Below are positions 1-64,000 of a stretch of DNA of 64,000 bases, one piece after another. Location of the stretch: NCBI RefSeq assembly GCF_001509835.1, contig NZ_JXTJ01000002.1, forward strand, positions 62,001 to 126,000, written 5' to 3'. The notes beneath the pieces were generated by a model that saw only the letters and a list, made by a program, of their open reading frames with translations, was not told the origin of the DNA and did not search any database. Source of the DNA: Allobosea sp. WAO (GTDB taxonomy: Bacteria > Pseudomonadota > Alphaproteobacteria > Rhizobiales > Beijerinckiaceae). The position numbers were made by a program, and so were the translations under genes. Every line of letters starts with the position of its first letter. Position 1 is the stretch's first letter.

Positions 1-350
1 CCCGCCACGGTCGAAAAGCGGGTGAAGACCTCGGTTTTTGCTCCGACTTCGGTCAGGATCCTGGCGCGGGTGAATTCCTCCAGCGATTCCGTGAGCTCGA
101 AAAAGCCATGGGCCGCAGACCCCCGGGCGTGCACGATTCTCTCGGGAATGCGCTCGTGATCGAAGTGCTGGATCTTTTCGCGCAGCACGAAGTCCTCAAG
201 GAGGCTCGGACCTCGTTCGCCGGCCCGGAGCGAGTTCTGGTTGTCGCTGACGGGCACGCCATGGTTCGTCGTAATCCGCTGTTCAGGCCCCGCTGCGGTC
301 TGATGCGTTTCGCCGCCATTTCCCGGGTTCGGTTGCTTGGGTTCCTTCAT
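1..350 (-). CDS. katE: Large-subunit catalase, N-terminal part, cut by window edge
   Basis: The minus frame from the ATG at 350 encodes the first 116 residues of a monofunctional haem catalase and runs off the left edge. The hallmarks are visible: [13 protein letters not shown], then [12 protein letters not shown], whose His (about residue 74) is the distal catalytic histidine of the family, and TRFSTVAG at the edge. The long N-terminal extension and this wording match large-subunit HPII/KatE enzymes, which dismutate hydrogen peroxide in the cytoplasm. AGGGAG lies about 8 nt before the start, and a perfect sigma-EcfG-type promoter sits 67 nt upstream, so stress induction is likely. Only the 5' part can be judged; whether the gene is intact beyond the edge is unknown. 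Confidence 0.93.
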
Positions 351-416
351 CAGCCAATCTCCCTGAACTGCAGCGTTCGGCGGAGCCAGAAGCGGCACCG
401 CCCCACTGGCCAATTC

Positions 417-441
417 AACGCTGCCCGACGCCTGCCGTTCC
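417..441 (-). promoter_or_regulatory. Perfect sigma-EcfG-type promoter for katE
   Basis: On the minus strand GGAAC (441-437), a 16-bp spacer and CGTT (420-417) match the alphaproteobacterial general-stress consensus exactly. It faces katE, whose start codon is at 350. Confidence 0.85.
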
Positions 442-884
442 CGCTATCATCTCGCCGATTGGCTTTCCTTGGCCGGGCCGGGAAACTCCTGAGGTCCCAT
501 ACCTCGCCTGCGTCATCCTCGACCGTCCGATCGCCCTTATGTTTGATCGGCCCGCACAAACGCGTTCCGCAGCAATTGCTTCAGTTGCTGCATGACAAGC
601 GCCCCTACAACTGGACGAGATGGCAGACTTCCCTGCGCAGACGCCGGCACAGATCACGCAACGAGCAGCTTTCGCCCCGGCAAGCCATCTCGACAGCTCT
701 TTCGAGCGTGGTCGGAGCCCAAACTGGAGCGACATACGAGAATTCGCTTGATCTGCGCGAGGGATACGAATTGGCTTGGTCTAGCCTCGACCATGGGTCG
801 CATAAGGAATCGGAACGGTCCAACCAATCACGCAGCGGCGCCGTAAGCAGACAATCATTTGCCGGTTATCCCGGCGCGGGCTTG
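442..884. other. Intergenic stretch, no supported gene
   Basis: Open frames exist on both strands, including a long plus-strand one beginning at 108, but they run antisense to katE or the kinase, have arginine- and serine-rich shadow composition and no convincing ribosome site. Apart from the katE promoter next to it I see nothing I can name. Confidence 0.5.
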
Positions 885-1904
885 CTATCGCTCGAGATCA
901 ACCAGCTTGACCTTGATCGTCACCTCCAAGCCATCGGAACCCCAGTTGTAGGCCATGGTTGCGCCGAGCTGAGAACGCGCAGCTCTTTCGACGAGCACGC
1001 TGCCAAAACCAGATGAGACGGGAGGTTCGACCACCAAGGGGCCACCACTCTCTTGCCATGTCAGATGAAGGCACGCCTGATCGGCAACCAGGGAAATCCG
1101 CACGGCTCCATTCTCGGCCGAAAGTGCGCCGTATTTTACGGCGTTCGTCGCCAGTTCGTGGAAAACCAGGGCCAACGAGGTTGCAGCGTTCGGGCCCACT
1201 ATCGCGTCGTTGCCTTCAATAACGACCCGTTGGCCCTGACTTCCTTGATAGGGTTCGAGCAGACGCGAGAGCAGCGACTTCAGCCCTCCTTCGCCAACTT
1301 CCTTCTTGGCAACAAAGGCATGCGCCCGATGCAAGGATTGGAGCCGGCTTTCGAGCTTCTCAGCGAAGACCTTGTTGGCGGGCTCGAACCTAGCCGCCAT
1401 TCGAACGAGGCTGTTGACCACGGTAAAGATGTTGGCGATGCGGTGCGAAAGCTCGCGAGCGATCAGCTCGCGTTGCTCCTCGGCGCGCCTGCGAGCGGTG
1501 ATATCGATATGTGCTCCAATCAGACGCAGAGCTGCCCCCAACTCGTCACGTGTGATCTCAGCTTTCGCGAGAATCCAGCGCGTCTGGCCGTCGCTTGGTC
1601 GGATGATCCGATACTCGACCTCATACTCCGTCGCCGGCCCGTTCACTGTCGTGAGAAAATGGCTCAGAACGCGCTCGCGGTCTTCCGGATGGATGCGTGC
1701 CACCCAAGCTTCATGAGATTCATGAGTCGCATCGGGCGGAAGGCCGTGCACGGCTAGGTATTCGGGCGAGCGTACGTTCTTGAACCTATTGCCACGTAGG
1801 TCGACCTCCAGGCCACCAATCTGGCCGATCCGTTGAATGCGAGCGAATTCTGCTTGCCGGGCCCGGAGGCTGCGCTCGGCGGTTTGGTTCGTATCGTTCG
1901 ACAT
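885..1904 (-). CDS. PAS-HWE sensor histidine kinase
   Basis: A 339-residue soluble kinase: an N-terminal PAS domain of the PAS_3 type (about 25-140, ending in a typical PAC segment), then an HWE-family core. The H-box ELSHRIANIF places the phospho-accepting His near residue 154; the N-box HELATNAVKYGAL is near 250 and the WQE signature near 283. HWE kinases in this class commonly feed PhyR-type regulators of the general stress response, which suits the surrounding promoters. There is no membrane segment, so it should sense a cytoplasmic cue. The start has no strong Shine-Dalgarno sequence and no response regulator lies next to it, so its partner is unknown. Confidence 0.92.
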   Translation of the reverse strand: MSNDTNQTAERSLRARQAEFARIQRIGQIGGLEVDLRGNRFKNVRSPEYLAVHGLPPDATHESHEAWVARIHPEDRERVLSHFLTTVNGPATEYEVEYRIIRPSDGQTRWILAKAEITRDELGAALRLIGAHIDITARRRAEEQRELIARELSHRIANIFTVVNSLVRMAARFEPANKVFAEKLESRLQSLHRAHAFVAKKEVGEGGLKSLLSRLLEPYQGSQGQRVVIEGNDAIVGPNAATSLALVFHELATNAVKYGALSAENGAVRISLVADQACLHLTWQESGGPLVVEPPVSSGFGSVLVERAARSQLGATMAYNWGSDGLEVTIKVKLVDLER

Positions 1905-2062
1905 GTGGTCCCGATCGCGCTCTCAGCAGCCTAATCGCTTACCTCCCTTCTCGGCAAAGTCATAAGACACATCCAGCGTTCCATTCCGCCCCCGCAGTCG
2001 CAACATCCGCAAGTCAAGGACCAGAGAGCGAACTGGAAGATGTATCTGCCGGGCGCGCGGCC

Positions 2063-2087
2063 GGAACCGGGCGTAGGCTGGGCCGTT
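2063..2087 (+). promoter_or_regulatory. Perfect sigma-EcfG-type promoter
   Basis: GGAAC (2063-2067), 16 bp, CGTT (2084-2087). The predicted transcript would begin near 2095, just before the GGAGG and ATG of the small gene at 2118. Confidence 0.85.
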
Positions 2088-2117
2088 GAGGCTTTGGGGG
2101 AAACAATGGAGGCACCC

Positions 2118-2306
2118 ATGCGTGATGGCCAAGGAAACAAGCTTTCTCCAGAGGAGCAGCAGCGCACGACGTCGATCCAAGGCGCGCCTGACAAGGATTC
2201 GCTGAAGAAGGTTTCCATCAACCCGGATGCCGACAAGGATACGGGCGAGGCCGACAAGCCCCGCGAGAAGCTCCCGGATATGCCCGCAGCCGGGGTCGGG
2301 GAATAG
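2118..2306 (+). CDS. Small hydrophilic stress protein, unknown function
   Basis: A 62-residue, highly charged, probably disordered protein with no membrane segment and no domain I recognise. The start at 2118 is preferred over the in-frame ATG at 2106 because GGAGG (2108-2112) sits 5 nt before it. A perfect sigma-EcfG-type promoter ends 30 nt upstream, so it is very likely a general-stress gene. Its acidic, lysine- and proline-rich make-up (for example SINPDADKDTGEADKPREK) resembles small desiccation- or stress-associated hydrophilins, but that is only a compositional likeness. The next small gene follows 28 nt downstream and may be co-transcribed. Confidence 0.72.
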   Translation: MRDGQGNKLSPEEQQRTTSIQGAPDKDSLKKVSINPDADKDTGEADKPREKLPDMPAAGVGE

Positions 2307-2334
2307 GTTCAACTCTGTGGATAGCTTCCCCCAA

Positions 2335-2553
2335 ATGGCCCGACAGCTCGCCAAAAGACAGTACGCCACAGAAGCGGAGATGCCGCGCTACGGCGAAATT
2401 CGGACAGCCGAAGAGCGTAAGACCGCAGTCTCTCTGATCCAGCATTTGTCAGGTGCGCCTGAAGATTGCGCAGACGAAGTCAGGCTGGACATGCTCGCCA
2501 CGGCCGTTGAAACGTGGGACGTAAAGCGCGCGCAACAACGCAAAGCCGGATAA
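2335..2553 (+). CDS. Small helical protein, ERKTAV family
   Basis: About 72 residues from the ATG at 2335; a shorter start at 2380 is also possible, and neither has a strong ribosome site. The core IRTAEERKTAV followed by a two-helix pattern ending DMLATAVETWD matches the proteins at 28534-28761 and 35312-35530 position by position, showing a real paralogous family in this window. The pattern also resembles the N-terminal helical hairpin of HigA-type antitoxins without the DNA-binding part. No function is known. It lies downstream of the sigma-EcfG-controlled gene at 2118 and may share its transcript. Confidence 0.65.
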   Translation: MARQLAKRQYATEAEMPRYGEIRTAEERKTAVSLIQHLSGAPEDCADEVRLDMLATAVETWDVKRAQQRKAG

Positions 2554-2660
2554 CTTCGGGCGCTAGGTCGCACATCCTGCTCATGCTCGGCCGGGATGCG
2601 ACGCGCGAAGCCGCCTTTCGTTCGAACTCGACCTCGCCGGCCTGCCAAATGGGGGATCAA

Positions 2661-2939
2661 ATGGCCGGCGACGCCGATATGAGCCGTGAAGAGATGGTGG
2701 TGCGCATCGCGATGCTGGAAGGAATTGTCTTTGCGCTCATCGAAGAACGTGCGCGCGAGGCGGGCGGATTATCGGACCTCAGGCTTCTCGCCCAGCGGAT
2801 CGGGGCAGCCGTCAACGAGCGCGCGGCCTGTATGCCTCCGGAGATGAAGGATGGTGTGCAGGCTCACTTCGCCTTCCTCCTCGAAATTTTGGAAGATCGA
2901 GTTGCGTCCGCCCCCACGGCGAGTACGGCAACCAGCTGA
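2661..2939 (+). CDS. Small hypothetical helical protein
   Basis: A 92-residue protein; GGGGG just before the ATG at 2661 favours this start over the in-frame ATG at 2649. The body is predicted mainly helical (EEMVVRIAMLEGIVFALIEE) with an alanine-, serine- and threonine-rich tail and no transmembrane span or signal peptide. In size and helical build it recalls the protein at 51990-52247, but I cannot show homology by eye. It follows the small-gene pair at 2118-2553 in the same direction. Function unknown. Confidence 0.65.
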   Translation: MAGDADMSREEMVVRIAMLEGIVFALIEERAREAGGLSDLRLLAQRIGAAVNERAACMPPEMKDGVQAHFAFLLEILEDRVASAPTASTATS

Positions 2940-3366
2940 TCACACCGCGATCTCAGGCTGGATAATTAGGCTGCAACCTGCCGCCGTCATCCGCTCATCG
3001 TACGCGTCGACGTGCGTCGAAAAGAGATCCCCATCCAGCTCTGAGAGGCCAAAGCCCCGCGCGGCACGGTAACCGGCACATCCGCAGCTCGCCCGATCGG
3101 CAGGGAGTAGCGAGGCTCCCTCCGACGGCGTGAGAGAGGCGAGTGGACACGAGCAGCACAGTGTCGCCGAGTGCATTGGCCACGCGCCGGCGCCACCTAC
3201 TGATAGACGCGGACCATCGGGTTGTGCGGCCATATTATTAGCGCGACTCTGGCTCGACGCCGGGGGCGCGCCGTTCAGGCCTGCTCGCCTTGTATCCGAT
3301 CGCCGGGTGATTAGAGAACAATAGCCCAGCTCCCGCGTTGGTACCCGACAAAATTGGGAGACTATC
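2940..3366. other. Intergenic stretch with a near-consensus promoter at its end
   Basis: No gene is supported here. The open frames on both strands lack ribosome sites and protein-like composition. The last part holds the promoter candidate at 3315-3339. Confidence 0.5.
3315..3339 (+). promoter_or_regulatory. Near-consensus sigma-EcfG-type promoter
   Basis: AGAAC (3315-3319), 16 bp, CGTT (3336-3339); one mismatch in the -35. It lies 28 nt before the GTG of the tiny membrane protein at 3367. Confidence 0.5.
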
Positions 3367-3483
3367 GTGCTCAGAATCCTTCTCCTCGGCGCAGCCGGCT
3401 ATGTGCTTGCGACACGCCCCGATCTTCGCGCTCGCCTCATCAATGCAGCGCGTGACCTGATGGACCGCAGGGCCGTCAGGTAA
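3367..3483 (+). CDS. 38-residue single-span membrane protein
   Basis: A very short gene starting with GTG at 3367, preceded by GGGAG at a 6-nt spacing. The product begins MLRILLLGAAGYVLATRP, a short hydrophobic span, and continues with a basic amphipathic helix (DLRARLINAARDLMDRRAVR). The good ribosome site and near-consensus stress promoter support a real gene despite its size. It belongs with the other tiny membrane proteins of the window (24751, 29877, 40198, 62780), though it shares no clear sequence with them. Function unknown; an effect on membranes or on a membrane partner is a guess. Confidence 0.6.
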   Translation: MLRILLLGAAGYVLATRPDLRARLINAARDLMDRRAVR

Positions 3484-3836
3484 CTGGCAAGACGGCGCCA
3501 GCCGTGCGGGCGTTTTGACGTACGGGCGAAAGAAGTCCTGTAGCCCCCCGCCCCTTGGGCGGAGGGCCTCTGACACGAGGCCAGGACTAGGCGCATCCGG
3601 ATACTTCCGGAAATTCACGGCTCGCGTTTGAAGCGTCAGAGCTTCAGGACGTCACTGGCGTCGTTGGTTGCACTCGATGCACCCGCCAGAATGTGTGGCG
3701 CGCTATGCCGCGCATCATGGGCACGATTGAGGCGTCGTAGCCCTGCGAACGACAGCTAGACGCAGAAGGCGCCCGGCAGTTCCGGACTGAAACATTTTGC
3801 AACGTTCACCCTCCCAAGCACGTCGGACCAAGGGCG
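3484..3836. other. Intergenic stretch, no supported gene
   Basis: No frame here combines a start, a ribosome site and protein-like composition. It ends at the promoter candidate that precedes the gene at 3885. Confidence 0.5.
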
Positions 3837-3861
3837 GGAACCCGCGCACCTGGCAAAGGTT
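3837..3861 (+). promoter_or_regulatory. Sigma-EcfG-like promoter, GGTT variant
   Basis: GGAAC (3837-3841), 16 bp, GGTT (3858-3861). One mismatch in the -10; 23 nt before the start at 3885. Confidence 0.5.
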
Positions 3862-3884
3862 GCTCCTCCTGGAGGATGCGCCGA

Positions 3885-4499
3885 ATGACGACGTCGAGCT
3901 CGCCTCTCATCGCCGAGTGGTCGCTACCGCCGAACACAACCCTCGGATCTTCGGTCAGATCGTTCAGCATTGAGCGGGAAATTCGCCGTCGCCTCCCATG
4001 GCCGGTGAGAAAATTCGTGCACGTTCAAGGCAACGTCGTGCACCTGCGCATGCCCCCTGACGGCATGGAGCTCTTCACGTCGACATCCCAGCAGGTCGAG
4101 AAAGCCATGGAAGGGAGCGCCACCTGGCCAGTCCTGCCGAGCGAGCTCGAAGATATTCTGGGAATCTCTTCGCGCGAACGTCACAAGTGGATGAAGGCAG
4201 GTCGTCTGCAGAGTGCCGGGACCAGGACCATCAAGCTCAGAGGACGCGCAAAAGCAGTCACCTTTCACGTCTTCGACCCACAGCACATCGAGGACATTCT
4301 TGATCGTGACCTGCCTGCGATCTGGCGCGAAGAGGATGCTGATGCCAGCTCGGACAATCGCCGGCGCGCCGCAGCGAAAGCCCGGCTCACCCGACAGCGC
4401 AAAGGCAAGCGATACGATGATGGTGCCTCCGAGGACGCAGATCCCAGCGTTGAACTCGAAGGCTGGGACGCTTTCGCGGCCGAAGATCTGCTGCGTTAA
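3885..4499 (+). CDS. Hypothetical protein with possible HTH segment
   Basis: A 204-residue protein; the ATG at 3885 is chosen because GGAGG (3871-3875) precedes it by 9 nt and would overlap the alternative ATG at 3876. Residues of the middle third (ELEDILGISSRERHKWMKA) look like the recognition part of a MerR- or excisionase-like helix-turn-helix, followed by a basic stretch and a second helical segment with HIEDILDRDLPAIW. The C-terminus is charged and probably disordered. A DNA-binding role is therefore possible, but no family is recognised. A GGTT-type stress promoter lies directly upstream. Confidence 0.75.
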   Translation: MTTSSSPLIAEWSLPPNTTLGSSVRSFSIEREIRRRLPWPVRKFVHVQGNVVHLRMPPDGMELFTSTSQQVEKAMEGSATWPVLPSELEDILGISSRERHKWMKAGRLQSAGTRTIKLRGRAKAVTFHVFDPQHIEDILDRDLPAIWREEDADASSDNRRRAAAKARLTRQRKGKRYDDGASEDADPSVELEGWDAFAAEDLLR

Positions 4500-4629
4500 T
4501 AGATCATCAGGAATTAGCCACCCAAATAGGAGTTTGCGGTTGGGTTCCCATCACGCCGACCAACCGCTTCGTGATTTGCATTTTCGATCCGATCTGCGAT
4601 TCTTTTACTTCGCACAAAGGAACGAATTC

Positions 4630-4803
4630 ATGATGGGCTTCTCCAACCGGCTGCGCCCCTACAACCCGATCACTCAGACCCTCGATCGCATTATTGAGGC
4701 AGAACGCCTCGATGCAGAAGCGCGAGCCGCTCGCGCGGCGCGGCGCAAATCGCGCGGGGATGTCGCCGCAACCCCAGGCCCTGCGACTGGTCCCGAACGC
4801 TGA
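4630..4803 (+). CDS. Small basic hypothetical protein
   Basis: A 57-residue protein starting MMGFSNRLRPYNPITQTL; AAAGG precedes the ATG by about 8 nt (a second ATG follows immediately at 4633). The first half looks helical, the middle is an Ala/Arg-rich run (AEARAARAARRKSRG), and the end is a Pro/Gly-rich tail. It is soluble and strongly basic, so nucleic-acid binding is conceivable but unproven. It sits between the possible HTH gene and a DUF1236 gene, all in one direction. Confidence 0.6.
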   Translation: MMGFSNRLRPYNPITQTLDRIIEAERLDAEARAARAARRKSRGDVAATPGPATGPER

Positions 4804-4830
4804 GTTTCTGGCCCGCCGACCAATCCAAAA

Positions 4831-4855
4831 GGAACATTACCAGCAGGGTGCAGTT
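4831..4855 (+). promoter_or_regulatory. Sigma-EcfG-like promoter, AGTT variant
   Basis: GGAAC (4831-4835), 16 bp, AGTT (4852-4855). One mismatch; 61 nt before the DUF1236 start. Confidence 0.4.
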
Positions 4856-4916
4856 CTTCGAGCACAGGGATAGCGAGGGGAAACCTTCGGCTTCACCGCG
4901 CACGAAGGAACATCCA

Positions 4917-5249
4917 ATGCTTAGGAATGCCCTCTTTGCCGCCGGGCTTGTTCTGTTGCCGGCGACCGCCATGGCCCAAAATCAGGGCCAGCCTAATGGC
5001 TTGCCGGACCCCCCGTCCATCCGCAGCGAACTTGCGCCGCGCTTCAAGCAGTATGTGGTTACGCAGCGCCCCACATCGTACGCTTACGCTGAGCCTCTCG
5101 CCGTCGGCACCGTGCTTCCGCAGCAGGGCGTTGTGTACCGCGAGGTGCCAGCCGAGTACGGCGTCAGCGGCTACCGATATTCCGTCGTGAACAATCGTAC
5201 GGTCCTGGTGGACCCAAATACCCGTCGTGTCGTCCAGATTATCGACTGA
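4917..5249 (+). CDS. DUF1236 family exported protein
   Basis: A 110-residue protein with a clear Sec signal peptide (MLRNALFAAGLVLLPATAMA, cleavage after AMA) preceded by AAGGA. The mature part has the DUF1236 layout: a proline-rich lead, then a compact domain around FKQYVVTQRPTSYAY and a final VLVDPNTRRVVQII strand. DUF1236 proteins are common in the rhizobial lineage and stand in the periplasm; their role is not established. The earlier in-frame ATG at 4848 would bury the signal peptide, so 4917 is preferred. A hairpin terminator follows at 5286. Confidence 0.88.
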   Translation: MLRNALFAAGLVLLPATAMAQNQGQPNGLPDPPSIRSELAPRFKQYVVTQRPTSYAYAEPLAVGTVLPQQGVVYREVPAEYGVSGYRYSVVNNRTVLVDPNTRRVVQIID

Positions 5250-5285
5250 CGAGGCGCGCAACACGCGCTGAATAATCCAGCTCTA

Positions 5286-5309
5286 GGCCCGCTCCTTTTG
5301 GAGTGGGTC
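5286..5309 (+). terminator. Hairpin terminator after DUF1236 gene
   Basis: Ten-base arms (5286-5295 and 5300-5309, with G-U wobble) around a TTTT loop, followed by TTTAG. Confidence 0.6.
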
Positions 5310-5363
5310 TTTAGCCTCGAGAGGCCGCGATGCCAGACGCGAGCGCTCTGGCGGCCGGTCACG

Positions 5364-5389
5364 GGAACTTTCCGAACCCAAGTCGGGTT
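5364..5389 (+). promoter_or_regulatory. Sigma-EcfG-like promoter, GGTT variant
   Basis: GGAAC (5364-5368), 17 bp, GGTT (5386-5389), 50 nt before the GlsB-type gene. One mismatch. Confidence 0.5.
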
Positions 5390-5438
5390 GTGAGATTTGG
5401 CGCCGGAGCTCCGGCAGGGCCACCAGCCGGAGTTCTCC

Positions 5439-5693
5439 ATGGGCATCATTTGGACGGTTATCATCGGATTTGTCGCCGGCGTCCTCGCCAAATTCCTGTC
5501 GCCAGGAGGGAATGAGCCGTCCGGTTTCATCCTCACAACGGTCCTAGGCATCGTAGGAGCCTTCGTGGCGACATTTCTGGGTCAGGCTCTGGGCTGGTAT
5601 CGGCCTGGTGAGGGAGCGGGCCTCATCGGGGCGGTAATCGGTGCTGTGCTGGTGCTGATGGTGTGGTCGATGATGAGCCGCCGCAGCGCCTAA
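5439..5693 (+). CDS. GlsB/YeaQ/YmgE family membrane protein
   Basis: An 84-residue membrane protein starting MGIIWTVIIGFVAGVLAKF, with three hydrophobic segments rich in glycine (GFILTTVLGIVGAFVATFLG and GLIGAVIGAVLVLMVW). This is the compact fold of the transglycosylase-associated GlsB/YeaQ/YmgE family, small inner-membrane proteins widely induced by stress. The ATG at 5439 has GGAG 8 nt upstream; an upstream in-frame start would add a non-homologous leader. It is followed 23 nt later by the YidB-type gene and preceded by a GGTT-type stress promoter, so the two form a likely stress operon. Confidence 0.9.
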   Translation: MGIIWTVIIGFVAGVLAKFLSPGGNEPSGFILTTVLGIVGAFVATFLGQALGWYRPGEGAGLIGAVIGAVLVLMVWSMMSRRSA

Positions 5694-5716
5694 ACTCAAC
5701 GTTGGGAGGCGAACTC

Positions 5717-6169
5717 ATGAGCAACGAAAATGGATTTCCGTCGATGACGGCTCTGCTCGGCCTGCTTGCGGTTGCGGGCTACCAGAACCGCGACAAGCTC
5801 GCGGAGTGGTTCGGTGGCGGTCAACAAGGCAAGCCGCCGCAGGACGCGCCAGCTGGCCTGGACAACGTCATGACAAGCAATCAGCAATCTACCTCAGGTG
5901 GCATCGGCGGGCTGCTCGGCAATGGCATTCAAGAGTTGATCGAGCGCTTCAAACAGGCCGGCCGCGGCGACGCTGCCGATTCATGGGTCCGCTCCGGCCC
6001 CAACCAGCAGATCGAGACCAATGACCTTGAGCAGGCTATCGGGCCTGACATCATGGATCGTCTCGCTTCTCAAACCGGTCTCAGCAGGGAGGAGATATTG
6101 GCTAGGCTCTCGAAGCAACTTCCGGAGGCTGTCGATCGCTACACCCCGGAGGGCAGAATTCCGGTTTAG
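5717..6169 (+). CDS. YidB-like DUF937 family protein
   Basis: A 150-residue protein with an excellent ribosome site (GGGAGG, 8 nt). The C-terminal half carries the DUF937/YidB pattern: GNGIQELIERFKQAGRGD, then DSWVRSGPNQQIETNDLEQA and a helical end with GLSREEILARLSKQLPEAVD. The N-terminal part is a low-complexity linker. The family's role is unknown. It shares an operon with the GlsB-type gene, and the gene at 6187 follows 17 nt later. Confidence 0.88.
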   Translation: MSNENGFPSMTALLGLLAVAGYQNRDKLAEWFGGGQQGKPPQDAPAGLDNVMTSNQQSTSGGIGGLLGNGIQELIERFKQAGRGDAADSWVRSGPNQQIETNDLEQAIGPDIMDRLASQTGLSREEILARLSKQLPEAVDRYTPEGRIPV

Positions 6170-6186
6170 CCCTGGCGAGAAGCCGC

Positions 6187-6495
6187 ATGCAGATCGACGA
6201 GAATGCGCTCGAGGCCGCGCGCTTGGCCTATTTGAGGGCGAGATATCCTGACGACCCTAACCAGGGCATACGCCCGCTAATGCGCGCGGCACTCCTCGCT
6301 TACGAAGCGGCCAAGCCAAAGGAGTCGGAGGGGCTTCAAAAGGCGGCCGAGGCTTGCCCGACCATTATCAAAGCAGGCCAGAAGCTGACCGAGGACCGAG
6401 TGAGCGGCACGGTCATTGTCGGCTGCTACGGCGAAGTGCCAGCATCAGAGTTCAAACGCTTGGCCAGCCTGCTCTCTCCGTCAGAAAACGAGTGA
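6187..6495 (+). CDS. Hypothetical helical protein
   Basis: A 102-residue protein starting MQIDENALEAARLAYLRARY. The first half (about 1-45) is a helical segment with an alanine-rich face, the second half has a short beta-like stretch (DRVSGTVIVGCYGEVPASEF). It has no signal peptide, membrane span or recognisable domain. It is only 17 nt downstream of the YidB-type gene in the same direction and is probably the last gene of that operon. Confidence 0.75.
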   Translation: MQIDENALEAARLAYLRARYPDDPNQGIRPLMRAALLAYEAAKPKESEGLQKAAEACPTIIKAGQKLTEDRVSGTVIVGCYGEVPASEFKRLASLLSPSENE

Positions 6496-6520
6496 TCCGC
6501 AGGCTGGGAAGATCGAGTCT

Positions 6521-6805
6521 TCACGACATGGTTTTCGCCTGTTCGGATCGCGGCGAGCATTGACCTTGTTCAAGCGGTAGCGCTGCATCGAGGATACGTG
6601 TCACCAGGGGAACGTCTTCGCCCTCTGCGCGAACCGATACCACCGACCGAGCTTTTTTGTGCTCGCTGGCGTGCCTTTCAGCGTCGGTTTCCGGCACGCC
6701 GGAATCCATTAGCGCACCCAGCACCCCTCCCGCTAGCGCCCCGGTCACTGCCCCCGACAGAAACCATCCTGTCGCGATGATCGGGCCGACGCCAGGGATT
6801 GTGAG
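6521..6805 (-). pseudogene. 3' remnant of a glycine-zipper stress protein
   Basis: About 95 codons match the middle and end of the glycine-zipper protein at 28894-29433: IPGVGPIIATGWFLSGAVTG, then GVLGALMDSGVPETDAE, SVVSVRAE and a final amphipathic part. Everything before this, including the N-terminal TRTITRSYDDY-type domain and the start of the zipper, is missing; the open frame runs on upstream into unrelated sequence. No start or ribosome site belongs to it. It is a 5'-truncated third copy of the family found also at 41146-41677. Confidence 0.65.
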
Positions 6806-7031
6806 CGCGCCGACCCTCCTCGAGTATGTCGCCGAGGAGCGCCGTCGCTCGGCTGAATACGAAGGCCGGAGCGTCTTTAGCTGGGAAGGGTCCGATGCGA
6901 CGCGAATGGAAAATCGACGGTGAACCGCCGGCGACTCGCACCGCATTTGGCCCGGGACAGGCTTGGCGACGTGGTCACAGACCGCGCCTACCGGCACGTG
7001 GCAATGCGCATGATGCTCTCTCGTTTTCTGA

Positions 7032-7056
7032 GGAACGGGTTCCGTCGGAGTTCGTT
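7032..7056 (+). promoter_or_regulatory. Perfect sigma-EcfG-type promoter for DUF892 gene
   Basis: GGAAC (7032-7036), 16 bp, CGTT (7053-7056), 39 nt before the start at 7096. Confidence 0.87.
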
Positions 7057-7095
7057 GAATGGGTACGCCCACCTCACGCTGAAAAGGAAACGACC

Positions 7096-7599
7096 ATGGG
7101 TTGGTTCTCCAAGGACATTGCAACGATGGATGATCTCTTCGTTCACACGCTGCGCGACATCTATTACGCAGAGCATCAGATCAAGAAGGCGCTGCCTGAT
7201 ATGATCACGAAGGCCACGAGCCCGGAGCTGAAGGCGGGTTTCCAAACCCATCTAAGAGAAACGGAAGAACACATCCAACGCCTGAAGCAAGTCTTTAGGC
7301 AGCATGGCGTAGAGGAAAAGGGCGTGACTTGCCCCGCCATCGACGGCATCCTCGAGGAAGCCAATGACGTTGCCGGTGAGGTCGACGACAAGCGGGTGCT
7401 TGACGCCGCCCTGATCGCCGCAGCGCAGGCGGTCGAGCACTACGAGATTACGCGCTATGGCACGCTGGTGGCGTGGGCCAAGCAGCTCGGCCGCGAAGAC
7501 TGCGCGGCATTGCTTCAGGCCAATCTCGACGAGGAGGCCGCCACTGACAAGAAGCTGACGGAGCTCGCTAACAGCGGCATCAACCGGAAGGCTGCCTGA
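7096..7599 (+). CDS. Ferritin-like DUF892 (YciE/YciF) protein
   Basis: A 167-residue four-helix-bundle protein of the YciE/YciF family. The N-terminal TMDDLFVHTLRDIYYAEHQI and the spaced Glu/His residues (LRETEEHIQRL, AAAQAVEHYEITRYGTL, LDEEAATDKKL) are the metal-site helices of the ferritin-like fold. Such proteins are stress-induced and are thought to handle metal or oxidants; the reaction is not established. AAGGA precedes the ATG. The perfect stress promoter upstream and the hairpin downstream define a one-gene transcript. Confidence 0.95.
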   Translation: MGWFSKDIATMDDLFVHTLRDIYYAEHQIKKALPDMITKATSPELKAGFQTHLRETEEHIQRLKQVFRQHGVEEKGVTCPAIDGILEEANDVAGEVDDKRVLDAALIAAAQAVEHYEITRYGTLVAWAKQLGREDCAALLQANLDEEAATDKKLTELANSGINRKAA

Positions 7600-7605
7600 C
7601 TGTCA

Positions 7606-7631
7606 GCGCTCCCGATGTGCGACGGGAGCGC
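7606..7631 (+). terminator. Hairpin after DUF892 gene
   Basis: Perfect 9-bp arms (7606-7614, 7623-7631) around an 8-nt loop, seven bases after the stop; no U-run. Confidence 0.5.
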
Positions 7632-7676
7632 ATCCCCACATCACTTAGCTGTCACGGCACTCCAGCCCTTTCCGAT

Positions 7677-7892
7677 TTAGCTGATAGTCCTCGCGGGAAC
7701 GGCCGGAGCAATTAGGACTCTCCCGTCCGGCGCGAAATGCCAGCCATGACACGGATAATCCCCAGCATGCCTCGAGTGCATATGGCAGCTAAGATGCAGG
7801 CCGCGGACCTCTCAATGACATCGCCGTCCTCGGTCCGCGTTCATGGCAAGGCAAAGCGCTCGTGCGACAGTTCTAATCCGAGCTGCGTCCAT
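7677..7892 (-). pseudogene. Broken small ORF with Rieske-like end
   Basis: One minus frame reads from an ATG at 7892 through RIRTVARALCLAMNADRG to a TGA at 7814-7812, then continues open to 7677 with HSRHAGDYPCHGWHFAPDG and GRVLIAPAVPARTI. The second part resembles the C-terminal half of a Rieske [2Fe-2S] domain with one cysteine of the CPCHGW motif changed to Tyr. The first part resembles the very small proteins at 27723 and 45086. A perfect stress promoter (7958-7982) precedes it. Either a 26-residue gene abuts a Rieske fragment, or one gene carries a stop; both readings are tentative. Confidence 0.4.
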
Positions 7893-7957
7893 GATCCCTT
7901 GCAGTAAGTAGGCCGGAACCGCCCACTCGATGCGGAGCAAATTGAGCACCCGAGATC

Positions 7958-7982
7958 AACGCGCGCGCATTTGCTCGGTTCC
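7958..7982 (-). promoter_or_regulatory. Perfect sigma-EcfG-type promoter without an intact gene
   Basis: Minus strand: GGAAC (7982-7978), 16 bp, CGTT (7961-7958). Downstream lies only the broken ORF at 7677-7892. Confidence 0.7.
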
Positions 7983-8083
7983 AAGCACGAAACCGGGGCA
8001 CAGCAGGCGCAAATCGCACACCCCATTTCGTTGTGAGTCGGCAGCGCCATCTGACTCGTCGGACCGGCGTGTGAGAACACCGG

Positions 8084-9205
8084 CTAGTGATGCAGGTTCG
8101 CCAGCGGCAGGTCGATGGTAACCAGCAAGCCGTCGGGCTGCCAGTCTTTGCTAATGTTCGCGTCAAGCCCTCTCAGAACTGCCTTCTCCAGCGCTGTTCC
8201 GAAGCCTTCGCGATCCGATTTCTTTCCCGACTGAGTACCGCTGATCTCTTGCCACACCATGCGCAGGGTGTGCTCGGTCAGACGAAACTCGATGTTCAAA
8301 CTACCGCATGGCTCCGAGAGAGCCCCATACTTGGCGGCGTTAGTGGTCAGTTCATGAAGCAGCAAGGCAAGAGAGGTGAGCGCCTTGTTCGAAACTACTG
8401 TATCCGAGCCACCTATCGCGATCCGGGTTTCGTCGTCGAAGGCATGGGGCGCGAGGATCGCTTTCAACACAGCCATTGCGGTAGTCGGGGCCCCGTCCGG
8501 GGATTGATTGCTGGCAAGATCCGGCAGCGTAAGTTGGTGCGCATCCGATAACGCTCGCAAACGAGACTTGAGATCGGTGCACAGTTCCTCGGGGGAACGG
8601 GCGGTCCTGGCGCTGAGGGTGATCAAGCCGGAGGTCAGGGTGAAGAGATTTTTGATGCGGTGATTGATCTCCCGTAGGAGCATGTCCTGCTGCGCTCTGG
8701 CATCCTTGTGGAGCGTCAGATCATGGGAGAGCGTCAGGAGGAACTCGTCTTTTCGACGACCGGCTTCCTGGAGGGCCCTTGCCTGGATTGCGAGCTCGTC
8801 GCGCTGTGCCGCGATCTGCTGGCGCTGACGATGAAGTTCGAAAAAGACGTCCGCCTTGCTGCGCAGGATATCCGGCTCGATCGGCTTTTGGATGAAGTCA
8901 ACCGCGCCGGTCCCGTAGCCGCGAAACCGGCGTTGAGCGTCGGCGCTGCCTGCGGTCACGAAGATGATAGGAATCCGCCGGGTGCGTTCATTGCCGCGCA
9001 TCAGTTCTGCAAGCTCGAAACCGTCGAGCCCAGGCATCTGCACGTCGACGAGGGCGAGCGCAACGTCGTGGTCAAGGAGAAGCTCAAGCGCCTCGTCGCC
9101 GGAGCGGGCTTTGAGCAAGACAAGGCCGTCTCGGCGCAAGAGCGCCTCCAGGGAAAGCAGGTTTTCCTCAAGATCGTCGACCAGGAGAAAGTGGACAGGG
9201 CTCAT
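8084..9205 (-). CDS. Receiver-HWE histidine kinase
   Basis: A 373-residue protein with an N-terminal receiver (acidic pocket D10-D11, phospho-acceptor Asp about 54 in ALVDVQMPGLDG, Lys about 107 in QKP), a coiled linker, and an HWE kinase core: H-box EINHRIKNLF (His about 182), N-box HELTTNAAKYGAL, and the WQE signature. The ATG at 9205 overlaps the cheB stop as ATGA, so translation is coupled. A motif before the true H-box, FLLTLSHDL, looks like the H-box of an ordinary HisKA kinase and may be a relic. As last gene of the four-gene operon it may pass a signal from the hybrid kinase and chemotaxis-like enzymes toward the stress response. Confidence 0.92.
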   Translation of the reverse strand: MSPVHFLLVDDLEENLLSLEALLRRDGLVLLKARSGDEALELLLDHDVALALVDVQMPGLDGFELAELMRGNERTRRIPIIFVTAGSADAQRRFRGYGTGAVDFIQKPIEPDILRSKADVFFELHRQRQQIAAQRDELAIQARALQEAGRRKDEFLLTLSHDLTLHKDARAQQDMLLREINHRIKNLFTLTSGLITLSARTARSPEELCTDLKSRLRALSDAHQLTLPDLASNQSPDGAPTTAMAVLKAILAPHAFDDETRIAIGGSDTVVSNKALTSLALLLHELTTNAAKYGALSEPCGSLNIEFRLTEHTLRMVWQEISGTQSGKKSDREGFGTALEKAVLRGLDANISKDWQPDGLLVTIDLPLANLHH

Positions 9206-9780
9206 GCTCGAACTCGGATGTTTTGGAGGCAAGTGGCGATCTGCTCTGGCGGCATCACGATCGCGGTTGGAACGGACTTGATCGCCGCCTCGGGCATCAC
9301 CGAAGAGAACGCCCCCTTTGGTGACTGAACGAGTGCGGTCCCGCCAGCTTCGACGATTGCCTGTAGCCCCTTCGCCCCGTCCTGGTTCGCTCCTGTGAGG
9401 ACGACCCCGATCAGCCCAGACCCGTAGGCATCGGCAGCGCTTTCAAAAAGCACGTCGATCGACGGCCGTGAAAACAGCACGGGCTCGTCGCTCGACAGCG
9501 CAAGGCACTTATCGGCCTCAATCAGAAGGTGGTAGCCTGGGGGCGCGAAATAGACTGTGCCGCCAAGGATCGGCTCTTTATCCTCAGCCTCCTTCACCAG
9601 CAGGCCGCACTTTGCCTGAAACAGCTCCGACAGCACGCTATCGCGGTCTGGGGGAACGTGCACAACGATCATGATCGGAAGACCAAACCCTTTTGGCAGC
9701 ACTGGCAGGATCGCGGAGAGGGCCTCGAGCGCCCCCGCCGAGGCCCCGATGACGATGGCCTGAGCTTCAAGGGAACTCAT
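9202..9780 (-). CDS. cheB: Stand-alone CheB-type methylesterase
   Basis: A 192-residue catalytic CheB domain without the usual receiver. The family landmarks are present: IVIGASAGALEAL with the nucleophilic Ser in GASAG, HVPPDRDS for the catalytic His, YFAPPGYHLL, and LTGANQDGAKGL, which carries the catalytic Asp. CheB removes methyl groups from glutamates of receptor proteins; here no chemoreceptor is nearby, so the substrate is likely the coiled-coil or sensor part of the hybrid kinase, by analogy with fused CheB-CheR-PAS kinases. Start overlaps the cheR stop, end overlaps the next start. Confidence 0.93.
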   Translation of the reverse strand: MSSLEAQAIVIGASAGALEALSAILPVLPKGFGLPIMIVVHVPPDRDSVLSELFQAKCGLLVKEAEDKEPILGGTVYFAPPGYHLLIEADKCLALSSDEPVLFSRPSIDVLFESAADAYGSGLIGVVLTGANQDGAKGLQAIVEAGGTALVQSPKGAFSSVMPEAAIKSVPTAIVMPPEQIATCLQNIRVRA

Positions 9781-10616
9781 GTCGCTCGCCTCTGATAGAT
9801 TTTCTCTTCCCGCACGAAATCGTCAAAATCACTCGCATGTCGCGAAAAGCGCAGGCTCTCCTTCGCGCCGAGCCCGAGAAATCCCTTCCGCGCCAGCGAT
9901 TCCGAAAAGAGTCCGATCGCGCGGTCCTGAAGCTTCCGGTCGAAATAGATCATTACGTTCCGGCACGAGATAAGCTGCATCTCGCCAAAGACAGCATCGG
10001 TAACGAGGCTATGGTCGGAAAAGACCACGTTGCGCCGCAATGTCCGATCGAAGGAGACCCGCCCGTAAGCCGCCTGATAGTAGTCCGACAGAGAGGACGT
10101 GCCGCCTGACTTACGATGGTTTTCGGTGAAGAGCTGCAGGCGATCCAGGGCGTAAACGCCGGCTTCCGCTGCCTGAAGGGCTTCCTGGTTGATGTCTGTC
10201 GCGTAGAAGATCGTGCGCTCCTCCAGCCCCTCTTCCCGAAAGAGTATGACGAAGGAGTATAGCTCCTCGCCCTCGCTGCAGCCGGCAATCCAGACCTTGA
10301 GCGAGGGATAGGTCCGCAGATGCGGCACGACATTTTCGCGGATCGCGCGGAAATAATCGGGATCGCGAAACATTTCGCTGACCTGAACGGTCAGATAGCG
10401 CAGGAGCCTCGGCAGCATGGCCGGATCATGCAGCAAGCTTTCCTGCATCGCCGAAAAGGTCGCGAAACCCAGTTGCTGCCGAGCCTGTCGTAGACGCCGC
10501 TTAAGTGAGGCCATGGAGTAGTTGCGGAAATCGTAGTGGTAGCGCACGAACAGCGCCTCCAGCAGCAGCCGGATTTCGATGTCCTCGACCTTCTCTTCCG
10601 GCTCGCTCCGATTCAC
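9777..10616 (-). CDS. cheR: CheR-type protein-glutamate methyltransferase
   Basis: A 279-residue CheR: an N-terminal helical domain (FVRYHYDFRNYSMASLKRRL) and a SAM-binding methyltransferase domain with VWIAGCSEGEELYSFVILF, the later YATDINQEAL acidic loop, and CRNVMIYFD near the end. It methylates glutamates using S-adenosylmethionine. The usual GCSTGEE motif reads GCSEGEE here, a tolerable change. It overlaps the hybrid kinase by 4 nt upstream and cheB by 4 nt downstream, so all are one operon and probably one non-motility signalling unit. Confidence 0.94.
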   Translation of the reverse strand: MNRSEPEEKVEDIEIRLLLEALFVRYHYDFRNYSMASLKRRLRQARQQLGFATFSAMQESLLHDPAMLPRLLRYLTVQVSEMFRDPDYFRAIRENVVPHLRTYPSLKVWIAGCSEGEELYSFVILFREEGLEERTIFYATDINQEALQAAEAGVYALDRLQLFTENHRKSGGTSSLSDYYQAAYGRVSFDRTLRRNVVFSDHSLVTDAVFGEMQLISCRNVMIYFDRKLQDRAIGLFSESLARKGFLGLGAKESLRFSRHASDFDDFVREEKIYQRRAT

Positions 10617-13600
10617 TTCGGCATCCAGACGCGCACGAGGGAAAGGAGCTTTTCCACATCCAGGGGCTTGGCCATGTAGTCGTTGGCGCCGGCGTCGATG
10701 CAGCGCTGTTGGTCGTCCGGCATGGCCTTGGCGGTCAGAGCGATGATGGGAAGCTTCTTCCAGTCCGGATTCTTACGGATCTCGCGCGTCGCGGTCAGGC
10801 CATCCATTACAGGCATCATCACGTCCATCAGGACAAGATCGATCGGCGAGTTTGCCCCTGGCGAGACCCGGTTGCCCGAAGCATTGGCCAGCGCGTCCAA
10901 TGCCTCCTTGCCGTTGCGGGCTATGGCAATGGAAGCTCCTCGCGGTTCCAGGATATTCGTCAGCGCGTAGACGTTGCGGACATCGTCCTCGACGATGAGA
11001 ATCCGGCGCCCCTCGAGCAACGCATCGCGGTTCCTCGCTTTCCGGATCATCTTCTGATGTTCGTCGGGGAGCTCCGAAATCACCTGATGGAGAAACAGGC
11101 TCACCTCATCTAGGAGACGTTCGGGGGATTTCGCGCCCTTGATGATGATCGATTTCGAGTAGCGCCGCAAACGCTGCTCATCATCGCTTGAAAGTTCCCG
11201 GCCGGTGTACACGATGACCGGAGGAAAGGCGTAGGCTGCTTCTCTGCTGAGAGTTTCAAGCAGGGAGTAGCCGGAGGCGTCCGGAAGCGTGAGATCCAGC
11301 ACCATGCAGTCGAAAGTCTGCTCGCCTAGCAGCGCGATGCATTCGGCCGCCGTGCCGGCGGTCACCGTCTCGACCTCCGCGGAGGAGAGCAACTTGGCTA
11401 CCGCGTCGCGTTGTACGGGATCGTCCTCGACAATCAGCACGCGATGGACGCGTTGCGTGAGCCTTGTCTCAAACTTGCGCAGGACCTCGACCAATTGCTC
11501 GCGTTTCACCGGCTTGATCTCGTAGCCTACAGCGCCGAGCGAGAAGGCAGTCTCGGCATGGTCCGTACCAGACACCACATGGATTGGAATGTGCCGCGTG
11601 GTGGTGTCGCGCTTGAGCCGGTCGAGCACTGACAGGCCAGATTGGTCGGGGAGCCCGACGTCGAGAATGATGGCGCTTGGCATAAACTCGCGAGCGAGGC
11701 TCAAAGCCTCGTCCGCGGTCCCGGCGACGAGTGATCTAAAGCCCATTTCACGGGAGAGATCGCGCAGGATAGCGGCAAAACTGTCATCATCCTCGACGAC
11801 CAGGAGGACGCGCTTGTCGCCGTCGAGCGCGTGCCGATCATCATCGATCCGTCGAACAGGAGCGGGCGAAAGAGGGTGAGCGGCTTCGTAAGACGCTGCG
11901 GCGTTCGCCGAAGCAGCAGGTATAACCGGCTCGCGCGATGCCACCTGTGCGGCGTCATAGACGGCCGGAATCGTGACCGTAAATGTACTCCCCTGCCCTT
12001 CGGTGCTGCTAACCGCGAGGGAGCCGCCAAGCAGCCGGACGAGTTCACGCGAGATTGAAAGACCGAGGCCGGTGCCCCCGTATTTGCGACTGATCGTCCC
12101 ATCGGCCTGATGAAACGCCTCGAAAATGCGCTTCTGCTGCTCCGGGCTAATGCCGATTCCCGTGTCAGAGACAGCAAAGGCGATCCGGCCTTCAGCGACG
12201 TTCTGAATGGCAAGCTGTACCTGGCCAGCCTCAGTGAACTTGCAGGCATTCGACAGTAGATTCTTCAGCACCTGCTCGAGCCGCTGCCAGTCCGTTTCGA
12301 TCTTGCTTGGGCAGTCCGTGGCAATCTCAATGCCAAACGCGAGCTTTCGTTCGCTCGCGACAGGTTGGAAGAGCTGCCGCAAGTTGCCTGCGAGCCGTTC
12401 CAGCTCGATCGGTTCAGGCCTGATTTCGACGTGACCGGCCTCGATCTTCGACAGATCGAGAATGTCGTTGATCAGGTTTAGCAGGTCGTTGCCGGATGAC
12501 TGGATGGTCTTGGCGAATTTGACCTGCTCATCGGTGAGATTGTCGTTGGGATTGTCAGCAAGCAGCTTGGCAAGGATGAGAGACGAGTTCAGAGGCGTCC
12601 TGAGCTCGTGGGACATGTTCGCGAGGAAGTCGGACTTGTAGCGGCTCGCCTGCTCTAGCTCGCGCGCTTTGAGCTGGACCGAGGCATTGGTGCGCTCAAG
12701 GTCGTCACGCTGGGTCTCGAGCTGTTGCGCCTGTTCCTCAAGCTGCGAATTCGTCTGTTCGAGTTCCACCTGTTGCTGTTCGAGGCGTCCCTGCGACTCC
12801 TTCAGAGCACGGCCTTGCTCTTCCAACTCCTCGTTGGAGACTCGCAACTCCTCGCTCTGCGTTTGGAGTTCCTCAGCTTGCCGCTGCGTCTCTTCCAGAA
12901 GATTCTGCAACTCTTCGCGGTACTCAGCAGAGCGCACCCCCACCGCGACGGATTGCGACGCCTCATTGAGGAGAGCGATGATGCTTTCGTCGACGGGCCG
13001 CAAGAAACCAAGTTCGATCACTGCGTTGACCGCACTATCATCGATGGCAGGAAGGATAGCGATGTGTCGCGGAACGTCTTGGCCCAACGCAGAGCCGAAG
13101 GCGATGTACCCATCCGGCACATTCTCTATGACGATCGGCCGGGCTTCTGCGGCCGCCTGGCCGAGCAGTCCTTCCCGCAACCTGACACTGTCCGGAACTG
13201 CAGCACCATCTGGTACACCGTATGTGGACACACGACGATAGACGTCTCCGCGACCGGCGAACAATGCCCCGGCCACTGCCCCGGTGTGGCCTGCCAAGAA
13301 TTCTAGTATGCTATCGCCGAGCTTACCGATGGGCTGATCCCCCATCATGGCTGCGGCCAAACCGACTTGAGCAGCCTGCAGCCACTCTTCTCGCCTACGG
13401 GCCAATGTAGCGCGGCGGATGAGGACAGCGATCGTACCGGTTAACAGCAAGCCAAGCGCGCCTGCGAGCAAGCTGCTGGCCATGGCGGTGCGCTGTGCGC
13501 CCCCCATCTCGTCAATCCGTCTGATGCGAGTTCGCGTCTCTTCATCAGCCATCGCTGACAGCACCGTGCGGATGGCGTCCATCGCGCTCTTGCCACGCTC

Positions 13601-14113
13601 GGAGTTAACGACGGAAAGAGAAGCCGCGAGGTCTTTTGTACGCCTGAGGTCGATCGTCTCCCGCATCTCGTCGAGCTTTGCGTCCAGATGCTGTTTCAAC
13701 GATCTTAGACGGGGCTGTTGCGCAGGATTGCTCACGGACAGCTCTGCGATCTGTTCTAGTCGCGGAGGTATCGCTCGCAACGCGGCTTGATACGGCTCAA
13801 GGTAGCGCTCGTCATTGGTGAGAAGAAACCCTCGCTGCCCGGTTTCGGCGTCCTGCACGGTCGAAAGCATCTGGTCGAGAGCCACGATTGCCTCATGCGT
13901 GCGCACGACGCTGGCATTGCCTTCGCGGAGCATTTGCAGATTAAGAAAGGCAACGACTCCGCTGACCAAGAAAAAGGCCACGGCACCGCCAAGTCCTATG
14001 GCCACCGCCGGCTCGAGCCCAAGAGTCCACTTCGATGAGTCGATTTTCGAGGCAGGTCTCATAAGTGATCTCGTCGAAGCTTCGGCCACGGCAACGTCGC
14101 GCAAATTCACCAA
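10613..14113 (-). CDS. CHASE3-GAF hybrid histidine kinase with three receivers
   Basis: A 1166-residue membrane kinase. In order: a membrane span (about 36-58), a CHASE3-type periplasmic domain with DAETGQRGFLLTNDERYLEPY, a second span (about 212-233), a GAF domain (about 245-395), a long Gln/Glu-rich coiled coil (about 400-490), HisKA with FLANMSHELRTPLNSS, HATPase, and three receivers, each with its own Asp pocket (ILDVGLPD, VLDLTLPD, LMDVMMPVMDG). The coiled coil is a plausible methylation target for the CheR/CheB encoded next. First gene of the operon; I see no stress promoter before it, so it may be expressed constitutively. Confidence 0.94.
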   Translation of the reverse strand: MVNLRDVAVAEASTRSLMRPASKIDSSKWTLGLEPAVAIGLGGAVAFFLVSGVVAFLNLQMLREGNASVVRTHEAIVALDQMLSTVQDAETGQRGFLLTNDERYLEPYQAALRAIPPRLEQIAELSVSNPAQQPRLRSLKQHLDAKLDEMRETIDLRRTKDLAASLSVVNSERGKSAMDAIRTVLSAMADEETRTRIRRIDEMGGAQRTAMASSLLAGALGLLLTGTIAVLIRRATLARRREEWLQAAQVGLAAAMMGDQPIGKLGDSILEFLAGHTGAVAGALFAGRGDVYRRVSTYGVPDGAAVPDSVRLREGLLGQAAAEARPIVIENVPDGYIAFGSALGQDVPRHIAILPAIDDSAVNAVIELGFLRPVDESIIALLNEASQSVAVGVRSAEYREELQNLLEETQRQAEELQTQSEELRVSNEELEEQGRALKESQGRLEQQQVELEQTNSQLEEQAQQLETQRDDLERTNASVQLKARELEQASRYKSDFLANMSHELRTPLNSSLILAKLLADNPNDNLTDEQVKFAKTIQSSGNDLLNLINDILDLSKIEAGHVEIRPEPIELERLAGNLRQLFQPVASERKLAFGIEIATDCPSKIETDWQRLEQVLKNLLSNACKFTEAGQVQLAIQNVAEGRIAFAVSDTGIGISPEQQKRIFEAFHQADGTISRKYGGTGLGLSISRELVRLLGGSLAVSSTEGQGSTFTVTIPAVYDAAQVASREPVIPAASANAAASYEAAHPLSPAPVRRIDDDRHALDGDKRVLLVVEDDDSFAAILRDLSREMGFRSLVAGTADEALSLAREFMPSAIILDVGLPDQSGLSVLDRLKRDTTTRHIPIHVVSGTDHAETAFSLGAVGYEIKPVKREQLVEVLRKFETRLTQRVHRVLIVEDDPVQRDAVAKLLSSAEVETVTAGTAAECIALLGEQTFDCMVLDLTLPDASGYSLLETLSREAAYAFPPVIVYTGRELSSDDEQRLRRYSKSIIIKGAKSPERLLDEVSLFLHQVISELPDEHQKMIRKARNRDALLEGRRILIVEDDVRNVYALTNILEPRGASIAIARNGKEALDALANASGNRVSPGANSPIDLVLMDVMMPVMDGLTATREIRKNPDWKKLPIIALTAKAMPDDQQRCIDAGANDYMAKPLDVEKLLSLVRVWMPK

Positions 14114-14391
14114 GCGCCGCCACGTTTAGCAGGCTTTAGAATTTAAACGACGGACGATTAGAGTTCACAGTGTTAGGGGAACCGGCCTCGCCAGTCGAGC
14201 TGACGAACCACCGCATGCGTCGATCCATCCCCGCTTGGTTCGGGAGCGCGCTCCTCTGTAGTCTGCGCCAGCTTACATGGCGACTAGCAAGGTCGGCCGC
14301 AACACGGCGTGACAATCCCGCGCCGCGGGAGAAGCCGGCGAGACTCATCTGCCGACACAGGCATCTTAATCGCCTTCCGCCTCGACAATCT

Positions 14392-14417
14392 GGAACAGTT
14401 CGAGCCTGCAATCCGTT
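14392..14417 (+). promoter_or_regulatory. Perfect sigma-EcfG-type promoter for catalase-family gene
   Basis: GGAAC (14392-14396), 17 bp, CGTT (14414-14417), 28 nt before the start at 14446. Confidence 0.87.
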
Positions 14418-14445
14418 TCGGAAAGGATCTTTTCAGGAGGCTTTC

Positions 14446-15564
14446 ATGACCGCTCGTTCCGAGGCCGCGATTCGTCCCCTGCTCTATCAGCCGGAGTTCG
14501 AGCAACCTGAACCGCAGGAGCGCGCGACCGAGGATGGCCTCGTTGCGACGCTCCGCAGCATCAGCGAAACGACGCTGAAAGAAGAGGGCCGCGCACTGCG
14601 CAGCGTCCACGCCAAGAGTCATGCATTGCTGCAAGGCGAGATGACGGTGGTACCGGACCTGCCCCCCGAACTCGCCCAAGGGCTTTTTGCGGGGACGGGG
14701 ACCTATCCTGTGATCATGCGCCTGTCGACCATTCCAGGCGACGTCCTCGACGACGACGTTTCTGTCCCCCGCGGCCTCGCCTTGAAGGTGATTGGCGTAG
14801 AGGGAGAGAGGCTACCCGGGTCTGAGACCGAGGCGGTTCAGGATTTCGTGCTTGTCAACGGACCGGTCTTCGCCGCGCGCACCGGCAAGGCCTTCCTCGG
14901 TAATCTGAAGCTGCTCGCTGCGACGACCGACAAGGGGCATTTCCTGAAGAAGGCGCTTAGCTACACGCTTCGGGGGATCGAGAGCGCAGTCGAGCGCGTC
15001 GGCGGCGAAAGTGCAACCCTCAAGCAGCTTGGTGGCCATCCCGCCACGCACCCGCTGGGCGAGACATATTTCAGCGCTGCCCCGATCCTGTTCGGCGACT
15101 TCATGGCCAAGGTCCAGCTCGTTCCTGTCATCCCGGAACTGACAGGCCTCACCGACCAGCCGGTGAAGGTCTTCGGGCATCCAGACGGCCTGCGCGAGGC
15201 CTGCAACGACTTCTTCTCCCATCAAGGCGGACGGTGGGAACTCCGCGTCCAGCTCTGCACCGATCTGGAGACGATGCCGATCGAGGACGCAAGCGTCGAG
15301 TGGCCGGAGAAGCAAAGCCCCTATCGGACCGTCGCCACGATCAGCGCCCCCTCCCAGATTGCCTGGGACGAGGGAAAGTCGCGCGCCATCGACGACGGCC
15401 AATCGTTCAGCCCTTGGCACGGGCTTGCGGCACATCGACCGCTGGGCTCGATCATGCGGTTGCGCAAGGCTGCATATCGCAGCTCGGCTCGTTTCCGCTC
15501 GGAGCACAGCGGCTGTCCGATGCACCAGCCGCGGAAGCTGGAGGACGTCGAGCTGCCCGCCTGA
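14446..15564 (+). CDS. Catalase-family haem protein, short type
   Basis: A 372-residue protein of the short catalase-related family (SrpA / y4iL-like), lacking the long arms of true catalases. The family core is visible: MRLSTIPGDVLDDDVSVPRG, ALKVIGVEGERLPGSE, QDFVLVNGPVF, and near the end FSPWHGLAAHRPLGSIMRLR. Members are haem peroxidases or catalases of uncertain substrate. The CAGGAGG site at 14435 fixes the ATG at 14446; the longer open frame from 14170 is not the gene. Together with katE at the left end this is the second peroxide-type enzyme of the window with a perfect stress promoter. Confidence 0.92.
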   Translation: MTARSEAAIRPLLYQPEFEQPEPQERATEDGLVATLRSISETTLKEEGRALRSVHAKSHALLQGEMTVVPDLPPELAQGLFAGTGTYPVIMRLSTIPGDVLDDDVSVPRGLALKVIGVEGERLPGSETEAVQDFVLVNGPVFAARTGKAFLGNLKLLAATTDKGHFLKKALSYTLRGIESAVERVGGESATLKQLGGHPATHPLGETYFSAAPILFGDFMAKVQLVPVIPELTGLTDQPVKVFGHPDGLREACNDFFSHQGGRWELRVQLCTDLETMPIEDASVEWPEKQSPYRTVATISAPSQIAWDEGKSRAIDDGQSFSPWHGLAAHRPLGSIMRLRKAAYRSSARFRSEHSGCPMHQPRKLEDVELPA

Positions 15565-15608
15565 GCAAATGCGGACCGATCGTACCAAGCGCCCACTCTA
15601 AATCCAGG

Positions 15609-15633
15609 GGAACTTCCTTCGTAGCTTCCTGTT
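15609..15633 (+). promoter_or_regulatory. Sigma-EcfG-like promoter, TGTT variant
   Basis: GGAAC (15609-15613), 16 bp, TGTT (15630-15633), 53 nt before paoA. One mismatch. Confidence 0.45.
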
Positions 15634-15685
15634 GGACACACGTCAGCGGCCGGGGGGTCACCATCATCGGATCGGAGATTTCCGA

Positions 15686-16197
15686 ATGTCCCAGGCGCGC
15701 CCCGGCTCAGCCGAAATACCGATCCAGATCACCATCAATGGAGAACGACGCTGCGTAGAGCTCCAGCCCTGGACCACGCTCCTTGATTTGCTCAGGCACG
15801 ATCTGGCGCTGACGGGCACGAAGAAGGGCTGCGATCACGGCCAATGCGGCGCCTGCACTGTCCTCATCGACGGCCGTCGTATCAACTCCTGTCTCCAGCT
15901 CGCAGTGATGCAGGACGGCAAGGCGATCACCACGATCGAGGGTATCGGGCAGGGCAGCCATCTGCACCCCTTGCAACAAGCCTTCATCGAGCGCGACGCG
16001 TTTCAGTGCGGCTATTGTACGCCCGGCCAGATTTGCTCCGGCATCGCCCTAATCGAAGAAGGGAATGCCGTCACGCGAGATGAGATTCGCGAGCTGATGA
16101 GCGGCAACATCTGTCGCTGCGGCGCCTACCCCAACATTGTCGACGCGATCCAGGATGTGCTGGTTCAGCGCTCGGGCGTCATCAGGGAGGCAGCGGA

Positions 16198-16201
<4 letters not shown>
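15686..16201 (+). CDS. paoA: Aldehyde oxidoreductase, 2Fe-2S subunit
   Basis: A 171-residue iron-sulfur subunit of a xanthine-oxidase-family enzyme. Residues about 45-80 hold the plant-type cluster motif (GTKKGCDHGQCGACTVLIDG with a later C); the C-terminal helical domain holds the second cluster (CGYCTPGQ and CRCGAYPNI). CGGAGA lies 7 nt before the ATG at 15686. Unlike the E. coli PaoA there is no twin-arginine signal, so the complex is probably cytoplasmic. It overlaps paoB by 4 nt. Confidence 0.95.
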
Positions 16202-17223
<1,022 letters not shown>

Positions 17224-17233
17224 GGAGAACGCC

Positions 17234-19474
17234 ATGCTGAAGAATGATCCGCATATCGGCTCTCCCCGCAATCGCGTCGACGGGCCGGCCAAGGTCACCG
17301 GGGCTGCAACCTACGCAGCCGAATTCGCCGCGACCGATCTCGGCCATGGCTACATTGTCGAGAGCGCGATTGCTCGCGGGCTCATCCGCTCGATCAATGT
17401 CGCTGCGGCTGAAGCCGCGCCGGGTGTGATCAAAGTCTTCACCCATGAGAACCGGCCACAGACGGCGTGGTTCACCTACAAGTACCGCGACCAGGTCGGA
17501 CCTCCGGGCTCGCCCTTCCGCCCGCTTTACAGCGAAGAAATCCAGTATAGCGGCCAGCCCATCGCGCTTGTCGTGGCAACGAGCTTCGACGCCGCCCGCG
17601 ATGCGGCCGCGCTCGTGATCGTAGAATATGCGGAGAAGCCGCATCTCACGGATCTGAGCATCGCCCGGAAAGACGCCTACAAGCCCCCCAAAAAGCGCTT
17701 GGGCATCGCCCCCCCGCCCGATCCGCGCGGCGACGCCGTCAAGGCGTTCAGCGAAGCGCCAGTTAGCGTCAGCGCGGAATACGCCATCGCACCCGAGCAT
17801 CACAACCCGATGGAGCCGCATGCAACGACTGTGATCTGGGAAGGCGACGGCAAGATCACCGTCCATGACAAGACGCAAGGGGTGCAGAACAGCCAGGCCT
17901 ACGTCGCCAGCGTCTTCGGCCTGTCGAGCGACAATGTCCGCGTCGTGGCGCCTTATGTCGGTGGCGGCTTCGGCTCCGGCCTCCGCCCGCAACACCAGCT
18001 CTTCCTCGCCGTGATGGCGTCACTGGCGCTCGAACGCTCGGTGCGTGTCGAGCTGACGCGGCAGCAGATGTTCGGCCATGTCCACCGCCCCGAGACCATC
18101 AACGCCGTGGCGCTCGGCGCTGATGCTGATGGCAAGCTCGTGTCGATCCAGCACCACGCAGTCGCCGCGACGTCGCAATTCGAGGACCACCAGGAGAATG
18201 TCGTAAACTGGTCGGGCATGCTCTACCACGCGCCAAACGTCGATCTGCGTTACGAACTCGCCAAGCTCGACATCTACTCTCCCGGCGACATGCGGGCGCC
18301 CGGCGCGCCTCTCGGCCTGTTCGCGCTCGAAAGTGCGATGGACGAACTGGCGATAGCCGCGAAGATCGACCCTATCGAGCTGCGCCTGCGCAACTACACC
18401 GACCACGACGAGAATGATGGCAAGGTCTTCACCTCGAAGGAGCTTCGAGCCTGCTATCGCGAAGGTGCCGAGCGCTTTGGTTGGAACAAGCGCAACGCCC
18501 GACCGTGTTCTATGCGCGATGGTCGAGAACTGATCGGGTGGGGCATGGCGAGCGGCGTCTGGGAAGCCGGAATGATGAAGACGGCGGCGCGGGGGGTCTT
18601 CACGGCCGATGGCCGCCTTGAACTCTCCTGCGCCACCTCCGACATCGGAACCGGAACCTACACCATCCTGAGCCAGATCGGTGCCGAGACACTCGGCCTC
18701 GAGATGGAACAGGTCACGGTGAAGCTGGCGGATTCTACTCTCCCGGCGTCGCCCGTGCAGGGCGGATCGTGGACAGCAGCCTCTGCTGGCAGCGCCGTCA
18801 TGGCCGCCTGCCAGGACCTGCAGGCGCAGCTATTCAAGCTGGCGCGCAAGATCGATGGCTCGCCATTCGCCGACGCAAGCGATGACGACATAGCTTTCGT
18901 CAACGGCAGAATCCTACTGCGGACCAACCCTGCCAAGTCCGTGTTGCTGGCTGAGGCGCTTGCAGCGTCGGGCGAAGAGAAGCTGGAGGCGGAGAAGAGC
19001 GCAAGCCCCGGCCTGATCGGGCCGATGCGCTACGCGGCGTACACACACTCAGCCGTGTTTGCCGAGGTGAGGATTGACGCGGAGCTTGGGCAGATCCGCG
19101 TCACACGCATCGTCAATGCAGTCGCGGCCGGACGCATCCTCAACCCCAAAACCGCGCGCAGCCAGATTATCGGCGGTGTCGTCTGGGGCATCGGCATGGC
19201 GTTGCACGAGGAGACGCTAACCGACCACCGCCTCGGTCGCATCATGAACCACTCGCTCGCTGAGTATCATGTCCCGGCGAACGCCGACATCTACGACATC
19301 GACGTGGTCTTCGTCGAAGAGCATGACGACAAGGCGAGCCCGATCGGCGTCAAGGGGCTCGGCGAGATCGGCATCGTCGGCACAGCGGCCGCCATTGCAA
19401 ACGCGATCCACCATGCCACGGGCAAACGGCTGCGCAGCCTGCCGATAACCCTCGATAAACTGCTGGCGGCCTGA
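17234..19474 (+). CDS. paoC: Aldehyde oxidoreductase, molybdenum subunit
   Basis: A 746-residue molybdopterin subunit. The family regions are present in order: the N-terminal GSPRNRVDGPAKVTGAATYA, PYVGGGFGSGLRP for cofactor binding, QGGSWTAASAGSAV, and near the C-terminus GVKGLGEIGIVGTAAAIANA with the catalytic Glu in GLGEIG. The trimer oxidises aldehydes to acids and protects against aldehyde toxicity; the exact substrate cannot be read. No paoD/xdhC-like maturation gene follows, so cofactor insertion must depend on a gene elsewhere. Confidence 0.95.
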   Translation: MLKNDPHIGSPRNRVDGPAKVTGAATYAAEFAATDLGHGYIVESAIARGLIRSINVAAAEAAPGVIKVFTHENRPQTAWFTYKYRDQVGPPGSPFRPLYSEEIQYSGQPIALVVATSFDAARDAAALVIVEYAEKPHLTDLSIARKDAYKPPKKRLGIAPPPDPRGDAVKAFSEAPVSVSAEYAIAPEHHNPMEPHATTVIWEGDGKITVHDKTQGVQNSQAYVASVFGLSSDNVRVVAPYVGGGFGSGLRPQHQLFLAVMASLALERSVRVELTRQQMFGHVHRPETINAVALGADADGKLVSIQHHAVAATSQFEDHQENVVNWSGMLYHAPNVDLRYELAKLDIYSPGDMRAPGAPLGLFALESAMDELAIAAKIDPIELRLRNYTDHDENDGKVFTSKELRACYREGAERFGWNKRNARPCSMRDGRELIGWGMASGVWEAGMMKTAARGVFTADGRLELSCATSDIGTGTYTILSQIGAETLGLEMEQVTVKLADSTLPASPVQGGSWTAASAGSAVMAACQDLQAQLFKLARKIDGSPFADASDDDIAFVNGRILLRTNPAKSVLLAEALAASGEEKLEAEKSASPGLIGPMRYAAYTHSAVFAEVRIDAELGQIRVTRIVNAVAAGRILNPKTARSQIIGGVVWGIGMALHEETLTDHRLGRIMNHSLAEYHVPANADIYDIDVVFVEEHDDKASPIGVKGLGEIGIVGTAAAIANAIHHATGKRLRSLPITLDKLLAA

Positions 19475-19653
19475 TCGCGAAAGCTTGCCGGCGTTTCGCG
19501 AGCATCGGCCCAGCGACTAGCTTCCAGCTCATTGAGTTCAGGTGGACGGCCCACCTCTTGAGTGATTTCCATAATCCGCTCTAGGACTCGACGATAGTCG
19601 CCTGAGTTGCGGACAATCCGCAGGGGTTCGTCAGAATCGCGGCACTTGGGCAT
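19291..19653 (-). CDS. Possible small helical protein reading into the paoC 3' end
   Basis: From an ATG at 19653 the minus frame begins with LRIVRNSGDYRRVLERIM and ELNELEASRWADARE, which fits the helical-hairpin family seen at 30535 and 62947. After about 55 codons it runs antisense into the end of paoC, where the composition turns to shadow-like. The genuine part may therefore be only 19475-19653 with its own stop lost. No strong ribosome site. Kept because of the family likeness, with low certainty. Confidence 0.35.
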   Translation of the reverse strand: MPKCRDSDEPLRIVRNSGDYRRVLERIMEITQEVGRPPELNELEASRWADARETPASFRDQAASSLSRVIGRLRSRLPVAWWIAFAMAAAVPTMPISPSPLTPIGLALSSCSSTKTTSMS

Positions 19654-19827
19654 GCAGGCCGTCTCTCGCTCCAATCTATCTCAACCTCTCGTGATGCTTG
19701 AAGGTTCGGCGACCGAGTGCCGATCGCGGGAGGGAGCTCGGTAGAGGGAAGTACACCTTAATGGCTGCAGATCGGGCCAGGTCGTCCCTGTACACTTAGT
19801 CGGACTGCAACGATCAGGAGGACGCCA

Positions 19828-20163
19828 ATGCGACGAGCCGCGGCGGCGACTATGATGTTGATCGGGGCTAGCAACCCGACGCTGGCTTCGGAATGGATCG
19901 GTCGATGGGGAGCGCCCAACTGTGCGCGCGAGGCAACGATAATCGGTTTGAGCCCGAAGCAGTTGGACCTGTCGACATTCGAAACCTACTGCCAGAGCGT
20001 CAGATCAAAGAAGCAGCCAGACGGCTATGAACTCACCGCTCAATGCAGCGGAGAAGGCCGCCCTATGCGGGTGTCATTTTTCATTCGCGTTGAGGCAAAC
20101 GAGCTGACTTTCACGCGTCTGCGCGGGTTCGATTTCGATCCGAAACGGTTTCGACGTTGCTGA
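19828..20163 (+). CDS. Exported hypothetical protein
   Basis: A 111-residue protein with a signal peptide (MRRAAAATMMLIGASNPTLA) and the strong ribosome site AGGAGG. The mature protein has three cysteines and a compact beta-like build starting EWIGRWGAPNCAREATIIG; the pattern suggests a small periplasmic domain, but I recognise no family. Base composition is lower in G+C than the genes around it. A frameshifted second small exported protein follows 26 nt later. Confidence 0.78.
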   Translation: MRRAAAATMMLIGASNPTLASEWIGRWGAPNCAREATIIGLSPKQLDLSTFETYCQSVRSKKQPDGYELTAQCSGEGRPMRVSFFIRVEANELTFTRLRGFDFDPKRFRRC

Positions 20164-20189
20164 TAGCGCGGGCGTTTTGGGGAGCTGCG

Positions 20190-20536
20190 ATGAGCAGAAT
20201 TTGGATGGCGGTCGCGGCCATGGCTGCGTCAACTGCGTGCGGCGGAGCGGCTCAGGCGGCTTGCCGGTCGCAAATACAGATTCCGAAGGGTGCCGAATTA
20301 GCTTCGGGCTCGATTTGAGCGGCTATAGCCCCATACATGCACGGACGGTTTTACAGCAGTTCGAAATTATGAAAAAGCCAGATCGTGGATTCCTAGATAA
20401 GGTTGGAGAATTCACGTTCTTCTACAAGCCAAAGGCCAGTTTCACTGGGAAAGACAGCTTCGTTGTTTATCTATGCGAGTCCAATCTTTCTGGAAAGGGG
20501 TGTACTAGAATAAACTACGTCGTGACGGTGAGGTAG
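20190..20536 (+). pseudogene. Frameshifted small exported Ig-like protein
   Basis: From the ATG at 20190 (GGGGAGC upstream) a signal peptide, MSRIWMAVAAMAASTACGG, and the mature start ACRSQIQIPKGAE are read, but this frame stops at 20316-20318. A neighbouring frame then encodes a coherent remainder, SFGLDLSGYSPIHARTVLQ, then GEFTFFYKPKASFTGKDSF and VVYLCE, a cadherin/Ig-like strand pattern, to 20536. One frameshift between about 20270 and 20316 would join both. It is a broken gene or a sequencing error. Function unknown. Confidence 0.65.
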
Positions 20537-20571
20537 TCGCCCGAAACGAAGGGCTCATAGGCGCACGAAAG

Positions 20572-21423
20572 TTAGATAATCGGTTTGCCGCCGGTCACCG
20601 CGATTGTCGCGCCTGACACATAGCTCGAGAGCGGGTCGGCCAGCATGACGTACGCGGTAGCAAGCTCGGCCGGCTGCCCGGGACGCTTCATCGGAACCTG
20701 CTTGCCGAAGTTCGAGACCCTCTCGGCATCCATCGTCGAGGGAATGAGCGGCGTCCAGATTGGCCCCGGCGCTACTGCGTTTGCGCGGATGCCCTTCTCT
20801 GCAAGGAGCTGCGCCAGTCCCGCCGTGAAATTCTGGATCGCGCCTTTCGTCGTGGCATAGGCGAGGAGCGTCGGATTCGGCATGTCGGCATTGACCGACG
20901 CGGTGTTGATGATCGCGCTACCCGGCCGCATATGAGGAACCGCTGCCTTTGTCAGATAGAACATCGCATGGATGTTGACCTTGAAGGTCAGCTCCCACTC
21001 GTCATCAGAAATCTCGCCGATGTCGTCAAACGTCGCTTGATGCGCGGCATTGTTGACGAGAATGTCGATCCCGCCGAGCTTGGCCTTTGCGGTCTCAATG
21101 ATCGAGCGACAATGTTCCGCAGACTGAATGTCTCCGGGAACAAGGATTGCTTTGCGTCCCGCCTTCTTCACCCAATGCTTTGTCTCGGCCGCGTCCTCAT
21201 CTTCGTTCAGGTACGATATGAGGAGATCTGCTCCTTCCCGGGCGAAAGCGATCGCCACCGCGCGACCAATTCCACTGTCGCCACCTGTGATGATGGCACG
21301 CTTTCCCAGAAGCCGGCCCGAACCCTTGTAGGACGACTCGCCGTGATCGGGCTTGGGGTCCATCTGGCCGGTCACCCCCGGCATCGATTGCTGCTGCTCG
21401 GAAAACGGCGGCTTGGGGTGCAT
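20572..21423 (-). CDS. SDR family oxidoreductase (YghA/YhdF-like)
   Basis: A 283-residue classical short-chain dehydrogenase with an N-terminal extension (PDHGESSYKGSGRLLGKRA). Rossmann motif ITGGDSGIGRAVAIAF near residue 50, NNAAHQ, catalytic Ser in NTASVN, YATTK for Tyr/Lys, and the end SGATIAVTGGKPI. The long lead and wording match the general-stress SDRs of the YghA/YhdF type that use NADP(H). GGAG precedes the ATG at 21423; longer upstream starts read antisense sequence. A GGTT-type stress promoter lies upstream on the same strand. Confidence 0.94.
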   Translation of the reverse strand: MHPKPPFSEQQQSMPGVTGQMDPKPDHGESSYKGSGRLLGKRAIITGGDSGIGRAVAIAFAREGADLLISYLNEDEDAAETKHWVKKAGRKAILVPGDIQSAEHCRSIIETAKAKLGGIDILVNNAAHQATFDDIGEISDDEWELTFKVNIHAMFYLTKAAVPHMRPGSAIINTASVNADMPNPTLLAYATTKGAIQNFTAGLAQLLAEKGIRANAVAPGPIWTPLIPSTMDAERVSNFGKQVPMKRPGQPAELATAYVMLADPLSSYVSGATIAVTGGKPII

Positions 21424-21511
21424 GGCAAAGCTCCATTCAGGTTGCTGACGCCGACTGTCCGCTGTCGAAGTGGCCGGCGCCCGTCTTCGTGGGCAGTCCC
21501 CACTTCGAGTC

Positions 21512-21742
21512 TCAAACCGGCGAGCCGAACCGCAGGTTCCTCGCCTTATCGAGGGTCGAGCGACTGGCGAATGCGTAACGCTGCTCGAACAGCCGCTTTC
21601 CGACTGCATCTTCGAGCCGCTTCATCTGCATGCTGACAGCGGGTTGCGTCCGCCGCAGCTTCTCGCCGCTCGCTGTGAAGCTCTCGGTTTCGACGATCGT
21701 GACAAGGGTCCGAAGAAGCTCGGTGTCCAGCGGCGTTCGCAT
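21512..21742 (-). pseudogene. LysR-type regulator remnant
   Basis: The first 60 or so codons are a clear LysR helix-turn-helix: LDTELLRTLVTIVETESFTA, then RRTQPAVSMQMKRLEDAVG and KRLFEQR. After that the frame diverges and stops at 21512, so the effector-binding domain (about 220 residues) is missing. The next ORF downstream is the SDR gene; a deletion between them would explain the loss. The fragment might still bind DNA but is most simply a pseudogene. Confidence 0.75.
21515..21540 (-). promoter_or_regulatory. Sigma-EcfG-like promoter, GGTT variant
   Basis: Minus strand GGAAC (21540-21536), 17 bp, GGTT (21518-21515), inside the LysR remnant and 92 nt before the SDR start. One mismatch. Confidence 0.4.
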
Positions 21743-21903
21743 GCACAGACCATAGCCGGCTGGGTGCCGTAACGACAGGGATACGCGACGGAATCCCCGC
21801 TCCTTAGCTCGCCTGGTCATATGGGAGGGCGGTCGGGCGGCCAAATGCACCGTCCTCTACACCAACACGCCGCGACAAATCCCGACACTGGATCTCAAGC
21901 CTG

Positions 21904-21928
21904 GGAACACAGTGCGGGCACGCCCGTT
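21904..21928 (+). promoter_or_regulatory. Perfect sigma-EcfG-type promoter
   Basis: GGAAC (21904-21908), 16 bp, CGTT (21925-21928), 41 nt before the start at 21970. Confidence 0.86.
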
Positions 21929-21969
21929 AGGCCAGAAGGGAGCAGCCTCCTTTGAGAAGGACTGTCATC

Positions 21970-22215
21970 ATGAATACCGAAAACGGTTTCAAAGCGATGT
22001 CGCAGAATGCCGACAAGGATGATCCCGATCAAAAGGATGCCGCCGACTCGTCAATCGAGAAAGGCTTCGACGAGGACAGTCACCTCTCGGAAGCAAGCGA
22101 TCGCGCCGCTGAGATCCAGCGCCTGCTGATGGATGAAATCCGGGATCGGCCACTACGAGCATTGGGCTGGGCTGCGACTGCTGGCTTCGTGCTTGGCATC
22201 TGGGTTTCGAGATAG
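21970..22215 (+). CDS. DUF883-like small membrane-anchored protein
   Basis: An 81-residue protein: an acidic, disordered first half, a helical segment (SDRAAEIQRLLMDEIRDRP) and a C-terminal hydrophobic span with glycine (LRALGWAATAGFVLGIWVSR). This ending is typical of the DUF883/ElaB family, tail-anchored inner-membrane proteins linked to stationary phase and ribosome or stress responses. AAGGA precedes the ATG at 21970; an earlier start at 21952 is less likely. It is followed 3 nt later by a membrane gene and controlled by a perfect stress promoter. Confidence 0.82.
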   Translation: MNTENGFKAMSQNADKDDPDQKDAADSSIEKGFDEDSHLSEASDRAAEIQRLLMDEIRDRPLRALGWAATAGFVLGIWVSR

Positions 22216-22218
22216 GCC

Positions 22219-22659
22219 ATGGCCGGCATGGCTGTCCTCCTGTTGGCGCGGATCAAAGCCGTCATCACACGATCGCTCACTGTGTACGGCTTGCTGGCCG
22301 TCGGCTGTTTGATCCTTATCTTCGCAGCCGGATACGCCCTGGACGCCGGGCGCGCAGCGCTGGCATTTCGCTATGGCCCCGTGATTGCGAGCCTGGCGAT
22401 AGCTGGCGGGCTGCTGGTTGCCGCAGGTCTTCTTGTGGGCCTGGCTATGTATCTGTGGCGCCGGCCCAGGCCCATGACCTCCGAGCTCGAGAAGGCGTCG
22501 CCTTTCAGCACCCCACCCTATCCCGCGCCGTATTCGATCCGACGCCTGGGAGCAATTGCCTCGGCTGGCGCAGGGGCCGCTTGCGCGGGCCTGGTGATTT
22601 ACCTGGTCAGTGCTCGCCGTCGAACCGTCGTGGATGAGCAGGATGTCGACATCGATTGA
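22219..22659 (+). CDS. Small integral membrane protein, holin-superfamily-like
   Basis: A 146-residue protein with two long hydrophobic segments (about 20-45 and 52-80) and a third span near the C-terminus (IASAGAGAACAGLVIYLVSA). The first two spans and the basic WRRPRP turn recall the phage-holin superfamily III proteins that often stand beside DUF883 genes, though the match is only in shape. It begins 3 nt after the DUF883-like stop, so the pair is an operon under the stress promoter at 21904. Function unknown. Confidence 0.75.
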   Translation: MAGMAVLLLARIKAVITRSLTVYGLLAVGCLILIFAAGYALDAGRAALAFRYGPVIASLAIAGGLLVAAGLLVGLAMYLWRRPRPMTSELEKASPFSTPPYPAPYSIRRLGAIASAGAGAACAGLVIYLVSARRRTVVDEQDVDID

Positions 22660-22717
22660 GGGACTTGGGGTCGAAAGGTCGCTGGCGGACCGGTAGCGAT
22701 TGTCGGGGAACGAGCGC

Positions 22718-23323
22718 GTGGGCGAACAACTTCCTGATCTAAGGACCAACGCCCTTCATCTGTGTATCGATATGCAGCGGCTATTTGGCCAGGAAGGTCC
22801 TTGGTCCACCCCATGGATGGCTCGCGCTCTGCCGCAGTGTGTCGCCTTGGCGGAGCGCCAACCGCAAGCCACCATTTTCACACGGTTCATAACTCCGGCG
22901 ACGGCGGAAGAGACCGTCGGAGCTTGGCGAGATTTCTATCATCGCTGGCCCGAAACGACACGCGACCGCCTTCATGCCAGCTTGCTGGAACTGCTCCCGG
23001 AGCTTGCTCGGTTCACGCCGCCGGCGCGAGTTTTCGACAAGCCAGTCTATTCGGCCTTTGCAAGCCGCAGATTGCTCGCCCATCTCCGCGAGAGGTCAAT
23101 CGATACGGTTATTCTGTCGGGCGCGGAGACTGACATTTGCGTGCTCTCCTCGGCGTTGGGAGCCGTCGATCACGGATACAAGGTGGTTATCGCGACCGAC
23201 GCGGTCTGCAGTTATTCCGATGCAGGCCATGATGCTCTGCTGGCGCTGTTTCGGGAACGCTTCAGCCAACAGGTCGCGGCGGCGACAACAGGTGAAATTC
23301 TGGATCACTGGCAAAGAGATTAG
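22718..23323 (+). CDS. Isochorismatase-family cysteine hydrolase
   Basis: About 200 residues of the isochorismatase-like hydrolase fold: the catalytic Asp in ALHLCIDMQRLF, a Lys in the middle (RVFDKPVYSAF) and the nucleophilic Cys in LSGAETDICVLSSALGA. The GTG at 22718 is chosen because GGGGA precedes it; a TTG at 22700 would add six residues. Family members hydrolyse amides such as nicotinamide or ureido compounds; the substrate is not evident. It lies alone, 58 nt after the membrane-protein operon. Confidence 0.88.
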   Translation: MGEQLPDLRTNALHLCIDMQRLFGQEGPWSTPWMARALPQCVALAERQPQATIFTRFITPATAEETVGAWRDFYHRWPETTRDRLHASLLELLPELARFTPPARVFDKPVYSAFASRRLLAHLRERSIDTVILSGAETDICVLSSALGAVDHGYKVVIATDAVCSYSDAGHDALLALFRERFSQQVAAATTGEILDHWQRD

Positions 23324-23502
23324 GGCCCGCAGACGGGGGCATGCTCCGAAGCTCGCCGGGGCGTCACCAAAGCCGCGAACCAATCCTGCCCAGTAGCGTT
23401 CTAAGTTCGGTCAAGGAGATCAGCCATCGACGCTATCCAGGGGCTGGTCGCGAGTTCTCTGGCGAGCATAAACCCCCAACCAGAGAGCGCAGGAGAACGG
23501 TC

Positions 23503-23880
23503 ATGATCCACCACGTCTCTCTGGGCACTAACAATGTTGGTCGAAGCCGTGCCTTTTATGATGCTGTGCTCGTAGTGCTCGGCCTGCGGCTAATCAAATC
23601 CTCTGAAGAGTCGGTGGACTACGGTGTGTCAGGAGTAATGTTTAGCTTGGAGACGCCCGTTAATGGCGCTCCTGCCTCGGCCGGAAACGGCGTACACATC
23701 GCCTTCGATGCGGGCGACCGGTCTGTAGTCGATGAATTTTACAGAATCGCCTTGCAGCACGGGGGCACCGACGCAGGGCCTCCAGGACTCCGGCCGACCT
23801 ACAATCCCAACTACTATGGCGCGTTTGTGCTCGATCCCGACGGCAACAAGATCGAAGCGGTTACGCACAATGGCAAATAG
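23503..23880 (+). CDS. VOC-family (glyoxalase-like) protein
   Basis: A 125-residue vicinal-oxygen-chelate protein: IHHVSLGTNNVGRSRAFYDA opens the first beta-alpha-beta-beta-beta unit, and GAFVLDPDGNKIEAVTHN closes the second, with the usual His and Glu metal positions. AGGAG precedes the ATG at 23503. Such proteins include glyoxalases, thiol transferases and antibiotic-resistance enzymes; the substrate cannot be told. Its last 11 bases overlap the start of the following membrane gene, which suggests coupling. Confidence 0.92.
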   Translation: MIHHVSLGTNNVGRSRAFYDAVLVVLGLRLIKSSEESVDYGVSGVMFSLETPVNGAPASAGNGVHIAFDAGDRSVVDEFYRIALQHGGTDAGPPGLRPTYNPNYYGAFVLDPDGNKIEAVTHNGK

Positions 23881-24574
23881 CGGTCGGCGCCGAGCTCAGA
23901 CGCCCGGCTATGCTCGCCTGTCCACAGTTGGAATTCGAGCGGTGGAGCGTTTCTTCCGGGACAACGGTCTTAGCCTGGCTCTCCTGGCAATGTTCATAGC
24001 GTCTCTCGGCGGCATGGCACTAACCGGACACGCAGCGCACAACCAGCAGCTGGCCGCACATGCTCAAAGCACAGTTAGTCTCGGAAGCTATTTGCTTGGA
24101 GGCGCATTTCTTTCGGCGCTTTTTGAGAACTGGGAGAGCGAATTTCTTCAGATGGCGGTCTTCGTCGTGCTTACGGCAATCCTGTTCCAACGAGGCTCGG
24201 CAGAATCTCGCGATCCTGACGCTCCGGAGAGAGAGAACGACGCAGTCGCCTGGCGGGTGCGCTATCCCTCGCTAGGATGGCTCTATGAACACTCCCTCGG
24301 ACTTGCCCTTGCGTTTCTGTTTGTTGCGTCCTTTGCCCTCCATTGCTGGTTCAGCCTCATTAACGCCAACCGCGAAGCCTCGCTGCATGGAAGGGAGGCA
24401 CAGTCCATTCTGAGCTATCTCGGCGATTCTCAACTCTGGTTTGAATCATTTCAGAACTGGCAATCAGAGTTCCTGTCGACCGCCGTATTGGTCTTGCTTT
24501 CGATATTTCTTCGGCATCGAGGTTCGCCAGAATCCAAGCCGATGGGCGCCGCCCATCGAGACACTGGAGACTAG
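23870..24574 (+). CDS. DUF6766 family membrane protein
   Basis: A 234-residue membrane protein that starts inside the VOC gene (ATG 23870). It has four hydrophobic segments in two similar halves: SLALLAMFIASLGGMALTGH with LFENWESEFLQMAVFVVLTA, and later LGLALAFLFVASFALHCWFS with FESFQNWQSEFLSTAVLVLL. The repeated ENWxSEFLxxAV motif matches my memory of the DUF6766 family, whose function is unknown. The internal duplication is clear from the sequence itself. It is co-transcribed with the VOC protein. Confidence 0.85.
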   Translation: MANSGRRRAQTPGYARLSTVGIRAVERFFRDNGLSLALLAMFIASLGGMALTGHAAHNQQLAAHAQSTVSLGSYLLGGAFLSALFENWESEFLQMAVFVVLTAILFQRGSAESRDPDAPERENDAVAWRVRYPSLGWLYEHSLGLALAFLFVASFALHCWFSLINANREASLHGREAQSILSYLGDSQLWFESFQNWQSEFLSTAVLVLLSIFLRHRGSPESKPMGAAHRDTGD

Positions 24575-24691
24575 CTGGAAGGGTAGAGCTGCCGCGCAGA
24601 GCCGCTTTTCCTTGAGAGGTCGCCATAGCTCGCGAGATCGGACGCCCCGTGTGATTGCGTGACCGACGCCTGCTAAAAACTGCTTGAGCGT

Positions 24692-24716
24692 GGAACCCAA
24701 AGCCGCCTACGCCGTT
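24692..24716 (+). promoter_or_regulatory. Perfect sigma-EcfG-type promoter for tiny membrane protein
   Basis: GGAAC (24692-24696), 16 bp, CGTT (24713-24716), 34 nt before the ATG at 24751. Confidence 0.85.
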
Positions 24717-24750
24717 AGCTCGCGTGGTCAATTGATAAAGCCTGCTGCTG

Positions 24751-24855
24751 ATGTCCTCCTCGACGGCGATCTGGTTGCTCACTGTGGTCCGCGTTGCCAT
24801 CACGGTCTGCTTCATCAGCTGCGGAATCCCCAGCCCCTGGGGCGCGAGCCACTGA
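24751..24855 (+). CDS. 34-residue single-span membrane protein
   Basis: A tiny gene whose product opens MSSSTAIWLLTVVRVAITVC and ends after a short polar tail. It is a clear paralogue of the 29-residue protein at 62780-62869: MSS, T-A, W-L-L-T and the C-F-x-x-C-G-I ending align without gaps. The shared pair of cysteines in and after the membrane span is notable. The ribosome site is weak, but a perfect sigma-EcfG-type promoter stands directly upstream and a second one follows for the next gene. Too short for automatic gene calls; function unknown. Confidence 0.68.
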   Translation: MSSSTAIWLLTVVRVAITVCFISCGIPSPWGASH

Positions 24856-24873
24856 ACTTGCTGCCGTCCGCAC

Positions 24874-24899
24874 GGAACATACAGCGCCGATAGGCCGTT
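24874..24899 (+). promoter_or_regulatory. Perfect sigma-EcfG-type promoter for DUF2171 and TPP genes
   Basis: GGAAC (24874-24878), 17 bp, CGTT (24896-24899), 40 nt before the DUF2171 start at 24939. Confidence 0.87.
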
Positions 24900-24938
24900 C
24901 CCCTCAGTGTGCGCCCATCACTGTCGGGAGAGTCAGCC

Positions 24939-25178
24939 ATGATGTTCGTGGATCAAATACGAGAAGGACTCAAAGTCGTGGGTTCGGACGGCGCGCACGT
25001 CGGGACCGTCGATAGCCTTTCTGGTCAGCTGCTGAAGCTGAAGAAGATCGATCCTGCCTCAGGTGGGATGCACCACTACCTCGACATTGGGCTCGTGGTG
25101 GGCATCGAGGGCGACACGATCTCACTGATCATCCCCGCAGCCGAAGCCATGGAACGCTGGTCCAACGAAAGCGCCTAG
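24939..25178 (+). CDS. DUF2171 family protein
   Basis: A 79-residue PRC-barrel-like small protein of the DUF2171 family: [20 protein letters not shown], then the [20 protein letters not shown] strand pair. GGGAG precedes the double ATG (24939, 24942). The family is common in stress-related clusters of alphaproteobacteria; no function is established. A perfect stress promoter lies upstream, and the TPP-enzyme gene begins 32 nt after its stop, so the two are probably one transcript. Confidence 0.9.
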
Positions 25179-25210
25179 CACTTGTCCCCGACCTTGACCC
25201 GGAGAACAGA

Positions 25211-27003
25211 ATGACCCGAACCGTCTCGGATTTCATCTGGACCCGTCTTCTCGAATGGGGCGTTACGCGCGTCTACGGCTACCCCGGGGACGGAATTGGC
25301 GGCTCATCGCTGCCCTGCAGCGCCGCGAGAACGACATTGAGTTCATTCAGGTTCGTCATGAGGAAACCGCGAGTCTGATGGCTTCCGGCGAGTCTCGCTT
25401 TACTGGCAAGGTCGGCGTCTGTATCGCGACCTCGGGTCCGGGCGCCGTGCATCTTCTCAACGGGCTTTATGATGCAAGGCTCGATCACCGCCCGGTGGTC
25501 GCCATTGTCGGCCAGCAAGCGCGATCGGCGATTGGATCGCACTACCAGCAGGATCTGGACCTCCAATCACTCTTCAAGGACGTTGCTGGCGCGTATATCG
25601 AGACCGCGTCGGTCCCAGCTCAGGTCCCTCATCTGATTGATCGTGCTTTTCGGATCGCGCAGGCGGAGCGTCGCGTCACCTGCGTAATCTTGCCCAACGA
25701 TCTGCAGCTCGAGCCGATGGTCGAGCCATCCCGAGAGCATGGCATGACGCATTCTGGGGTGGGGATTGAACTATCTCCGGTCGTGCCGTCATTGGATGCC
25801 CTTCAACGCGCTGCGGGCGTGCTCAATGCCGGCGAGAAAGTTGCCATTTTGGTCGGCGCCGGCGCGCTTGGTGCCACTGACGCAGTGTTGGCGACCGCCG
25901 AAAAGCTGAAGGCCGGGATTGCCAAGGCCTTGCTCGGGAAGGCTGCGGTGCCCGACGACGTGTCCTTCTGCACTGGGTCCATCGGCCTGCTGGGCACAAA
26001 GGCAAGTTGGGACCTGATGCAGGATTGCGACACACTGCTCATGGTCGGATCGGGCTTTCCCTATACCGAATTCCTCCCGAAGCCCGGCCAAGCGCGCGGC
26101 GTTCAGATCGACATCGACCCCGGCATGCTCGGGCTTAGATATCCGATGGACGTAAACCTCGTTGGCGATGCTGCCGCGACGCTTGAAGCACTGCTGCCGC
26201 TCTTGGAGCCGAAGTTTGCCGATGAGTGGCGAGCAGCGATCGAGGCAAATGTGAGCGAGAGCTGGCAGGAAGCCCGCGACAGCGCCCTTATCGAGGCATC
26301 TCCGATCAACCCCCAGCGCGTTGCCTCCGAGCTGTCTGAGCGACTGCCGGAAAACTGCATCGTCACCGCCGACAGCGGCACCACAACAGTCTGGTACGCA
26401 CGGCATCTAAGATTCCGCCGGGGAATGATGGGCTCCGTCTCTGGCACGCTTGCGACGATGGGCTGCGCCATTCCCTATGCGATCGCAGCAAAGTTCGCGC
26501 ATCCAGATCGCCCGGCAATTGCCTTGGTCGGCGATGGCGCGATGCAGATGAACGGCATCACCGAGTTGGTCACGATCGCAAAATACTGGAAGCGCTGGGC
26601 CGATCCGCGATTGATCGTTATGGTGCTGAACAATCGCGAACTGGCCTATGTCACCTGGGAAGAGCGCATCCAGGCAGGCGACCCCAAATGGCCGGCGAGC
26701 CAGGACCTTCCTGACCTACCCTATGCCGAGATCGCGAAGTTGATGGGATTGGGCGGCCGACGCGTCAGCGAGCCGGAGGAAGTGGGCGCCGCTTGGGACG
26801 AAGCGCTCGCGGCCGATCGCCCCTACATCCTGGACATGGTGACCGACCCCAACGTGCCCCCCCTCCCCCCGCACATAACCTTTGAGCAAGCGCGCGGGTT
26901 TGCAGGTGCAGTTGCAAGCGGCGATCCCGAGGGCGGCAACATCGTGAAAAGCACTGCCCGTGCGTTGCTCGGTACGCTGCTTCCCACGCCGAAAGGGCGC
27001 TGA
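25211..27003 (+). pseudogene. TPP-dependent pyruvate oxidase-like enzyme, frameshifted
   Basis: The gene starts at 25211 (GGAGAAC upstream) with TRTVSDFIWTRLLEWGVTRV and YGYPGDGI, the correct N-terminus of a thiamine-diphosphate enzyme. Near 25300 one base appears to be missing: the rest (IAALQRRENDIEFIQVRHEE onward) is in another frame and continues intact to 27003. Downstream landmarks are ATSGPGAVHLLNGLYDA, and the TPP motif GDGAMQMNG with NNRE. The family includes pyruvate oxidases and acetolactate synthase-like enzymes. All other parts look functional, so this is a fresh mutation or a sequencing error. Confidence 0.82.
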
Positions 27004-27077
27004 GAGTCCAACCAGTCGTAAGGGGCAATGGTGCTGCGCGGTTGGTTCGAACGATGACGGCTACGCTCATGCACTAG

Positions 27078-27274
27078 GAGTTGCTCGACCAAGGCGGACT
27101 GAAACCGCCTCCCCTAGCGTCGATTTTGGATGAACTTGCCGCCGAGCGGATTCGTCTGAAAGGCCTGGGCATCGAACTCGGCAACGAGATCAAGGGCGAT
27201 TATTCGAGGTCCGCGATCCGAATGGCAATCTCATCACGCTCGCTTCACCGCCTGCTCGCCCCTTCCCAATATAG
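27078..27274 (+). pseudogene. VOC-family remnant
   Basis: About 66 codons resemble the C-terminal half of a glyoxalase-type protein: DQGGLKPPPLASILDELAAE and LGIELGNEIKGDY in one frame, then after a one-base shift near 27205 FEVRDPNGNLITLASPPA to a TAG at 27272. The DPNGN-I-TL segment is the usual VOC ending. There is no N-terminal half and no start site. It is a decayed fragment, not related in detail to the intact VOC gene at 23503. Confidence 0.6.
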
Positions 27275-27462
27275 GCACGTTTCGACGCGCGCCTCCGTGT
27301 TTCCTTGAACAAAACCAATGGAAGGTCCGAGAAATCGACTTTGTGGCCCTGCGCGCCCTCGGCGAAATGGAAATGTCCCTGCTCGAGGTTGCAAGACAGG
27401 ATACTCCGAGAACACTTGTCATTTGACAGTGCATCTCGGGTACCGAGAGCTAAGCTGCCTGA

Positions 27463-27687
27463 ATGAACCAGGTTGACGCAAGGCTGATACCGAAACTCGT
27501 CGATCGCTTCGGCGCACTCAGGGAAACCGTCGACACCGCGCTCGAGGCGTTGACCGCGGCGCCCGTCGATAGGCAAACCTTCACCGAAGCGCAGAGCCAG
27601 GCAATCGCCATCCTGCGCGAGATTGCAGCCCTACAAGATACCGAGGTTCGGAGCGACGACAGCGTTTGCGGAATGGCGCCGCCGTGA
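27463..27687 (+). CDS. Small hypothetical helical protein
   Basis: A 74-residue mostly helical protein (LIPKLVDRFGALRETVDTAL, then AQSQAIAILREIAALQD) with a ragged tail. Protein-like composition supports it, but the ribosome site is poor and no family is recognised. It overlaps slightly with the frame of the following small gene. Upstream lies a decayed VOC fragment, so it may itself belong to a decaying stretch. Confidence 0.42.
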   Translation: MNQVDARLIPKLVDRFGALRETVDTALEALTAAPVDRQTFTEAQSQAIAILREIAALQDTEVRSDDSVCGMAPP

Positions 27688-27722
27688 ACGAAATGCCCTC
27701 TCGCGCCTGTCTAGGTTGGAAC

Positions 27723-27965
27723 ATGGAACGTAGTCGCGAAGAGTACATTGCAAGAGCACTGGCGCGTTCATCAGGGTTTGACCCTGACGAAGTGATTAGA
27801 CCCGAAGTCCATCGGTCGAAATGCACATCGATGGGTCCAGCCACCGATCAGATGCCTGCATGGCGGCGGTTCTTGCCTGCCGCGCAAATGCACTGCAACA
27901 CGCGCGATGCATTGGCAGATAGGCTAGCCCCCGCAAGGCGCGCCGCTCGACGGCCTTGGTCCTAG
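27723..27965 (+). CDS. Small protein of the IARAL-DPD family
   Basis: An 80-residue protein starting MERSREEYIARALARSSG, then FDPDEV and later MPAWRRFLPAA. The IARAL ... DPD element matches the stress-promoted protein at 45086-45259 (AIARALCRSARVDPD) and the broken frame at 7892. The conserved helix followed by a D-P-D turn suggests one small domain of unknown role. The C-terminus is arginine-rich and may be extended by mutation. Ribosome site weak; no promoter match upstream. Confidence 0.45.
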   Translation: MERSREEYIARALARSSGFDPDEVIRPEVHRSKCTSMGPATDQMPAWRRFLPAAQMHCNTRDALADRLAPARRAARRPWS

Positions 27966-28533
27966 CGAAACCCAGGTAAGTCACGGCACTCACTGTCTGC
28001 CATCTGAATTTCCAGCATCGTGAAGCTCACGGGTGAACCGAACACGCTCAAACCCGGCGCCCGCGCATCTTCCACCAGGGCATTAATGAGCGCCTGCGCC
28101 TCCTCGACAACCATCTCGATTTGCCCGCTTATTTGCACGGCATCGGGCACGGCAAAAGCGCGATTACTTCGGCTACTCGCCAGCTGAGAGATCTGGTTTG
28201 CAAAGCCTGTCGCGGGCAGTTCGACCTTGTCAATCGGGCGGATCTGGTCGCTTCTGCCAGCCCCGCTGTCGCAAGAATTGTCCGTGCCGCAGCAAGATCA
28301 TATGAGAGCCTGAAGATCCGCTGCTCGGCCGTCTCGGTGACGGCGACTCGAGATCAAAAGCGCCCTCGCGCTCATCTACCCGGGCCCTCGGTCGGCTGGC
28401 CAGGGTGTCCGCCCCAACTCACGTTTGACTTTCAGCATCTGCTGATGGTCGACAATGCCCTTCTGCGTCGCTTCATCATCAAGCCCATGGTTGCCCGCCC
28501 AAAGCGTCGCCGATCACCAACGGCCTAAGTCGC
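27966..28533. other. Intergenic stretch with doubtful ORFs
   Basis: A minus frame (27962-28150) encodes a protein-like 62 residues but lacks a ribosome site, and a plus frame (28121-28528) is open yet arginine- and proline-rich with no start signal. I cannot support either as a gene, and I see no repeat or RNA here. Confidence 0.45.
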
Positions 28534-28761
28534 TCAGCGAAGCTGATGCTCACCACCCAACACTTGGATGATGGCAGCGGGTATCTCGATGACAGGAGTT
28601 GCGTGCCGCCTTAAGTCAAACTCGGCGATCGCTTCGGTCAGCGCGTCGAATTCGCGCTCCTCATCGGAGCCTTTTGCGCAGTTGATCAGCTCGGCAGCTC
28701 TGAGAACAGCGGCTCTGCGCTCGTTGGGAGAGGCAATCATCACGGTGTCGGCGATAGGCAT
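28534..28761 (-). CDS. Small helical protein, ERKTAV family
   Basis: A 75-residue protein; the ATG at 28761 has GGGGAGG six nt upstream. Its core, IASPNERRAAVLRAAELI, then DEEREFDALTEAIAEFDLR, is nearly the same as that of the protein at 35312-35530 and clearly related to that at 2335. The last third (PVIEIPAAIIQVLGGE) also matches the 35312 copy. The two-helix pattern resembles the N-terminal part of HigA-type antitoxins, but no toxin or HTH is adjacent. Function unknown. Confidence 0.75.
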   Translation of the reverse strand: MPIADTVMIASPNERRAAVLRAAELINCAKGSDEEREFDALTEAIAEFDLRRHATPVIEIPAAIIQVLGGEHQLR

Positions 28762-28846
28762 AGCCACCTCCCCGCAGGATGCACCGCGGATAGGCTAGCG
28801 CCCTGCCCTCCGAATGACGAGTCCCTATCAATCGAAAACCTCCAGA

Positions 28847-28877
28847 GCTGGGGCCCGACGTAACGTCGAGCCCCAGC
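28847..28877 (-). terminator. Hairpin after glycine-zipper gene
   Basis: GCTGGGG and CCCCAGC arms plus an inner CGACG/CGTCG pairing, just after the minus-strand stop at 28894; no clear U-run. Confidence 0.5.
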
Positions 28878-28893
28878 GTCTTCCCGTCGCAGC

Positions 28894-29433
28894 TTAGATC
28901 GACGGCCTCACGTACGGCGTCGCGTTGGCATCGAACTGGGTCCAACCCTCGCGTTCGTAGTCAGCGCGGCGCATCGAAATATCGACTGGCGTGGCACGAT
29001 CCATGATCGCTTCGGCTTCGACGGCGCGCGCCTCTGAAGTGCGAACTGAGACTACGGAGCCGCCGCGCCGGACGCTTTCAGCGTAAAGGTGAGCGTCCTT
29101 CTCATCGACGCCGGCGCTGGTCATGGCGCCGATGATCCCACCTGCTGCCGCGCCAGCCGCGGCTCCGGCCGCAGTCGCGGCAAGCCATCCGGCCGCCACA
29201 ACGGGTCCGATGCCAGGAATGGCGATCATGCCGAGGCCAGCCAGCAGCCCGGCGGCTCCGCCGACACCTGCACCAATGCCAGCGCCCTCGCCGGCATTGC
29301 TGTCGTCGACGTCATCGCCGCGGCGGCCGATCACGCTAATTTCGGAGTCCGAAAAGCCGGCCGCTCCGAGGTCCTCTACGACCGCGGTCGCGGCAGCATA
29401 GTCATCGTAGGATCGGGTGATTGTGCGGGTCAT
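28894..29433 (-). CDS. Glycine-zipper general stress protein (GSP17M-like)
   Basis: A 179-residue protein with AAAGGAG upstream. An N-terminal alpha/beta domain (TRTITRSYDDYAAATAVVED and SDSEISVIGRR) resembles the heat-induced GSP17M/YflT-type domain; then comes a long Gly/Ala zipper (GAGVGGAAGLLAGLGMIAIP and AAGAAAGAAAGGIIGAM), which probably inserts in membrane, and a C-terminal repeat of the first motif (GGSVVSVRTS). It lies 23 nt behind the PepSY-like gene. A frameshifted copy is at 41146-41677 and a 3' piece at 6521-6805. Confidence 0.85.
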   Translation of the reverse strand: MTRTITRSYDDYAAATAVVEDLGAAGFSDSEISVIGRRGDDVDDSNAGEGAGIGAGVGGAAGLLAGLGMIAIPGIGPVVAAGWLAATAAGAAAGAAAGGIIGAMTSAGVDEKDAHLYAESVRRGGSVVSVRTSEARAVEAEAIMDRATPVDISMRRADYEREGWTQFDANATPYVRPSI

Positions 29434-29456
29434 CGCAGTTCTCCTTTCAAACGCTG

Positions 29457-29753
29457 TCAGTGACGGGTGATGTTGCCGCGATAATCGACGCTCACGGTGA
29501 CCGGCTGGCCGCCATGCGTGGCCGTGCCCTTCCAGACGCCATTGTCGTCCTTCTTGAGCTCGCTGATGGCGCTATAGCCATTGGCCTCGAGGCGGCTCTT
29601 GGCCTGCCCCTCAGTGAAGCTGTTGGCACCCGGCAGCGGGGCATTGGCATCGGCCGGAGCTGGGGTCGGTGCGGGCGACGTCGTCGAAGTTTGGGCGAAC
29701 GCGCCCATCGACATCACCGAGGCAACAAAAGATGTGATGATGAGCTTTCTCAT
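29457..29753 (-). CDS. Exported PepSY-like small protein
   Basis: A 98-residue protein with a signal peptide (MRKLIITSFVASVMSMGAFA) and GGGAGG upstream. After a Pro/Ala-rich linker the mature domain reads KSRLEANGYSAISELKKDD, then GVWKGTATHGGQPVTVSVDY, the pattern of the PepSY_2 domain (helix, then three strands ending in G-x-I). Such periplasmic domains are thought to bind or inhibit partners. First gene of the stress operon with the glycine-zipper gene. A truncated copy occurs at 40969-41124. Confidence 0.84.
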   Translation of the reverse strand: MRKLIITSFVASVMSMGAFAQTSTTSPAPTPAPADANAPLPGANSFTEGQAKSRLEANGYSAISELKKDDNGVWKGTATHGGQPVTVSVDYRGNITRH

Positions 29754-29798
29754 TACATTCCTCCCGAGAAGCAGGCCGTTGCGGCCGATGCTCATCAG

Positions 29799-29823
29799 AA
29801 CCGGGAACGCAGAAATTTGTTCC
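29799..29823 (-). promoter_or_regulatory. Sigma-EcfG-like promoter, GGTT variant
   Basis: Minus strand GGAAC (29823-29819), 16 bp, GGTT (29802-29799), 46 nt before the PepSY-like start. One mismatch. Confidence 0.55.
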
Positions 29824-29876
29824 AGATTGGAATGACTTACGCGCGCTGAAGTGCGCCTTCTACAGCGGGCCAACGC

Positions 29877-29960
29877 TCATCGCGTGCCAAACGAGAAAAA
29901 TGTCAGGGTAGAAAGGACGAGGGCGATCAGGAACAACCAGAGTGACGCGGCGAAAGACAT
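29877..29960 (-). CDS. 27-residue single-span membrane protein
   Basis: The minus frame from the ATG at 29960 encodes 27 residues: MSFAASLWLFLIALVLSTLT, then FFSFGTR and stop. It is one hydrophobic helix with a short polar N-terminus containing the same early Trp-Leu-hydrophobic pattern as the peptides at 24751 and 62780. The ribosome site is weak, but a perfect sigma-EcfG-type promoter (29992-30016) is placed 32 nt before the start. Because promoter and ORF fit so well it is probably a real stress-induced membrane microprotein. Function unknown. Confidence 0.62.
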   Translation of the reverse strand: MSFAASLWLFLIALVLSTLTFFSFGTR

Positions 29961-29991
29961 GAGTTGAGGCTCGAAACGACATCCCGTCGTC

Positions 29992-30016
29992 AACGCCCAC
30001 TGCCATCTTGGGTTCC
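29992..30016 (-). promoter_or_regulatory. Perfect sigma-EcfG-type promoter for tiny membrane protein
   Basis: Minus strand GGAAC (30016-30012), 16 bp, CGTT (29995-29992). Confidence 0.82.
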
Positions 30017-30092
30017 TCGGCAGCCATCGCTCACCTTGCCTCTTTAAATGAAGCGCCGCTCCACTATCTTCCCTGCCGAAGAGGAGGGGGAC

Positions 30093-30365
30093 ATGCCGTT
30101 TCGATCATTGACCGACCCGGTTGATGTGGCTCGAGCAATCGCAGTTGTCGATGATGTCTGGGCCCAGATTCGCTCATCATCATTTGAGCTTCTAGGAACA
30201 GAAGAGCAGGAACGAGAGCGGTTGAAGTTCATCGTGGCCAGCCTCGTCCCGATGGCACTCGACGAGCACGACCTGAAGGGGCGAGCATTTGCCCGATTCA
30301 CGCAAAAGCCCGGAGCGGGAACCCTTATGGCTCAACAGAATAATGGTGACCTCATCACCCCGTGA
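30093..30365 (+). CDS. Small hypothetical protein
   Basis: A 90-residue soluble protein; GAGGAGGGGG directly precedes the ATG at 30093, so the longer frame from 30048 is not used. It reads DPVDVARAIAVVDDVWAQIR, then a helical body with EEQERERLKFIVASLVPMAL and ARFTQKPG. No family, signal or membrane span is recognised. It lies alone and divergent from the tiny membrane gene. Confidence 0.68.
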   Translation: MPFRSLTDPVDVARAIAVVDDVWAQIRSSSFELLGTEEQERERLKFIVASLVPMALDEHDLKGRAFARFTQKPGAGTLMAQQNNGDLITP

Positions 30366-30534
30366 TGGGAGTAGCGCTTGTCCTCGCGGGGCGCCGCACC
30401 GAGCCCTGAAGGTTCGATCCAAAGCCGGTAGGTGTCCAGCCCTCCTACGCCGCAGCGGCCCTTGGATCGTCCAACGCTTAACGTCGCGACCTTGAATTGA
30501 GACTGGCGCCGAGCGCGCGTAAATTCGATTAGGT

Positions 30535-30744
30535 TTACTGGTCGTTTCGGTCTTGAGAACCGGGGCGATCACCCAGCGTCAGATAACGAGACACCGCCAG
30601 TTCCAGGGCATCGCGCTCTCGAGCCACCGGCGGGCTCTTAGGCTTACCCTCTAAGACGCGTAAACGGGCGATCGCTTCGCGGTACTGGGCCGCGGTGGAG
30701 ATAATGTACACAGCGCGATCTGCGGCGTCGGAACCCTGCTCCAT
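30535..30744 (-). CDS. Small helical-hairpin protein (HigA-N-like)
   Basis: A 69-residue protein: AVYIISTAAQYREAIARLRV, then a linker and ERDALELAVSRYL. The II-S-x-x-x-Y-x-x-A pattern followed by a second helix ending in YL or YE is that of the N-terminal hairpin of HigA-type antitoxins, here without any HTH domain or toxin gene. Related very small proteins are at 62947 and perhaps 19653, with more distant ones at 2335, 28534 and 35312. Function unknown. Confidence 0.65.
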   Translation of the reverse strand: MEQGSDAADRAVYIISTAAQYREAIARLRVLEGKPKSPPVARERDALELAVSRYLTLGDRPGSQDRNDQ

Positions 30745-30976
30745 TTCTGCACACTCCCAAAGCGGGAAGGCATTTTCTCATTCGATCTGCGACAGCTCAA
30801 TATCAAAAGACATTTGCCTGCACGAGTTGCGCGCGAAGAAAGGCAACTTAGGAGAGCTATCTTTTGCCTCGTGATCGCCGGCGTGGCGCTGCATGGGGCG
30901 ACGGCCTGATGGGTCGTGCCGAGCGACATCTAGAAATCGCGTCGCTATCCGGGGGCAATCTTGCTAAGCTCCTGCA

Positions 30977-32290
30977 ATGCGTTCTGTTCGTGAGACTCTA
31001 GGGCCAATGAGAGAGGTTATGACAAGCCTGCTCCAAACCCGGCCCCAGGCGATTTCCCCAAATCCTTCGCCCGTTCCTGAAAGCGAAAACGCAGACCTCG
31101 AGCTTCTTCACAAGATCAGCATTGAGTTGATCGGCGAATCCGATCGGGCGGAGCTTTATGGGAAGATTGTCGACGCAGCCGTCTCGATCTCCCGTTCTCA
31201 GTTCGGAACGATGCAGCTGCTCTGTCCGAAAGGCGATCCCTCCGGCCGCGAAGGCCATTTGCAACTGCTTTGCTATCGTGGATTGCCTCCTGAGGCGGTT
31301 GAGTTCTGGCAATGGGTCAAACCCACGGCGCACAGCAGCTGCACCTTGGCGCTTAAAGTCGGACAACGGGCAATCATTCCCGATTTCGAGGAATGGGATG
31401 ACATTGTCGGCACGCCGGACCTCACTGCATTCCGACAGGCGGGTATCCGTTCTGCCCAGACAACGCCGCTGCTTTCTCGCAGCGGCAACCTGCTCGGCAT
31501 GATTTCGACCCACTGGAGGACACCGCACTCCCCGTCGGACAGAGATCTGCGTTTGCTCGATATTTTAGCCCGGCAAGCAGCCGATCTGCTTGAGCGAACT
31601 ATTACCGAAGAAGGTCTGCGCGCGCGAGAGCAGGAGCTGGAACGCGCATGCGCGGCGTTGCGTGAAAGTGAGCAGCTGCAAAAAACTCTGGCTGGCGAGA
31701 TGAGCCACCGGGTGAAGAACCTGTTCGCCCTCGTCAGCACGATGATCCGGTTCGGCGCGAAAAGCGCCAAGAACAAGGACGATTTCTCAAAGAGCCTGTC
31801 GGGCCGAATTCAGGCGCTCGCCGAGGCACACCATCTTGTGCTGGCTGGAGAGGCGACGGCAACACCGCTCCAGCTTGAGCATATTGTCCGATCGGTAATC
31901 GAAGCTCATCAATCAGAGAACGGTCAGCGCTTTGGTCTGACGGGCTCAACAGTATCGATCAGGCCTGAATCGATCAGCGGCCTCGCATTGGTGGTAAATG
32001 AACTAGCCACCAACGCGATCAAATATGGCGCGCTCGCCGCCGACGAAGGAACCGTCGCGGTCTCCTGGAGCGCCGCGGACGACCATTTGTCGGTGCGCTG
32101 GGAAGAACGGGGAGGCGCAGCGATTGACGCTGTTCCGGAACGCATCGGCTTCGGCAGCCGGTTGCTGGATACGACGATCGTCCGCCAGTTCGGTGGGACG
32201 CTCTCGTACGACTGGCAGCGCGAAGGCGTGGTTGTCTCGATCACATTGCCGCTTTCGGCGGTCTCTGCGGTCAACGACGCCGCGCCCTAA
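30977..32290 (+). CDS. GAF-HWE sensor histidine kinase
   Basis: A 437-residue soluble kinase: an N-terminal GAF domain (about 45-210; SRSQFGTMQLLCPKGDPSG, and GNLLGMISTHWRTP near its end), a short coiled linker, and an HWE core with H-box EMSHRVKNLFALVS, N-box NELATNAIKYGAL and the WEE signature. The GAF domain may bind a small ligand or sense redox state. Start codons at 30977, 31007 and 31019 are all possible. No regulator is adjacent; a PhyR-type partner elsewhere is likely. Confidence 0.92.
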   Translation: MRSVRETLGPMREVMTSLLQTRPQAISPNPSPVPESENADLELLHKISIELIGESDRAELYGKIVDAAVSISRSQFGTMQLLCPKGDPSGREGHLQLLCYRGLPPEAVEFWQWVKPTAHSSCTLALKVGQRAIIPDFEEWDDIVGTPDLTAFRQAGIRSAQTTPLLSRSGNLLGMISTHWRTPHSPSDRDLRLLDILARQAADLLERTITEEGLRAREQELERACAALRESEQLQKTLAGEMSHRVKNLFALVSTMIRFGAKSAKNKDDFSKSLSGRIQALAEAHHLVLAGEATATPLQLEHIVRSVIEAHQSENGQRFGLTGSTVSIRPESISGLALVVNELATNAIKYGALAADEGTVAVSWSAADDHLSVRWEERGGAAIDAVPERIGFGSRLLDTTIVRQFGGTLSYDWQREGVVVSITLPLSAVSAVNDAAP

Positions 32291-32382
32291 AACCAGAACA
32301 TCGGTTCCCGCACAGGCAAGCCTCTTGATAATCGAGGGAGAGCATCCACATACCATCCCATTGGATGGCATGAGGATGGGCC

Positions 32383-32775
32383 ATGAAAGTTCCCGATAGC
32401 GAGAAGCTGACACTGAACCTGGGGTTCGTCGATCTTGGCCGCATCGACCTGCTGGTGCGAGATGGCTTCTATTCCAACCGGTCGGACTTCATTCGGACAG
32501 CGATCCGCAACCAGCTTTCGACCCATGCAGACGTCGCTGCGAAAGCAACAACGCGGCTTGCGCTGGAGCTTGGACTTCGGACCTTCACACGCCGGGACCT
32601 AGAGGCAGTGGTCGCCGCCGGGGAACAGCTCGAAATCAGGGTTCTTGGCCTCGCCGTCATCGAGGCCGACGTGCCGCCGGAGCTAGCGCGCAAAGCCATC
32701 GCATCGATCACGGTTCTCGGCGCCCTTCATGCCTCCGCAGAGATCAAGGCCGCTTTGGCCGACCGGCTCTCATGA
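32383..32775 (+). CDS. Ribbon-helix-helix transcriptional regulator
   Basis: A 130-residue protein with an N-terminal CopG/Arc-type domain: EKLTLNLGFVDLGRIDLLVR supplies the strand, then DGFYSNRSDFIRTAIRNQL the two helices. The C-terminal part (LEIRVLGLAVIEADVPPELA) is a small beta/alpha domain that may sense a ligand. Its stop overlaps the start of the esterase gene as ATGA, so the regulator and enzyme are translated together and the protein probably controls this operon. Confidence 0.87.
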   Translation: MKVPDSEKLTLNLGFVDLGRIDLLVRDGFYSNRSDFIRTAIRNQLSTHADVAAKATTRLALELGLRTFTRRDLEAVVAAGEQLEIRVLGLAVIEADVPPELARKAIASITVLGALHASAEIKAALADRLS

Positions 32776-33893
32776 ACCCAAGGACAGCCATGAACCCTCG
32801 TTTTCACGCCGCCATCGGCGAAGCCATGACGCGCCTTAGAACGTCCGATGTAGCGGGAGCAACCAACGCGCTCCAACGCGCACTCTCAGGTCGACCCGTT
32901 CAAGAGGGGATGGATTCGCAGAGTCGTGCTCAAGACAGACCCGGCATCGAGCCATCGTCGACGCGCGGTCTCGAGACTGTGCTGGATCAGCTTCGGCGCC
33001 AGCGGGCGAGTTTCTTCAAGGACCGCCGGGCCGAGGCCTCTGTCGTCGAACAGCCCGATGACAGCGAGAATTTTCGCTCTCGCATGTTCCGATCGGTGAT
33101 CGGCTCCTTGGCCTATAAGCTTTACGTGCCCGACGATTACGCCGGTCGACAGCTCACATTGATCATCATGCTGCACGGATGCACCCAAAACCCGGACGAT
33201 TTTGCACGCGGGACCCGAATGAACGCCTTGGCAGACGAGTTTGGCTTGATCGTCGCGTATCCGCTGCAACCTAAATCGGCCAACGCACAGGGATGCTGGA
33301 ACTGGTTTGACAGACGTCACCAGCAGCGAGGCGCAGGTGAACCGGCCCTCTTGGCCGGGCTTGCGCAGGAACTGGCTTCAGAATTCGCGATCGGTCGCAG
33401 CCGGATCTTCGCTGCCGGGCTGTCGGCGGGTGGCGCGATGGCGGACGTCCTGTCATCGGCTTATCCGGAAGTCTTTACGGCCGTCGGTATCCATTCCGGA
33501 TTGCCTTACGGCGCAGCCAAAGACGTGATGTCGGCTTTTTCCGCCATGAAGGGGAATGGGAAGGCGTCGGCAAGGCGGGCTTCCACCGTCAGAAAGATCA
33601 TCTTTCACGGGGAGGCCGATGCCACAGTTCATCCTTCGAATGGTGAGCGAATGTTCGATCTGGCGCGGTCTACGCATGGCCCGCTACCGGAGTATCAGAT
33701 CGATGCGGTGATCAACGGGAAGCGCGTGACCCGCTCACTGATCGGACGGGGGCAGGATCACGCGCTCGCAGAACACTGGTTGATCCATGGCGGAGGCCAT
33801 GCCTGGTCGGGAGGCGATCATCGTGGAAGCTATGTCGATGCGACCGGGCCCGATGCCTCGCGTGAGATGGTTCGCTTTTTCCTTCAGGCTTGA
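32772..33893 (+). CDS. PHB-depolymerase-family esterase
   Basis: A 373-residue alpha/beta hydrolase of the polyhydroxybutyrate depolymerase/LpqC type. Landmarks: LTLIIMLHGCTQNPDDFARG (oxyanion region), the nucleophile elbow FAAGLSAGGAMADVL, FHGEADATVHPSN for the Asp and HGGGHAWSGG for the His. There is no clear signal peptide, so it may act on intracellular esters or need another export route. Regulator-esterase pairs of this kind are widespread in the rhizobial lineage. Confidence 0.9.
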   Translation: MNPRTAMNPRFHAAIGEAMTRLRTSDVAGATNALQRALSGRPVQEGMDSQSRAQDRPGIEPSSTRGLETVLDQLRRQRASFFKDRRAEASVVEQPDDSENFRSRMFRSVIGSLAYKLYVPDDYAGRQLTLIIMLHGCTQNPDDFARGTRMNALADEFGLIVAYPLQPKSANAQGCWNWFDRRHQQRGAGEPALLAGLAQELASEFAIGRSRIFAAGLSAGGAMADVLSSAYPEVFTAVGIHSGLPYGAAKDVMSAFSAMKGNGKASARRASTVRKIIFHGEADATVHPSNGERMFDLARSTHGPLPEYQIDAVINGKRVTRSLIGRGQDHALAEHWLIHGGGHAWSGGDHRGSYVDATGPDASREMVRFFLQA

Positions 33894-34185
33894 GGTCCGG
33901 CGCACCGTTGCTCGGCGTCGCACGTCAATCAGGCCAAGCACTCCGGGCCGCAGTTGAACGCCTCGACCAGGGCTCAGGCGCGGAAAAGGCGCGGACCCAA
34001 AAGGCGGGCGCTACCATCGCCGGAGATAGGCGCCGTCCAAGGCGCCCATGGCAGCGATGTATTGTCGATGAGGTGGAGCCGCACGGCTCTCTCAACCTTC
34101 CCCTTGGATCCGCGCAATCGGCGCGTGTCGCTTGCATGAGTTCATCTTACGATTCTTGTCCTGACTAGACATCAAGGAGAAGACA

Positions 34186-34620
34186 ATGAACTTCTGGGAC
34201 CTGTTCGGTGAGCCTCTTGCAACGACGAGCTCCGGCGCGAAACTTTATATGCTTTCTCATGAAGTAAATTCCAAATTTCCAGGCTCAGCCGCCTTGTCCG
34301 AGTTTGAAAACGGCCTGACTCTTGCCGAGGAAATGGACCGTCTCAAAGCTGACCTCTCCCGGCTGGAACGCGGATGGGCACCTAGTGCCGAGGATTTGGT
34401 CGACGCACCTATGCTCAAGGAATGGGGTATTCTGGATGCTGGAGAAGTGCTCCCGAGAATCGTCGGAGATATCGTCGGAGCATCAGCCATTGGCACCGCA
34501 TTTGCTGAGGGCCAGCAAATCGCAACTCTGCAAGTGCTGGCAATCGACAACGAATTAGGTTGGGCTCGTGACCGGCGTGGCTTTTATCGCCTGGACGAAG
34601 AACCAACGGGCGAAGCGTAG
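34186..34620 (+). CDS. Hypothetical protein, possibly DUF6634
   Basis: A 144-residue soluble protein; AGGAGA sits just before the ATG at 34186. After a short lead the body reads LTLAEEMDRLKADLSRLERG, APSAEDLVDAPMLKEWGI, and ends with DNELGWARDRRGFYRL. The D-L-x-x-A-P-L/M ... D-x-x-LGWAR-x-x-x-RFYRL layout recalls the DUF6634 family of alphaproteobacteria, from memory only. Function unknown. The decayed-looking frame on the opposite strand downstream is not supported. Confidence 0.75.
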   Translation: MNFWDLFGEPLATTSSGAKLYMLSHEVNSKFPGSAALSEFENGLTLAEEMDRLKADLSRLERGWAPSAEDLVDAPMLKEWGILDAGEVLPRIVGDIVGASAIGTAFAEGQQIATLQVLAIDNELGWARDRRGFYRLDEEPTGEA

Positions 34621-34874
34621 GGCGGACAAGAGCCTCGGGAAAGCCCATGTGGAACGTATGGGAGGACCGCTGAGGTCGATCAACCAGGTCGGGGCAGAAG
34701 CCCGCGCTGGCCGCATGCCGCGTGACCCCGCACGCAACGAAACGAACTCAGCGCGCGTCAGTGGCTCCGCCCAGCTGCGCGCCAGCTCGACCGGCCAGGT
34801 GTCGAGAACAACGACCAGCGCGCCGGCCGGGAGCGTGGCGCCGTTAAATTGGAAGCGTCGCTCCTGGCGCCTAA

Positions 34875-35165
34875 CTAGACTTTTGGCAATCTCGGGGGGA
34901 ACTTACTCAAGTCGACTATTTTGATGGTTGCGCTCGACGCGTGCGACGGGACGTCAGCACTCAAATCGGCTCGGTCCGAATGATGTTTTTCTGCAGCGAC
35001 CCCCTCGCGATCGTTGGGGTCGTATGGCGCGTGAGGGCCAGTCTCGTGGAGCGACCGTGGATTAGGGCCGGCGCGGTTTTCACTCTGCGTGCCCGGCTGA
35101 CTACCGCGTTGCGGAGTCGCATAAGCGGCTGGGGCGTCTGTGTTTCGATCAGGTTTGTCGGCCAT
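34875..35165 (-). CDS. Disordered stress-associated hypothetical protein
   Basis: A 96-residue very polar protein, rich in Pro, Asn, Ser and Asp (ADKPDRNTDAPAAYATPQRG, then NPRSLHETGPHAPYDPNDRE), with a short structured end (TIKIVDLSKFPPRLPKV). AAGGAG lies 8 nt before the ATG at 35165 and a perfect sigma-EcfG-type promoter is 23 nt further up. It probably belongs to the disordered desiccation- and salt-response class, but no family is recognised. Confidence 0.8.
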   Translation of the reverse strand: MADKPDRNTDAPAAYATPQRGSQPGTQSENRAGPNPRSLHETGPHAPYDPNDREGVAAEKHHSDRADLSADVPSHASSATIKIVDLSKFPPRLPKV

Positions 35166-35187
35166 CGTTCGAACTCCTTCGAGCGAT

Positions 35188-35213
35188 AACGACCGCCCCT
35201 GGGGCGAGGTTCC
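35188..35213 (-). promoter_or_regulatory. Perfect sigma-EcfG-type promoter
   Basis: Minus strand GGAAC (35213-35209), 17 bp, CGTT (35191-35188), before the disordered protein at 35165. Confidence 0.85.
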
Positions 35214-35311
35214 GGATAGTCTGCCAACCAAGAGAGCGGCCATCCGCGGGGCTCGCGCGGATCCGACACGCCTCGGAGAAGCGCAAACCGGCGATTTGGT
35301 AACTTCCAAAG

Positions 35312-35530
35312 CTAATGCGCTCGACCAAGAAAACGCATGAACTCGGCTGGGATCTCAACAAAGGCCTCAGCATCCTGCCGGATATCGAAATCCGCGATCG
35401 CTTCGGTTAGCAGATCGAACTCGCGCTCATCATCGGAGGCTTTGGCTGACGAAAGAAGCTCCGCGGCCCGAAGCACAGCCGTCTTGCGCTCTTGATAAGT
35501 CGTGATCGTGACGGCGTCGACGTTAGGCAT
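35312..35530 (-). CDS. Small helical protein, ERKTAV family
   Basis: A 72-residue protein; the ATG at 35530 has GAGGTG upstream. Its ITTYQERKTAVLRAAELL, DDEREFDLLTEAIADFD and PAEFMRFLGRAH segments match the 28534 protein almost residue for residue and the 2335 protein at the ERKTAV core. Both close copies are on the minus strand, about 6.8 kb apart. The fold is probably a helical hairpin with a short amphipathic end. Function unknown. Confidence 0.76.
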   Translation of the reverse strand: MPNVDAVTITTYQERKTAVLRAAELLSSAKASDDEREFDLLTEAIADFDIRQDAEAFVEIPAEFMRFLGRAH

Positions 35531-35705
35531 GACACACCTCATCGCTACGCAACCCACAAGAGCACGCTACCGACCAATGATTGCCGTGACGAACCGTTTT
35601 GTTCGGCCGCTTCGGGACGGCGAGAAGCTCGTCGCTCCGGCAGCCGGGACCCGGTCTAAATCGCTAGCTGCCACCCTGGAGCAAGTCGATGGATCGGCCG
35701 GCGCG

Positions 35706-35730
35706 GGAACGCAGAAGAGTGCCTCGCGTT
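35706..35730 (+). promoter_or_regulatory. Perfect sigma-EcfG-type promoter
   Basis: GGAAC (35706-35710), 16 bp, CGTT (35727-35730), 35 nt before the GTG at 35766. Confidence 0.86.
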
Positions 35731-35765
35731 GCCACCTCTAGGATCGAAGAACCAGGGAGGACGAC

Positions 35766-35951
35766 GTGACCGAAAAGAACAGTCCCGCGGTGAAAAGCCT
35801 CGAGCAGGAACAGAAGGCCCAGCGCAAGGAAGAGCGCGAAATGACGGCCGACCAAAAGCTGGAAAAGGCTTTGAAGGACACCTTTCCGGCGAGTGACCCG
35901 GTTGCCGAACAGGTACCCGTCACTCCAGGCGGCGCAGAGGATAAGCGATGA
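35766..35951 (+). CDS. Small charged stress protein
   Basis: A 61-residue protein starting with GTG at 35766 behind a strong GGGAGG. It is a charged helix (VKSLEQEQKAQRKEEREMTA) followed by DTFPASDPVAEQVPVTPGG, a D-T-F-P-A-S-D-P motif I have seen at the end of several small alphaproteobacterial stress proteins. It is directly behind a perfect stress promoter and overlaps the next gene by 4 nt. Function unknown. Confidence 0.78.
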   Translation: MTEKNSPAVKSLEQEQKAQRKEEREMTADQKLEKALKDTFPASDPVAEQVPVTPGGAEDKR

Positions 35952-36223
35952 TCAAAGCTTCATTCTCTAGCCTAGCGGGCGCGTGGATCGCGCACGATGT
36001 TGCTCAAGGTGAGATCCCCGAAAGCGTGGCCGTGCCCTTGACGTTGCTCGCATCTCGTCTGCCGACACCCGTTCTCGTTGCCGGTACGATCGCCTATGGG
36101 CTTTATCGCTTGAATATCGAGACGCGAGCCAGACGAGCGAAGGACGTCACACCCAGTCGGCCGTCGAAGTCGGCCGCGACGCCGACATCCTCGCATGCCC
36201 GTAGGAAGAAGCGTCCGACATGA
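35948..36223 (+). CDS. Small membrane-associated hypothetical protein
   Basis: A 91-residue protein that overlaps the preceding gene by ATGA. Weakly hydrophobic segments (SFSSLAGAWIAHDVAQG, then PTPVLVAGTIAYGLYRLN) are followed by a very basic tail (ARRAKDVTPSRPSK and ARRKKRPT). One membrane span near residues 40-58 is likely. It shares the stress promoter at 35706. Function unknown. Confidence 0.7.
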   Translation: MIKASFSSLAGAWIAHDVAQGEIPESVAVPLTLLASRLPTPVLVAGTIAYGLYRLNIETRARRAKDVTPSRPSKSAATPTSSHARRKKRPT

Positions 36224-36326
36224 TCGGACCAACGTTTCTTTCGAGAGAAGCAGCGGTCGGAGCCTGTGATTGGCGGCGACGATGATATTCGCACAGCCAT
36301 AACAACTTCCTCGATCCGGTACTGAT

Positions 36327-36351
36327 GGAACGCTGGTCGTCGGTCGCCGTT
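36327..36351 (+). promoter_or_regulatory. Perfect sigma-EcfG-type promoter
   Basis: GGAAC (36327-36331), 16 bp, CGTT (36348-36351), 30 nt before the transglutaminase-like gene. Confidence 0.87.
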
Positions 36352-36380
36352 GATGGCGCAACACGATCCGAGGCAACAGA

Positions 36381-37157
36381 ATGCAAATTCGAACGACTAC
36401 GACCCTAGTTTACGGCTTTGCCTTTCCAACCCAGGTGATCGGCAAGATCGAGGCAGCCCTGTCCTCTGATCAGACAGTGCTCTCCGAAGCACTCTCGGCG
36501 ATCCCCTCGACAGAACTCGCACGCGATACCGGCCCCGACGGCGAGCGGAGCTTCCGGGCCTGTCTGTCCGGGGAAGTGACAATTTCGTACGAGGCCGTGG
36601 TCGACAACGGCACGCGCGCCCTCCTACCCTCGGCCGCCCGGCAGCACCTCTGGAGCGAACTTCCAGCCGACGTTCTGCCCTATCTGCTTCCAAGCCGCTT
36701 TTGCCCCAGCGACCAGTTCCAGCGCTTCGCATTGCGAGAGTTCGGTCAGGCGGAGGACGGGGTCGCTCGAGTCATGTCCATCATGGAATGGATTAATCGG
36801 CACGTAGATTATGTGTCCGGCGTCAGTACCGCCGAGACCGACGCCGCGCACACATTCACGGTCCGCGCCGGCGTATGCAGAGATTTCACCCACCTAGGCA
36901 TTACGCTTTGCCGGGCGCTGTCCATTCCATCACGAGCGGTCAGTGCCTACGCAGTCGACCTGCAGCCACCTGACTTTCACGCGGTCATGGAGGTCTTTCT
37001 GAATAATCGATGGTGGCTCGTCGATCCGACCAGGCTCGCTCCGATCGAGGGGCTGGCCCGTATCGTACACGGGCGCGATGCCGCGGACCTTGCATTCCTG
37101 ACGACCGACAAGCCCTGCCAACTGATACGCCAGAACATCCTGGCTGAAGCGATCTGA
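36381..37157 (+). CDS. Transglutaminase-like cysteine protease-fold protein
   Basis: A 258-residue protein with an N-terminal beta-rich domain and a transglutaminase-like core: the catalytic Cys in FTVRAGVCRDFTHLGITLCR, His in PPDFHAVMEVFLNN and Asp in WWLVDPTRLAPIEG. Bacterial members of this type act as peptidases or crosslinking enzymes; substrate unknown. The perfect stress promoter 30 nt upstream leaves room for only a short leader, supporting the start at 36381. Confidence 0.9.
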   Translation: MQIRTTTTLVYGFAFPTQVIGKIEAALSSDQTVLSEALSAIPSTELARDTGPDGERSFRACLSGEVTISYEAVVDNGTRALLPSAARQHLWSELPADVLPYLLPSRFCPSDQFQRFALREFGQAEDGVARVMSIMEWINRHVDYVSGVSTAETDAAHTFTVRAGVCRDFTHLGITLCRALSIPSRAVSAYAVDLQPPDFHAVMEVFLNNRWWLVDPTRLAPIEGLARIVHGRDAADLAFLTTDKPCQLIRQNILAEAI

Positions 37158-37449
37158 AGACAGTTAGGCGATGCGCCCCAAAATTCGGATAGGCAAGAGC
37201 TCGGAAATGGCGACGCATCGAGTCAATCAGCCTGCCACTTACGACATGACGTGACCGGCTCATCGCTCCCCGGCGAGCTGGCGGTGGATCGCCAACGACA
37301 AGGCACGCCACCAACTGCTTCACTCGCCGTTCAATTCGCGCCGATACCGGTACTGACGACGACCACCACAAACCTCCCTACGTAGCGGAGCAGCGTGGCA
37401 GCTGAGATCAGCTTCGCTAATTGGCAGCAACAACCGAGTCGCAGCGGCC

Positions 37450-37992
37450 CTACTGCTGCGTTCGTCTCAGTAGGCTGACGTCGTAACCGAGCGAAGCAGC
37501 TTGCTTCACTAACGTCGCGTATTGGCGGTCGCTAACCCTCGAAGAGCGGGTGAGTAGCCAAAGATTGCGCCCGGACGGCTCGCCGACAATCGACCACGAG
37601 TAATCGTCCGCACGATCCAGAACCCAATAGTCCCCCTCAAAGGGCCAGACGAACGTCACTTTGAGCTTCGAGCCATTGGAGCCCTCGACCATTTTCGCCG
37701 TAGCCTCGGCTGATCGGCTCACGCTGTTCACAGCGCCCTGCCGACAGGTGTTGACGACCCGCACGTTACCGTCGCGCTTCAGCGTGTACTCGGCGGTGAC
37801 GCCCTCGCAATCCTTCTGGAAACTCGCCTCATACCGGGCCTGCTCAAACCACTTACCGAGATAGCGGTTGAGTTCGACCGATTTTTTGGGCTGTGGGACG
37901 TTTGCATTACCAACGGGGTACACCTCCGCAGGGTTGCAGCCGGCCAAGGCGAGCACCGCACCTGCGAAAAGAAGGCGAGGAAGAAAGCGCAT
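37450..37992 (-). CDS. blc: Outer-membrane-type lipocalin (Blc-like)
   Basis: A 180-residue lipocalin with a lipoprotein signal (MRFLPRLLFAGAVLALAGC, lipobox LAGC). The first lipocalin motif NRYLGKWFEQARYEASFQKD and later VTFVWPFEGDYWVLDRADDY and WLLTRSSRVSD are those of bacterial Blc, which binds lysophospholipids and fatty acids and helps membrane maintenance under stress. GGAG precedes the ATG at 37992, and a perfect stress promoter lies 29 nt further upstream. Confidence 0.94.
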   Translation of the reverse strand: MRFLPRLLFAGAVLALAGCNPAEVYPVGNANVPQPKKSVELNRYLGKWFEQARYEASFQKDCEGVTAEYTLKRDGNVRVVNTCRQGAVNSVSRSAEATAKMVEGSNGSKLKVTFVWPFEGDYWVLDRADDYSWSIVGEPSGRNLWLLTRSSRVSDRQYATLVKQAASLGYDVSLLRRTQQ

Positions 37993-38020
37993 TGTGTTCT
38001 CCAGCGGCGAGCCCTGGCGA

Positions 38021-38045
38021 AACGCTGGTTGCGTGTCGTGGTTCC
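38021..38045 (-). promoter_or_regulatory. Perfect sigma-EcfG-type promoter for lipocalin
   Basis: Minus strand GGAAC (38045-38041), 16 bp, CGTT (38024-38021). Confidence 0.87.
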
Positions 38046-38183
38046 AGAGCGTGCGACCGCCGTACAGCCGGAGCGCGGCGACACGGCCTCTAGGCAATGA
38101 AATCTCGTGTCGAATTCACGGCGCTCGGACGCAACATCGGACCCGTTCGCGAATTGGTGTCATGAACCCCTTGAAAGCGTCTC

Positions 38184-38534
38184 ATGTCCCAATTGGTTAT
38201 CCTGGTCGTCGAGGATGAGGCTCTTATCAGACTCGATGCTGTCGACACCCTGATGGAAGCAGGTCATCTGGTGCTGGAGGCTGCGAACGCGGACGAGGCC
38301 ATTACGCTGTTGGAGAGCCGGATGGATATCGATGTCGTCTTCACCGATATCGAGATGCCGGGCTCAATGGACGGGATGAAGTTGGCTAGGGCCGTGCGCG
38401 ACCGCTGGCCACCCGTAATGATTGTGGTGGCGAGTGGAAGAGTCGTGCCTGGCGCCGGTGAGCTCCCGGACAATGTGCCTTTCCTTCCAAAGCCCTACTC
38501 GCCGGCTGCCATGCTGAAGGCCGTCGCGGGCTAG
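38184..38534 (+). CDS. Single-domain response regulator
   Basis: A 116-residue receiver without output domain: acidic pocket VVEDEALIRLDAVD, phospho-acceptor Asp in VVFTDIEMPGSMDG, and Lys in FLPKPYSP. Its last four bases overlap, tail to tail, the end of the LOV-HWE kinase gene. This recalls the Caulobacter LovK-LovR pair, where a lone receiver dampens a LOV kinase, and a similar phosphate-sink role is plausible but inferred only from position. Confidence 0.93.
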   Translation: MSQLVILVVEDEALIRLDAVDTLMEAGHLVLEAANADEAITLLESRMDIDVVFTDIEMPGSMDGMKLARAVRDRWPPVMIVVASGRVVPGAGELPDNVPFLPKPYSPAAMLKAVAG

Positions 38535-40060
38535 TCGATCGAAGCGCTGATGTTACGCCGAAACATCTCCTCGTCGTCCGGCTTCCCGCTGATCTTGTCC
38601 TGATCGGGCAGTGGTGCGGTGATTGTGAAAACAACACCTGAGGGCAGGTACTGGATCTCGCCGAGACCGCCGAGTTCGGCGGCCAGCACCTTCTCGATCA
38701 GGCGTGTGCCAAACCCTCGTCGATTGGGCGTGCCAGCAACTGGTGGCCCCCCGACCTCCTTCCAATGGAACTCGATCATCTCGTCAGAGCCATGTCGCGT
38801 CACGTGCCAATCGACCACCACGTGACCGCCCGGCACCGACAGCGCTCCGTACTTGACCGCGTTGGTGCATAGCTCGTGCAGGGCAAGTACCATCGACATG
38901 GCTGCGCGTGGTCCAAAGCTGACATTCGGCCCGCCGACGCGGAAACGGTCTGAGCCAGGGATGTCGAACGACCCAATCGCGCTTGCAACAATCTCGGCGA
39001 TTGTGGCGCTCTGCCAGTCCTCGCGGGTAAGTAGGTCGTGCGCCTTCGCCAGCGACTGCATGCGGGCGGTCAGAACCTCGGACGCCTCCTCAAGTGAAGA
39101 CGAGTTGCGCATGGTCTGGGTGGCGATGGCCTGGATTGTTGCCATCGAGTTCTTGACCCGGTGCTTCAGTTCTGCGGTGAGCAGAATGCGCTGCTCCTCG
39201 TTGCGCTTGTTCTCCGTCATGTCGAGGGTTACGCCGGACATGCTGATGGGGCGCCCGTTGGCATCGTAGTACGGCCGGCCTCGGGCCATGATCCAGCGTG
39301 ACTCGCCGGCGGGCGTCGTAATCCGGTACTCGTGCTCGTAGTCGGTGCGGCCCTCGATTGCTTCCGTTACGGATAGGCGCATCCTGGCGCGTTCGTCGGG
39401 AACGATCTGCTCCATCAGGTCGTCGTAGGTGAAGGGGGCTCCAGCGTCCCTGCCGAAATTGCGTCGACAGCTTTCAGAGGTTGTCAGTCGCATGTCCGTC
39501 AAGTCGAGCGTCCAGGCGCCCACTTTGGCGGCCTGCATTGTGAAGCGCAGGCGCTCCTCCGATTGCCGCAGCTCGCGCGTGCGGCGCTCGACCTCCATCT
39601 CCAGCTTGGCATGCTCTTGCTGCAGACGGACAAGCCGATCCTTCTCCAAGGTCACGTCGAACTGAGAGGCGAAGAAATAGGTAAGATGGCCGTCTTCGTC
39701 GAACACTGGAGAGATCAGCACGCGGTTGTAAAATCGCGACCCGTCCTTGCGGTGATTGATCAGATCCAATTCGATCTGAGCTCGCCGGGCGATAGCATCC
39801 CGTAGTCTGGCCACGTCGGCAAGATCGGTCTCAGGCCCCTGGAGGAAACGGCAGTTGCGCCCGATCACCTCTTGGCGGCTATAGCCCGTCAGCCGCAAGA
39901 AGGCGTCATTGGCGAAGACGATCGGATTGTCGGGTAGGTTGGGGTCGGTAATCAGCATCGGCATCCGGGTCGCGCGGACCGCGGATGCGAACGGGTCGGA
40001 CGACTTGTCGACCATAGAAATTTCAGCGTCGATACGGTCGTGCTCGGACTCGGCGCTCAT
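38531..40060 (-). CDS. Blue-light LOV-PAS-HWE histidine kinase
   Basis: A 509-residue kinase from the ATG at 40060 (the frame opens with TTG at 40078). The LOV domain (about 20-130) carries the flavin-adduct Cys in VIGRNCRFLQGPETD and ends with YFFASQFDVT; a coiled coil and a second PAS domain (about 160-290) follow, then the HWE core with H-box ELKHRVKNSMATIQ, N-box HELCTNAVKYGAL and the WKE signature. It should sense blue light, as in Brucella and Caulobacter, and likely feeds the general stress pathway. Confidence 0.95.
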   Translation of the reverse strand: MSAESEHDRIDAEISMVDKSSDPFASAVRATRMPMLITDPNLPDNPIVFANDAFLRLTGYSRQEVIGRNCRFLQGPETDLADVARLRDAIARRAQIELDLINHRKDGSRFYNRVLISPVFDEDGHLTYFFASQFDVTLEKDRLVRLQQEHAKLEMEVERRTRELRQSEERLRFTMQAAKVGAWTLDLTDMRLTTSESCRRNFGRDAGAPFTYDDLMEQIVPDERARMRLSVTEAIEGRTDYEHEYRITTPAGESRWIMARGRPYYDANGRPISMSGVTLDMTENKRNEEQRILLTAELKHRVKNSMATIQAIATQTMRNSSSLEEASEVLTARMQSLAKAHDLLTREDWQSATIAEIVASAIGSFDIPGSDRFRVGGPNVSFGPRAAMSMVLALHELCTNAVKYGALSVPGGHVVVDWHVTRHGSDEMIEFHWKEVGGPPVAGTPNRRGFGTRLIEKVLAAELGGLGEIQYLPSGVVFTITAPLPDQDKISGKPDDEEMFRRNISASID

Positions 40061-40197
40061 ACTAGAAGGCGCTCCCAAAGCCTCATACCTAGGCGACCTC
40101 GCGCGCTCGCTCTATGTCTTTTGACGTAGGGCATTTTCGATCGCCCGTGAATGTTAAGATGTCGAAGAAGTAGCCCGGCATGCCAGTTGGCTTGCGA

Positions 40198-40281
40198 TCA
40201 AATGGGCCAGCGCTTCGATGCGAACCACGAGATGGCTGCAACGGCCAGCATGCCCACCGTGACGAACAGTGCATCATCCAT
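40198..40281 (-). CDS. 27-residue single-span membrane protein
   Basis: The minus frame from the ATG at 40281 encodes 27 residues: MDDALFVTVGMLAVAAISWF, then ASKRWPI and stop. A strong GGGAGG lies 5 nt before the start, better than for the other tiny genes here. One hydrophobic helix ends in Trp-Phe and a basic tail. No promoter match of the stress type was found at a proper distance. It lies between the LOV kinase and the PRC-barrel gene, unrelated to both in frame. Function unknown. Confidence 0.65.
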   Translation of the reverse strand: MDDALFVTVGMLAVAAISWFASKRWPI

Positions 40282-40361
40282 TCCATCCTCCCGATAACGG
40301 AGGCCGAAGCGGGAGCGTCAAAGGTTCCGCGGTGGGGGGCAACAACTATGGACTTAACGAA

Positions 40362-40387
40362 GCCCCGCCAACCGGAGTCAGCGGGGC
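40362..40387 (-). terminator. Hairpin terminator after PRC-barrel gene
   Basis: Seven-bp arms GCCCCGC (40362-40368) and GCGGGGC (40381-40387) downstream of the minus-strand stop at 40411, followed by TTCGTT. Confidence 0.5.
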
Positions 40388-40410
40388 CATACCTGGCGAT
40401 GAGCCGAGCA

Positions 40411-40806
40411 CTATTTGGCGAAGCGGCCTTCGTATTTGAACTGGGGCGCAGCCTTCAGCTGATCCTTCGTCGCGTTAATCCGGGCGTTCCACTTTTTGTC
40501 CGCCTCGTTCCACGTGATGGCGATGGAATTCGGGCTGACCGCGACATAGTGGGTTCCCATTCCGAGGAAACCGCCGACGGAAAGAATGTAGGACGCGAGC
40601 GTGTTGCCGACGACAACGAGATCCTCGATCTCGCCTACGGTTTCGTCGCCTGCATTCTTGACGTTCAGGCCCTTGAGACTGCTCCCAAGCGCTGAGGCCT
40701 GATTGACCTCGGTGAACATGGGCGGTTGAGCCAATGTCGGCGCCGACTGCGCAAAAGCGGCGCTCGTCAGCAGGGACAGGCCAAGGGTTGCGACAGTCAT
40801 GCGCAT
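40411..40806 (-). CDS. Exported PRC-barrel protein
   Basis: A 131-residue protein with a signal peptide (MRMTVATLGLSLLTSAAFA). The mature part is one PRC-barrel domain: ASALGSSLKGLNVKNAGDET, VGEIEDLVVVGNTLASYILS, and the end WNARINATKDQLKAAPQFKY, typical of the rhizobial periplasmic type. GAGG precedes the ATG at 40806. A hairpin terminator follows the stop. No stress promoter was found upstream. Confidence 0.88.
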   Translation of the reverse strand: MRMTVATLGLSLLTSAAFAQSAPTLAQPPMFTEVNQASALGSSLKGLNVKNAGDETVGEIEDLVVVGNTLASYILSVGGFLGMGTHYVAVSPNSIAITWNEADKKWNARINATKDQLKAAPQFKYEGRFAK

Positions 40807-40968
40807 GGGAAACCTCGAAAGTTCGATTTACACCCAGGAGCGCTGGGCGGGCCAATTGATCTGGCGGTGATCAATCCAGTCCGAGCCCAATTGTTCCTCG
40901 ACTTGCGGATCAAGTGCGTCGGCACCGCCCCACCGTACGGTCCGCGGTCGGGGCGCGAATAGCTTCCC

Positions 40969-41124
40969 GAGGGCCAGGCCAAGAGCCGCCTGGAGGCCAA
41001 TGGTTATGGCGCTATTAGCGAGATCAAGAAGGACGACAACGGCGTCTGGAAGGGCACGGCCACGCATGGCGGTCAGCCCGTCACCGTGAGCGTGGATTAT
41101 CGCAGCAACATCACCCGTCACTGA
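40969..41124 (+). pseudogene. Truncated PepSY-like gene, second copy
   Basis: Fifty-one codons, starting GQAKSRLEANGYGAISEIKK and continuing to VSVDYRSNITRH, are nearly identical to the C-terminal half of the protein at 29457-29753, also at DNA level. The signal peptide and linker are missing; an in-frame TAG precedes the match closely, so no start is available. It lies on the plus strand, followed by the degraded second copy of the glycine-zipper gene, keeping the order of the original operon. Confidence 0.85.
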
Positions 41125-41145
41125 GCAAGGTTCGCGAGAGGAGAT

Positions 41146-41677
41146 TTGAACTGCCCCCTCACAATCACCCGATCGTATGAGGATTACGCCACTGCGGCCG
41201 CCGTCGTCGAGCAACTGGGAAATGCTGGCTTCTCGGACAGTGACATTTTGCGTGATCGGACGCCGCGAAGATCACAGGGACAGCAATGCCGGGGAAGGTG
41301 CAGGCATCGGCGCCGGTGTGGGCGGAGCCGCCGGGCTTCTCGCGGGCCTGGGCATGATTGCCATTCCCGGCATCGGACCCGTAGTGGCGGCAGGATGGCT
41401 CGCGGCAACAGCCGCCGGGGCGGCCGCTGGAGGAATCATCGGTGCCATGACCAGTGCCGGCGTCAACGAGCGGGAGGCTCACGTCTACGCCAAGAGCGTG
41501 CGGCGTGGCGGATCCGTAGTTTCGCTTCGCACTTCCGAGGCGCGCGCGCCCGAAGCTGAGGCGATCATGGATCGCGCGACACCGATCGACGTGGCGACGC
41601 GCCGAGCCGACTATGAGCGCGAAGGTTGGACTCAGTTCGATGCCAACGCGACGCCCTATGTCCGGCTCGGCATCTGA
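41146..41677 (+). pseudogene. Frameshifted glycine-zipper stress gene, second copy
   Basis: The same domain order as at 28894-29433: TITRSYEDYATAAAVVEQLG and GFSDSDI in one frame, then after a one-base insertion near 41248 VIGRREDHRDSNAGEG, the Gly/Ala zipper and the ending DYEREGWTQFDANATPYV in another. The start codon region (TTGAACTGC instead of ATG) is also damaged, although GAGGAG remains. Broken at two points, it is a pseudogene, part of an inverted operon duplication. Confidence 0.85.
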
Positions 41678-41697
41678 CCGCGAATAGCGAATTGAAA

Positions 41698-41725
41698 GCC
41701 CTGCCCGGCTTCGGCCCGGCAGGGC
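41698..41725 (+). terminator. Hairpin before cupin gene
   Basis: Twelve-base arms with one mismatch around a TTCG loop; it ends the decayed glycine-zipper unit. Confidence 0.6.
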
Positions 41726-41744
41726 GCGAATGAAAGGCGAAGCG

Positions 41745-42257
41745 ATGTCGACGCCAACCATTCTGGCGCTGCATTTCGAAGAGCGGGGCAGCATCCCCAA
41801 CAATCAGCGCTTCCCAGCACTCGTCTATCGGGAGGCATTCGGGCGCAATATCTCTGATCTCGCGAGCTTGATGGAAGAGCGCTTCGATCAAAACGGCTGG
41901 CCGCCGGCTTGGCGTAACGGGATCTACGATTTCCACCATTATCACTCCAAAGGCCATGAGGTCCTCGGCATTGCCCATGGCTCGGCCGAGTTGATGATTG
42001 GCGGCGAAAGGGGACGAGAACTCCAAGTGTCGGTTGGTGACGTGATCCTGCTCCCTGCTGGCACAGGTCATCGACGGCTGACGGCCACCGCAGATTTGCT
42101 GGTTGTTGGCGCCTACCCGCCAGGCCAAAGCGGCGACATTCTGCGTGATGCGCCAACTGGAGAAATCCGAGCTGCTATCGGCAAGCTCGCGAGACCTTTG
42201 ATGGATCCGGTCTATGGGCGGGATGGTCCGATGCTCGAGCTGTGGGACGGACTTTGA
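41745..42257 (+). CDS. Cupin-fold protein
   Basis: A 170-residue protein with one cupin barrel: FHHYHSKGHEVLGIAHGSAE is motif 1 with the metal-binding His and Glu, and VGDVILLPAGTGHRRL is motif 2. AAGG precedes the ATG at 41745. The first 60 residues (LALHFEERGSIPNNQRFPAL) belong to a known lead of cupins that act on sugars or ring compounds; no substrate is assigned. The DJ-1 gene follows after 75 nt with its own promoter-like site. Confidence 0.88.
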   Translation: MSTPTILALHFEERGSIPNNQRFPALVYREAFGRNISDLASLMEERFDQNGWPPAWRNGIYDFHHYHSKGHEVLGIAHGSAELMIGGERGRELQVSVGDVILLPAGTGHRRLTATADLLVVGAYPPGQSGDILRDAPTGEIRAAIGKLARPLMDPVYGRDGPMLELWDGL

Positions 42258-42275
42258 TGGTTGGCGAGCTTTGTG

Positions 42276-42300
42276 GGAACGCTTCTTCGCTTCCTTGGTT
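42276..42300 (+). promoter_or_regulatory. Sigma-EcfG-like promoter, GGTT variant
   Basis: GGAAC (42276-42280), 16 bp, GGTT (42297-42300), 33 nt before the DJ-1/PfpI start. Confidence 0.55.
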
Positions 42301-42332
42301 GGTCTTCGAACCCAATCAGTGAGGAGCACACC

Positions 42333-42893
42333 ATGAGCGCCCTGAACGGCAAGACCATTCTGATTCTCGCAACGAACGGCTTCGAGCAGTCGGAGCTTGA
42401 GCTGCCGCAGACGAGATTGAAGGAGGCGGGCGCGGAAGTGCATGTTGCCTCCCTGGAGCCCGGAGAGATCAAGGGCTGGGACAACAAGAACTGGGGCCGC
42501 GCCGTGAAAGTCGACAAGACCCTCGATAAGGTCGATGTTGCCTCATACGATGCTCTCGTCCTTCCTGGCGGCCAGATGAATCCCGACACTTTGCGTGGCG
42601 AAGAAAGCGCTCTCGCCCTGATCAAAGCCTTTTTTGATCAGGGCAAGGTCGTGGCGGCCGTTTGCCATGCGCCGTGGCTATTGATCGAGACGGGAATCGC
42701 AAAAGGTCGAAAGGTGACGTCCTATAAGACGATCAAGCAGGATCTCATCAATGCCGGTGCCCAATGGGAAAATGCAGCGGTGGTAACCGACAAGGGCGTG
42801 ATAACCTCGCGCATGCCTGATGATCTGCCGGCCTTCATCGCCAAGATCATCGAGGAGATTCAGGAAGGCAAGCACAGTCGTCGGGCAGCCTGA
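42333..42893 (+). CDS. DJ-1/PfpI family protein (YhbO-like)
   Basis: A 186-residue protein of the DJ-1/PfpI superfamily: ILATNGFEQSELELPQTRL with the first Glu, and the nucleophilic Cys elbow VVAAVCHAPWLLIETGIAKG. Length and ending (VITSRMPDDLPAFIAKIIEE) fit the YhbO/PfpI type, implicated in glyoxal detoxification, protein deglycation or chaperone activity under stress. GAGGAG precedes the ATG at 42333; a long hairpin terminator follows. Confidence 0.94.
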   Translation: MSALNGKTILILATNGFEQSELELPQTRLKEAGAEVHVASLEPGEIKGWDNKNWGRAVKVDKTLDKVDVASYDALVLPGGQMNPDTLRGEESALALIKAFFDQGKVVAAVCHAPWLLIETGIAKGRKVTSYKTIKQDLINAGAQWENAAVVTDKGVITSRMPDDLPAFIAKIIEEIQEGKHSRRAA

Positions 42894-42906
42894 CGAGTTC
42901 CTGCGG

Positions 42907-42946
42907 ATGACCGCTATGTCTTCAGGAGCCTTCCCATAGCGGTCAT
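42907..42946 (+). terminator. Hairpin terminator after DJ-1 gene
   Basis: Perfect 12-bp arms (42907-42918 and 42935-42946) with a 16-nt loop, 14 bases after the stop codon. Confidence 0.65.
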
Positions 42947-43059
42947 TCGCCCCTCGCCCCTATTTCCCGTGGATTTGTGAACCCATCTATCCGCTCTCCG
43001 CTATGCGGAGCAGCTGTCGGTTAGTTTTTGCGATCTAGATAGCTCGAGAGGGCTGGGAG

Positions 43060-43085
43060 GGAACTGGGGGCTGAGACGCTGCGTT
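43060..43085 (+). promoter_or_regulatory. Perfect sigma-EcfG-type promoter
   Basis: GGAAC (43060-43064), 17 bp, CGTT (43082-43085), 35 nt before the L,D-transpeptidase start. Confidence 0.86.
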
Positions 43086-43120
43086 AGCGATGCACATTTT
43101 CGTAGCGACGGTACCTTTTT

Positions 43121-44113
43121 ATGCGCGTGCTCACTCCTCTAAAACGCCAAGCAACCTTGATATGGTGCTTGCTGGCGATTGCGATCGGAAGCGCCGAAGC
43201 GCTTACCTTGGATGAGATCAACAACGCGGGCCCTCCCGCTCCAGCACCGAGCAAGCTGACCCGCCCAACACCATCGATCGTGAAGGCGCAGGTGCTGTTG
43301 GCGCGCCAAGGCATTTCGCCCGGCGAGATCGACGGCATTGATGGCGAGAACTATCGGAAAGCGGTCGCAAAGTTCCGCAGCCGTGCGAATCTCGGCAATG
43401 GCGACATTATCGACGCGGCAACGTGGCAGGCCCTGCTCGGAGGAAGCAGCCCCGACATCATTTCCGAATACAGCATCACCAAGGAGGATGCGCGGTACCG
43501 ATACGTCAGGCGAGTACCGCATGATTACGCCCGCCAGGCCCGTATGAAGCGTCTTGCTTACAAGAATCCGGGCGAAATGTTCGCCGAACGATTTCACATG
43601 AGCGAGAAGCTGTTCGACGCGCTGAATCCGAACGCACGCCTTCGGCGCCGCGGCGAAACCCTTCATGTTGTCGCGTCCGACCGTACACGACCGACCGACG
43701 AGGTCACGCTGATCGAGGCTGACAAGACCCGCGGCATGCTGAATGCTCTCGATGCAACTGGAAAGGTCGTCGCCAGCTACCCGGCGACCATAGGCAGCGA
43801 AGACACTCCCTCGCCGGAAGGCGAGCACCAGGTCGTTCGCGTAGTGAAGAATCCCACCTACCACTACGATCCGGTCAAGAACTTCCAGCAGGGCAAGAAC
43901 AAGCGCCGTCTGGTTTTGCCGAAGGGACCGAACAACCCGGTCGGAACGATCTGGATCGAGCTTTCAAAGCCAACCTTCGGCATACATGGTACCCCGGAGC
44001 CGTCGCGGATCAGCAAGGCGTCGTCACATGGATGCATCCGGCTGACGAATTGGGATGCCGAGGAATTGGCGCAGCTGGTCAAGCCCGGGACGCTGGTTCG
44101 GTTCGTAGATTGA
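43121..44113 (+). CDS. L,D-transpeptidase with peptidoglycan-binding region
   Basis: A 330-residue exported protein: an N-terminal hydrophobic signal (about 12-26), a peptidoglycan-binding-like helical segment (KAQVLLARQGISPGEIDGID), then the YkuD catalytic domain with FGIHGTPEP and SSHGCIRLTNWDAEEL, where His and Cys are catalytic. The enzyme makes 3-3 crosslinks in peptidoglycan and so strengthens the wall. The perfect stress promoter upstream shows it belongs to the same regulon as the lipocalin and SemiSWEET genes. Confidence 0.94.
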   Translation: MRVLTPLKRQATLIWCLLAIAIGSAEALTLDEINNAGPPAPAPSKLTRPTPSIVKAQVLLARQGISPGEIDGIDGENYRKAVAKFRSRANLGNGDIIDAATWQALLGGSSPDIISEYSITKEDARYRYVRRVPHDYARQARMKRLAYKNPGEMFAERFHMSEKLFDALNPNARLRRRGETLHVVASDRTRPTDEVTLIEADKTRGMLNALDATGKVVASYPATIGSEDTPSPEGEHQVVRVVKNPTYHYDPVKNFQQGKNKRRLVLPKGPNNPVGTIWIELSKPTFGIHGTPEPSRISKASSHGCIRLTNWDAEELAQLVKPGTLVRFVD

Positions 44114-44232
44114 GGCGCACAGCCCCCCTCAATGAGGGCCCACTCCGCGCTACGAACTCGGCCTATGGGCGGCAATGGTGAGTGCCTAATGTCCTTGCGA
44201 GACTCGTTTGGTGCAATGAACTGCCTAACGAC

Positions 44233-44257
44233 GGAACCGTACATTGGGTCGTTCGTT
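44233..44257 (+). promoter_or_regulatory. Perfect sigma-EcfG-type promoter for SemiSWEET
   Basis: GGAAC (44233-44237), 16 bp, CGTT (44254-44257). It lies inside the longer open frame and so supports the later start at 44303. Confidence 0.85.
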
Positions 44258-44302
44258 CTCCGCGGGAGGCCAGAACGCCCTTCGATCCGTCGGGAGCTTG
44301 CT

Positions 44303-44596
44303 GTGAATTGGATCACTGTTGCTGGCGCGCTAGCCGCCTTGTGCTCAATGATCAGCTTCGTTCCACAAGCCTGGCGCATTGTCAGGAGCAGAGATACCAG
44401 CTCGATTTCTCCAACAATGTACGGCTTCACCGTATCAGGCTTCCTGCTCTGGACGTTGTATGGACTTGGGCTCGGAGAGTGGCCCCTGATCCTCACAAAC
44501 AGTGTCTGCTTCCTGCTCGCCTTGTTCATCCTGGCCATGACGCTTCTACCACAGGAGAAAAAGGACGCGGTTGCCGACAAGATCGATCCAACTTGA
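44303..44596 (+). CDS. SemiSWEET sugar transporter
   Basis: A 97-residue membrane protein starting with GTG at 44303 (GGGAG upstream). Three transmembrane helices form one SWEET triple-helix bundle: NWITVAGALAALCSMISFVP carries the conserved Pro of the hinge after a Q-x-W partner (FVPQAWRI), followed by SISPTMYGFTVSGFLLWTLY and ILTNSVCFLLALFILAMTLL. SemiSWEETs work as dimers to move sugars across the inner membrane. The open frame reaches back to 44132, but the promoter inside it argues for the short form. Confidence 0.92.
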   Translation: MNWITVAGALAALCSMISFVPQAWRIVRSRDTSSISPTMYGFTVSGFLLWTLYGLGLGEWPLILTNSVCFLLALFILAMTLLPQEKKDAVADKIDPT

Positions 44597-44781
44597 CTCG
44601 ATGCCTCGGCCTCCCCAGCCTGGGAGGGTGGAGATATGTGGCATGTTGCGGCGCGTTATTTCATCCGACGTTCGTGGCGCCTGGATTAGGGCGGCTATCG
44701 TGGTGGGGTTGGGGACCCTGATTGCTCTCCCACTCGTCTGAGCCCGTTCAGGCGGGAGGCATTGTTCCGCTTAGAGCGCGG

Positions 44782-45036
44782 CTATGCCTCTCTCGCCCGC
44801 CAGCTCTCGCCGTTCTGGAGTTCGATCAGCCATCGCCGCGTTCCGACTTCGGAGCCTCTGACGGTTCGATAGGTCGGCACCGTCAGAAGGAGCGCGCCAC
44901 CGCATCTTCGAAACGAGGCAAGGACCACACCTCCATCCCCAAACTCGACCAGGCATTCTCCTTCGGCCAGACCGTCGTCGGCAACGATGACACGGGCGCC
45001 AGGGAAGGCGTGACTGTGAGGAAAAGAAAACCGCAA
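44782..45036 (-). CDS. Small hypothetical protein, uncertain start
   Basis: The minus frame encodes about 84 residues with a coherent body: GECLVEFGDGGVVLASFRRC, LLLTVPTYRTVRGSEVGTRR and WLIELQNGESWRARE. This looks like a small beta-rich domain of a type I have seen unnamed in the rhizobial lineage. The only available start in the track is a TTG at 45036; upstream the frame remains open to a TGA near 45080, giving no ATG or ribosome site. It follows the stress-promoted gene at 45086-45259 and may be translated by coupling or may be broken at its 5' end. Confidence 0.45.
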   Translation of the reverse strand: MRFSFPHSHAFPGARVIVADDGLAEGECLVEFGDGGVVLASFRRCGGALLLTVPTYRTVRGSEVGTRRWLIELQNGESWRAREA

Positions 45037-45085
45037 CCTCGGCCTCTTAGCGCGCCACAGCCTGAAACGGATCGTACCTCAGCTG

Positions 45086-45259
45086 CTATCCCGCCATCGT
45101 GCACCTGGAAGCGGATCGTGCCGGCAAAACCTCGTTCTGGACAGTGCCCGTTTCGCAGTACTTTTGACACGCCTCATCGGTTGAAAGTAGGGAGTCTGGA
45201 TCGACCCGTGCGGATCGGCAAAGAGCCCTAGCGATCGCTCGGACGCGGGATTCGTCCAT
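45086..45259 (-). CDS. 57-residue stress protein of the IARAL-DPD family
   Basis: A very small gene behind a perfect sigma-EcfG-type promoter, with AGGAG 8 nt before the ATG at 45259. The product starts MDESRVRAIARALCRSARVD, then PDSLLSTDEACQKY, and ends in a polar tail. The AIARAL ... DPD element also occurs in the gene at 27723 and in the broken frame at 7892, which has a perfect promoter too. Promoter, ribosome site and paralogues together support it well for its size. Function unknown. Confidence 0.68.
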   Translation of the reverse strand: MDESRVRAIARALCRSARVDPDSLLSTDEACQKYCETGTVQNEVLPARSASRCTMAG

Positions 45260-45290
45260 GGCAGTGACTCCTACGCGTCGGCACGCGGAG

Positions 45291-45315
45291 AACGCGTCGC
45301 TGTGTCTGATGTTCC
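45291..45315 (-). promoter_or_regulatory. Perfect sigma-EcfG-type promoter
   Basis: Minus strand GGAAC (45315-45311), 16 bp, CGTT (45294-45291), 32 nt before the ATG at 45259. Confidence 0.85.
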
Positions 45316-45475
45316 CTGCCCCTTGATGCCGTCAGAACGGCCGCCAGAAGCAACGCCGATAATCGACGAGCCCGTTGCGTGCTGCCTAGAGCATCGTGTG
45401 GAACAATCGTGCAGCCCAACGGTCTCCCTATCGGTTGCGACGGCTAAACGCGCGGCCTGATCGAGGTGTGGTGCA

Positions 45476-45721
45476 ATGAGCAATGCAAACGACAGCGACA
45501 TCAAGCAGGCTGCCGCCCGCGCCGAGAGGCAGAGCGAGTTGCCGGGCGGCGCAGCGGTGCCACCCATGCGCGCCGACGACCATTCCAGCGAGGACCCTGC
45601 TGTTGCGACGCCAGTTGAGGGCCGGCAAGGCTTCCTCGGCAGACCCGTTTTGGCGGTTCTGATCGGGGGACTGCTATTGGCCGGGCTAGCCTGGCTGATC
45701 GTTCACTACGCGGTCGGGTAG
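45476..45721 (+). CDS. Small tail-anchored membrane protein
   Basis: An 81-residue protein with GAGGTG before the ATG. A long polar N-terminal region (ANDSDIKQAAARAERQSELP and onward) is followed by a C-terminal transmembrane helix, VLAVLIGGLLLAGLAWLIVH, ending YAVG. This is the tail-anchored type common among small stress proteins here. No stress promoter matches exactly upstream. The oxidase operon begins soon after in the same direction, but relation to it is doubtful. Confidence 0.7.
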   Translation: MSNANDSDIKQAAARAERQSELPGGAAVPPMRADDHSSEDPAVATPVEGRQGFLGRPVLAVLIGGLLLAGLAWLIVHYAVG

Positions 45722-45855
45722 CCAAGGCTATCGCCGCGCCGAGGCTTCGCGACATCGCGAACGTCGCGTGGGAGTCGAGTTCGCCGGCGCCCTCTTTGAG
45801 CGATTGGCGGGAACCCAGACCGCTTCCACCGGTTGTCATACCGGGGGGAGAGCGC

Positions 45856-46503
45856 TTGCATCACATCCATCGGCCAAGCTCGAGCACCGTTCCGGTCCTG
45901 GCCGGGGCGTTTGCATTGCTGGTCGCCGGAGGGGTGACGGTGCCACTGGTCGACCCCGGTCCGCTGTCCGTGCAGATGATGCTGCATCTCGGGTTGATGA
46001 ACATCGCCGCCCCCGTCATCGCAGTCCTGCTTCGCCATCGCTTCGACGCCAGCACCTCGATCCTTCCCGCAGGCCTTGCGCAGATGGTTGCCCTTTGGGC
46101 GTGGCACGCCCCGATGATGCAGCAGCTCGCGGCGAGTTCGGGGCTCGCGCAGCTTGTTCTCGTCGCAGTGCTCGGCGTCACAGCCATCTGGTTCTGGTCG
46201 GCCGTGATCGCGGCTGCCGACTGGCGAGCCCTCGCCGCCTTGCTGCTGACCGGCAAGCTTGCCTGCCTGCTGGGGGCACTCATGGTTTTCGCGCCCCGCG
46301 ATCTCTACGGACTGCCGGGGCTTGCCCTCTCGCTCTGCGCGACCGGCCCCTCGACGATCGGCGACCAACACCTCGCCGGCCTGCTGATGATCACCGCCTG
46401 TCCGCTGAGTTATCTCGTCACGGGCGTGGCGCTCGCTGCCAGGCTACTTGGTCGCCTCGACGACAGTCCCAGATCCGACAATGCAACTGCTCGCGCACGC
46501 TAG
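45856..46503 (+). CDS. CtaG-like cytochrome oxidase assembly factor
   Basis: About 215 residues with six hydrophobic segments of the caa3-type CtaG family: LLVAGGVTVPLVDPGPLSVQ, MMLHLGLMNIAAPVIAVLLR, ALWAWHAPMMQQLA with its His, ATGPSTIGDQHLAGLLMITA, and a C-terminal span. Members help copper-centre assembly of cytochrome oxidase. Start uncertain: a TTG at 45856 behind GGGGGGAG, or a TTG at 45796. Its end overlaps the cytochrome c gene, so it opens the oxidase operon. Confidence 0.85.
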   Translation: MHHIHRPSSSTVPVLAGAFALLVAGGVTVPLVDPGPLSVQMMLHLGLMNIAAPVIAVLLRHRFDASTSILPAGLAQMVALWAWHAPMMQQLAASSGLAQLVLVAVLGVTAIWFWSAVIAAADWRALAALLLTGKLACLLGALMVFAPRDLYGLPGLALSLCATGPSTIGDQHLAGLLMITACPLSYLVTGVALAARLLGRLDDSPRSDNATARAR

Positions 46504-47629
46504 ACGTACAGCGGCGTGGCTTCTTGCAGCGCCATCCCGCGTTTTCGCGGCGACCGTGATAGTCCTGATGCTCGTACTGGCCGGCGCCGTGTTGTTCGCC
46601 TGGAGCGGCGTCTACAATGTCGCTGCGAGCACCGGCCATTTCCGCGTCGTCGACCACTTCCTGCGCTTCGGCATGGAGAATTCGGTTCGGGCGCGCGCTC
46701 CTTCGACAAACCTTCCGCCCGGTATCGACGAGAGCCTTGTGCGCCTGGGCGCCGGTCATTTCCATGCCGGCTGCGCCTACTGCCATGGCTCACCGGGGAC
46801 GCCGATCAGTCCGGTCGCCGCGAGTATGCTGCCGCCACCGCCGGTCCTCACCGAGAGGGTCGGTCGCTGGAGCGACGGAGAGCTTTTCTGGATCGTCAAG
46901 CACGGGCTGAAATATGCCGGCATGCCGGGCTTTCCTTCGCTGCACCGCGACGACGAGATATGGGCCGTCATCGCCTTCCTGCGCCGCTTGCCGAGCCTGG
47001 ACCGCCCTGGCTATCGCGCCCTCGCGCTCGGCGAGGTGGAACCCGAGCCGCAGCGCGGCATGGAGATCGCCACGGGGCAGACCGAGCCGGATGCGACCGG
47101 CGCCTGTGCCCGTTGCCACGGCGCTCAGGCGGGACCGCCGAGCCGGCTTGTGCCGATCCTGCACGGCCAACCCGCCGCCATGCTCGAAAGCGCTCTGCGC
47201 GCCTATGCCAACGGCGAGCGCGACAGCGGCGTGATGCAGACGGCAGTCGTCGGACTACCGGACAGCACGGTCAGGCACCTCGCGGCCTATTACGCCTCAT
47301 TGCCCCGCCCGCCAGCCAGCATCGAGACAATCGATCAAGCCGCGGCGGCACGCGGTGAGGCGATTGCGCGCGACGGCGTCTCCTCGCATGGCGTGCCGTC
47401 CTGCCTCGGCTGCCATGGGCAAGGCACTGCTCCCGACTACCCCCGCCTCGCCGGCCAACCGGCGCGTTACCTCGAAGGGCAGCTTGCGGTCTGGCGGAAG
47501 GGCCTCAACGATCGCAGTGCAACGGGCCGGATCATGGCGCCGATCGCGCGCCGGCTCAGCGAGGCGCAGTCGCGCGATCTGGCAGCCTATTTCGCAAGCC
47601 TCGCGCCCACCCGTGAGGCCCCCCAATGA
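46481..47629 (+). CDS. Membrane-anchored tri-haem cytochrome c
   Basis: A 382-residue protein from the ATG at 46481, which overlaps the CtaG-like stop. An N-terminal span (about 20-42) anchors it; three c-type haem sites follow: CAYCH near 98, CARCH near 209 and CLGCH near 308. The last two domains are a tandem pair of the cytochrome c4 type, the first is of the cbb3-CcoP/FixP kind. It is a likely electron donor to the oxidase encoded directly after it, with which it overlaps by 4 nt. Confidence 0.93.
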   Translation: MQLLAHARRTAAWLLAAPSRVFAATVIVLMLVLAGAVLFAWSGVYNVAASTGHFRVVDHFLRFGMENSVRARAPSTNLPPGIDESLVRLGAGHFHAGCAYCHGSPGTPISPVAASMLPPPPVLTERVGRWSDGELFWIVKHGLKYAGMPGFPSLHRDDEIWAVIAFLRRLPSLDRPGYRALALGEVEPEPQRGMEIATGQTEPDATGACARCHGAQAGPPSRLVPILHGQPAAMLESALRAYANGERDSGVMQTAVVGLPDSTVRHLAAYYASLPRPPASIETIDQAAAARGEAIARDGVSSHGVPSCLGCHGQGTAPDYPRLAGQPARYLEGQLAVWRKGLNDRSATGRIMAPIARRLSEAQSRDLAAYFASLAPTREAPQ

Positions 47630-48609
47630 CGGCGACCGGACGCAGACTGGCCGCGATCTTCATCCTGGCCGCCCTCCCCGGCTGGGCGCCGCAGTCAGCC
47701 CTGGCTCCTGCCGGTGCTGAGGCCGAGCGCATCGCTTTGCTGAGCTGGATCCTGTTCGGGGGGGCAACCGCGATCCTGCTGACCGTGATCGCCGCCCTGG
47801 CGCTAGCGATCCGTGGTGCCGAGCCGGTGCGGCGTGTCATCGGCAGCGAAGGCGCGATCAGATGGGGCGGCATCGTCTTTCCATCGGTCGTGCTCACCCT
47901 GTTGCTCGGCTACGGCCTCTGGCTGATGCGCGAGGCCATAGCGGCGCAGACGCCGCCGGCGCTTCGTATCGCGGTGACCGGCGAACAATGGTGGTGGCGC
48001 GTCGACTATCAGCGCGACGGCGCCGCGCCCGTTCGCGAGGCGAACGAGATCAGGATCCCGGTCGGCCGCGAGATCGATTTCGCGCTGCGCTCCAACGATG
48101 TGATCCATTCCTTCTGGGTGCCGAGCCTGGGCGGCAAGCTCGACATGATCCCCGGCCGGATCAACACGCTTCGCCTGAAAGCCGAGCGGCCCGGCATCTA
48201 CCGCGGCCAATGCGCCGAATACTGCGGCGGACCGCATGCGCTGATGGCCCTGGAGATCGTCGCCGTGCCAGAGGCCGAATTCAAGGCATGGCTGGCTGCT
48301 GCGGATGCTCGAAACGAACCGGCCGAACCCAAGGTCGCTGCGGGAGAAAAGCTATTCCTCTCGGCCGGCTGCGGAGCCTGCCATGCGGTTCGCGGCACCC
48401 AGGCCACAGGTATGGTCGGGCCCGATCTCAGCCGGGTCGGCGGCCGGCGCTTCCTCGCCGCCGCGACCCTGCGCAACACCGCCGAGAACCTCGCGGGCTT
48501 CATCACCGATCCGCAGGTCGCGAAGCCGGGTGCGCTGATGCCGCCGTTCGCGATCTTCACGAGCGAGGAGATGGACGCATTGACCGCCTATCTCGGAAGC
48601 CTGCGATGA
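47626..48609 (+). CDS. coxB: Cytochrome c oxidase subunit II, caa3 type
   Basis: A 327-residue subunit II: signal sequence, two membrane spans (about 38-62 and 84-101), a cupredoxin domain with the dinuclear copper site (H161 in VIHSFWVPSL, then GQCAEYCGGPHALM supplying C196, E198, C200, H204, M207) and a fused C-terminal cytochrome c (CGACH near 249, GALMPPF for the Met ligand). The fused haem marks a caa3-type enzyme that accepts electrons from cytochrome c. Confidence 0.95.
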   Translation: MTATGRRLAAIFILAALPGWAPQSALAPAGAEAERIALLSWILFGGATAILLTVIAALALAIRGAEPVRRVIGSEGAIRWGGIVFPSVVLTLLLGYGLWLMREAIAAQTPPALRIAVTGEQWWWRVDYQRDGAAPVREANEIRIPVGREIDFALRSNDVIHSFWVPSLGGKLDMIPGRINTLRLKAERPGIYRGQCAEYCGGPHALMALEIVAVPEAEFKAWLAAADARNEPAEPKVAAGEKLFLSAGCGACHAVRGTQATGMVGPDLSRVGGRRFLAAATLRNTAENLAGFITDPQVAKPGALMPPFAIFTSEEMDALTAYLGSLR

Positions 48610-51158
48610 GTGCCGGCGCGCAAATGGGCCCGGTAACCGCGGCCGAGCTGCCCTCGTCCTTGCCGCGGCCGGAGGGCGAGCTCGAAAGATTGGAAGCGGT
48701 CTGGAAGGGTCCGCGCGGCTTGCGCATCGTCAGCGAAGTCAACAACACCATCATCGGCTACTTCTACATCGCCGTCGCGTTCCTGTTCTTCCTGCTCGCC
48801 GGCGTGCTCGGTCTGCTCATCCGCCTCCAGCTCGCGGCGCCCGGGAACGACTTCCTCTCCCAGGAGACCTACAACCAGATCTTCACCATGCACGGCACGG
48901 TGATGATGTTCCTGTTCGCCGTGCCTGCCGTCGAGGCAGTCGGCATCCTGCTGCTTCCACAAATGCTCGGCGCCCGCGATCTGCCGTTTCCGCGGCTCGG
49001 CGCCTTCGCCTTCTGGGCCTATTTCGTCGGCGGGTCGGTGTTCTTCTGCACGCTGTTCTTCGGGGTCGCTCCTTCGGGCGGTTGGTTCATGTACCCGCCG
49101 CTGACCGGCGCCCGCTTCTCACCCGGTATAGGCGCCGACTGGTGGCTGCTTGGAATCGGCTTCATCGAAATCTCGGCCATAGCGGGCGCGATCGAGATCA
49201 TCGTCGGCGTGCTGCGTACCCGTGCCCCCGGCATGACGCTGGCGCGCATGCCGATCTTTGCCTGGACCATGCTGATTTTCGCCGGGATGATCGTCTTCGC
49301 CTTCCCGGCGGTGATCCTGGCGACGATTCTGCTCGAACTAGAGCGGGCCTTCGACTGGCCCTTCTTCATCGCCGAGCGCGGCGGCGATCCCCTGCTCTGG
49401 CAACACCTGTTCTGGTTCTTCGGCCATCCGGAGGTCTACATCATTTTCCTGCCGGCGGCCGGCATGGTCTCGATGATCGTCCCGACCATGGCCGGCACGC
49501 CACTGGTCGGCTACCGGCTGATCGTGGTGGCGCTGATCGCCGTCGGCTTCTTCTCCTTCGGCCTCTGGGTCCACCACATGTTCACCACGGGCATCCCGGC
49601 CCGCTCGCTCGGTTTCTTCTCGGCGGCGAGCATGGCAGTCGCGATCCCGAGCGGCATCCAGGTCTTCGCCTGGATAGCGACAATCGCGGCCGGACGTCTC
49701 AGGCTGACCGTGGCGTCGCTCTTCGTGATCGGCTTCCTTCTGATCTTCACCCTGGGAGGGCTGACCGGGGTCATGGTCGCGATGGTCCCGTTCGATCGCC
49801 AGGCGCACGACACCTATTTCGTCGTCGCCCATCTCCACTATGTCCTGTTCGGCGGCATGGTCTTCCCGCTCTTTGCCGCGATCTACTACTGGACGCCGGC
49901 CTTCAGTACGCGGCCGCTGTCCGAACGGCTCGGCCGCTGGGCTTTCGGCCTGATCTTCGCGGGATTCAACATCGCTTTCCTGCCGATGCACCTGACCGGG
50001 CTGATCGGCATGCCGCGGCGCGTCTACACCTATCCAGCCGGAATGGGTTGGGACGGGCTGAACCTGGTCTCGACTATCGGCGCCTTCATCCTCGCCGCCG
50101 GCATCCTCGTCTTCCTGATCGACGTCATCCGCAACATGCGCCTGACGGGCGAGCGCGGGGTTGGCGACGTCTGGCGTGCGGGCACGCTCGAATGGCTGCC
50201 GAACCACGCCTACGCGACGCGCAGCATACCGCGCGTCCGCGGTCGAGAGCCGCTCTGGCAGCAGCCCAACCTGGCCCGGGATGTCGAGGCCGGCGGATAC
50301 TATCTGCCGGGCACGGCGACGGGCGCGCGCGAGACGATCGTGACCTCGCCGATCGAGGCCGAGCCGCAGTACATCATGCGCCTCAGCCGCCCCGGCTACG
50401 CGCATCTCTGCGCCGCATTGTTCACCGCCGCATTCTTCCTGTTGCTGACCGTGAAGGCGGTGATGCTCGCGGCGACTTGCGGCGTTCTCGCCGTGGCATC
50501 GATCCTGGTCTGGATGTGGAACAGCGATCCGCCATCGGCGGGAGACGTCGATATCGGCGGCGGCATCGTGCTGCCGACCTACGCTTCCGGACCGACCTCG
50601 CATAGCTGGTGGGCGACGGTCATCCTGCTGATGGTCGCGACCGCGCTCTATCTCTCCTTTCTGTTCGGCTATCTCTACCTCTGGACCGTCGCTCCCGATG
50701 GCTGGCCCGGGCAAGCCGACCTGTCATCGGCGGCCGGCGCATGGGTGTCCCTGGCGACCCTGGGCGCCAGCGGAGCGCTTCTTGCCGGCGCCCGGTTCGT
50801 CCTTGGCCGTGATGCACCTCGCCATGGCCTCGTCGCCTGCCTTCTCGTCGCCGGGGGAGCGGCACTTGCCGGCGCGCTCTTCATCGATGTCGCCGGCCAT
50901 TGGCGCAGCGGCCTGCGCCCGCAAGCCAGCGGCTATATCGCGATGGTCTATGCGAATGCCGCCCTGCAGGCGCAGATGGCAGCAGCCGTCCTCGTCACGG
51001 CCCTGTTCGCGGTCGCGCGCCTTCTCGCCCGCCGGCTCGACCGCAGCCGCCGGGCGGTCTTCGATGTGCTGATGCTGCTCTGGTCCTACACGCTCGGACA
51101 GGCGGCCTTCGGACTCCTGCTGACGCATGGCTTCCCGCGGCTGGTCGCGCAGACATGA
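48606..51158 (+). CDS. Fused cytochrome c oxidase subunits I and III
   Basis: An 850-residue protein. Residues 1-560 are subunit I with about 12-13 spans: haem and copper ligands in TMHGTVMMFLF, FFGHPEVYIIFLP, FGLWVHHMFTTG and VVAHLHYVLFGG. The rest, after a linker, is a subunit III-like helical bundle (SHSWWATVILLMVATALYLS and following). The HPEVY motif shows a proton-pumping haem-copper oxidase. The ATG at 48606 overlaps the subunit II stop. Only this fused gene is present, no separate ctaE. Confidence 0.95.
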   Translation: MSAGAQMGPVTAAELPSSLPRPEGELERLEAVWKGPRGLRIVSEVNNTIIGYFYIAVAFLFFLLAGVLGLLIRLQLAAPGNDFLSQETYNQIFTMHGTVMMFLFAVPAVEAVGILLLPQMLGARDLPFPRLGAFAFWAYFVGGSVFFCTLFFGVAPSGGWFMYPPLTGARFSPGIGADWWLLGIGFIEISAIAGAIEIIVGVLRTRAPGMTLARMPIFAWTMLIFAGMIVFAFPAVILATILLELERAFDWPFFIAERGGDPLLWQHLFWFFGHPEVYIIFLPAAGMVSMIVPTMAGTPLVGYRLIVVALIAVGFFSFGLWVHHMFTTGIPARSLGFFSAASMAVAIPSGIQVFAWIATIAAGRLRLTVASLFVIGFLLIFTLGGLTGVMVAMVPFDRQAHDTYFVVAHLHYVLFGGMVFPLFAAIYYWTPAFSTRPLSERLGRWAFGLIFAGFNIAFLPMHLTGLIGMPRRVYTYPAGMGWDGLNLVSTIGAFILAAGILVFLIDVIRNMRLTGERGVGDVWRAGTLEWLPNHAYATRSIPRVRGREPLWQQPNLARDVEAGGYYLPGTATGARETIVTSPIEAEPQYIMRLSRPGYAHLCAALFTAAFFLLLTVKAVMLAATCGVLAVASILVWMWNSDPPSAGDVDIGGGIVLPTYASGPTSHSWWATVILLMVATALYLSFLFGYLYLWTVAPDGWPGQADLSSAAGAWVSLATLGASGALLAGARFVLGRDAPRHGLVACLLVAGGAALAGALFIDVAGHWRSGLRPQASGYIAMVYANAALQAQMAAAVLVTALFAVARLLARRLDRSRRAVFDVLMLLWSYTLGQAAFGLLLTHGFPRLVAQT

Positions 51159-51487
51159 GCAGCACCGCCCCCTTGCGCCGTGCAGGCTTCGCCTTGACCG
51201 GGCCTCTCATCTGGGCTGCCCATTTCCTGGCGGTCTATGCGTCGGAATCGCTCGCCTGCCGCTGGAGCGAACCGGCGGCCCATGATGCAATCGTTGCCGG
51301 CGCGACCTTCTTCGCGATTGCAGCGATCCTGTTGCACGCCCACAGAACCGTCCGAAATACCGGTGCGAGCGGAAGCTGCGAGGCCGAACGGTTCATCCGA
51401 TTGACGGCGCTTGCACTCGACGGCCTGAGCCTTATCGGCGTCTGCTGGGCCGGCCTCGCAGCGCTGCTGCTCGACGCCTGCCGCTGA
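51155..51487 (+). CDS. Small membrane protein of oxidase operon
   Basis: A 110-residue protein with three hydrophobic segments (GFALTGPLIWAAHFLAVYAS, DAIVAGATFFAIAAILLHAH, and LTALALDGLSLIGVCWAGLA), starting at an ATG that overlaps the oxidase stop. Its place and size suggest an oxidase-associated subunit IV-like or accessory protein, but no motif proves it. It closes the five-gene operon; no haem A synthesis or ctaB gene is found nearby. Confidence 0.75.
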   Translation: MSSTAPLRRAGFALTGPLIWAAHFLAVYASESLACRWSEPAAHDAIVAGATFFAIAAILLHAHRTVRNTGASGSCEAERFIRLTALALDGLSLIGVCWAGLAALLLDACR

Positions 51488-51601
51488 TCGCCGGCCCGGG
51501 CTGCGCGCTGAGCCCCCCGTCGCGACCGCTGTTCCCGAGTTCCGAGCCAGGAAGCTCAGGCCGTGACCGTGGGAAGCGTCGATCCAGTCGGAGACTCGTG
51601 C

Positions 51602-51811
51602 TCAGCGGCAGACTACGTTCTGCCCTCTCATCGTGCAGGTACTGACAGGACGATGTTCGTCGGGCGGCGGGTCATAGGTTCCTGCTCCGACCGGCACGTA
51701 GGTGTGCCCATCGCTTTGCATCGGGTCGACGCCTGAAGCCCCTGACCAACTGCTCACGCCCGCACATCCCGCCAGCAGCAGGCAGTACATCACCGTGGCC
51801 AGCTTCTTCAT
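51602..51811 (-). CDS. Small lipoprotein
   Basis: A 69-residue lipoprotein: MKKLATVMYCLLLAGCAGVS carries a typical signal with lipobox LAGC. The mature part is short, Ser/Gly/Pro-rich, with two more cysteines near the C-terminus (VSTCTMRGQNVVCR) that may form a disulphide. A G-rich stretch precedes the ATG at 51811. Function unknown. Confidence 0.75.
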   Translation of the reverse strand: MKKLATVMYCLLLAGCAGVSSWSGASGVDPMQSDGHTYVPVGAGTYDPPPDEHRPVSTCTMRGQNVVCR

Positions 51812-51932
51812 GCCTCGCCCCCCGATTCCGCGTGATCTTGCCGGCATGCGCGCGGGATGTCACCGCCTCTTGAACGGAGCGCACTTCGGCCCCCCGCTCG
51901 AGCCTTTGCTGCGTCGTCCATTGCCGGCCTTC

Positions 51933-51957
51933 GGAACCGTCAGGACGATTGCGGGTT
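51933..51957 (+). promoter_or_regulatory. Sigma-EcfG-like promoter, GGTT variant
   Basis: GGAAC (51933-51937), 16 bp, GGTT (51954-51957), 32 nt before the gene at 51990. Confidence 0.55.
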
Positions 51958-51989
51958 AGGAGGGCAGCTGAGGAACAGGAGCCGATCAC

Positions 51990-52247
51990 ATGGCGGACGG
52001 AGCCGACAGTGTAGACGGACCCGAGATGGAACAGATCAAGATCGTCCTGAACACGCTCTATCTATGCATCGCGTTCGCAATGACACACATCGCGAAACAT
52101 AATGGGGCCCAGGCGGCCGTCGATTTCAAGGCCGAGCTGTTGTCGGCTCTCAAAAGCGGCGACCTCAACATGGCCCTGATGGAAGTAACGAAGACTTTTG
52201 ACTTCGTCATCGCAAAGATCGAGGCGCTCGGTCAGCCCGAAGCGTAA
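51990..52247 (+). CDS. Small hypothetical helical protein
   Basis: An 85-residue soluble protein; AGGAG precedes the ATG at 51990. It has helices EQIKIVLNTLYLCIAFAMTH, AAVDFKAELLSALKSGDLN and MEVTKTFDFVIAKIEALG. No domain is recognised. A GGTT-type stress promoter with a short leader suggests stress control. Confidence 0.72.
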   Translation: MADGADSVDGPEMEQIKIVLNTLYLCIAFAMTHIAKHNGAQAAVDFKAELLSALKSGDLNMALMEVTKTFDFVIAKIEALGQPEA

Positions 52248-52358
52248 CGCCTCATCGCTCCCGCGCCCTCTTTCCTCGCCTGTAGAGCACCGCTGGAAGC
52301 CGGCATTTCGATCCGACCGCGCCCATCGTAGGGAAGCGGCAGCGACCATCGCACCTCT

Positions 52359-52850
52359 TCAGTCCAGCTTCATCTTGGCCGTCTTGTTCGCATAGTCTTT
52401 CTTGGGATCGACCCCGACTAGCAACTTGATCCCGGCCAGCAAGCTCCGTTCGTCCTCCCAGACCTCCGCTTCCTCTACATCGAAACGCAGCAGAGCAAGC
52501 TTGGGGTCGCCCTTGCCTTGCTCGTACCAGGCGGCGACGAACCTGTTCCACAACCGGTCGATCACCACCCTGTCGTTATCGAGCGTCAATCGGCCACCGA
52601 TGGTCGCGAAGAGCGCATGCCCCTTCGAGGCAAAGGAAATGAACGCGTCTTCGCTGCCCGACAGGGCCTCGACAAGCGCGGTGTCCTTGGCGGAGAAAAT
52701 CCAGAGAGGTCCTTGATCGGCTTCGCCGTCGATCTGCACGGTCATTGGCCGGAGCAAATGGTCGGGCCGGTTGGCGAGCCCGAGCATCACCGTCATGTCT
52801 GAGCGGAGAGCGGCCCAGAGCTTTGCTTCGAGTTCCTGCGGCGTGGGCAT
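52359..52850 (-). CDS. General-stress PPOX-fold FMN-binding protein
   Basis: A 163-residue protein of the pyridoxamine-5-phosphate-oxidase-like split barrel, in the general-stress group (COG3871 type): MTVQIDGEADQGPLWIFSAK, DAFISFASKGHALFATIGG, RLTLDNDRVVIDRLWNRFVA and the C-terminal LLRFDVEEAEVWEDE. Relatives bind flavin and respond to stress. A GGTT-type stress promoter lies on the same strand 36 nt upstream. Confidence 0.93.
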   Translation of the reverse strand: MPTPQELEAKLWAALRSDMTVMLGLANRPDHLLRPMTVQIDGEADQGPLWIFSAKDTALVEALSGSEDAFISFASKGHALFATIGGRLTLDNDRVVIDRLWNRFVAAWYEQGKGDPKLALLRFDVEEAEVWEDERSLLAGIKLLVGVDPKKDYANKTAKMKLD

Positions 52851-52885
52851 GGCGTCGCGCTCCGATCGAGTGTTGTTCGAAGCAC

Positions 52886-52911
52886 AACCGTTCTACCGAT
52901 CCGCAGGTTCC
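52886..52911 (-). promoter_or_regulatory. Sigma-EcfG-like promoter, GGTT variant
   Basis: Minus strand GGAAC (52911-52907), 17 bp, GGTT (52889-52886), before the PPOX gene. Confidence 0.55.
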
Positions 52912-52973
52912 GGGGAGTTGGAGGGACATTCACGACGTACTCGCCTGCACGCGTTGCCTGAGTGACGACAGCG

Positions 52974-54896
52974 TCAGGCTGCGTCCAGTATCCGGTTTGC
53001 TGTGACGGTAGCGAGCGCCTTCTCCAGATCAGACTGCCAGAACGGTTTGCTGAGACGGGTAATGCTGCTCGGAATGTCGCGAGGAAGCTCGGCATATCCG
53101 GTTGCGAGGATGATCGGCAGCGCTGGCCAGTTCGTCGACACGGCGGCGATCAACTGGGCCCCGCTGATCTCGGGCATCGCATGGTCGGTGATCAGCAGAT
53201 CAAACTGCTCGCCATTCGAGAGCCGAGCGAGGGCTTCCTTCGCCGACGAGGCCTCGACGACCTCGTGGCCCAGATCCTCGAGCAGTACGACGGTGTTCAT
53301 CAGCACGAGGGCATCATCGTCGACAGCCAGCACCTTGAGACGCGGGGCCGGCTTCTCGACCGGCTCGACCGGTGCGGCCATCTGCTGCGGCTCGGCAGCA
53401 TCGGAGTGCCGTGCCGCCGGGAGCCAGATTTCCACCGTGGTCCCCTGCCCCGCCTCGCTGCTGATAGCGAGGCGCCCGCCGGACTGCTCGGCCATGCCGT
53501 GGACCATCGACAGGCCGAGCCCAGTGCCCTTGCCGACTCCCTTTGTCGTGAAGAAGGGTTCCACCGCCTTGGCCAAGGTCTCGGCGTCCATGCCGGCGCC
53601 GGTGTCGCTGATCGAAATCCTAAGATAATCACCGGTGGCCAGGCCATGAGAGTTCGAGGCCGTCACGGTCTCGCAGCGCCCCGCCATGCGCACCGCGCCG
53701 CCCTCAGGCATCGCATCGCGTGCATTCAGGACGAGGTTGAGGAGTGCCGTCTCGAGCTGGTTCTGATCGGCCTGGGCCGGCGGCAGAGAGGCCGGGAAAT
53801 CGGTCTCGATCCGCACCAGTGGGCCGATCGAGCGCTGGAGCAGATCTTTCAGGCTGGCTATCATGGCATTGAGAGGCACCGCCTGCAGCGCCAGTTCCTG
53901 CTTGCGCGCAAAGGCCAGCATGCGCTGTGTCAGCAGCACGCCTCGCTTGGCGCCGCTCATCGCGTTTTCGATCAGGCTCGCCTGCCTCGGATCGGAGATC
54001 TGCCGGCTGACCAGTTCCAGGCTGCCGACCACTGCAGTGAGCAGGTTGTTGAAATCGTGCGCGATGCCGCCTGTGAGCTGTCCGATCGCCTCGATCTTCT
54101 GGGCCTGCAGGAGCGCCTGCTGCGATTTCTCCAGCTCTTCCTGGACCTTGCGGCGGTCGGTCAGATCGCGGGTGATCTTGGCGAACCCGATGATCTCGCC
54201 ACTGTCGTCGCGGATCGGATCGATCACGACATGGGCCCAGAAGGGCCGCCCGTCCTTGCGCAGCCGCCAGCCCTCCTTCTCGAAGCTCCCGCTGTGGAAA
54301 GCTGTCGCCAGCGCCTTGGCGGGCTCTCCGTTCGCGCGATCCTCCGGCGTGTAGAAGATCGAGAAGTGCCGGCCGACGATCTCCTCGCGGCGATAGCCCT
54401 TGATCCGTTCGGCGCCGAGGTTCCAGTTGGTGACGCGCCCCTCCTTGTCGAGCATGTAGATCGCATAGTCGGTCACGCCCTGGACGAGCAGGCGAAACTG
54501 CTCCTCGGAGCGCTTCAAGGCCAGCTCGGCTTCACGTCTTTCGGTCAGATCCCGCGTGATCTTGGCGTATCCCAGAACTCTTCCCGTGTCGGGATTGAAG
54601 ATCGGGTCGATGACGACATGGGCCCAGAACCGCGTGCCGTCCTTGCGCATTCGCCAGCCCTCGGCCTCGAAGCGCCCCTCTCGCTCCGCGGTGCGCAGTG
54701 CGCGCTGCGGCAGCCCCGCAGCACGGTCCTCCGGCGTATAGAAGTTCTCGAAGGACTGGCCGATGATCTCGGTGTCGTCGTAGCCCTTGAAGCGCCGCGC
54801 GCCGGGGTTCCAGCTCGCCACGCGCCCGTCCGCGGTGAGCAGGTAGATCGCATAATCGGTGACGGATTCGACGAGCAGACGATAGCGGTCGCTCAT
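52974..54896 (-). CDS. PAS-PAS hybrid histidine kinase with receiver
   Basis: A 640-residue soluble kinase from the ATG at 54896. Two PAS domains (about 5-125 and 130-250) are near-copies of each other: VESVTDYAIYLLTADGRVAS against VQGVTDYAIYMLDKEGRVTN, an internal duplication. Then HisKA with GGIAHDFNNLLTAVVGSLEL, HATPase (LNLVLNARDAMPEGG, GTGLGLSMVHG) and a receiver with Asp in LLITDHAMPEISG. Both PAS domains have TRDL ends typical of flavin- or haem-free sensors. An open antisense frame covers the whole gene but is a shadow. Confidence 0.94.
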   Translation of the reverse strand: MSDRYRLLVESVTDYAIYLLTADGRVASWNPGARRFKGYDDTEIIGQSFENFYTPEDRAAGLPQRALRTAEREGRFEAEGWRMRKDGTRFWAHVVIDPIFNPDTGRVLGYAKITRDLTERREAELALKRSEEQFRLLVQGVTDYAIYMLDKEGRVTNWNLGAERIKGYRREEIVGRHFSIFYTPEDRANGEPAKALATAFHSGSFEKEGWRLRKDGRPFWAHVVIDPIRDDSGEIIGFAKITRDLTDRRKVQEELEKSQQALLQAQKIEAIGQLTGGIAHDFNNLLTAVVGSLELVSRQISDPRQASLIENAMSGAKRGVLLTQRMLAFARKQELALQAVPLNAMIASLKDLLQRSIGPLVRIETDFPASLPPAQADQNQLETALLNLVLNARDAMPEGGAVRMAGRCETVTASNSHGLATGDYLRISISDTGAGMDAETLAKAVEPFFTTKGVGKGTGLGLSMVHGMAEQSGGRLAISSEAGQGTTVEIWLPAARHSDAAEPQQMAAPVEPVEKPAPRLKVLAVDDDALVLMNTVVLLEDLGHEVVEASSAKEALARLSNGEQFDLLITDHAMPEISGAQLIAAVSTNWPALPIILATGYAELPRDIPSSITRLSKPFWQSDLEKALATVTANRILDAA

Positions 54897-55091
54897 CGTG
54901 GACAGGGCTTCGACTTCCGGCACTTAGCGGCCCTCAATGGCTCATCAGGCCAGCAAACGCCGACGCAGCCGGATAGTTCCCACAAGTTGGTCGAGCTTTC
55001 GAAAGCAACGGAGCCGACCAGCCGACGAAGATTATGCCGGGCGCTGAAACCCCGACTTTGAACGAGCGTTGTCACAGGCAATCCGCGCGTT

Positions 55092-55116
55092 GGAACCGAT
55101 CTGCTCTTCTCCTGTT
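55092..55116 (+). promoter_or_regulatory. Sigma-EcfG-like promoter, TGTT variant
   Basis: GGAAC (55092-55096), 16 bp, TGTT (55113-55116), 26 nt before the YihY-type start. Confidence 0.45.
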
Positions 55117-55141
55117 GGGAACCCAGCTCGCGAGAGGAAAC

Positions 55142-56329
55142 ATGGCCGCTCAAATGGATCTGACATCACTCCGGCATGCTGTTTTCAAGAGGCATCGGCG
55201 TGGCCCCCACTCGGCGGCGTCGAACACACGGGGACGCTCGACGCGACCGTTGCCCGCAAATCCCGATGGAGGTTCAACCGGCGTGATGACTGCCGTGGCA
55301 GGCGCGTTGGGCCTGATGTTGGCATTTCTCCTGGCGAGGGGTGTTGGAGCCCGAAGCGCCCGCGACCGGCATTATGACAGCAAAGCCGCCTCGCGCAGCG
55401 GCCAGGGAAACCAAGCCTCCGCCCCCACCGAAATACCATTCCCGGGGTGGAAGGAGATCTTTCGGCGCACGTACCTCGAAGTCGGGCGCGACCGCGTCCT
55501 AGCTGTCGCTGCCGGTGTGACCTTCTATGGCCTGTTGGCACTTTTCCCAGCACTGACGGCTTTCGTGTCGCTTTATGGCCTCGCGGCTGATCCCGGAACC
55601 ATCGCCGGCCACCTCGCAATGTTGGATGGCTTCCTGCCGGCGGGCGCTCTCGATTTCCTCCGCGATGAGGTTGCTCGAATCCGCGGCAGCGGCGGCGCAA
55701 CGCTCGGCATGGCATTCTTCATCAGTCTCGCTGTTGCGATCTGGAGCGCCAATGCCGGCGTGAAGGCCTTGTTCGACGCGCTAAACGTCGCTTATGGCGA
55801 GGATGAGAAGCGGGGCTTCTTCAAGCTCAACGCAATCTCGCTCGCCTTCACCATCGGGATACTGCTGTTTCTCCTGACAGCCCTGGGAGCGATCGCGGTG
55901 CTCCCCGTGGCTCTCGACTATCTCTATCTCGGCGCCTTCAGCGAGTGGCTCATCTCGGTCGGGCGCTGGCCCGTGCTGTTCATCGTCCTTATGGCCGCTC
56001 TCGCCATTCTTTATCGGCTTGGCCCGAGCCGTGACGATGCCCAATGGCGCTGGGTCAGCCCAGGCGCCCTCTTCGCCGCAATTTCCTGGGTTGCGGGCTC
56101 GATCGCCTTTTCTTGGTACGTCGCGAATTTCGCCGACTATAATAAGACTTACGGCACGATCGGCGCTGTGATCGGCTTGCTGACGTGGATCTGGCTCTCC
56201 GCGACGATCCTGCTCATCGGAGCGGAACTGAACTCCGAGGCCGAGCGACAGACAGATCGAGACACGACGAAGGGCCCGCCACTGCCTATCGGCATGCGTG
56301 GGGCCGATGCCGCAGACCGAAAGGACTGA
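55142..56329 (+). CDS. YihY/BrkB-family inner membrane protein
   Basis: A 395-residue protein from the ATG at 55142 (AGAGGA upstream). After an N-terminal span (about 44-62) and a linker comes the YihY core: EVGRDRVLAVAAGVTFYGLL, ALFPALTAFVSLYGL, VAIWSANAGVKALFDALNVA, and NKTYGTIGAVIGLLTWIWLS followed by LLIGAELNSE, the usual ending. Six spans are predicted in the core. The family is of unknown transport role. A TGTT-type stress promoter is possible upstream. Confidence 0.93.
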   Translation: MAAQMDLTSLRHAVFKRHRRGPHSAASNTRGRSTRPLPANPDGGSTGVMTAVAGALGLMLAFLLARGVGARSARDRHYDSKAASRSGQGNQASAPTEIPFPGWKEIFRRTYLEVGRDRVLAVAAGVTFYGLLALFPALTAFVSLYGLAADPGTIAGHLAMLDGFLPAGALDFLRDEVARIRGSGGATLGMAFFISLAVAIWSANAGVKALFDALNVAYGEDEKRGFFKLNAISLAFTIGILLFLLTALGAIAVLPVALDYLYLGAFSEWLISVGRWPVLFIVLMAALAILYRLGPSRDDAQWRWVSPGALFAAISWVAGSIAFSWYVANFADYNKTYGTIGAVIGLLTWIWLSATILLIGAELNSEAERQTDRDTTKGPPLPIGMRGADAADRKD

Positions 56330-56358
56330 CCGACAAGGTTGTTGCGTGGTCGACGCCC

Positions 56359-56586
56359 CTAATGCCCATCGAGGTTCAGGGTCACCGAATAAACTTCCGC
56401 GCCTGCGGAGTTCTTCACGGTGACCGCGAGTTCCATATGATCACCGTTCGGGAGCTTTTCCTGGTTCAACCCGGATAGGAGTTCCTTGGCGGCGTTCTTC
56501 GCGGCCTGATCGTCGGGCAGGTCAGTGCCCTCATCGTCCAGCTCGACATGTCCGCCGTCTCGGGTGTGGAAGAAGTACTTGGGCAT
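56359..56586 (-). CDS. DUF6894 family protein
   Basis: A 75-residue protein starting MPKYFFHTRDGGHVELDDEG, the characteristic opening of DUF6894, then TDLPDDQAAKNAAKELLSGL and a C-terminal strand pair. Many rhizobial genomes carry numerous copies; the role is unknown. A GGAAC element with a poor -10 (CATT) lies upstream at 56595-56619, too weak to claim. Confidence 0.92.
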   Translation of the reverse strand: MPKYFFHTRDGGHVELDDEGTDLPDDQAAKNAAKELLSGLNQEKLPNGDHMELAVTVKNSAGAEVYSVTLNLDGH

Positions 56587-56628
56587 GTCTGTGAAATGCG
56601 TTTCACAGTCCGGTGTTCCGACGCAATC

Positions 56629-57366
56629 TCAAATTTTGGAGCCTCGTCTCAGGTGCAGATAGTTGGGATCGAATTCGGCCAGCTCGCACAGGCCGTTCCA
56701 GTCAAGAATGGTCAGCCGGCTTGAACGGACCCGAACCAGCCCAGCCTGCCGGATTTCGCGCAGCTTCTTGTTCATGTGGACGGTGGACAGCCCGAGCGCA
56801 TCGGCAATTTCGGACTGTGTGAGAGGCAGCTCGCATGTGACGCCGTCGGATAGCCCGATCGCGGTCATCTTGGTGATGAACTCGCAGAACAGATGCGCGA
56901 TGCGGCTCGGGGCAGAACGCCGGCCGATTCCGACCATCCATTCGCGATATATGGAGGCCTCAACAAGGGTCTCGCGCCAGAACGCTTCGGCGATCCGGTA
57001 ATAGGATCGCGTCAAGGACTTGACCGCCTCATGGGGTATGAAGCCAACGGTCGCAGGGGTCAGCGTTCCCAGATTGTGATCCATCTGCTCGACGAGCAGA
57101 GAGTGAATATCCGGAATGTCGCCTGGAAGGTGCAGAGACAGGATCTGGCGCTGCCCGTCGCCGACAATCTTGTAACGGCAGACCAGCCCTTCCGAGACGA
57201 GGCAGCACTGCTTGGTGCGCTCACCTTCGCTGACGATGTCCTGGCCGCCCTCGAAGCGCTTCAGGGTCAAAGGCAGACGAAGCAGCTGTTCACGCTCTTC
57301 GGACGGAAGGGGGGAGCTGGTCTCGAGCTTGCGAACCAGTCCTTGAAGATACTGTTCTTTGTCCAT
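56629..57366 (-). CDS. Crp/Fnr-family transcriptional regulator
   Basis: A 245-residue regulator from the ATG at 57366. The cyclic-nucleotide-binding-like barrel (LPLTLKRFEGGQDIVSEGER ... GLVCRYKIVGDG ... LHLPGDIPDIHSL) is followed by a dimer helix and a winged HTH, LPLTQSEIADALGLSTVHMN and KKLREIRQAGLVRV. No Fnr-type N-terminal cysteines are seen, so it does not sense oxygen by an iron-sulfur cluster. Targets unknown. Confidence 0.92.
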   Translation of the reverse strand: MDKEQYLQGLVRKLETSSPLPSEEREQLLRLPLTLKRFEGGQDIVSEGERTKQCCLVSEGLVCRYKIVGDGQRQILSLHLPGDIPDIHSLLVEQMDHNLGTLTPATVGFIPHEAVKSLTRSYYRIAEAFWRETLVEASIYREWMVGIGRRSAPSRIAHLFCEFITKMTAIGLSDGVTCELPLTQSEIADALGLSTVHMNKKLREIRQAGLVRVRSSRLTILDWNGLCELAEFDPNYLHLRRGSKI

Positions 57367-57576
57367 CGGCCCTCTTCCGAGTGCGGCGTCAGAACGCTTA
57401 CGATCCGGCGCCTGCACGCCCTATCAGACGCGTATCCCAAGCGTTTGTTGCAGGCGCGATGGAGCTGGGCGCAACCGACAGTTAACCATCATCGGCAGCA
57501 TTTGAACTAAATGCGGCATGCATCGGAACGATCGCCCTCGCAGCGAATTGCTCGGCGACCAGCGAGGGACTGTTCG

Positions 57577-57660
57577 ATGCGGTACGGCGTTTCAATTGAA
57601 TTCTGGCTCTTTCTTGCACTGGTGCTCAATCTCGCGCTCTCGCTCGCGATAAACCTCTGA
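57577..57660 (+). CDS. Possible 27-residue membrane protein
   Basis: From the ATG at 57577 (GAGGGA upstream) the frame encodes MRYGVSIEFWLFLALVLNLA then LSLAINL, a single hydrophobic helix in the same size class as the tiny proteins at 29877 and 40198, again with Trp-Leu early. A GGAAC element upstream lacks a proper -10. A longer version from the ATG at 57511 is possible. Low certainty. Confidence 0.38.
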   Translation: MRYGVSIEFWLFLALVLNLALSLAINL

Positions 57661-57700
57661 ATGGGCATGCGAACTCCGTCAGCGGAGGTCGGCACCGCCG

Positions 57701-58070
57701 CTAGCTTGCCCCCTCGAACGTGATCGAAGCCAGCGTACCGTTCGGACGATCATGATATTCGAGCCGCGCGCCCAGGCTCCTCGACATCGCGGCGATAGTC
57801 TTGCCGCCGAGACCACTCCCCTTAGCCCTGCCGTTGCCGGTCCAGCCGATGCCATCGTCGCCAACGCTCAGGGTAGGCGAAGCGCCGGATCTCTTCATTG
57901 GCCCTGGTTAGAGCCTCAGTCCGCTGCTGGGCGTGCTGTTCGAGGCCGACATCGAGGGCAGCGACCTCGTTTCGGGCGGCACTGATCTCGCGCGTGTAGC
58001 GTGCGATCGTCCAAAACGCCGCGGCAGCGAACGGCGAAACCTGCAAATCCGCGAACTCACCCGCCAGCAA
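57701..58070 (-). pseudogene. Decayed sensor histidine kinase
   Basis: Two frames hold pieces of one kinase. Upstream (58070-57860) reads SPFAAAAFWTIARYTREISA and VGLEQHAQQRTEALTRANEE, the membrane-proximal end and coiled linker of a CHASE3-type kinase; then, in another frame, SVGDDGIGWTGNGRAKGSGL, GGKTIAAMSRSLGARLEYHD and a normal end at 57701. The H-box and most of the ATPase domain are missing, as are the start and first half. An internal deletion plus frameshift killed the gene. Confidence 0.75.
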
Positions 58071-58098
58071 CGAACCGACGCAGAAAGATGATGCTCCG

Positions 58099-58124
58099 GG
58101 AACCTAAGGCATCCACGAACCGTT
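58099..58124 (+). promoter_or_regulatory. Perfect sigma-EcfG-type promoter for DUF296 gene
   Basis: GGAAC (58099-58103), 17 bp, CGTT (58121-58124), 42 nt before the start at 58167. Confidence 0.86.
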
Positions 58125-58166
58125 CGATTCCTGAACAGACGAACGCCGACGGTTGGAGGATACCGC

Positions 58167-58610
58167 ATGCACCATACGCTTTTGGCCGAGAACGATGGCA
58201 AACGCGTCTTCGCTCTTGTTCTTGAAGCTGGAGATGAAGCCTTTGGCTGTATCTCCCGTTTCGCCAATGAGCAGGGACTTACGGCGGCATCGCTCACCGC
58301 AATTGGAGCATTCGAAACCGCAGTGATCGGCTTTTTCGATTCCGCGGCGAAGTCCTATCTCGAAATCGCAGTGGACGTCCAAACCGAGGTGCTGAGCCTG
58401 ATTGGAGACATTGCGGAGGGCGATGACGGCCGCGCCAGCCTGCATGCCCACGCGGTGCTGGGCCTACGCGACGGTAGCACCAAGGGAGGCCATCTGCTGA
58501 AGGGGGTCGTGCGGCCAACGCTTGAGGTCGTTCTCACCGAGACACCCGGCCATTTGCGCCGCCAGCAGGTTCGGGAACTCGGAATAGCACTCCTTCGCCC
58601 GGCTCCGTAG
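58167..58610 (+). CDS. DUF296/PCC-domain protein
   Basis: A 147-residue protein of the DUF296 (plants and prokaryotes conserved) domain: RVFALVLEAGDEAFGCISRF, GLTAASLTAIGAFETAVIGF, and the His-containing HAHAVLGLRDGSTKGGHLLK with VRPTLEVVLTE. In plants the domain is joined to AT-hook motifs; the bacterial form is a stand-alone trimer of unknown role with a conserved His cluster. The perfect stress promoter places it in the regulon. Confidence 0.93.
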   Translation: MHHTLLAENDGKRVFALVLEAGDEAFGCISRFANEQGLTAASLTAIGAFETAVIGFFDSAAKSYLEIAVDVQTEVLSLIGDIAEGDDGRASLHAHAVLGLRDGSTKGGHLLKGVVRPTLEVVLTETPGHLRRQQVRELGIALLRPAP

Positions 58611-58640
58611 TGATCGCGGCCGCGCTGGACGGGATGAAAG

Positions 58641-59957
58641 TCAGGTCGGGGGCACGGTCACACGCCAAATGACATTGCCCACATCATCGGCGACGAGCAG
58701 GCCGTTGCGGCGATCCACGATCACGCCGACCGGACGCCCCCGAGCCTGCCCCTTGTCGTTCAGAAAGCCGGTCAGGACAGGGATTGGCAGGCCCGAAGGC
58801 TTGCCATTGGCGAACGGGACGAAGATCACGCGATAGCCGACTGGATTCTTGCGGTTCCAGGAACCGTGCTGGCCAATAAAGGCACCGCCCAGATACCTCG
58901 GCCCGAGCCCCTCGCTCTTGACGAATGTCATTCCGAGCGATGCCGTATGCGACCCGAGGGCGTAATCCGGCCTGATCGCCTTGGCGATGAGATCCGGCTT
59001 TTGCGGCTCGACGCGCTTGTCGACGATCTGGCCAAAATAGCTATAGGGCCAGCCATAGAAGCCGCCGGGTTTGACCGACGTCATGTAGTCGGGAACGAGG
59101 TCGTCGCCGATCTCATCGCGCTCGTTGACGGCGACCCAGAGCTCCTTGGTGACGGGATTCCAGTCGATGCCGACCGGGTTACGCAAGCCGCTAGCGAAGA
59201 CTTGCGTCGCGCCCGTCGTCGTATCGATCTCCAGGACGGCCGCCCGGCGTTCCTCCTCCGCCATGCCGTTTTCCCCGACATTGGAATTCGAACCCACCCC
59301 GACATAAAGCTTTGTGCCATCCGGACTTGCGATCAGGCTTTTGGTCCAGTGATGGTTCCGACCCGCAGGAAGATCAGCCACCTTGACGGGTGTCGCTGCG
59401 CTTTTGGTCTCCCCCTCTGCATAGGGAACCCGGATGACGGCGTCGGCATTGGCGACGTAAAGTTGGTCGCCGACCAGCGCCATCCCGAATGGCGAGGTCA
59501 GGTTCTCCAGGAACACTTCCTTCAGTTCCGCAACGCCGTCGCCGTCGAGGTCCCGCAGGAGGGTGATCCGGTTCGCGCTCGGCGTTCTCGATCCGGCCCG
59601 CTTCATGAAGAGCCCCTGCACCCAGGCCCGCAGGCCGCCTTGCTTGTCCTCGGGCTTCGGCGGCGCATCGCTCTCGGCGACGAGGATATCGCCGTTCGGC
59701 AGCTCATAGAGCCAGCGTGGGTGCTGCAGGCCGGTTGCGAAGGCCGTTACCTGACCGCCATATGTCGCTTGAGGCTTTTCGCCTTCCTTCCAGCCCACCG
59801 CTTCGGCAATCTTGATCGTGGGGAACCAACTCGACTGAGGCTCCGGCAGCGTGGGATTAGGCCCGTACCCTGCTTCCTCAGGGAGTTCCGGAATGCCGCA
59901 ACCTGCGAGCAAGAGAGCCGAGACAGCTACGCCGGCAAAAAGGGACTGCCGCACCAT
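58641..59957 (-). CDS. Sorbosone-dehydrogenase-like lipoprotein
   Basis: A 438-residue lipoprotein (MVRQSLFAGVAVSALLLAGC) with a six-bladed propeller of the soluble PQQ glucose/sorbosone dehydrogenase family: FATGLQHPRWLYELPNGDIL, DLPAGRNHHWTKSLIASPDG with the catalytic-type His, GLRNPVGIDWNPVTKELWVA, FIGQHGSWNRKNPVGYRVIF and a final strand. It probably oxidises a sugar in the periplasm, PQQ-dependent or not. AGGAG precedes the ATG at 59957; a near-match stress promoter with CGAAC is upstream. Confidence 0.92.
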   Translation of the reverse strand: MVRQSLFAGVAVSALLLAGCGIPELPEEAGYGPNPTLPEPQSSWFPTIKIAEAVGWKEGEKPQATYGGQVTAFATGLQHPRWLYELPNGDILVAESDAPPKPEDKQGGLRAWVQGLFMKRAGSRTPSANRITLLRDLDGDGVAELKEVFLENLTSPFGMALVGDQLYVANADAVIRVPYAEGETKSAATPVKVADLPAGRNHHWTKSLIASPDGTKLYVGVGSNSNVGENGMAEEERRAAVLEIDTTTGATQVFASGLRNPVGIDWNPVTKELWVAVNERDEIGDDLVPDYMTSVKPGGFYGWPYSYFGQIVDKRVEPQKPDLIAKAIRPDYALGSHTASLGMTFVKSEGLGPRYLGGAFIGQHGSWNRKNPVGYRVIFVPFANGKPSGLPIPVLTGFLNDKGQARGRPVGVIVDRRNGLLVADDVGNVIWRVTVPPT

Positions 59958-60001
59958 GGGAACACTCCTCGACGACGCAGGGGAACCCGCCCTGAAGCGT
60001 G

Positions 60002-60026
60002 AACGCCAGTTTCGGGGATTTGTTCG
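60002..60026 (-). promoter_or_regulatory. Sigma-EcfG-like promoter, CGAAC variant
   Basis: Minus strand CGAAC (60026-60022), 16 bp, CGTT (60005-60002), 45 nt before the sorbosone-dehydrogenase-like gene. One mismatch. Confidence 0.45.
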
Positions 60027-60101
60027 ATTGGCTGCGCTAACCCGTCTCATTGCAACGACTGCCCGTCGCCGGGCGCTGTCATCGGAGCGCAGCGCGAGGC
60101 A

Positions 60102-60941
60102 CTAGCTCGCCTTCTTCAGACTGGTTGCACTCCTCACAGGGCGCCTTCTCTTTGGCGTCCCGGTGGAAGCACCGACGCTCGCTCGAAGCGCTTCCATGAG
60201 ATCGACGACCTTCGGCGCCCTGGCCTTCGGGGCGACCTTCACACGCTTGCCGGCAAGCTTGGCTCTCACCAGTTCCGCGACGGCCGCTTCGTACCGATCG
60301 TCGAACGTCGACGGGTCGAACTCTCCCTTTTTGGTCTCGATGATATGCTTGGCGAGATCGAGCATCTCCTTCTGGATCTTGAGCTTCGGAATCTCGTCGA
60401 ACGCTTCGGCCGTGGATCGGACCTCGTAGTCGAAGTTGAGGGTGTGAGCGACGAGACCAAGGCCCTGGGCCCGGATCATCACAGCGCGATAGCGCCGGAA
60501 CAGGACAGCGTGCGCCAAGGCGCCGACCTTGCTGGCCCGCAGCGCTTCACGGATCACGGCGAAGGCGTCCTCGCCGATCTGGCCCGAGGGCGCAAGATAA
60601 TAGGGCTTGTCGAAGAAAACCGTGTCGATCTCGCTGCAGGGGATGAAGGCGGCAACCGCCAGGACCTTCTTGCTCTCCGGAACCGCGCTCGCGATCTCAT
60701 CGGGCTCGACCTCGACATAGCGGTCCGTGTCGATCTCGAAGCCCTTGATCTGGTCCTCGCGGTCGACCGGCTCTCCAGTGACAGGGTCGACAAACTCCCG
60801 GCGCACCCGATGGCCGGTATCGCGGTTGACGGTATGGAACGAGATGCGCTCTGAGGTGCTGGCGCCGGTGTAGAGGGCGACGGGGCAACTGATTTCCCCG
60901 AACTTCAGATAGCCCTTCCAGTTCGCTCGCGCGGCAACCAT
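60102..60941 (-). CDS. ku: Non-homologous end-joining protein Ku
   Basis: A 279-residue bacterial Ku. After the start (MVAARANWKGYLKFGEISCP) come the beta-barrel core with FHTVNRDTGHRVRREFVDP, VEVEPDEIASAVPESKKVLA and SEIDTVFFDKPYYLAP, and a basic Lys/Arg-rich C-terminal tail (KRRRPVRSATSLKKAS). Ku dimers encircle DNA ends and recruit LigD, which is not in the window. The ATG at 60941 is used, as the long upstream frame is antisense to the other ku gene. Confidence 0.96.
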   Translation of the reverse strand: MVAARANWKGYLKFGEISCPVALYTGASTSERISFHTVNRDTGHRVRREFVDPVTGEPVDREDQIKGFEIDTDRYVEVEPDEIASAVPESKKVLAVAAFIPCSEIDTVFFDKPYYLAPSGQIGEDAFAVIREALRASKVGALAHAVLFRRYRAVMIRAQGLGLVAHTLNFDYEVRSTAEAFDEIPKLKIQKEMLDLAKHIIETKKGEFDPSTFDDRYEAAVAELVRAKLAGKRVKVAPKARAPKVVDLMEALRASVGASTGTPKRRRPVRSATSLKKAS

Positions 60942-61009
60942 CAACAGCAACTCCACAACGCAACCCAGGCGATTCAATTCAACGCGGGCCGGATGGTTCC
61001 CGCGCGGTG

Positions 61010-61034
61010 GGAACTCTATTGATCTAGCCGCATT
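61010..61034 (+). promoter_or_regulatory. Weak sigma-EcfG-like promoter, CATT variant
   Basis: GGAAC (61010-61014), 16 bp, CATT (61031-61034) before the second ku gene; the GTT core is broken, so the call is weak. Confidence 0.3.
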
Positions 61035-61067
61035 GACTCCGGAGTTTCGTAGCGGAGTTGCGTCGCC

Positions 61068-61868
61068 ATGCCCGCCCGCACCTATTGGAAGGGCTATCTC
61101 AAGCTCTCGCTGGTCACCTGCCCCGTCGCCATGAGCCCGGCCACATCCGAGAGCGAGAAGGTGCGCTTTCACACCCTGAACAGGCACACCGGCAATCGCG
61201 TGGTGAGCCGTTACGTCGACGCTGAGAGTGGCAAGCCAGTCGAGGCAGGCGACCAGGCCAAGGGCTACGAGGCCGAAGCCGGGCGAATTGTGATAGTCGA
61301 GGACGAGGAACTCGAGGCGGTCAGGCTCGATACCGTGCGCACGATAGATATCGACGCCTTCGTCCCGCGCGACTCTATCCCCTGGATCTATCTCGACAGC
61401 CCCCACTACCTAGTTCCCGACGACGAGGTCGGCGAAGAGGCCTTCTCCGTCATCCGCGACGCCATGGAGGCGACGAAAATGATCGGGATCTCGCGCGTCG
61501 TCCTCTACCGACGCGAGCGGGCTGTGATGCTTGAGCCGCGGGACAACGGCATCGTCCTCTGGACGCTGCGCTACGGCGACGAAGTCCGCGACGAGAAGAA
61601 TTACTTCAGCGGGATCGACAAGGAAAAGCCTCCGCCGGAGCTCCTATCGCTCGCGCAGAGATTCATCGCCACCAAGACGCAAGACTGGTCGACCGACATG
61701 GTGAAGGACCCGGTCCAGGAGCATCTCCACAAGCTGATCGCCTCGAAGAAGCGCAAGGGCTCGCGCAAATCCGCCGTCTCCGGCGAGAAGGGGCGGCCGG
61801 CCAATGTCGTCAACCTGTTCGACGCGCTGAAGAAGAGCCTGCAGGCGGACAAGTCACTGCGAGGCTGA
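61068..61868 (+). CDS. ku: Second Ku protein, divergent
   Basis: A 266-residue Ku, opening MPARTYWKGYLKLSLVTCPV, with VRFHTLNRHTGNRVVSRYVD, RTIDIDAFVPRDSIPWIYLD and SPHYLVPDD, and a Lys-rich tail region (IASKKRKGSRKSAVSG) followed by VVNLFDALKKSLQAD. It is divergent from the first ku across a 126-bp gap. Rhizobia often hold several Ku genes and can use heterodimers under stress; both here are full length and clearly different sequences. Confidence 0.96.
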   Translation: MPARTYWKGYLKLSLVTCPVAMSPATSESEKVRFHTLNRHTGNRVVSRYVDAESGKPVEAGDQAKGYEAEAGRIVIVEDEELEAVRLDTVRTIDIDAFVPRDSIPWIYLDSPHYLVPDDEVGEEAFSVIRDAMEATKMIGISRVVLYRRERAVMLEPRDNGIVLWTLRYGDEVRDEKNYFSGIDKEKPPPELLSLAQRFIATKTQDWSTDMVKDPVQEHLHKLIASKKRKGSRKSAVSGEKGRPANVVNLFDALKKSLQADKSLRG

Positions 61869-61895
61869 CTGAGCGGCCCAATGTGAGGTGTTGCC

Positions 61896-62147
61896 ATGCG
61901 TGCACAGCCCAAGCGAGCCGGCCATAACTCCAAGCTCGCGAGCGTTCCCGTCTCAATCCCCCTAGAGCTCTATCGAGAAGCCTGCCAGGACGAGGACGGT
62001 AACCGTTACACGGTCATCGTCTCGGCGCTCTTCCCGAATCTCAGCACCACACGCTATGCGCTCGAGGATGGAACCCCGCTGCGCTTCGTCGACGATTGCC
62101 TCTTCGAGATCGTGCCCACGGGGAGAACATTGACCCGATGCGAATAA
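61896..62147 (+). CDS. Small hypothetical protein downstream of ku
   Basis: An 83-residue protein: a basic lead (MRAQPKRAGHNSKLASVPVS), then IPLELYREACQDEDGNRYTV and TTRYALEDGTPLRFVDDCLF, a small beta-rich domain. No family is recognised. It lies 27 nt after ku and overlaps the next gene by 10 nt. Possibly part of the ku transcript. Confidence 0.65.
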   Translation: MRAQPKRAGHNSKLASVPVSIPLELYREACQDEDGNRYTVIVSALFPNLSTTRYALEDGTPLRFVDDCLFEIVPTGRTLTRCE

Positions 62148-62413
62148 TGATGGCGCACGACCACACCGACCGCCCCAACGCCTACTCCCATCTGGCCGGC
62201 CACGAGGTCTCGACCTGGTCCGAGGAATGGCGACACGAATGCGAGGTCGCCTATCTAGCTGGGCTCACGGCGCCGAAACTGAGTGTCATGCTCGACGGGG
62301 TCGCCGGCTCGACGGATCGCGAGGAGCGCGGCATCAAGGGCGTGCGCGGCGAGGCAGCGGTGGCCGCGCTACGGGCTGAGATCGCGCGGTTCAGGCAGCT
62401 TACGGCTCAATAG
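62138..62413 (+). CDS. Small hypothetical protein, overlapping start
   Basis: A 91-residue protein starting in the end of the previous gene (MRIMMAHDHTDRPNAYSHL). The central EEWRHECEVAYLAGLT and RGIKGVRGEAAVAALRAEIA are of a kind often found in short rhizobial proteins where a W-R-H-E-C-E motif precedes a helical, G-V-R-G-containing end. No function is known. It probably shares translation with the previous gene. Confidence 0.65.
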   Translation: MRIMMAHDHTDRPNAYSHLAGHEVSTWSEEWRHECEVAYLAGLTAPKLSVMLDGVAGSTDREERGIKGVRGEAAVAALRAEIARFRQLTAQ

Positions 62414-62556
62414 GCACTGCGCTGTTTGCTTGCGGGCTGCCGCGCATCCACCCGTGGCATTCGGAGCTAGGGCCAGAAGCTCAGGGAACATCGCTTACTG
62501 ATCGAAACCCTGGAGGGTGAGGTCGTCGCCCTTGTTTCAAAGCGCTGATGCGAAAA

Positions 62557-62582
62557 GCTCGCTACCCTCTCGGGTAGCGAGC
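62557..62582. repeat. Perfect 11-bp inverted repeat, TCTC loop
   Basis: Arms GCTCGCTACCC (62557-62567) and GGGTAGCGAGC (62572-62582). On the minus strand the second arm runs into TTTTCG, so it could terminate a leftward transcript. Confidence 0.75.
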
Positions 62583-62595
62583 AAGTTGTCCGCCC

Positions 62596-62627
62596 GTCGG
62601 TCACCTCCAGGGCAGAAGGTGACCGAC
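62596..62627. repeat. Perfect 11-bp inverted repeat, 10-nt loop
   Basis: Arms GTCGGTCACCT (62596-62606) and AGGTGACCGAC (62617-62627), 13 bp after the first hairpin. Confidence 0.75.
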
Positions 62628-62779
62628 GTGATCGGCACCCGCCAAGGGCCGATCTCGCGGAAAACCGTCTCGCCTCAACAAGGTTCCTGCACTAAGAGTG
62701 CTTGCCCAACGCAAGCGCGTAACCAGCGGACAAGAGGACAGTTCGGGGGAATGGCTAACTGGTTTCGGAGGCGCCGCTG

Positions 62780-62869
62780 ATGTCATCCCCGACGGCGCTA
62801 TGGCTGCTTACTTTGGTCTTCGTTAGCCTCGTCATCTGCTTCCTCGCCTGCGGCATTCGCATCCATTAG
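62780..62869 (+). CDS. 29-residue single-span membrane protein
   Basis: The ATG at 62780 has GGAGG 8 nt upstream. The product opens MSSPTALWLLTLVFVSLVIC and ends FLACGIRIH: one hydrophobic helix with two cysteines. It aligns without gaps with the first 26 residues of the 34-residue protein at 24751. Here the ribosome site is good but no stress promoter is seen; in the paralogue it is the reverse. The two together make both more credible. Function unknown. Confidence 0.7.
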   Translation: MSSPTALWLLTLVFVSLVICFLACGIRIH

Positions 62870-62946
62870 CCGGAAGCGCAGGCGCCGGGCTGGTGACAGT
62901 CGCAGTCCAGCTATACGTTCTCCCTTACAGAAGGGGGTGAAAGAAC

Positions 62947-63177
62947 TTGCCGACGCGACACAGCCCGGAACAGCCGACCGTTATCATCAAGACGTCTAAC
63001 GAGTACGACGCTGCCCGGCGGGAGGTGAAAAGGTTGGCGAACGCGGAGCCCGGCTCGGTCGACGCGCTGACCTTTCAGGCTTTTTCAGCAGCCATCGAAG
63101 CCTATGAAGCGCGTCAAGGTCGCGACGATAATCCATCGCAACGGTCTAGCAGCGGCCAAGCCTCCGACGCGACCTGA
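62947..63177 (+). CDS. Small helical-hairpin protein (HigA-N-like)
   Basis: A 76-residue protein that starts at a TTG (62947) behind GGGGGTG. Its core PTVIIKTSNEYDAARREVKR, then a second helix AFSAAIEAYEARQG, matches the N-terminal hairpin of HigA-type antitoxins and the protein at 30535. The tail is polar and disordered. There is no HTH part and no toxin nearby. A strong convergent terminator follows. Function unknown. Confidence 0.66.
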   Translation: MPTRHSPEQPTVIIKTSNEYDAARREVKRLANAEPGSVDALTFQAFSAAIEAYEARQGRDDNPSQRSSSGQASDAT

Positions 63178-63185
63178 ACAAAAGA

Positions 63186-63221
63186 GAAGGCCCGGCCCCG
63201 CGCACGCGAGACCGGGCCTTC
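63186..63221. terminator. Bidirectional terminator hairpin
   Basis: Perfect 10-bp arms (63186-63195, 63212-63221) between the convergent genes at 62947 and 63237; followed by TTCTTC on plus and a TCTCTTT tract on minus. Confidence 0.75.
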
Positions 63222-63236
63222 TTCTGCGAAGGGATC

Positions 63237-63506
63237 TCAGCGGCGCATCCGCATGGCGTCGATCGCCTCGCCCGCCGCGCTGGCAGCTTCGGCCTTGACG
63301 CCGTCCAGGGCGCCGTAGAATGCGCCCCCGAAGGCGCCGGCGAGAACGCCGGGCGGACCGGCATAGATTCCGATCTCCACGCCGGACTGAATGGACTTCT
63401 CGACAGCATCACCGATGTTGCAGATTGAGTCGTAGAGGTTGAAACCGCCGCTCACGCTGTCGAGGGCCTCATCGTTCAAAGCAACGTTGTCGCGCTTGGT
63501 GTCCAT
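63237..63506 (-). CDS. Double-glycine-leader bacteriocin-like peptide
   Basis: An 89-residue precursor; GGAG sits 7 nt before the ATG at 63506. The first 21 residues, ending LNDEALDSVSGG, form a double-glycine leader as used by class II bacteriocins and Nif11-like peptides. The rest has a small-residue helix with glycine-zipper spacing (IYAGPPGVLAGAFGGAFYGA) followed by an Ala-rich amphipathic helix. It may be a processed, exported peptide. No C39-peptidase exporter or immunity gene is nearby, so maturation would need genes elsewhere. Confidence 0.65.
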   Translation of the reverse strand: MDTKRDNVALNDEALDSVSGGFNLYDSICNIGDAVEKSIQSGVEIGIYAGPPGVLAGAFGGAFYGALDGVKAEAASAAGEAIDAMRMRR

Positions 63507-63690
63507 CACTCTGCTCCATCACTTGCGTCGTTTCGATGGGTGGAGATGTAGGCTGGCTGACTTACGGGAAGCTTACAGGCGGGAGCTTTACGACAGCATG
63601 AGACCTTCAAACCGCAGCCACGGTTAGGAAATCGCTGCGGCTTTCCGCTCATTTCGAGCGACCGATGCGCAATCGCACCGGCAATAAAAA

Positions 63691-63717
63691 GCCCGGCTCG
63701 CCGTAGCGAAACCGGGC
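63691..63717 (-). terminator. Rho-independent terminator, minus strand
   Basis: Arms GCCCGG (63691-63696) and CCGGGC (63712-63717) with inner pairing, followed on the minus strand by TTTTT (63690-63686). Confidence 0.65.
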
Positions 63718-63850
63718 CGCTGGCCTGCGGACATTGGCCAGGACTTCTCGATTGGCTTTCGCCTGAATACCGCCTCCCGCGTGATCGAACTGCCGGTACA
63801 TCCACGGCGCGCTCAAGATCGGCGGCAGGTACGGCACCTTTTGGCACCGC
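63718..63850 (-). ncRNA. Possible stress-induced small RNA
   Basis: Between a GGTT-type sigma-EcfG promoter (63857-63881) and a good terminator (63691-63717) there is room for a transcript of roughly 160 nt and no supported protein gene. The inference rests on signal spacing only; a 62-codon frame through the terminator is the rival reading. Confidence 0.3.
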
Positions 63851-63856
63851 GCCTTT

Positions 63857-63881
63857 AACCCGGATGAGAAAGGAATGTTCC
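63857..63881 (-). promoter_or_regulatory. Sigma-EcfG-like promoter, GGTT variant
   Basis: Minus strand GGAAC (63881-63877), 16 bp, GGTT (63860-63857). It faces the terminator at 63691-63717. Confidence 0.45.
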
Positions 63882-64000
63882 CGCTGCTTCGTCCGTGGAT
63901 AAAGGAACGCCCTAAATCGAAGACATTCCTACAGCCCTTCTTGGCGACTCGGACGCTAGTTCATGAACCCTTGCATCGCAGTACACCTCCGCTGCGCGTC

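What the first reader, a model, noticed from the sequence alone, without database searches (positions are those of the whole stretch)
417..58124. Seventeen perfect general-stress promoters in 64 kb
GGAAC, 16 or 17 bp, CGTT occurs exactly at 417-441(-), 2063, 7032, 7958(-), 14392, 21904, 24692, 24874, 29992(-), 35188(-), 35706, 36327, 38021(-), 43060, 44233, 45291(-) and 58099. Chance would give about one (nine fixed bases, two spacers, two strands, equal base use). Nearly all sit within 70 nt of a start codon on the correct strand. About a dozen more have one mismatch, mostly GGTT. I infer an accessory stress island whose genes were gathered or retained as a regulon of EcfG.
Basis: partly seen in the sequence, partly recalled or inferred. 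Interest (0 to 1): 0.82.

Follow-up and report, generated by a model that had tools for sequence, protein, structure and literature searches.

The report
Stress-promoter genes on an inserted island
A block of about 103,000 bases inserted into one gene of an alphaproteobacterium carries many stress-type genes, a good part of them behind what looks like the switch sequence of the host's own master stress regulator, so stress tolerance may travel as a ready-wired package.

Summary
In detail: 18 perfect GGAAC-N16/17-CGTT sites (17 listed plus 54956-54980 -), against 0.84 in shuffles and 1.32 per 64 kb in the rest of the genome. Eleven end 20-70 nt before a called gene (0.5 expected); seven precede smaller ORFs. 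DUF892 homologues keep the boxes while spacers diverge: 26 of 30 loci, reversed control 0.

The accessory-island reading is supported and can be delimited. The window lies inside a ~102.6-kb insert that splits comM at its Walker-A codons, with a large serine recombinase at one end and an imperfect repeat (13/15) at both. GC falls from 0.67 to mostly 0.60-0.63. The contig has no NepR or PhyR/EcfG match; the switch lies on C3. The window carries four HRXXN kinases.

Similar gene sets sit reshuffled in other site clusters: 57 of 70 window genes have homologues there, 6 of 70 in hand-picked comparison DNA.

EcfG dependence and mobility are inferred. I rate it a new, large variant of a known kind: stress islets wired to a host sigma factor.

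The parts
1..64000 (.). Whole window = contig C12:62001-126000, inside an insert at about C12:43503-146062 that splits comM
417..441 (-). perfect EcfG-type site, 66 nt before catalase
2063..2087 (+). perfect site, 30 nt before a 62-aa ORF (72% in G012)
7032..7056 (+). perfect site, 39 nt before DUF892 gene; conserved in the genus
7958..7982 (-). perfect site; only a 26-aa ORF at 65 nt (weakest case)
14392..14417 (+). perfect site, 28 nt before a gene with a weak catalase match (below Pfam cut-off)
21904..21928 (+). perfect site, 41 nt before a gene with a weak DUF883_C match
24692..24716 (+). perfect site, 34 nt before a 34-aa hydrophobic ORF
24874..24899 (+). perfect site, 39 nt before DUF2171 gene
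29992..30016 (-). perfect site, 31 nt before a 27-aa hydrophobic ORF
35188..35213 (-). perfect site, 22 nt before a 96-aa ORF
35706..35730 (+). perfect site, 35 nt before 61-aa gene
36327..36351 (+). perfect site, 29 nt before transglutaminase-like gene
38021..38045 (-). perfect site, 28 nt before lipocalin gene
43060..43085 (+). perfect site, 35 nt before L,D-transpeptidase gene
44233..44257 (+). perfect site, 45 nt before a 97-aa GTG ORF (62-75% matches in relatives)
45291..45315 (-). perfect site, 31 nt before a 57-aa ORF
58099..58124 (+). perfect site, 42 nt before PCC-domain gene
3837..3861 (+). GGTT-variant site, 23 nt before gene 3885-4499
5364..5389 (+). GGTT-variant site, 49 nt before Transgly_assoc gene
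29799..29823 (-). GGTT-variant site, 45 nt before PepSY gene; homologues in 4 of 5 other clusters keep a site at 42-47 nt
42276..42300 (+). GGTT-variant site before DJ-1/PfpI gene
45810..45834 (+). GGTT-variant site, 105 nt before cox operon; G010 homologue has one at 123 nt
51933..51957 (+). GGTT-variant site before 85-aa gene; homologue on C2 keeps a site
52886..52911 (-). GGTT-variant site before Pyrid_ox_like gene
63857..63881 (-). GGTT-variant site before a low-scoring 50-aa ORF
61010..61034 (+). CATT-variant site before Ku gene; Ku homologues in G010, G012 and G037 have SGTT sites at 24-25 nt, the one on C41 none
885..1904 (-). PAS-HWE histidine kinase, HRIAN
8084..9205 (-). receiver-HWE kinase, HRIKN
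30977..32290 (+). GAF-HWE kinase, HRVKN
38184..38534 (+). single-domain response regulator
38531..40060 (-). PAS-PAS-HWE kinase, HRVKN
7096..7599 (+). DUF892 gene
15686..19474 (+). Fe-S / FAD / molybdopterin dehydrogenase operon
25255..27003 (+). TPP enzyme (three TPP_enzyme domains)
28894..29753 (-). YflT + PepSY pair; 40828-41677 holds a related pair
45940..51487 (+). CtaG / c-type cytochrome / CoxB / CtaD oxidase operon
52974..54923 (-). hybrid PAS histidine kinase (HisKA type)
58641..59957 (-). glucose/sorbosone-dehydrogenase-like gene
61068..61868 (+). Ku

Best explanation
The window is cargo of a ~102.6-kb genomic island that a large serine recombinase placed in the Walker-A codons of comM. 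The cargo is rich in stress-type genes (catalase, Ku, DUF892, redox and envelope proteins, an extra terminal oxidase, small ORFs). Many carry their own promoter for the host's general-stress sigma factor EcfG. The contig carries no NepR, PhyR or EcfG, so the island plugs into the host switch; its four HRXXN kinases may add inputs to PhyR. Related genes recur reshuffled in other site-rich clusters of the same and related genomes, about half of those with a promoter here keeping one there; many also lie on a Bosea plasmid, there without a promoter cluster. Shown: motif, positions, split comM, shared gene pool. Inferred: EcfG dependence, kinase-to-PhyR flow, past mobility.
For: 18 sites against 0.84 in shuffles and 1.32 at the genome rate. 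Position before genes, P 2e-13. Footprinting: 26 of 30 DUF892 loci, reversed control 0 of 30. A site is found before 17 of 33 homologues when the window gene has one, 10 of 73 when it has none (Fisher 8e-5). One NepR, one clear PhyR and an ECF sigma factor with a HisKA_2 kinase at C3, and a CGTT site 107 nt before nepR. Split comM, serine recombinase and 13/15 repeat. GC step on both sides. Shared genes: 57 of 70 against 6 of 70. Bosea sp. Tri-49 plasmid region: 16 of 70. Families and variant -10 boxes (Ku, PRC-barrel, GGTT, CATT) also stand in the measured S. melonis list (passages).
Against: No expression data. Seven of 18 sites rest on small ORFs. LDT homologues have a site in only 6 of 25 loci. 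The DUF892 loci also show the motif on the opposite strand upstream in 6 of 30. No SGTT site was found before phyR on its own strand. None of the four HWE kinases is listed behind a site. Comparison stretches were picked by hand after the site list was seen, so their lack of sites is not an independent control. The Bosea plasmid region has one CGTT and two GGTT sites against one reversed. The insert's right part (C12:132-146 kb) has GC about 0.66 and no sites, and further recombinase genes lie inside, so it is probably composite. In G012 comM is also interrupted, yet no site is listed within 70 kb of that comM half, so comM is a general landing site, not a mark of stress islands.
Confidence: 0.8

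Rival explanations
1. The sites are a by-product of base composition or coding bias in a low-GC region.
For: The island is 5-7 GC points below the chromosome.
Against: Dinucleotide shuffles of the same window give 0.84. Low-GC stretches in the same insert (C12:45-60 kb) and on C2 (30-60 kb) hold none. Boxes persist in homologues whose spacers differ.
Confidence: 0.02
2. An older chromosomal stress neighbourhood: genes drew together by selection for joint regulation, and the comM insert is incidental to it.
For: G010 and G012 hold similar clusters away from comM; G010's comM is whole.
Against: The window is wholly inside the comM insert. Gene order is scrambled between genomes beyond short blocks. 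DUF892 has no match in 9 of 41 genomes and several copies in others.
Confidence: 0.15
3. The sites are read by another ECF sigma factor with a similar consensus, not by EcfG.
For: A second protein matches PhyR_sigma2 above cut-off at C7:118603, so an EcfG paralogue is possible.
Against: The nepR-ecfG operon itself stands behind such a site, and the motif is the published EcfG one (passages).
Confidence: 0.1

Closest known systems
Stress survival islet SSI-1 of Listeria monocytogenes
   Same: An accessory block of stress genes, all said to depend on the host's general stress sigma factor SigB (passage of PMC5541211).
   Different: SSI-1 is 8.7 kb with five genes and no mobility factors. This insert is ~103 kb with many genes and its own serine recombinase, in another phylum with the PhyR-NepR-EcfG switch.
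EcfG regulons of Sphingomonas melonis, Methylobacterium extorquens, Sinorhizobium meliloti
   Same: Same promoter type (GGAAC and CGTT with variants, 16-17 nt) and, for S. melonis, overlapping families: catalase, Ku, PRC-barrel, CoxSML-type dehydrogenase, general stress protein 26 (its kinship to the window's Pyrid_ox_like gene is recalled), Crp-like regulator (passages).
   Different: In the S. melonis table the targets bear numbers from #0072 to #3509. Here 21 of the 141 listed perfect sites lie in one insert of 1.7% of the genome. I saw no such island mentioned in the passages shown.
Bosea sp. Tri-49 plasmid unnamed1 (NZ_CP017947.1, 407893-451776)
   Same: Homologues of 16 of 70 window genes, including the cox operon (CtaD 88%), GSDH, Crp, YflT/PepSY, and DUF892 with a CGTT site.
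   Different: Plasmid-borne; only one CGTT and two GGTT sites in 44 kb, so no promoter cluster.
Islands integrated in comM (recalled: AbaR-type islands of Acinetobacter; not fetched)
   Same: Same target gene.
   Different: Those are recalled to move by transposition genes; here a large serine recombinase and a Walker-A target are seen. Two searches were run: one search matched 'comm' as a word start and is of little use; one search returned one paper, an Acinetobacter pilus study, seen as a listing only.

Membership tests
EcfG-type promoter | -35 with AAC (GGAAC), 16-17 nt, -10 CGTT | tested here: met
   18 perfect sites; consensus in passages of PMC8103513 and PMC4814048
EcfG-type promoter | lies shortly upstream of a gene, same strand | tested here: met
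   11 of 18 at 20-70 nt of called genes; 18 of 18 with small ORFs
EcfG-type promoter | transcription lost in an ecfG mutant; start just after -10 | not testable with these tools
   no RNA data
Host general stress switch | PhyR, NepR and EcfG encoded together | tested here: met
   C3:42.6-44.4 kb; Pfam NepR, PhyR_sigma2 + PhyR_sigma-like + receiver, Sigma70_r2/r4
Host general stress switch | both units behind stress-dependent promoters | tested here: inconclusive
   CGTT site 107 nt before nepR-ecfG; no SGTT site seen before phyR on its strand
PhyR-activating HRXXN kinases | HWE/HisKA_2 domain with HRXXN | tested here: met
   4 of 4 window HWE proteins have HRXXN by eye
PhyR-activating HRXXN kinases | phosphorylates PhyR | not testable with these tools
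   needs a phosphotransfer assay
Site-specific genomic island | splits a target gene that is whole in relatives | tested here: met
   25 of 30 comM loci examined keep the N half beside the C half; own, G012, G014, G019 and G037 do not (G037 has only 580 bp of contig there); other genomes were not given loci
Site-specific genomic island | recombinase at one end | tested here: met
   Resolvase + Recombinase + Zn_ribbon protein starting 115 bases from the junction
Site-specific genomic island | direct repeats at the ends | tested here: met
   15-bp repeat, 13 of 15 equal, 8-base identical core
Site-specific genomic island | excises as a circle | not testable with these tools
   needs PCR or reads
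Integrative conjugative element | relaxase and mating-pair genes | tested here: inconclusive
   none among the proteins scanned; not all proteins of the insert were scanned

The most novel reading that the evidence does not exclude
In this genus the accessory part of the general stress response circulates as genes that often carry their own EcfG promoter and pile up on mobile and chromosomal islands. Being addressed to a box that alphaproteobacteria share, such an island would work at once in any host with PhyR-NepR-EcfG, and it adds its own HRXXN sensors to the switch.
Probability: 0.45. Interest if true: 0.75.

Novelty: new variant of a known kind. Interest (0 to 1): 0.6.

Why it matters
Sigma-factor regulons are usually drawn as scattered host genes. 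Here a sizeable share of the genome's perfect EcfG-type sites (21 of 141 listed) sits on one delimited insertion of 1.7% of the genome, so how a global stress regulon grows by gene transfer becomes testable. The recurring gene pool also gives a list of uncharacterised stress proteins and small ORFs found with this promoter.

Tried and rejected
A repABC plasmid origin was considered: PF03428 finds no RepC in the genome, and the insert lies in a contig whose flanks have GC 0.66-0.68. No tRNA was found in the window or in five stretches, L112, L113, L115, L116 and L188, so tRNA targeting was dropped in favour of comM. One search scanned loci in one orientation only and undercounted (16 of 30 for DUF892, 4 of 30 for LDT); one search turned them and replaces it. 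A FAT-GUY reading of the single-domain response regulator 38184-38534 was considered from recall and not borne out by eye. The genome-contig scan with the GSDH protein returned many distant taxa and did not name the genus. Perfect sites on those 80 loci were near control level (32 against 28), so clustering is not a property of GSDH neighbourhoods. The genus is not established; Bosea is a guess. The 14 comparison stretches of this genome and four of G010/G012 were chosen by hand after the site list had been seen; they serve for GC and gene content, not as a fair test of site density.
Full report
Observation. The pattern GGAAC-N16/17-CGTT occurs 18 times in the window, the 17 reported plus 54956-54980 (-); 100 shuffles gave a mean of 0.84 and a maximum of 4. 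In the whole genome (6,125,776 bases, 42 contigs) it occurs 143 times (102 with 16 nt, 41 with 17), the reversed pattern 94 times. The rest of the genome thus has 1.32 per 64 kb, and 18 has a Poisson P of 6.6e-15. Fourteen hand-picked 20-kb stretches of the same genome held no perfect site and three GGTT variants; they were chosen after the site list had been seen, so the genome-wide count, not they, is the control.

Position. Of the 18 sites, 11 end 20-70 nt before a called gene on the same strand, where 0.5 would be expected (P 2e-13). One of 18 lies inside a called gene although 74% of the window is coding. The seven others have an ORF of 26-97 aa starting 22-65 nt downstream, each with some match in another cluster; that of 7958(-) is weak. 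The site at 2063 falls inside an over-long call; a 62-aa ORF 30 nt downstream is 72% identical in genome G012. Among 43 one-mismatch hits, 15 distinct places lie before a called gene of any score; eight of these are GGTT. GGTT and CATT boxes also occur in the measured Sphingomonas melonis list (passages of PMC6599016).

Conservation of the boxes. DUF892 has a match in 32 of 41 genomes of the genus. Of the 30 loci fetched, 26 have GGAAC-N16/17-SGTT upstream, 24 of them CGTT, mostly 37-46 or 74-78 nt before the aligned start (three at 24-27, one at 200), with differing spacers; the reversed motif was found in 0 of 30, the motif on the other strand in 6 of 30. For the L,D-transpeptidase 6 of 25 loci of at least 50% identity have it, four of them among the six at 70% or more. 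Over all window genes and nine cluster regions, a homologue has a site in 17 of 33 pairs when the window gene has one and in 10 of 73 when it has not (pairs of at least 35% identity, not independent; Fisher P 8e-5).

The switch. The genome has one NepR. PhyR and an ECF sigma gene lie beside it, with a HisKA_2 kinase, at C3:41.0-44.4 kb. PhyR_sigma2 also matches a protein on C7 above cut-off (a possible EcfG paralogue) and weakly one on C41, none on C12. A CGTT site lies 107 nt before nepR; none of the SGTT kind was seen before phyR on its strand. The window's scanned proteins include no PhyR, NepR or sigma factor but four HWE kinases, all with HRXXN by eye, the type described for PhyR input (passage of PMC8103513). 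None of the four is listed behind an EcfG-type site.

The island. Contig C12 has GC 0.66-0.68 up to 43 kb, mostly 0.60-0.63 over 43-132 kb (higher at the cox operon), and about 0.66 after. At 42603-43499 lies the C-terminal part of comM (Mg_chelatase and its C domain), at 146036-146701 its N-terminal part (ChlI). A whole homologue in genome G017 aligns to both, and the two alignments overlap by 14 bases. The junctions share a 15-bp repeat, 13 of 15 equal, with the 8-base core ATGAACGG in the Walker-A codons. A large serine recombinase starts 115 bases inside the left end. The insert is thus about 102.6 kb and contains the whole window; 21 of the 141 listed sites fall in it. Of 30 comM loci examined, 25 are whole across the site, while own, G012, G014, G019 and G037 lack the adjoining half (G037 has only 580 bp of contig there); G014 has a recombinase 46% identical at the same place. 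The site is therefore reused. G012's stress cluster is elsewhere (3.77-3.83 Mb), and no site is listed within 70 kb of its comM half. Two more recombinase genes and a TIR protein lie in the left flank of the insert and a SMODS gene in the right; the right part has chromosome-like GC, so the insert is probably composite.

The gene pool. Regions picked for their sites (C3 also for NepR) were compared with the window. Of 70 window genes, 57 have a homologue in nine such regions (348 kb), against 6 of 70 in 20 comparison stretches (400 kb, hand-picked, two of them C12 flank). One G010 region of 75 kb alone has 40. Order is scrambled beyond short blocks such as the cox operon and the molybdopterin dehydrogenase operon. 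The same genome has smaller clusters on C2 and C41 with paralogues. A Bosea sp. Tri-49 plasmid region has 16 of the 70, but only one CGTT and two GGTT sites; 31 kb of S. meliloti pSymB has 8 of the 70, likewise with one and two.

Comparison and limits. In Listeria, SSI-1 genes all depend on SigB and the islet lacks mobility genes (passages of PMC5541211). The present insert would work in a like way but is over ten times larger, has a recombinase, and uses a different switch. Paper searches on EcfG or RpoE2 with genomic island, regulon cluster, horizontal gene transfer, plasmid, Bosea and gene clusters listed no paper whose title or shown abstract start describes an EcfG island; only open-licence papers are held, and I saw passages of five and listings of the rest. 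EcfG dependence, kinase function and mobility are inferences. The genus is not known from a named record.

Noticed in passing
C12:144763-145650 (outside window; L116:18763-19650 -): SMODS nucleotidyltransferase gene, with a 431-aa gene without Pfam match next to it, close to the right comM junction; looks like a CBASS-type defence pair.
   Followed up: partly
C12:56833-57441 (L115:14833-15441 +): TIR-domain protein near the left end of the insert; two further serine recombinase-type genes lie at C12:51859-54795.
   Followed up: partly
window 24751-24855 + and 29877-29960 -: Hydrophobic ORFs of 34 and 27 aa directly after perfect sites, with matches in other stress clusters: possible EcfG-controlled membrane miniproteins.
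   Followed up: partly
window 63237-63506 - and C12:130877-131143: Two small proteins sharing an LDxVSGG-like stretch near the start; the first has a weak Bacteriocin_IIc match below cut-off.
   Followed up: no
L089 (contig CANKHC010000035.1): Contig labelled Candidatus Marinimicrobia holds five perfect sites in 11.5 kb, four of them 32-126 nt before called genes; perhaps a misbinned alphaproteobacterial contig.
   Followed up: partly
G000:C41:40-64 kb (L204, L205): A cluster of six 16-nt sites adjoins genes that look like phage genes by eye.
   Followed up: no
L257, S. meliloti pSymB 1018737-1050004: GSDH homologue beside a cox operon and a BrkB homologue, with one CGTT and two GGTT sites; part of the window's gene set.
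   Followed up: partly
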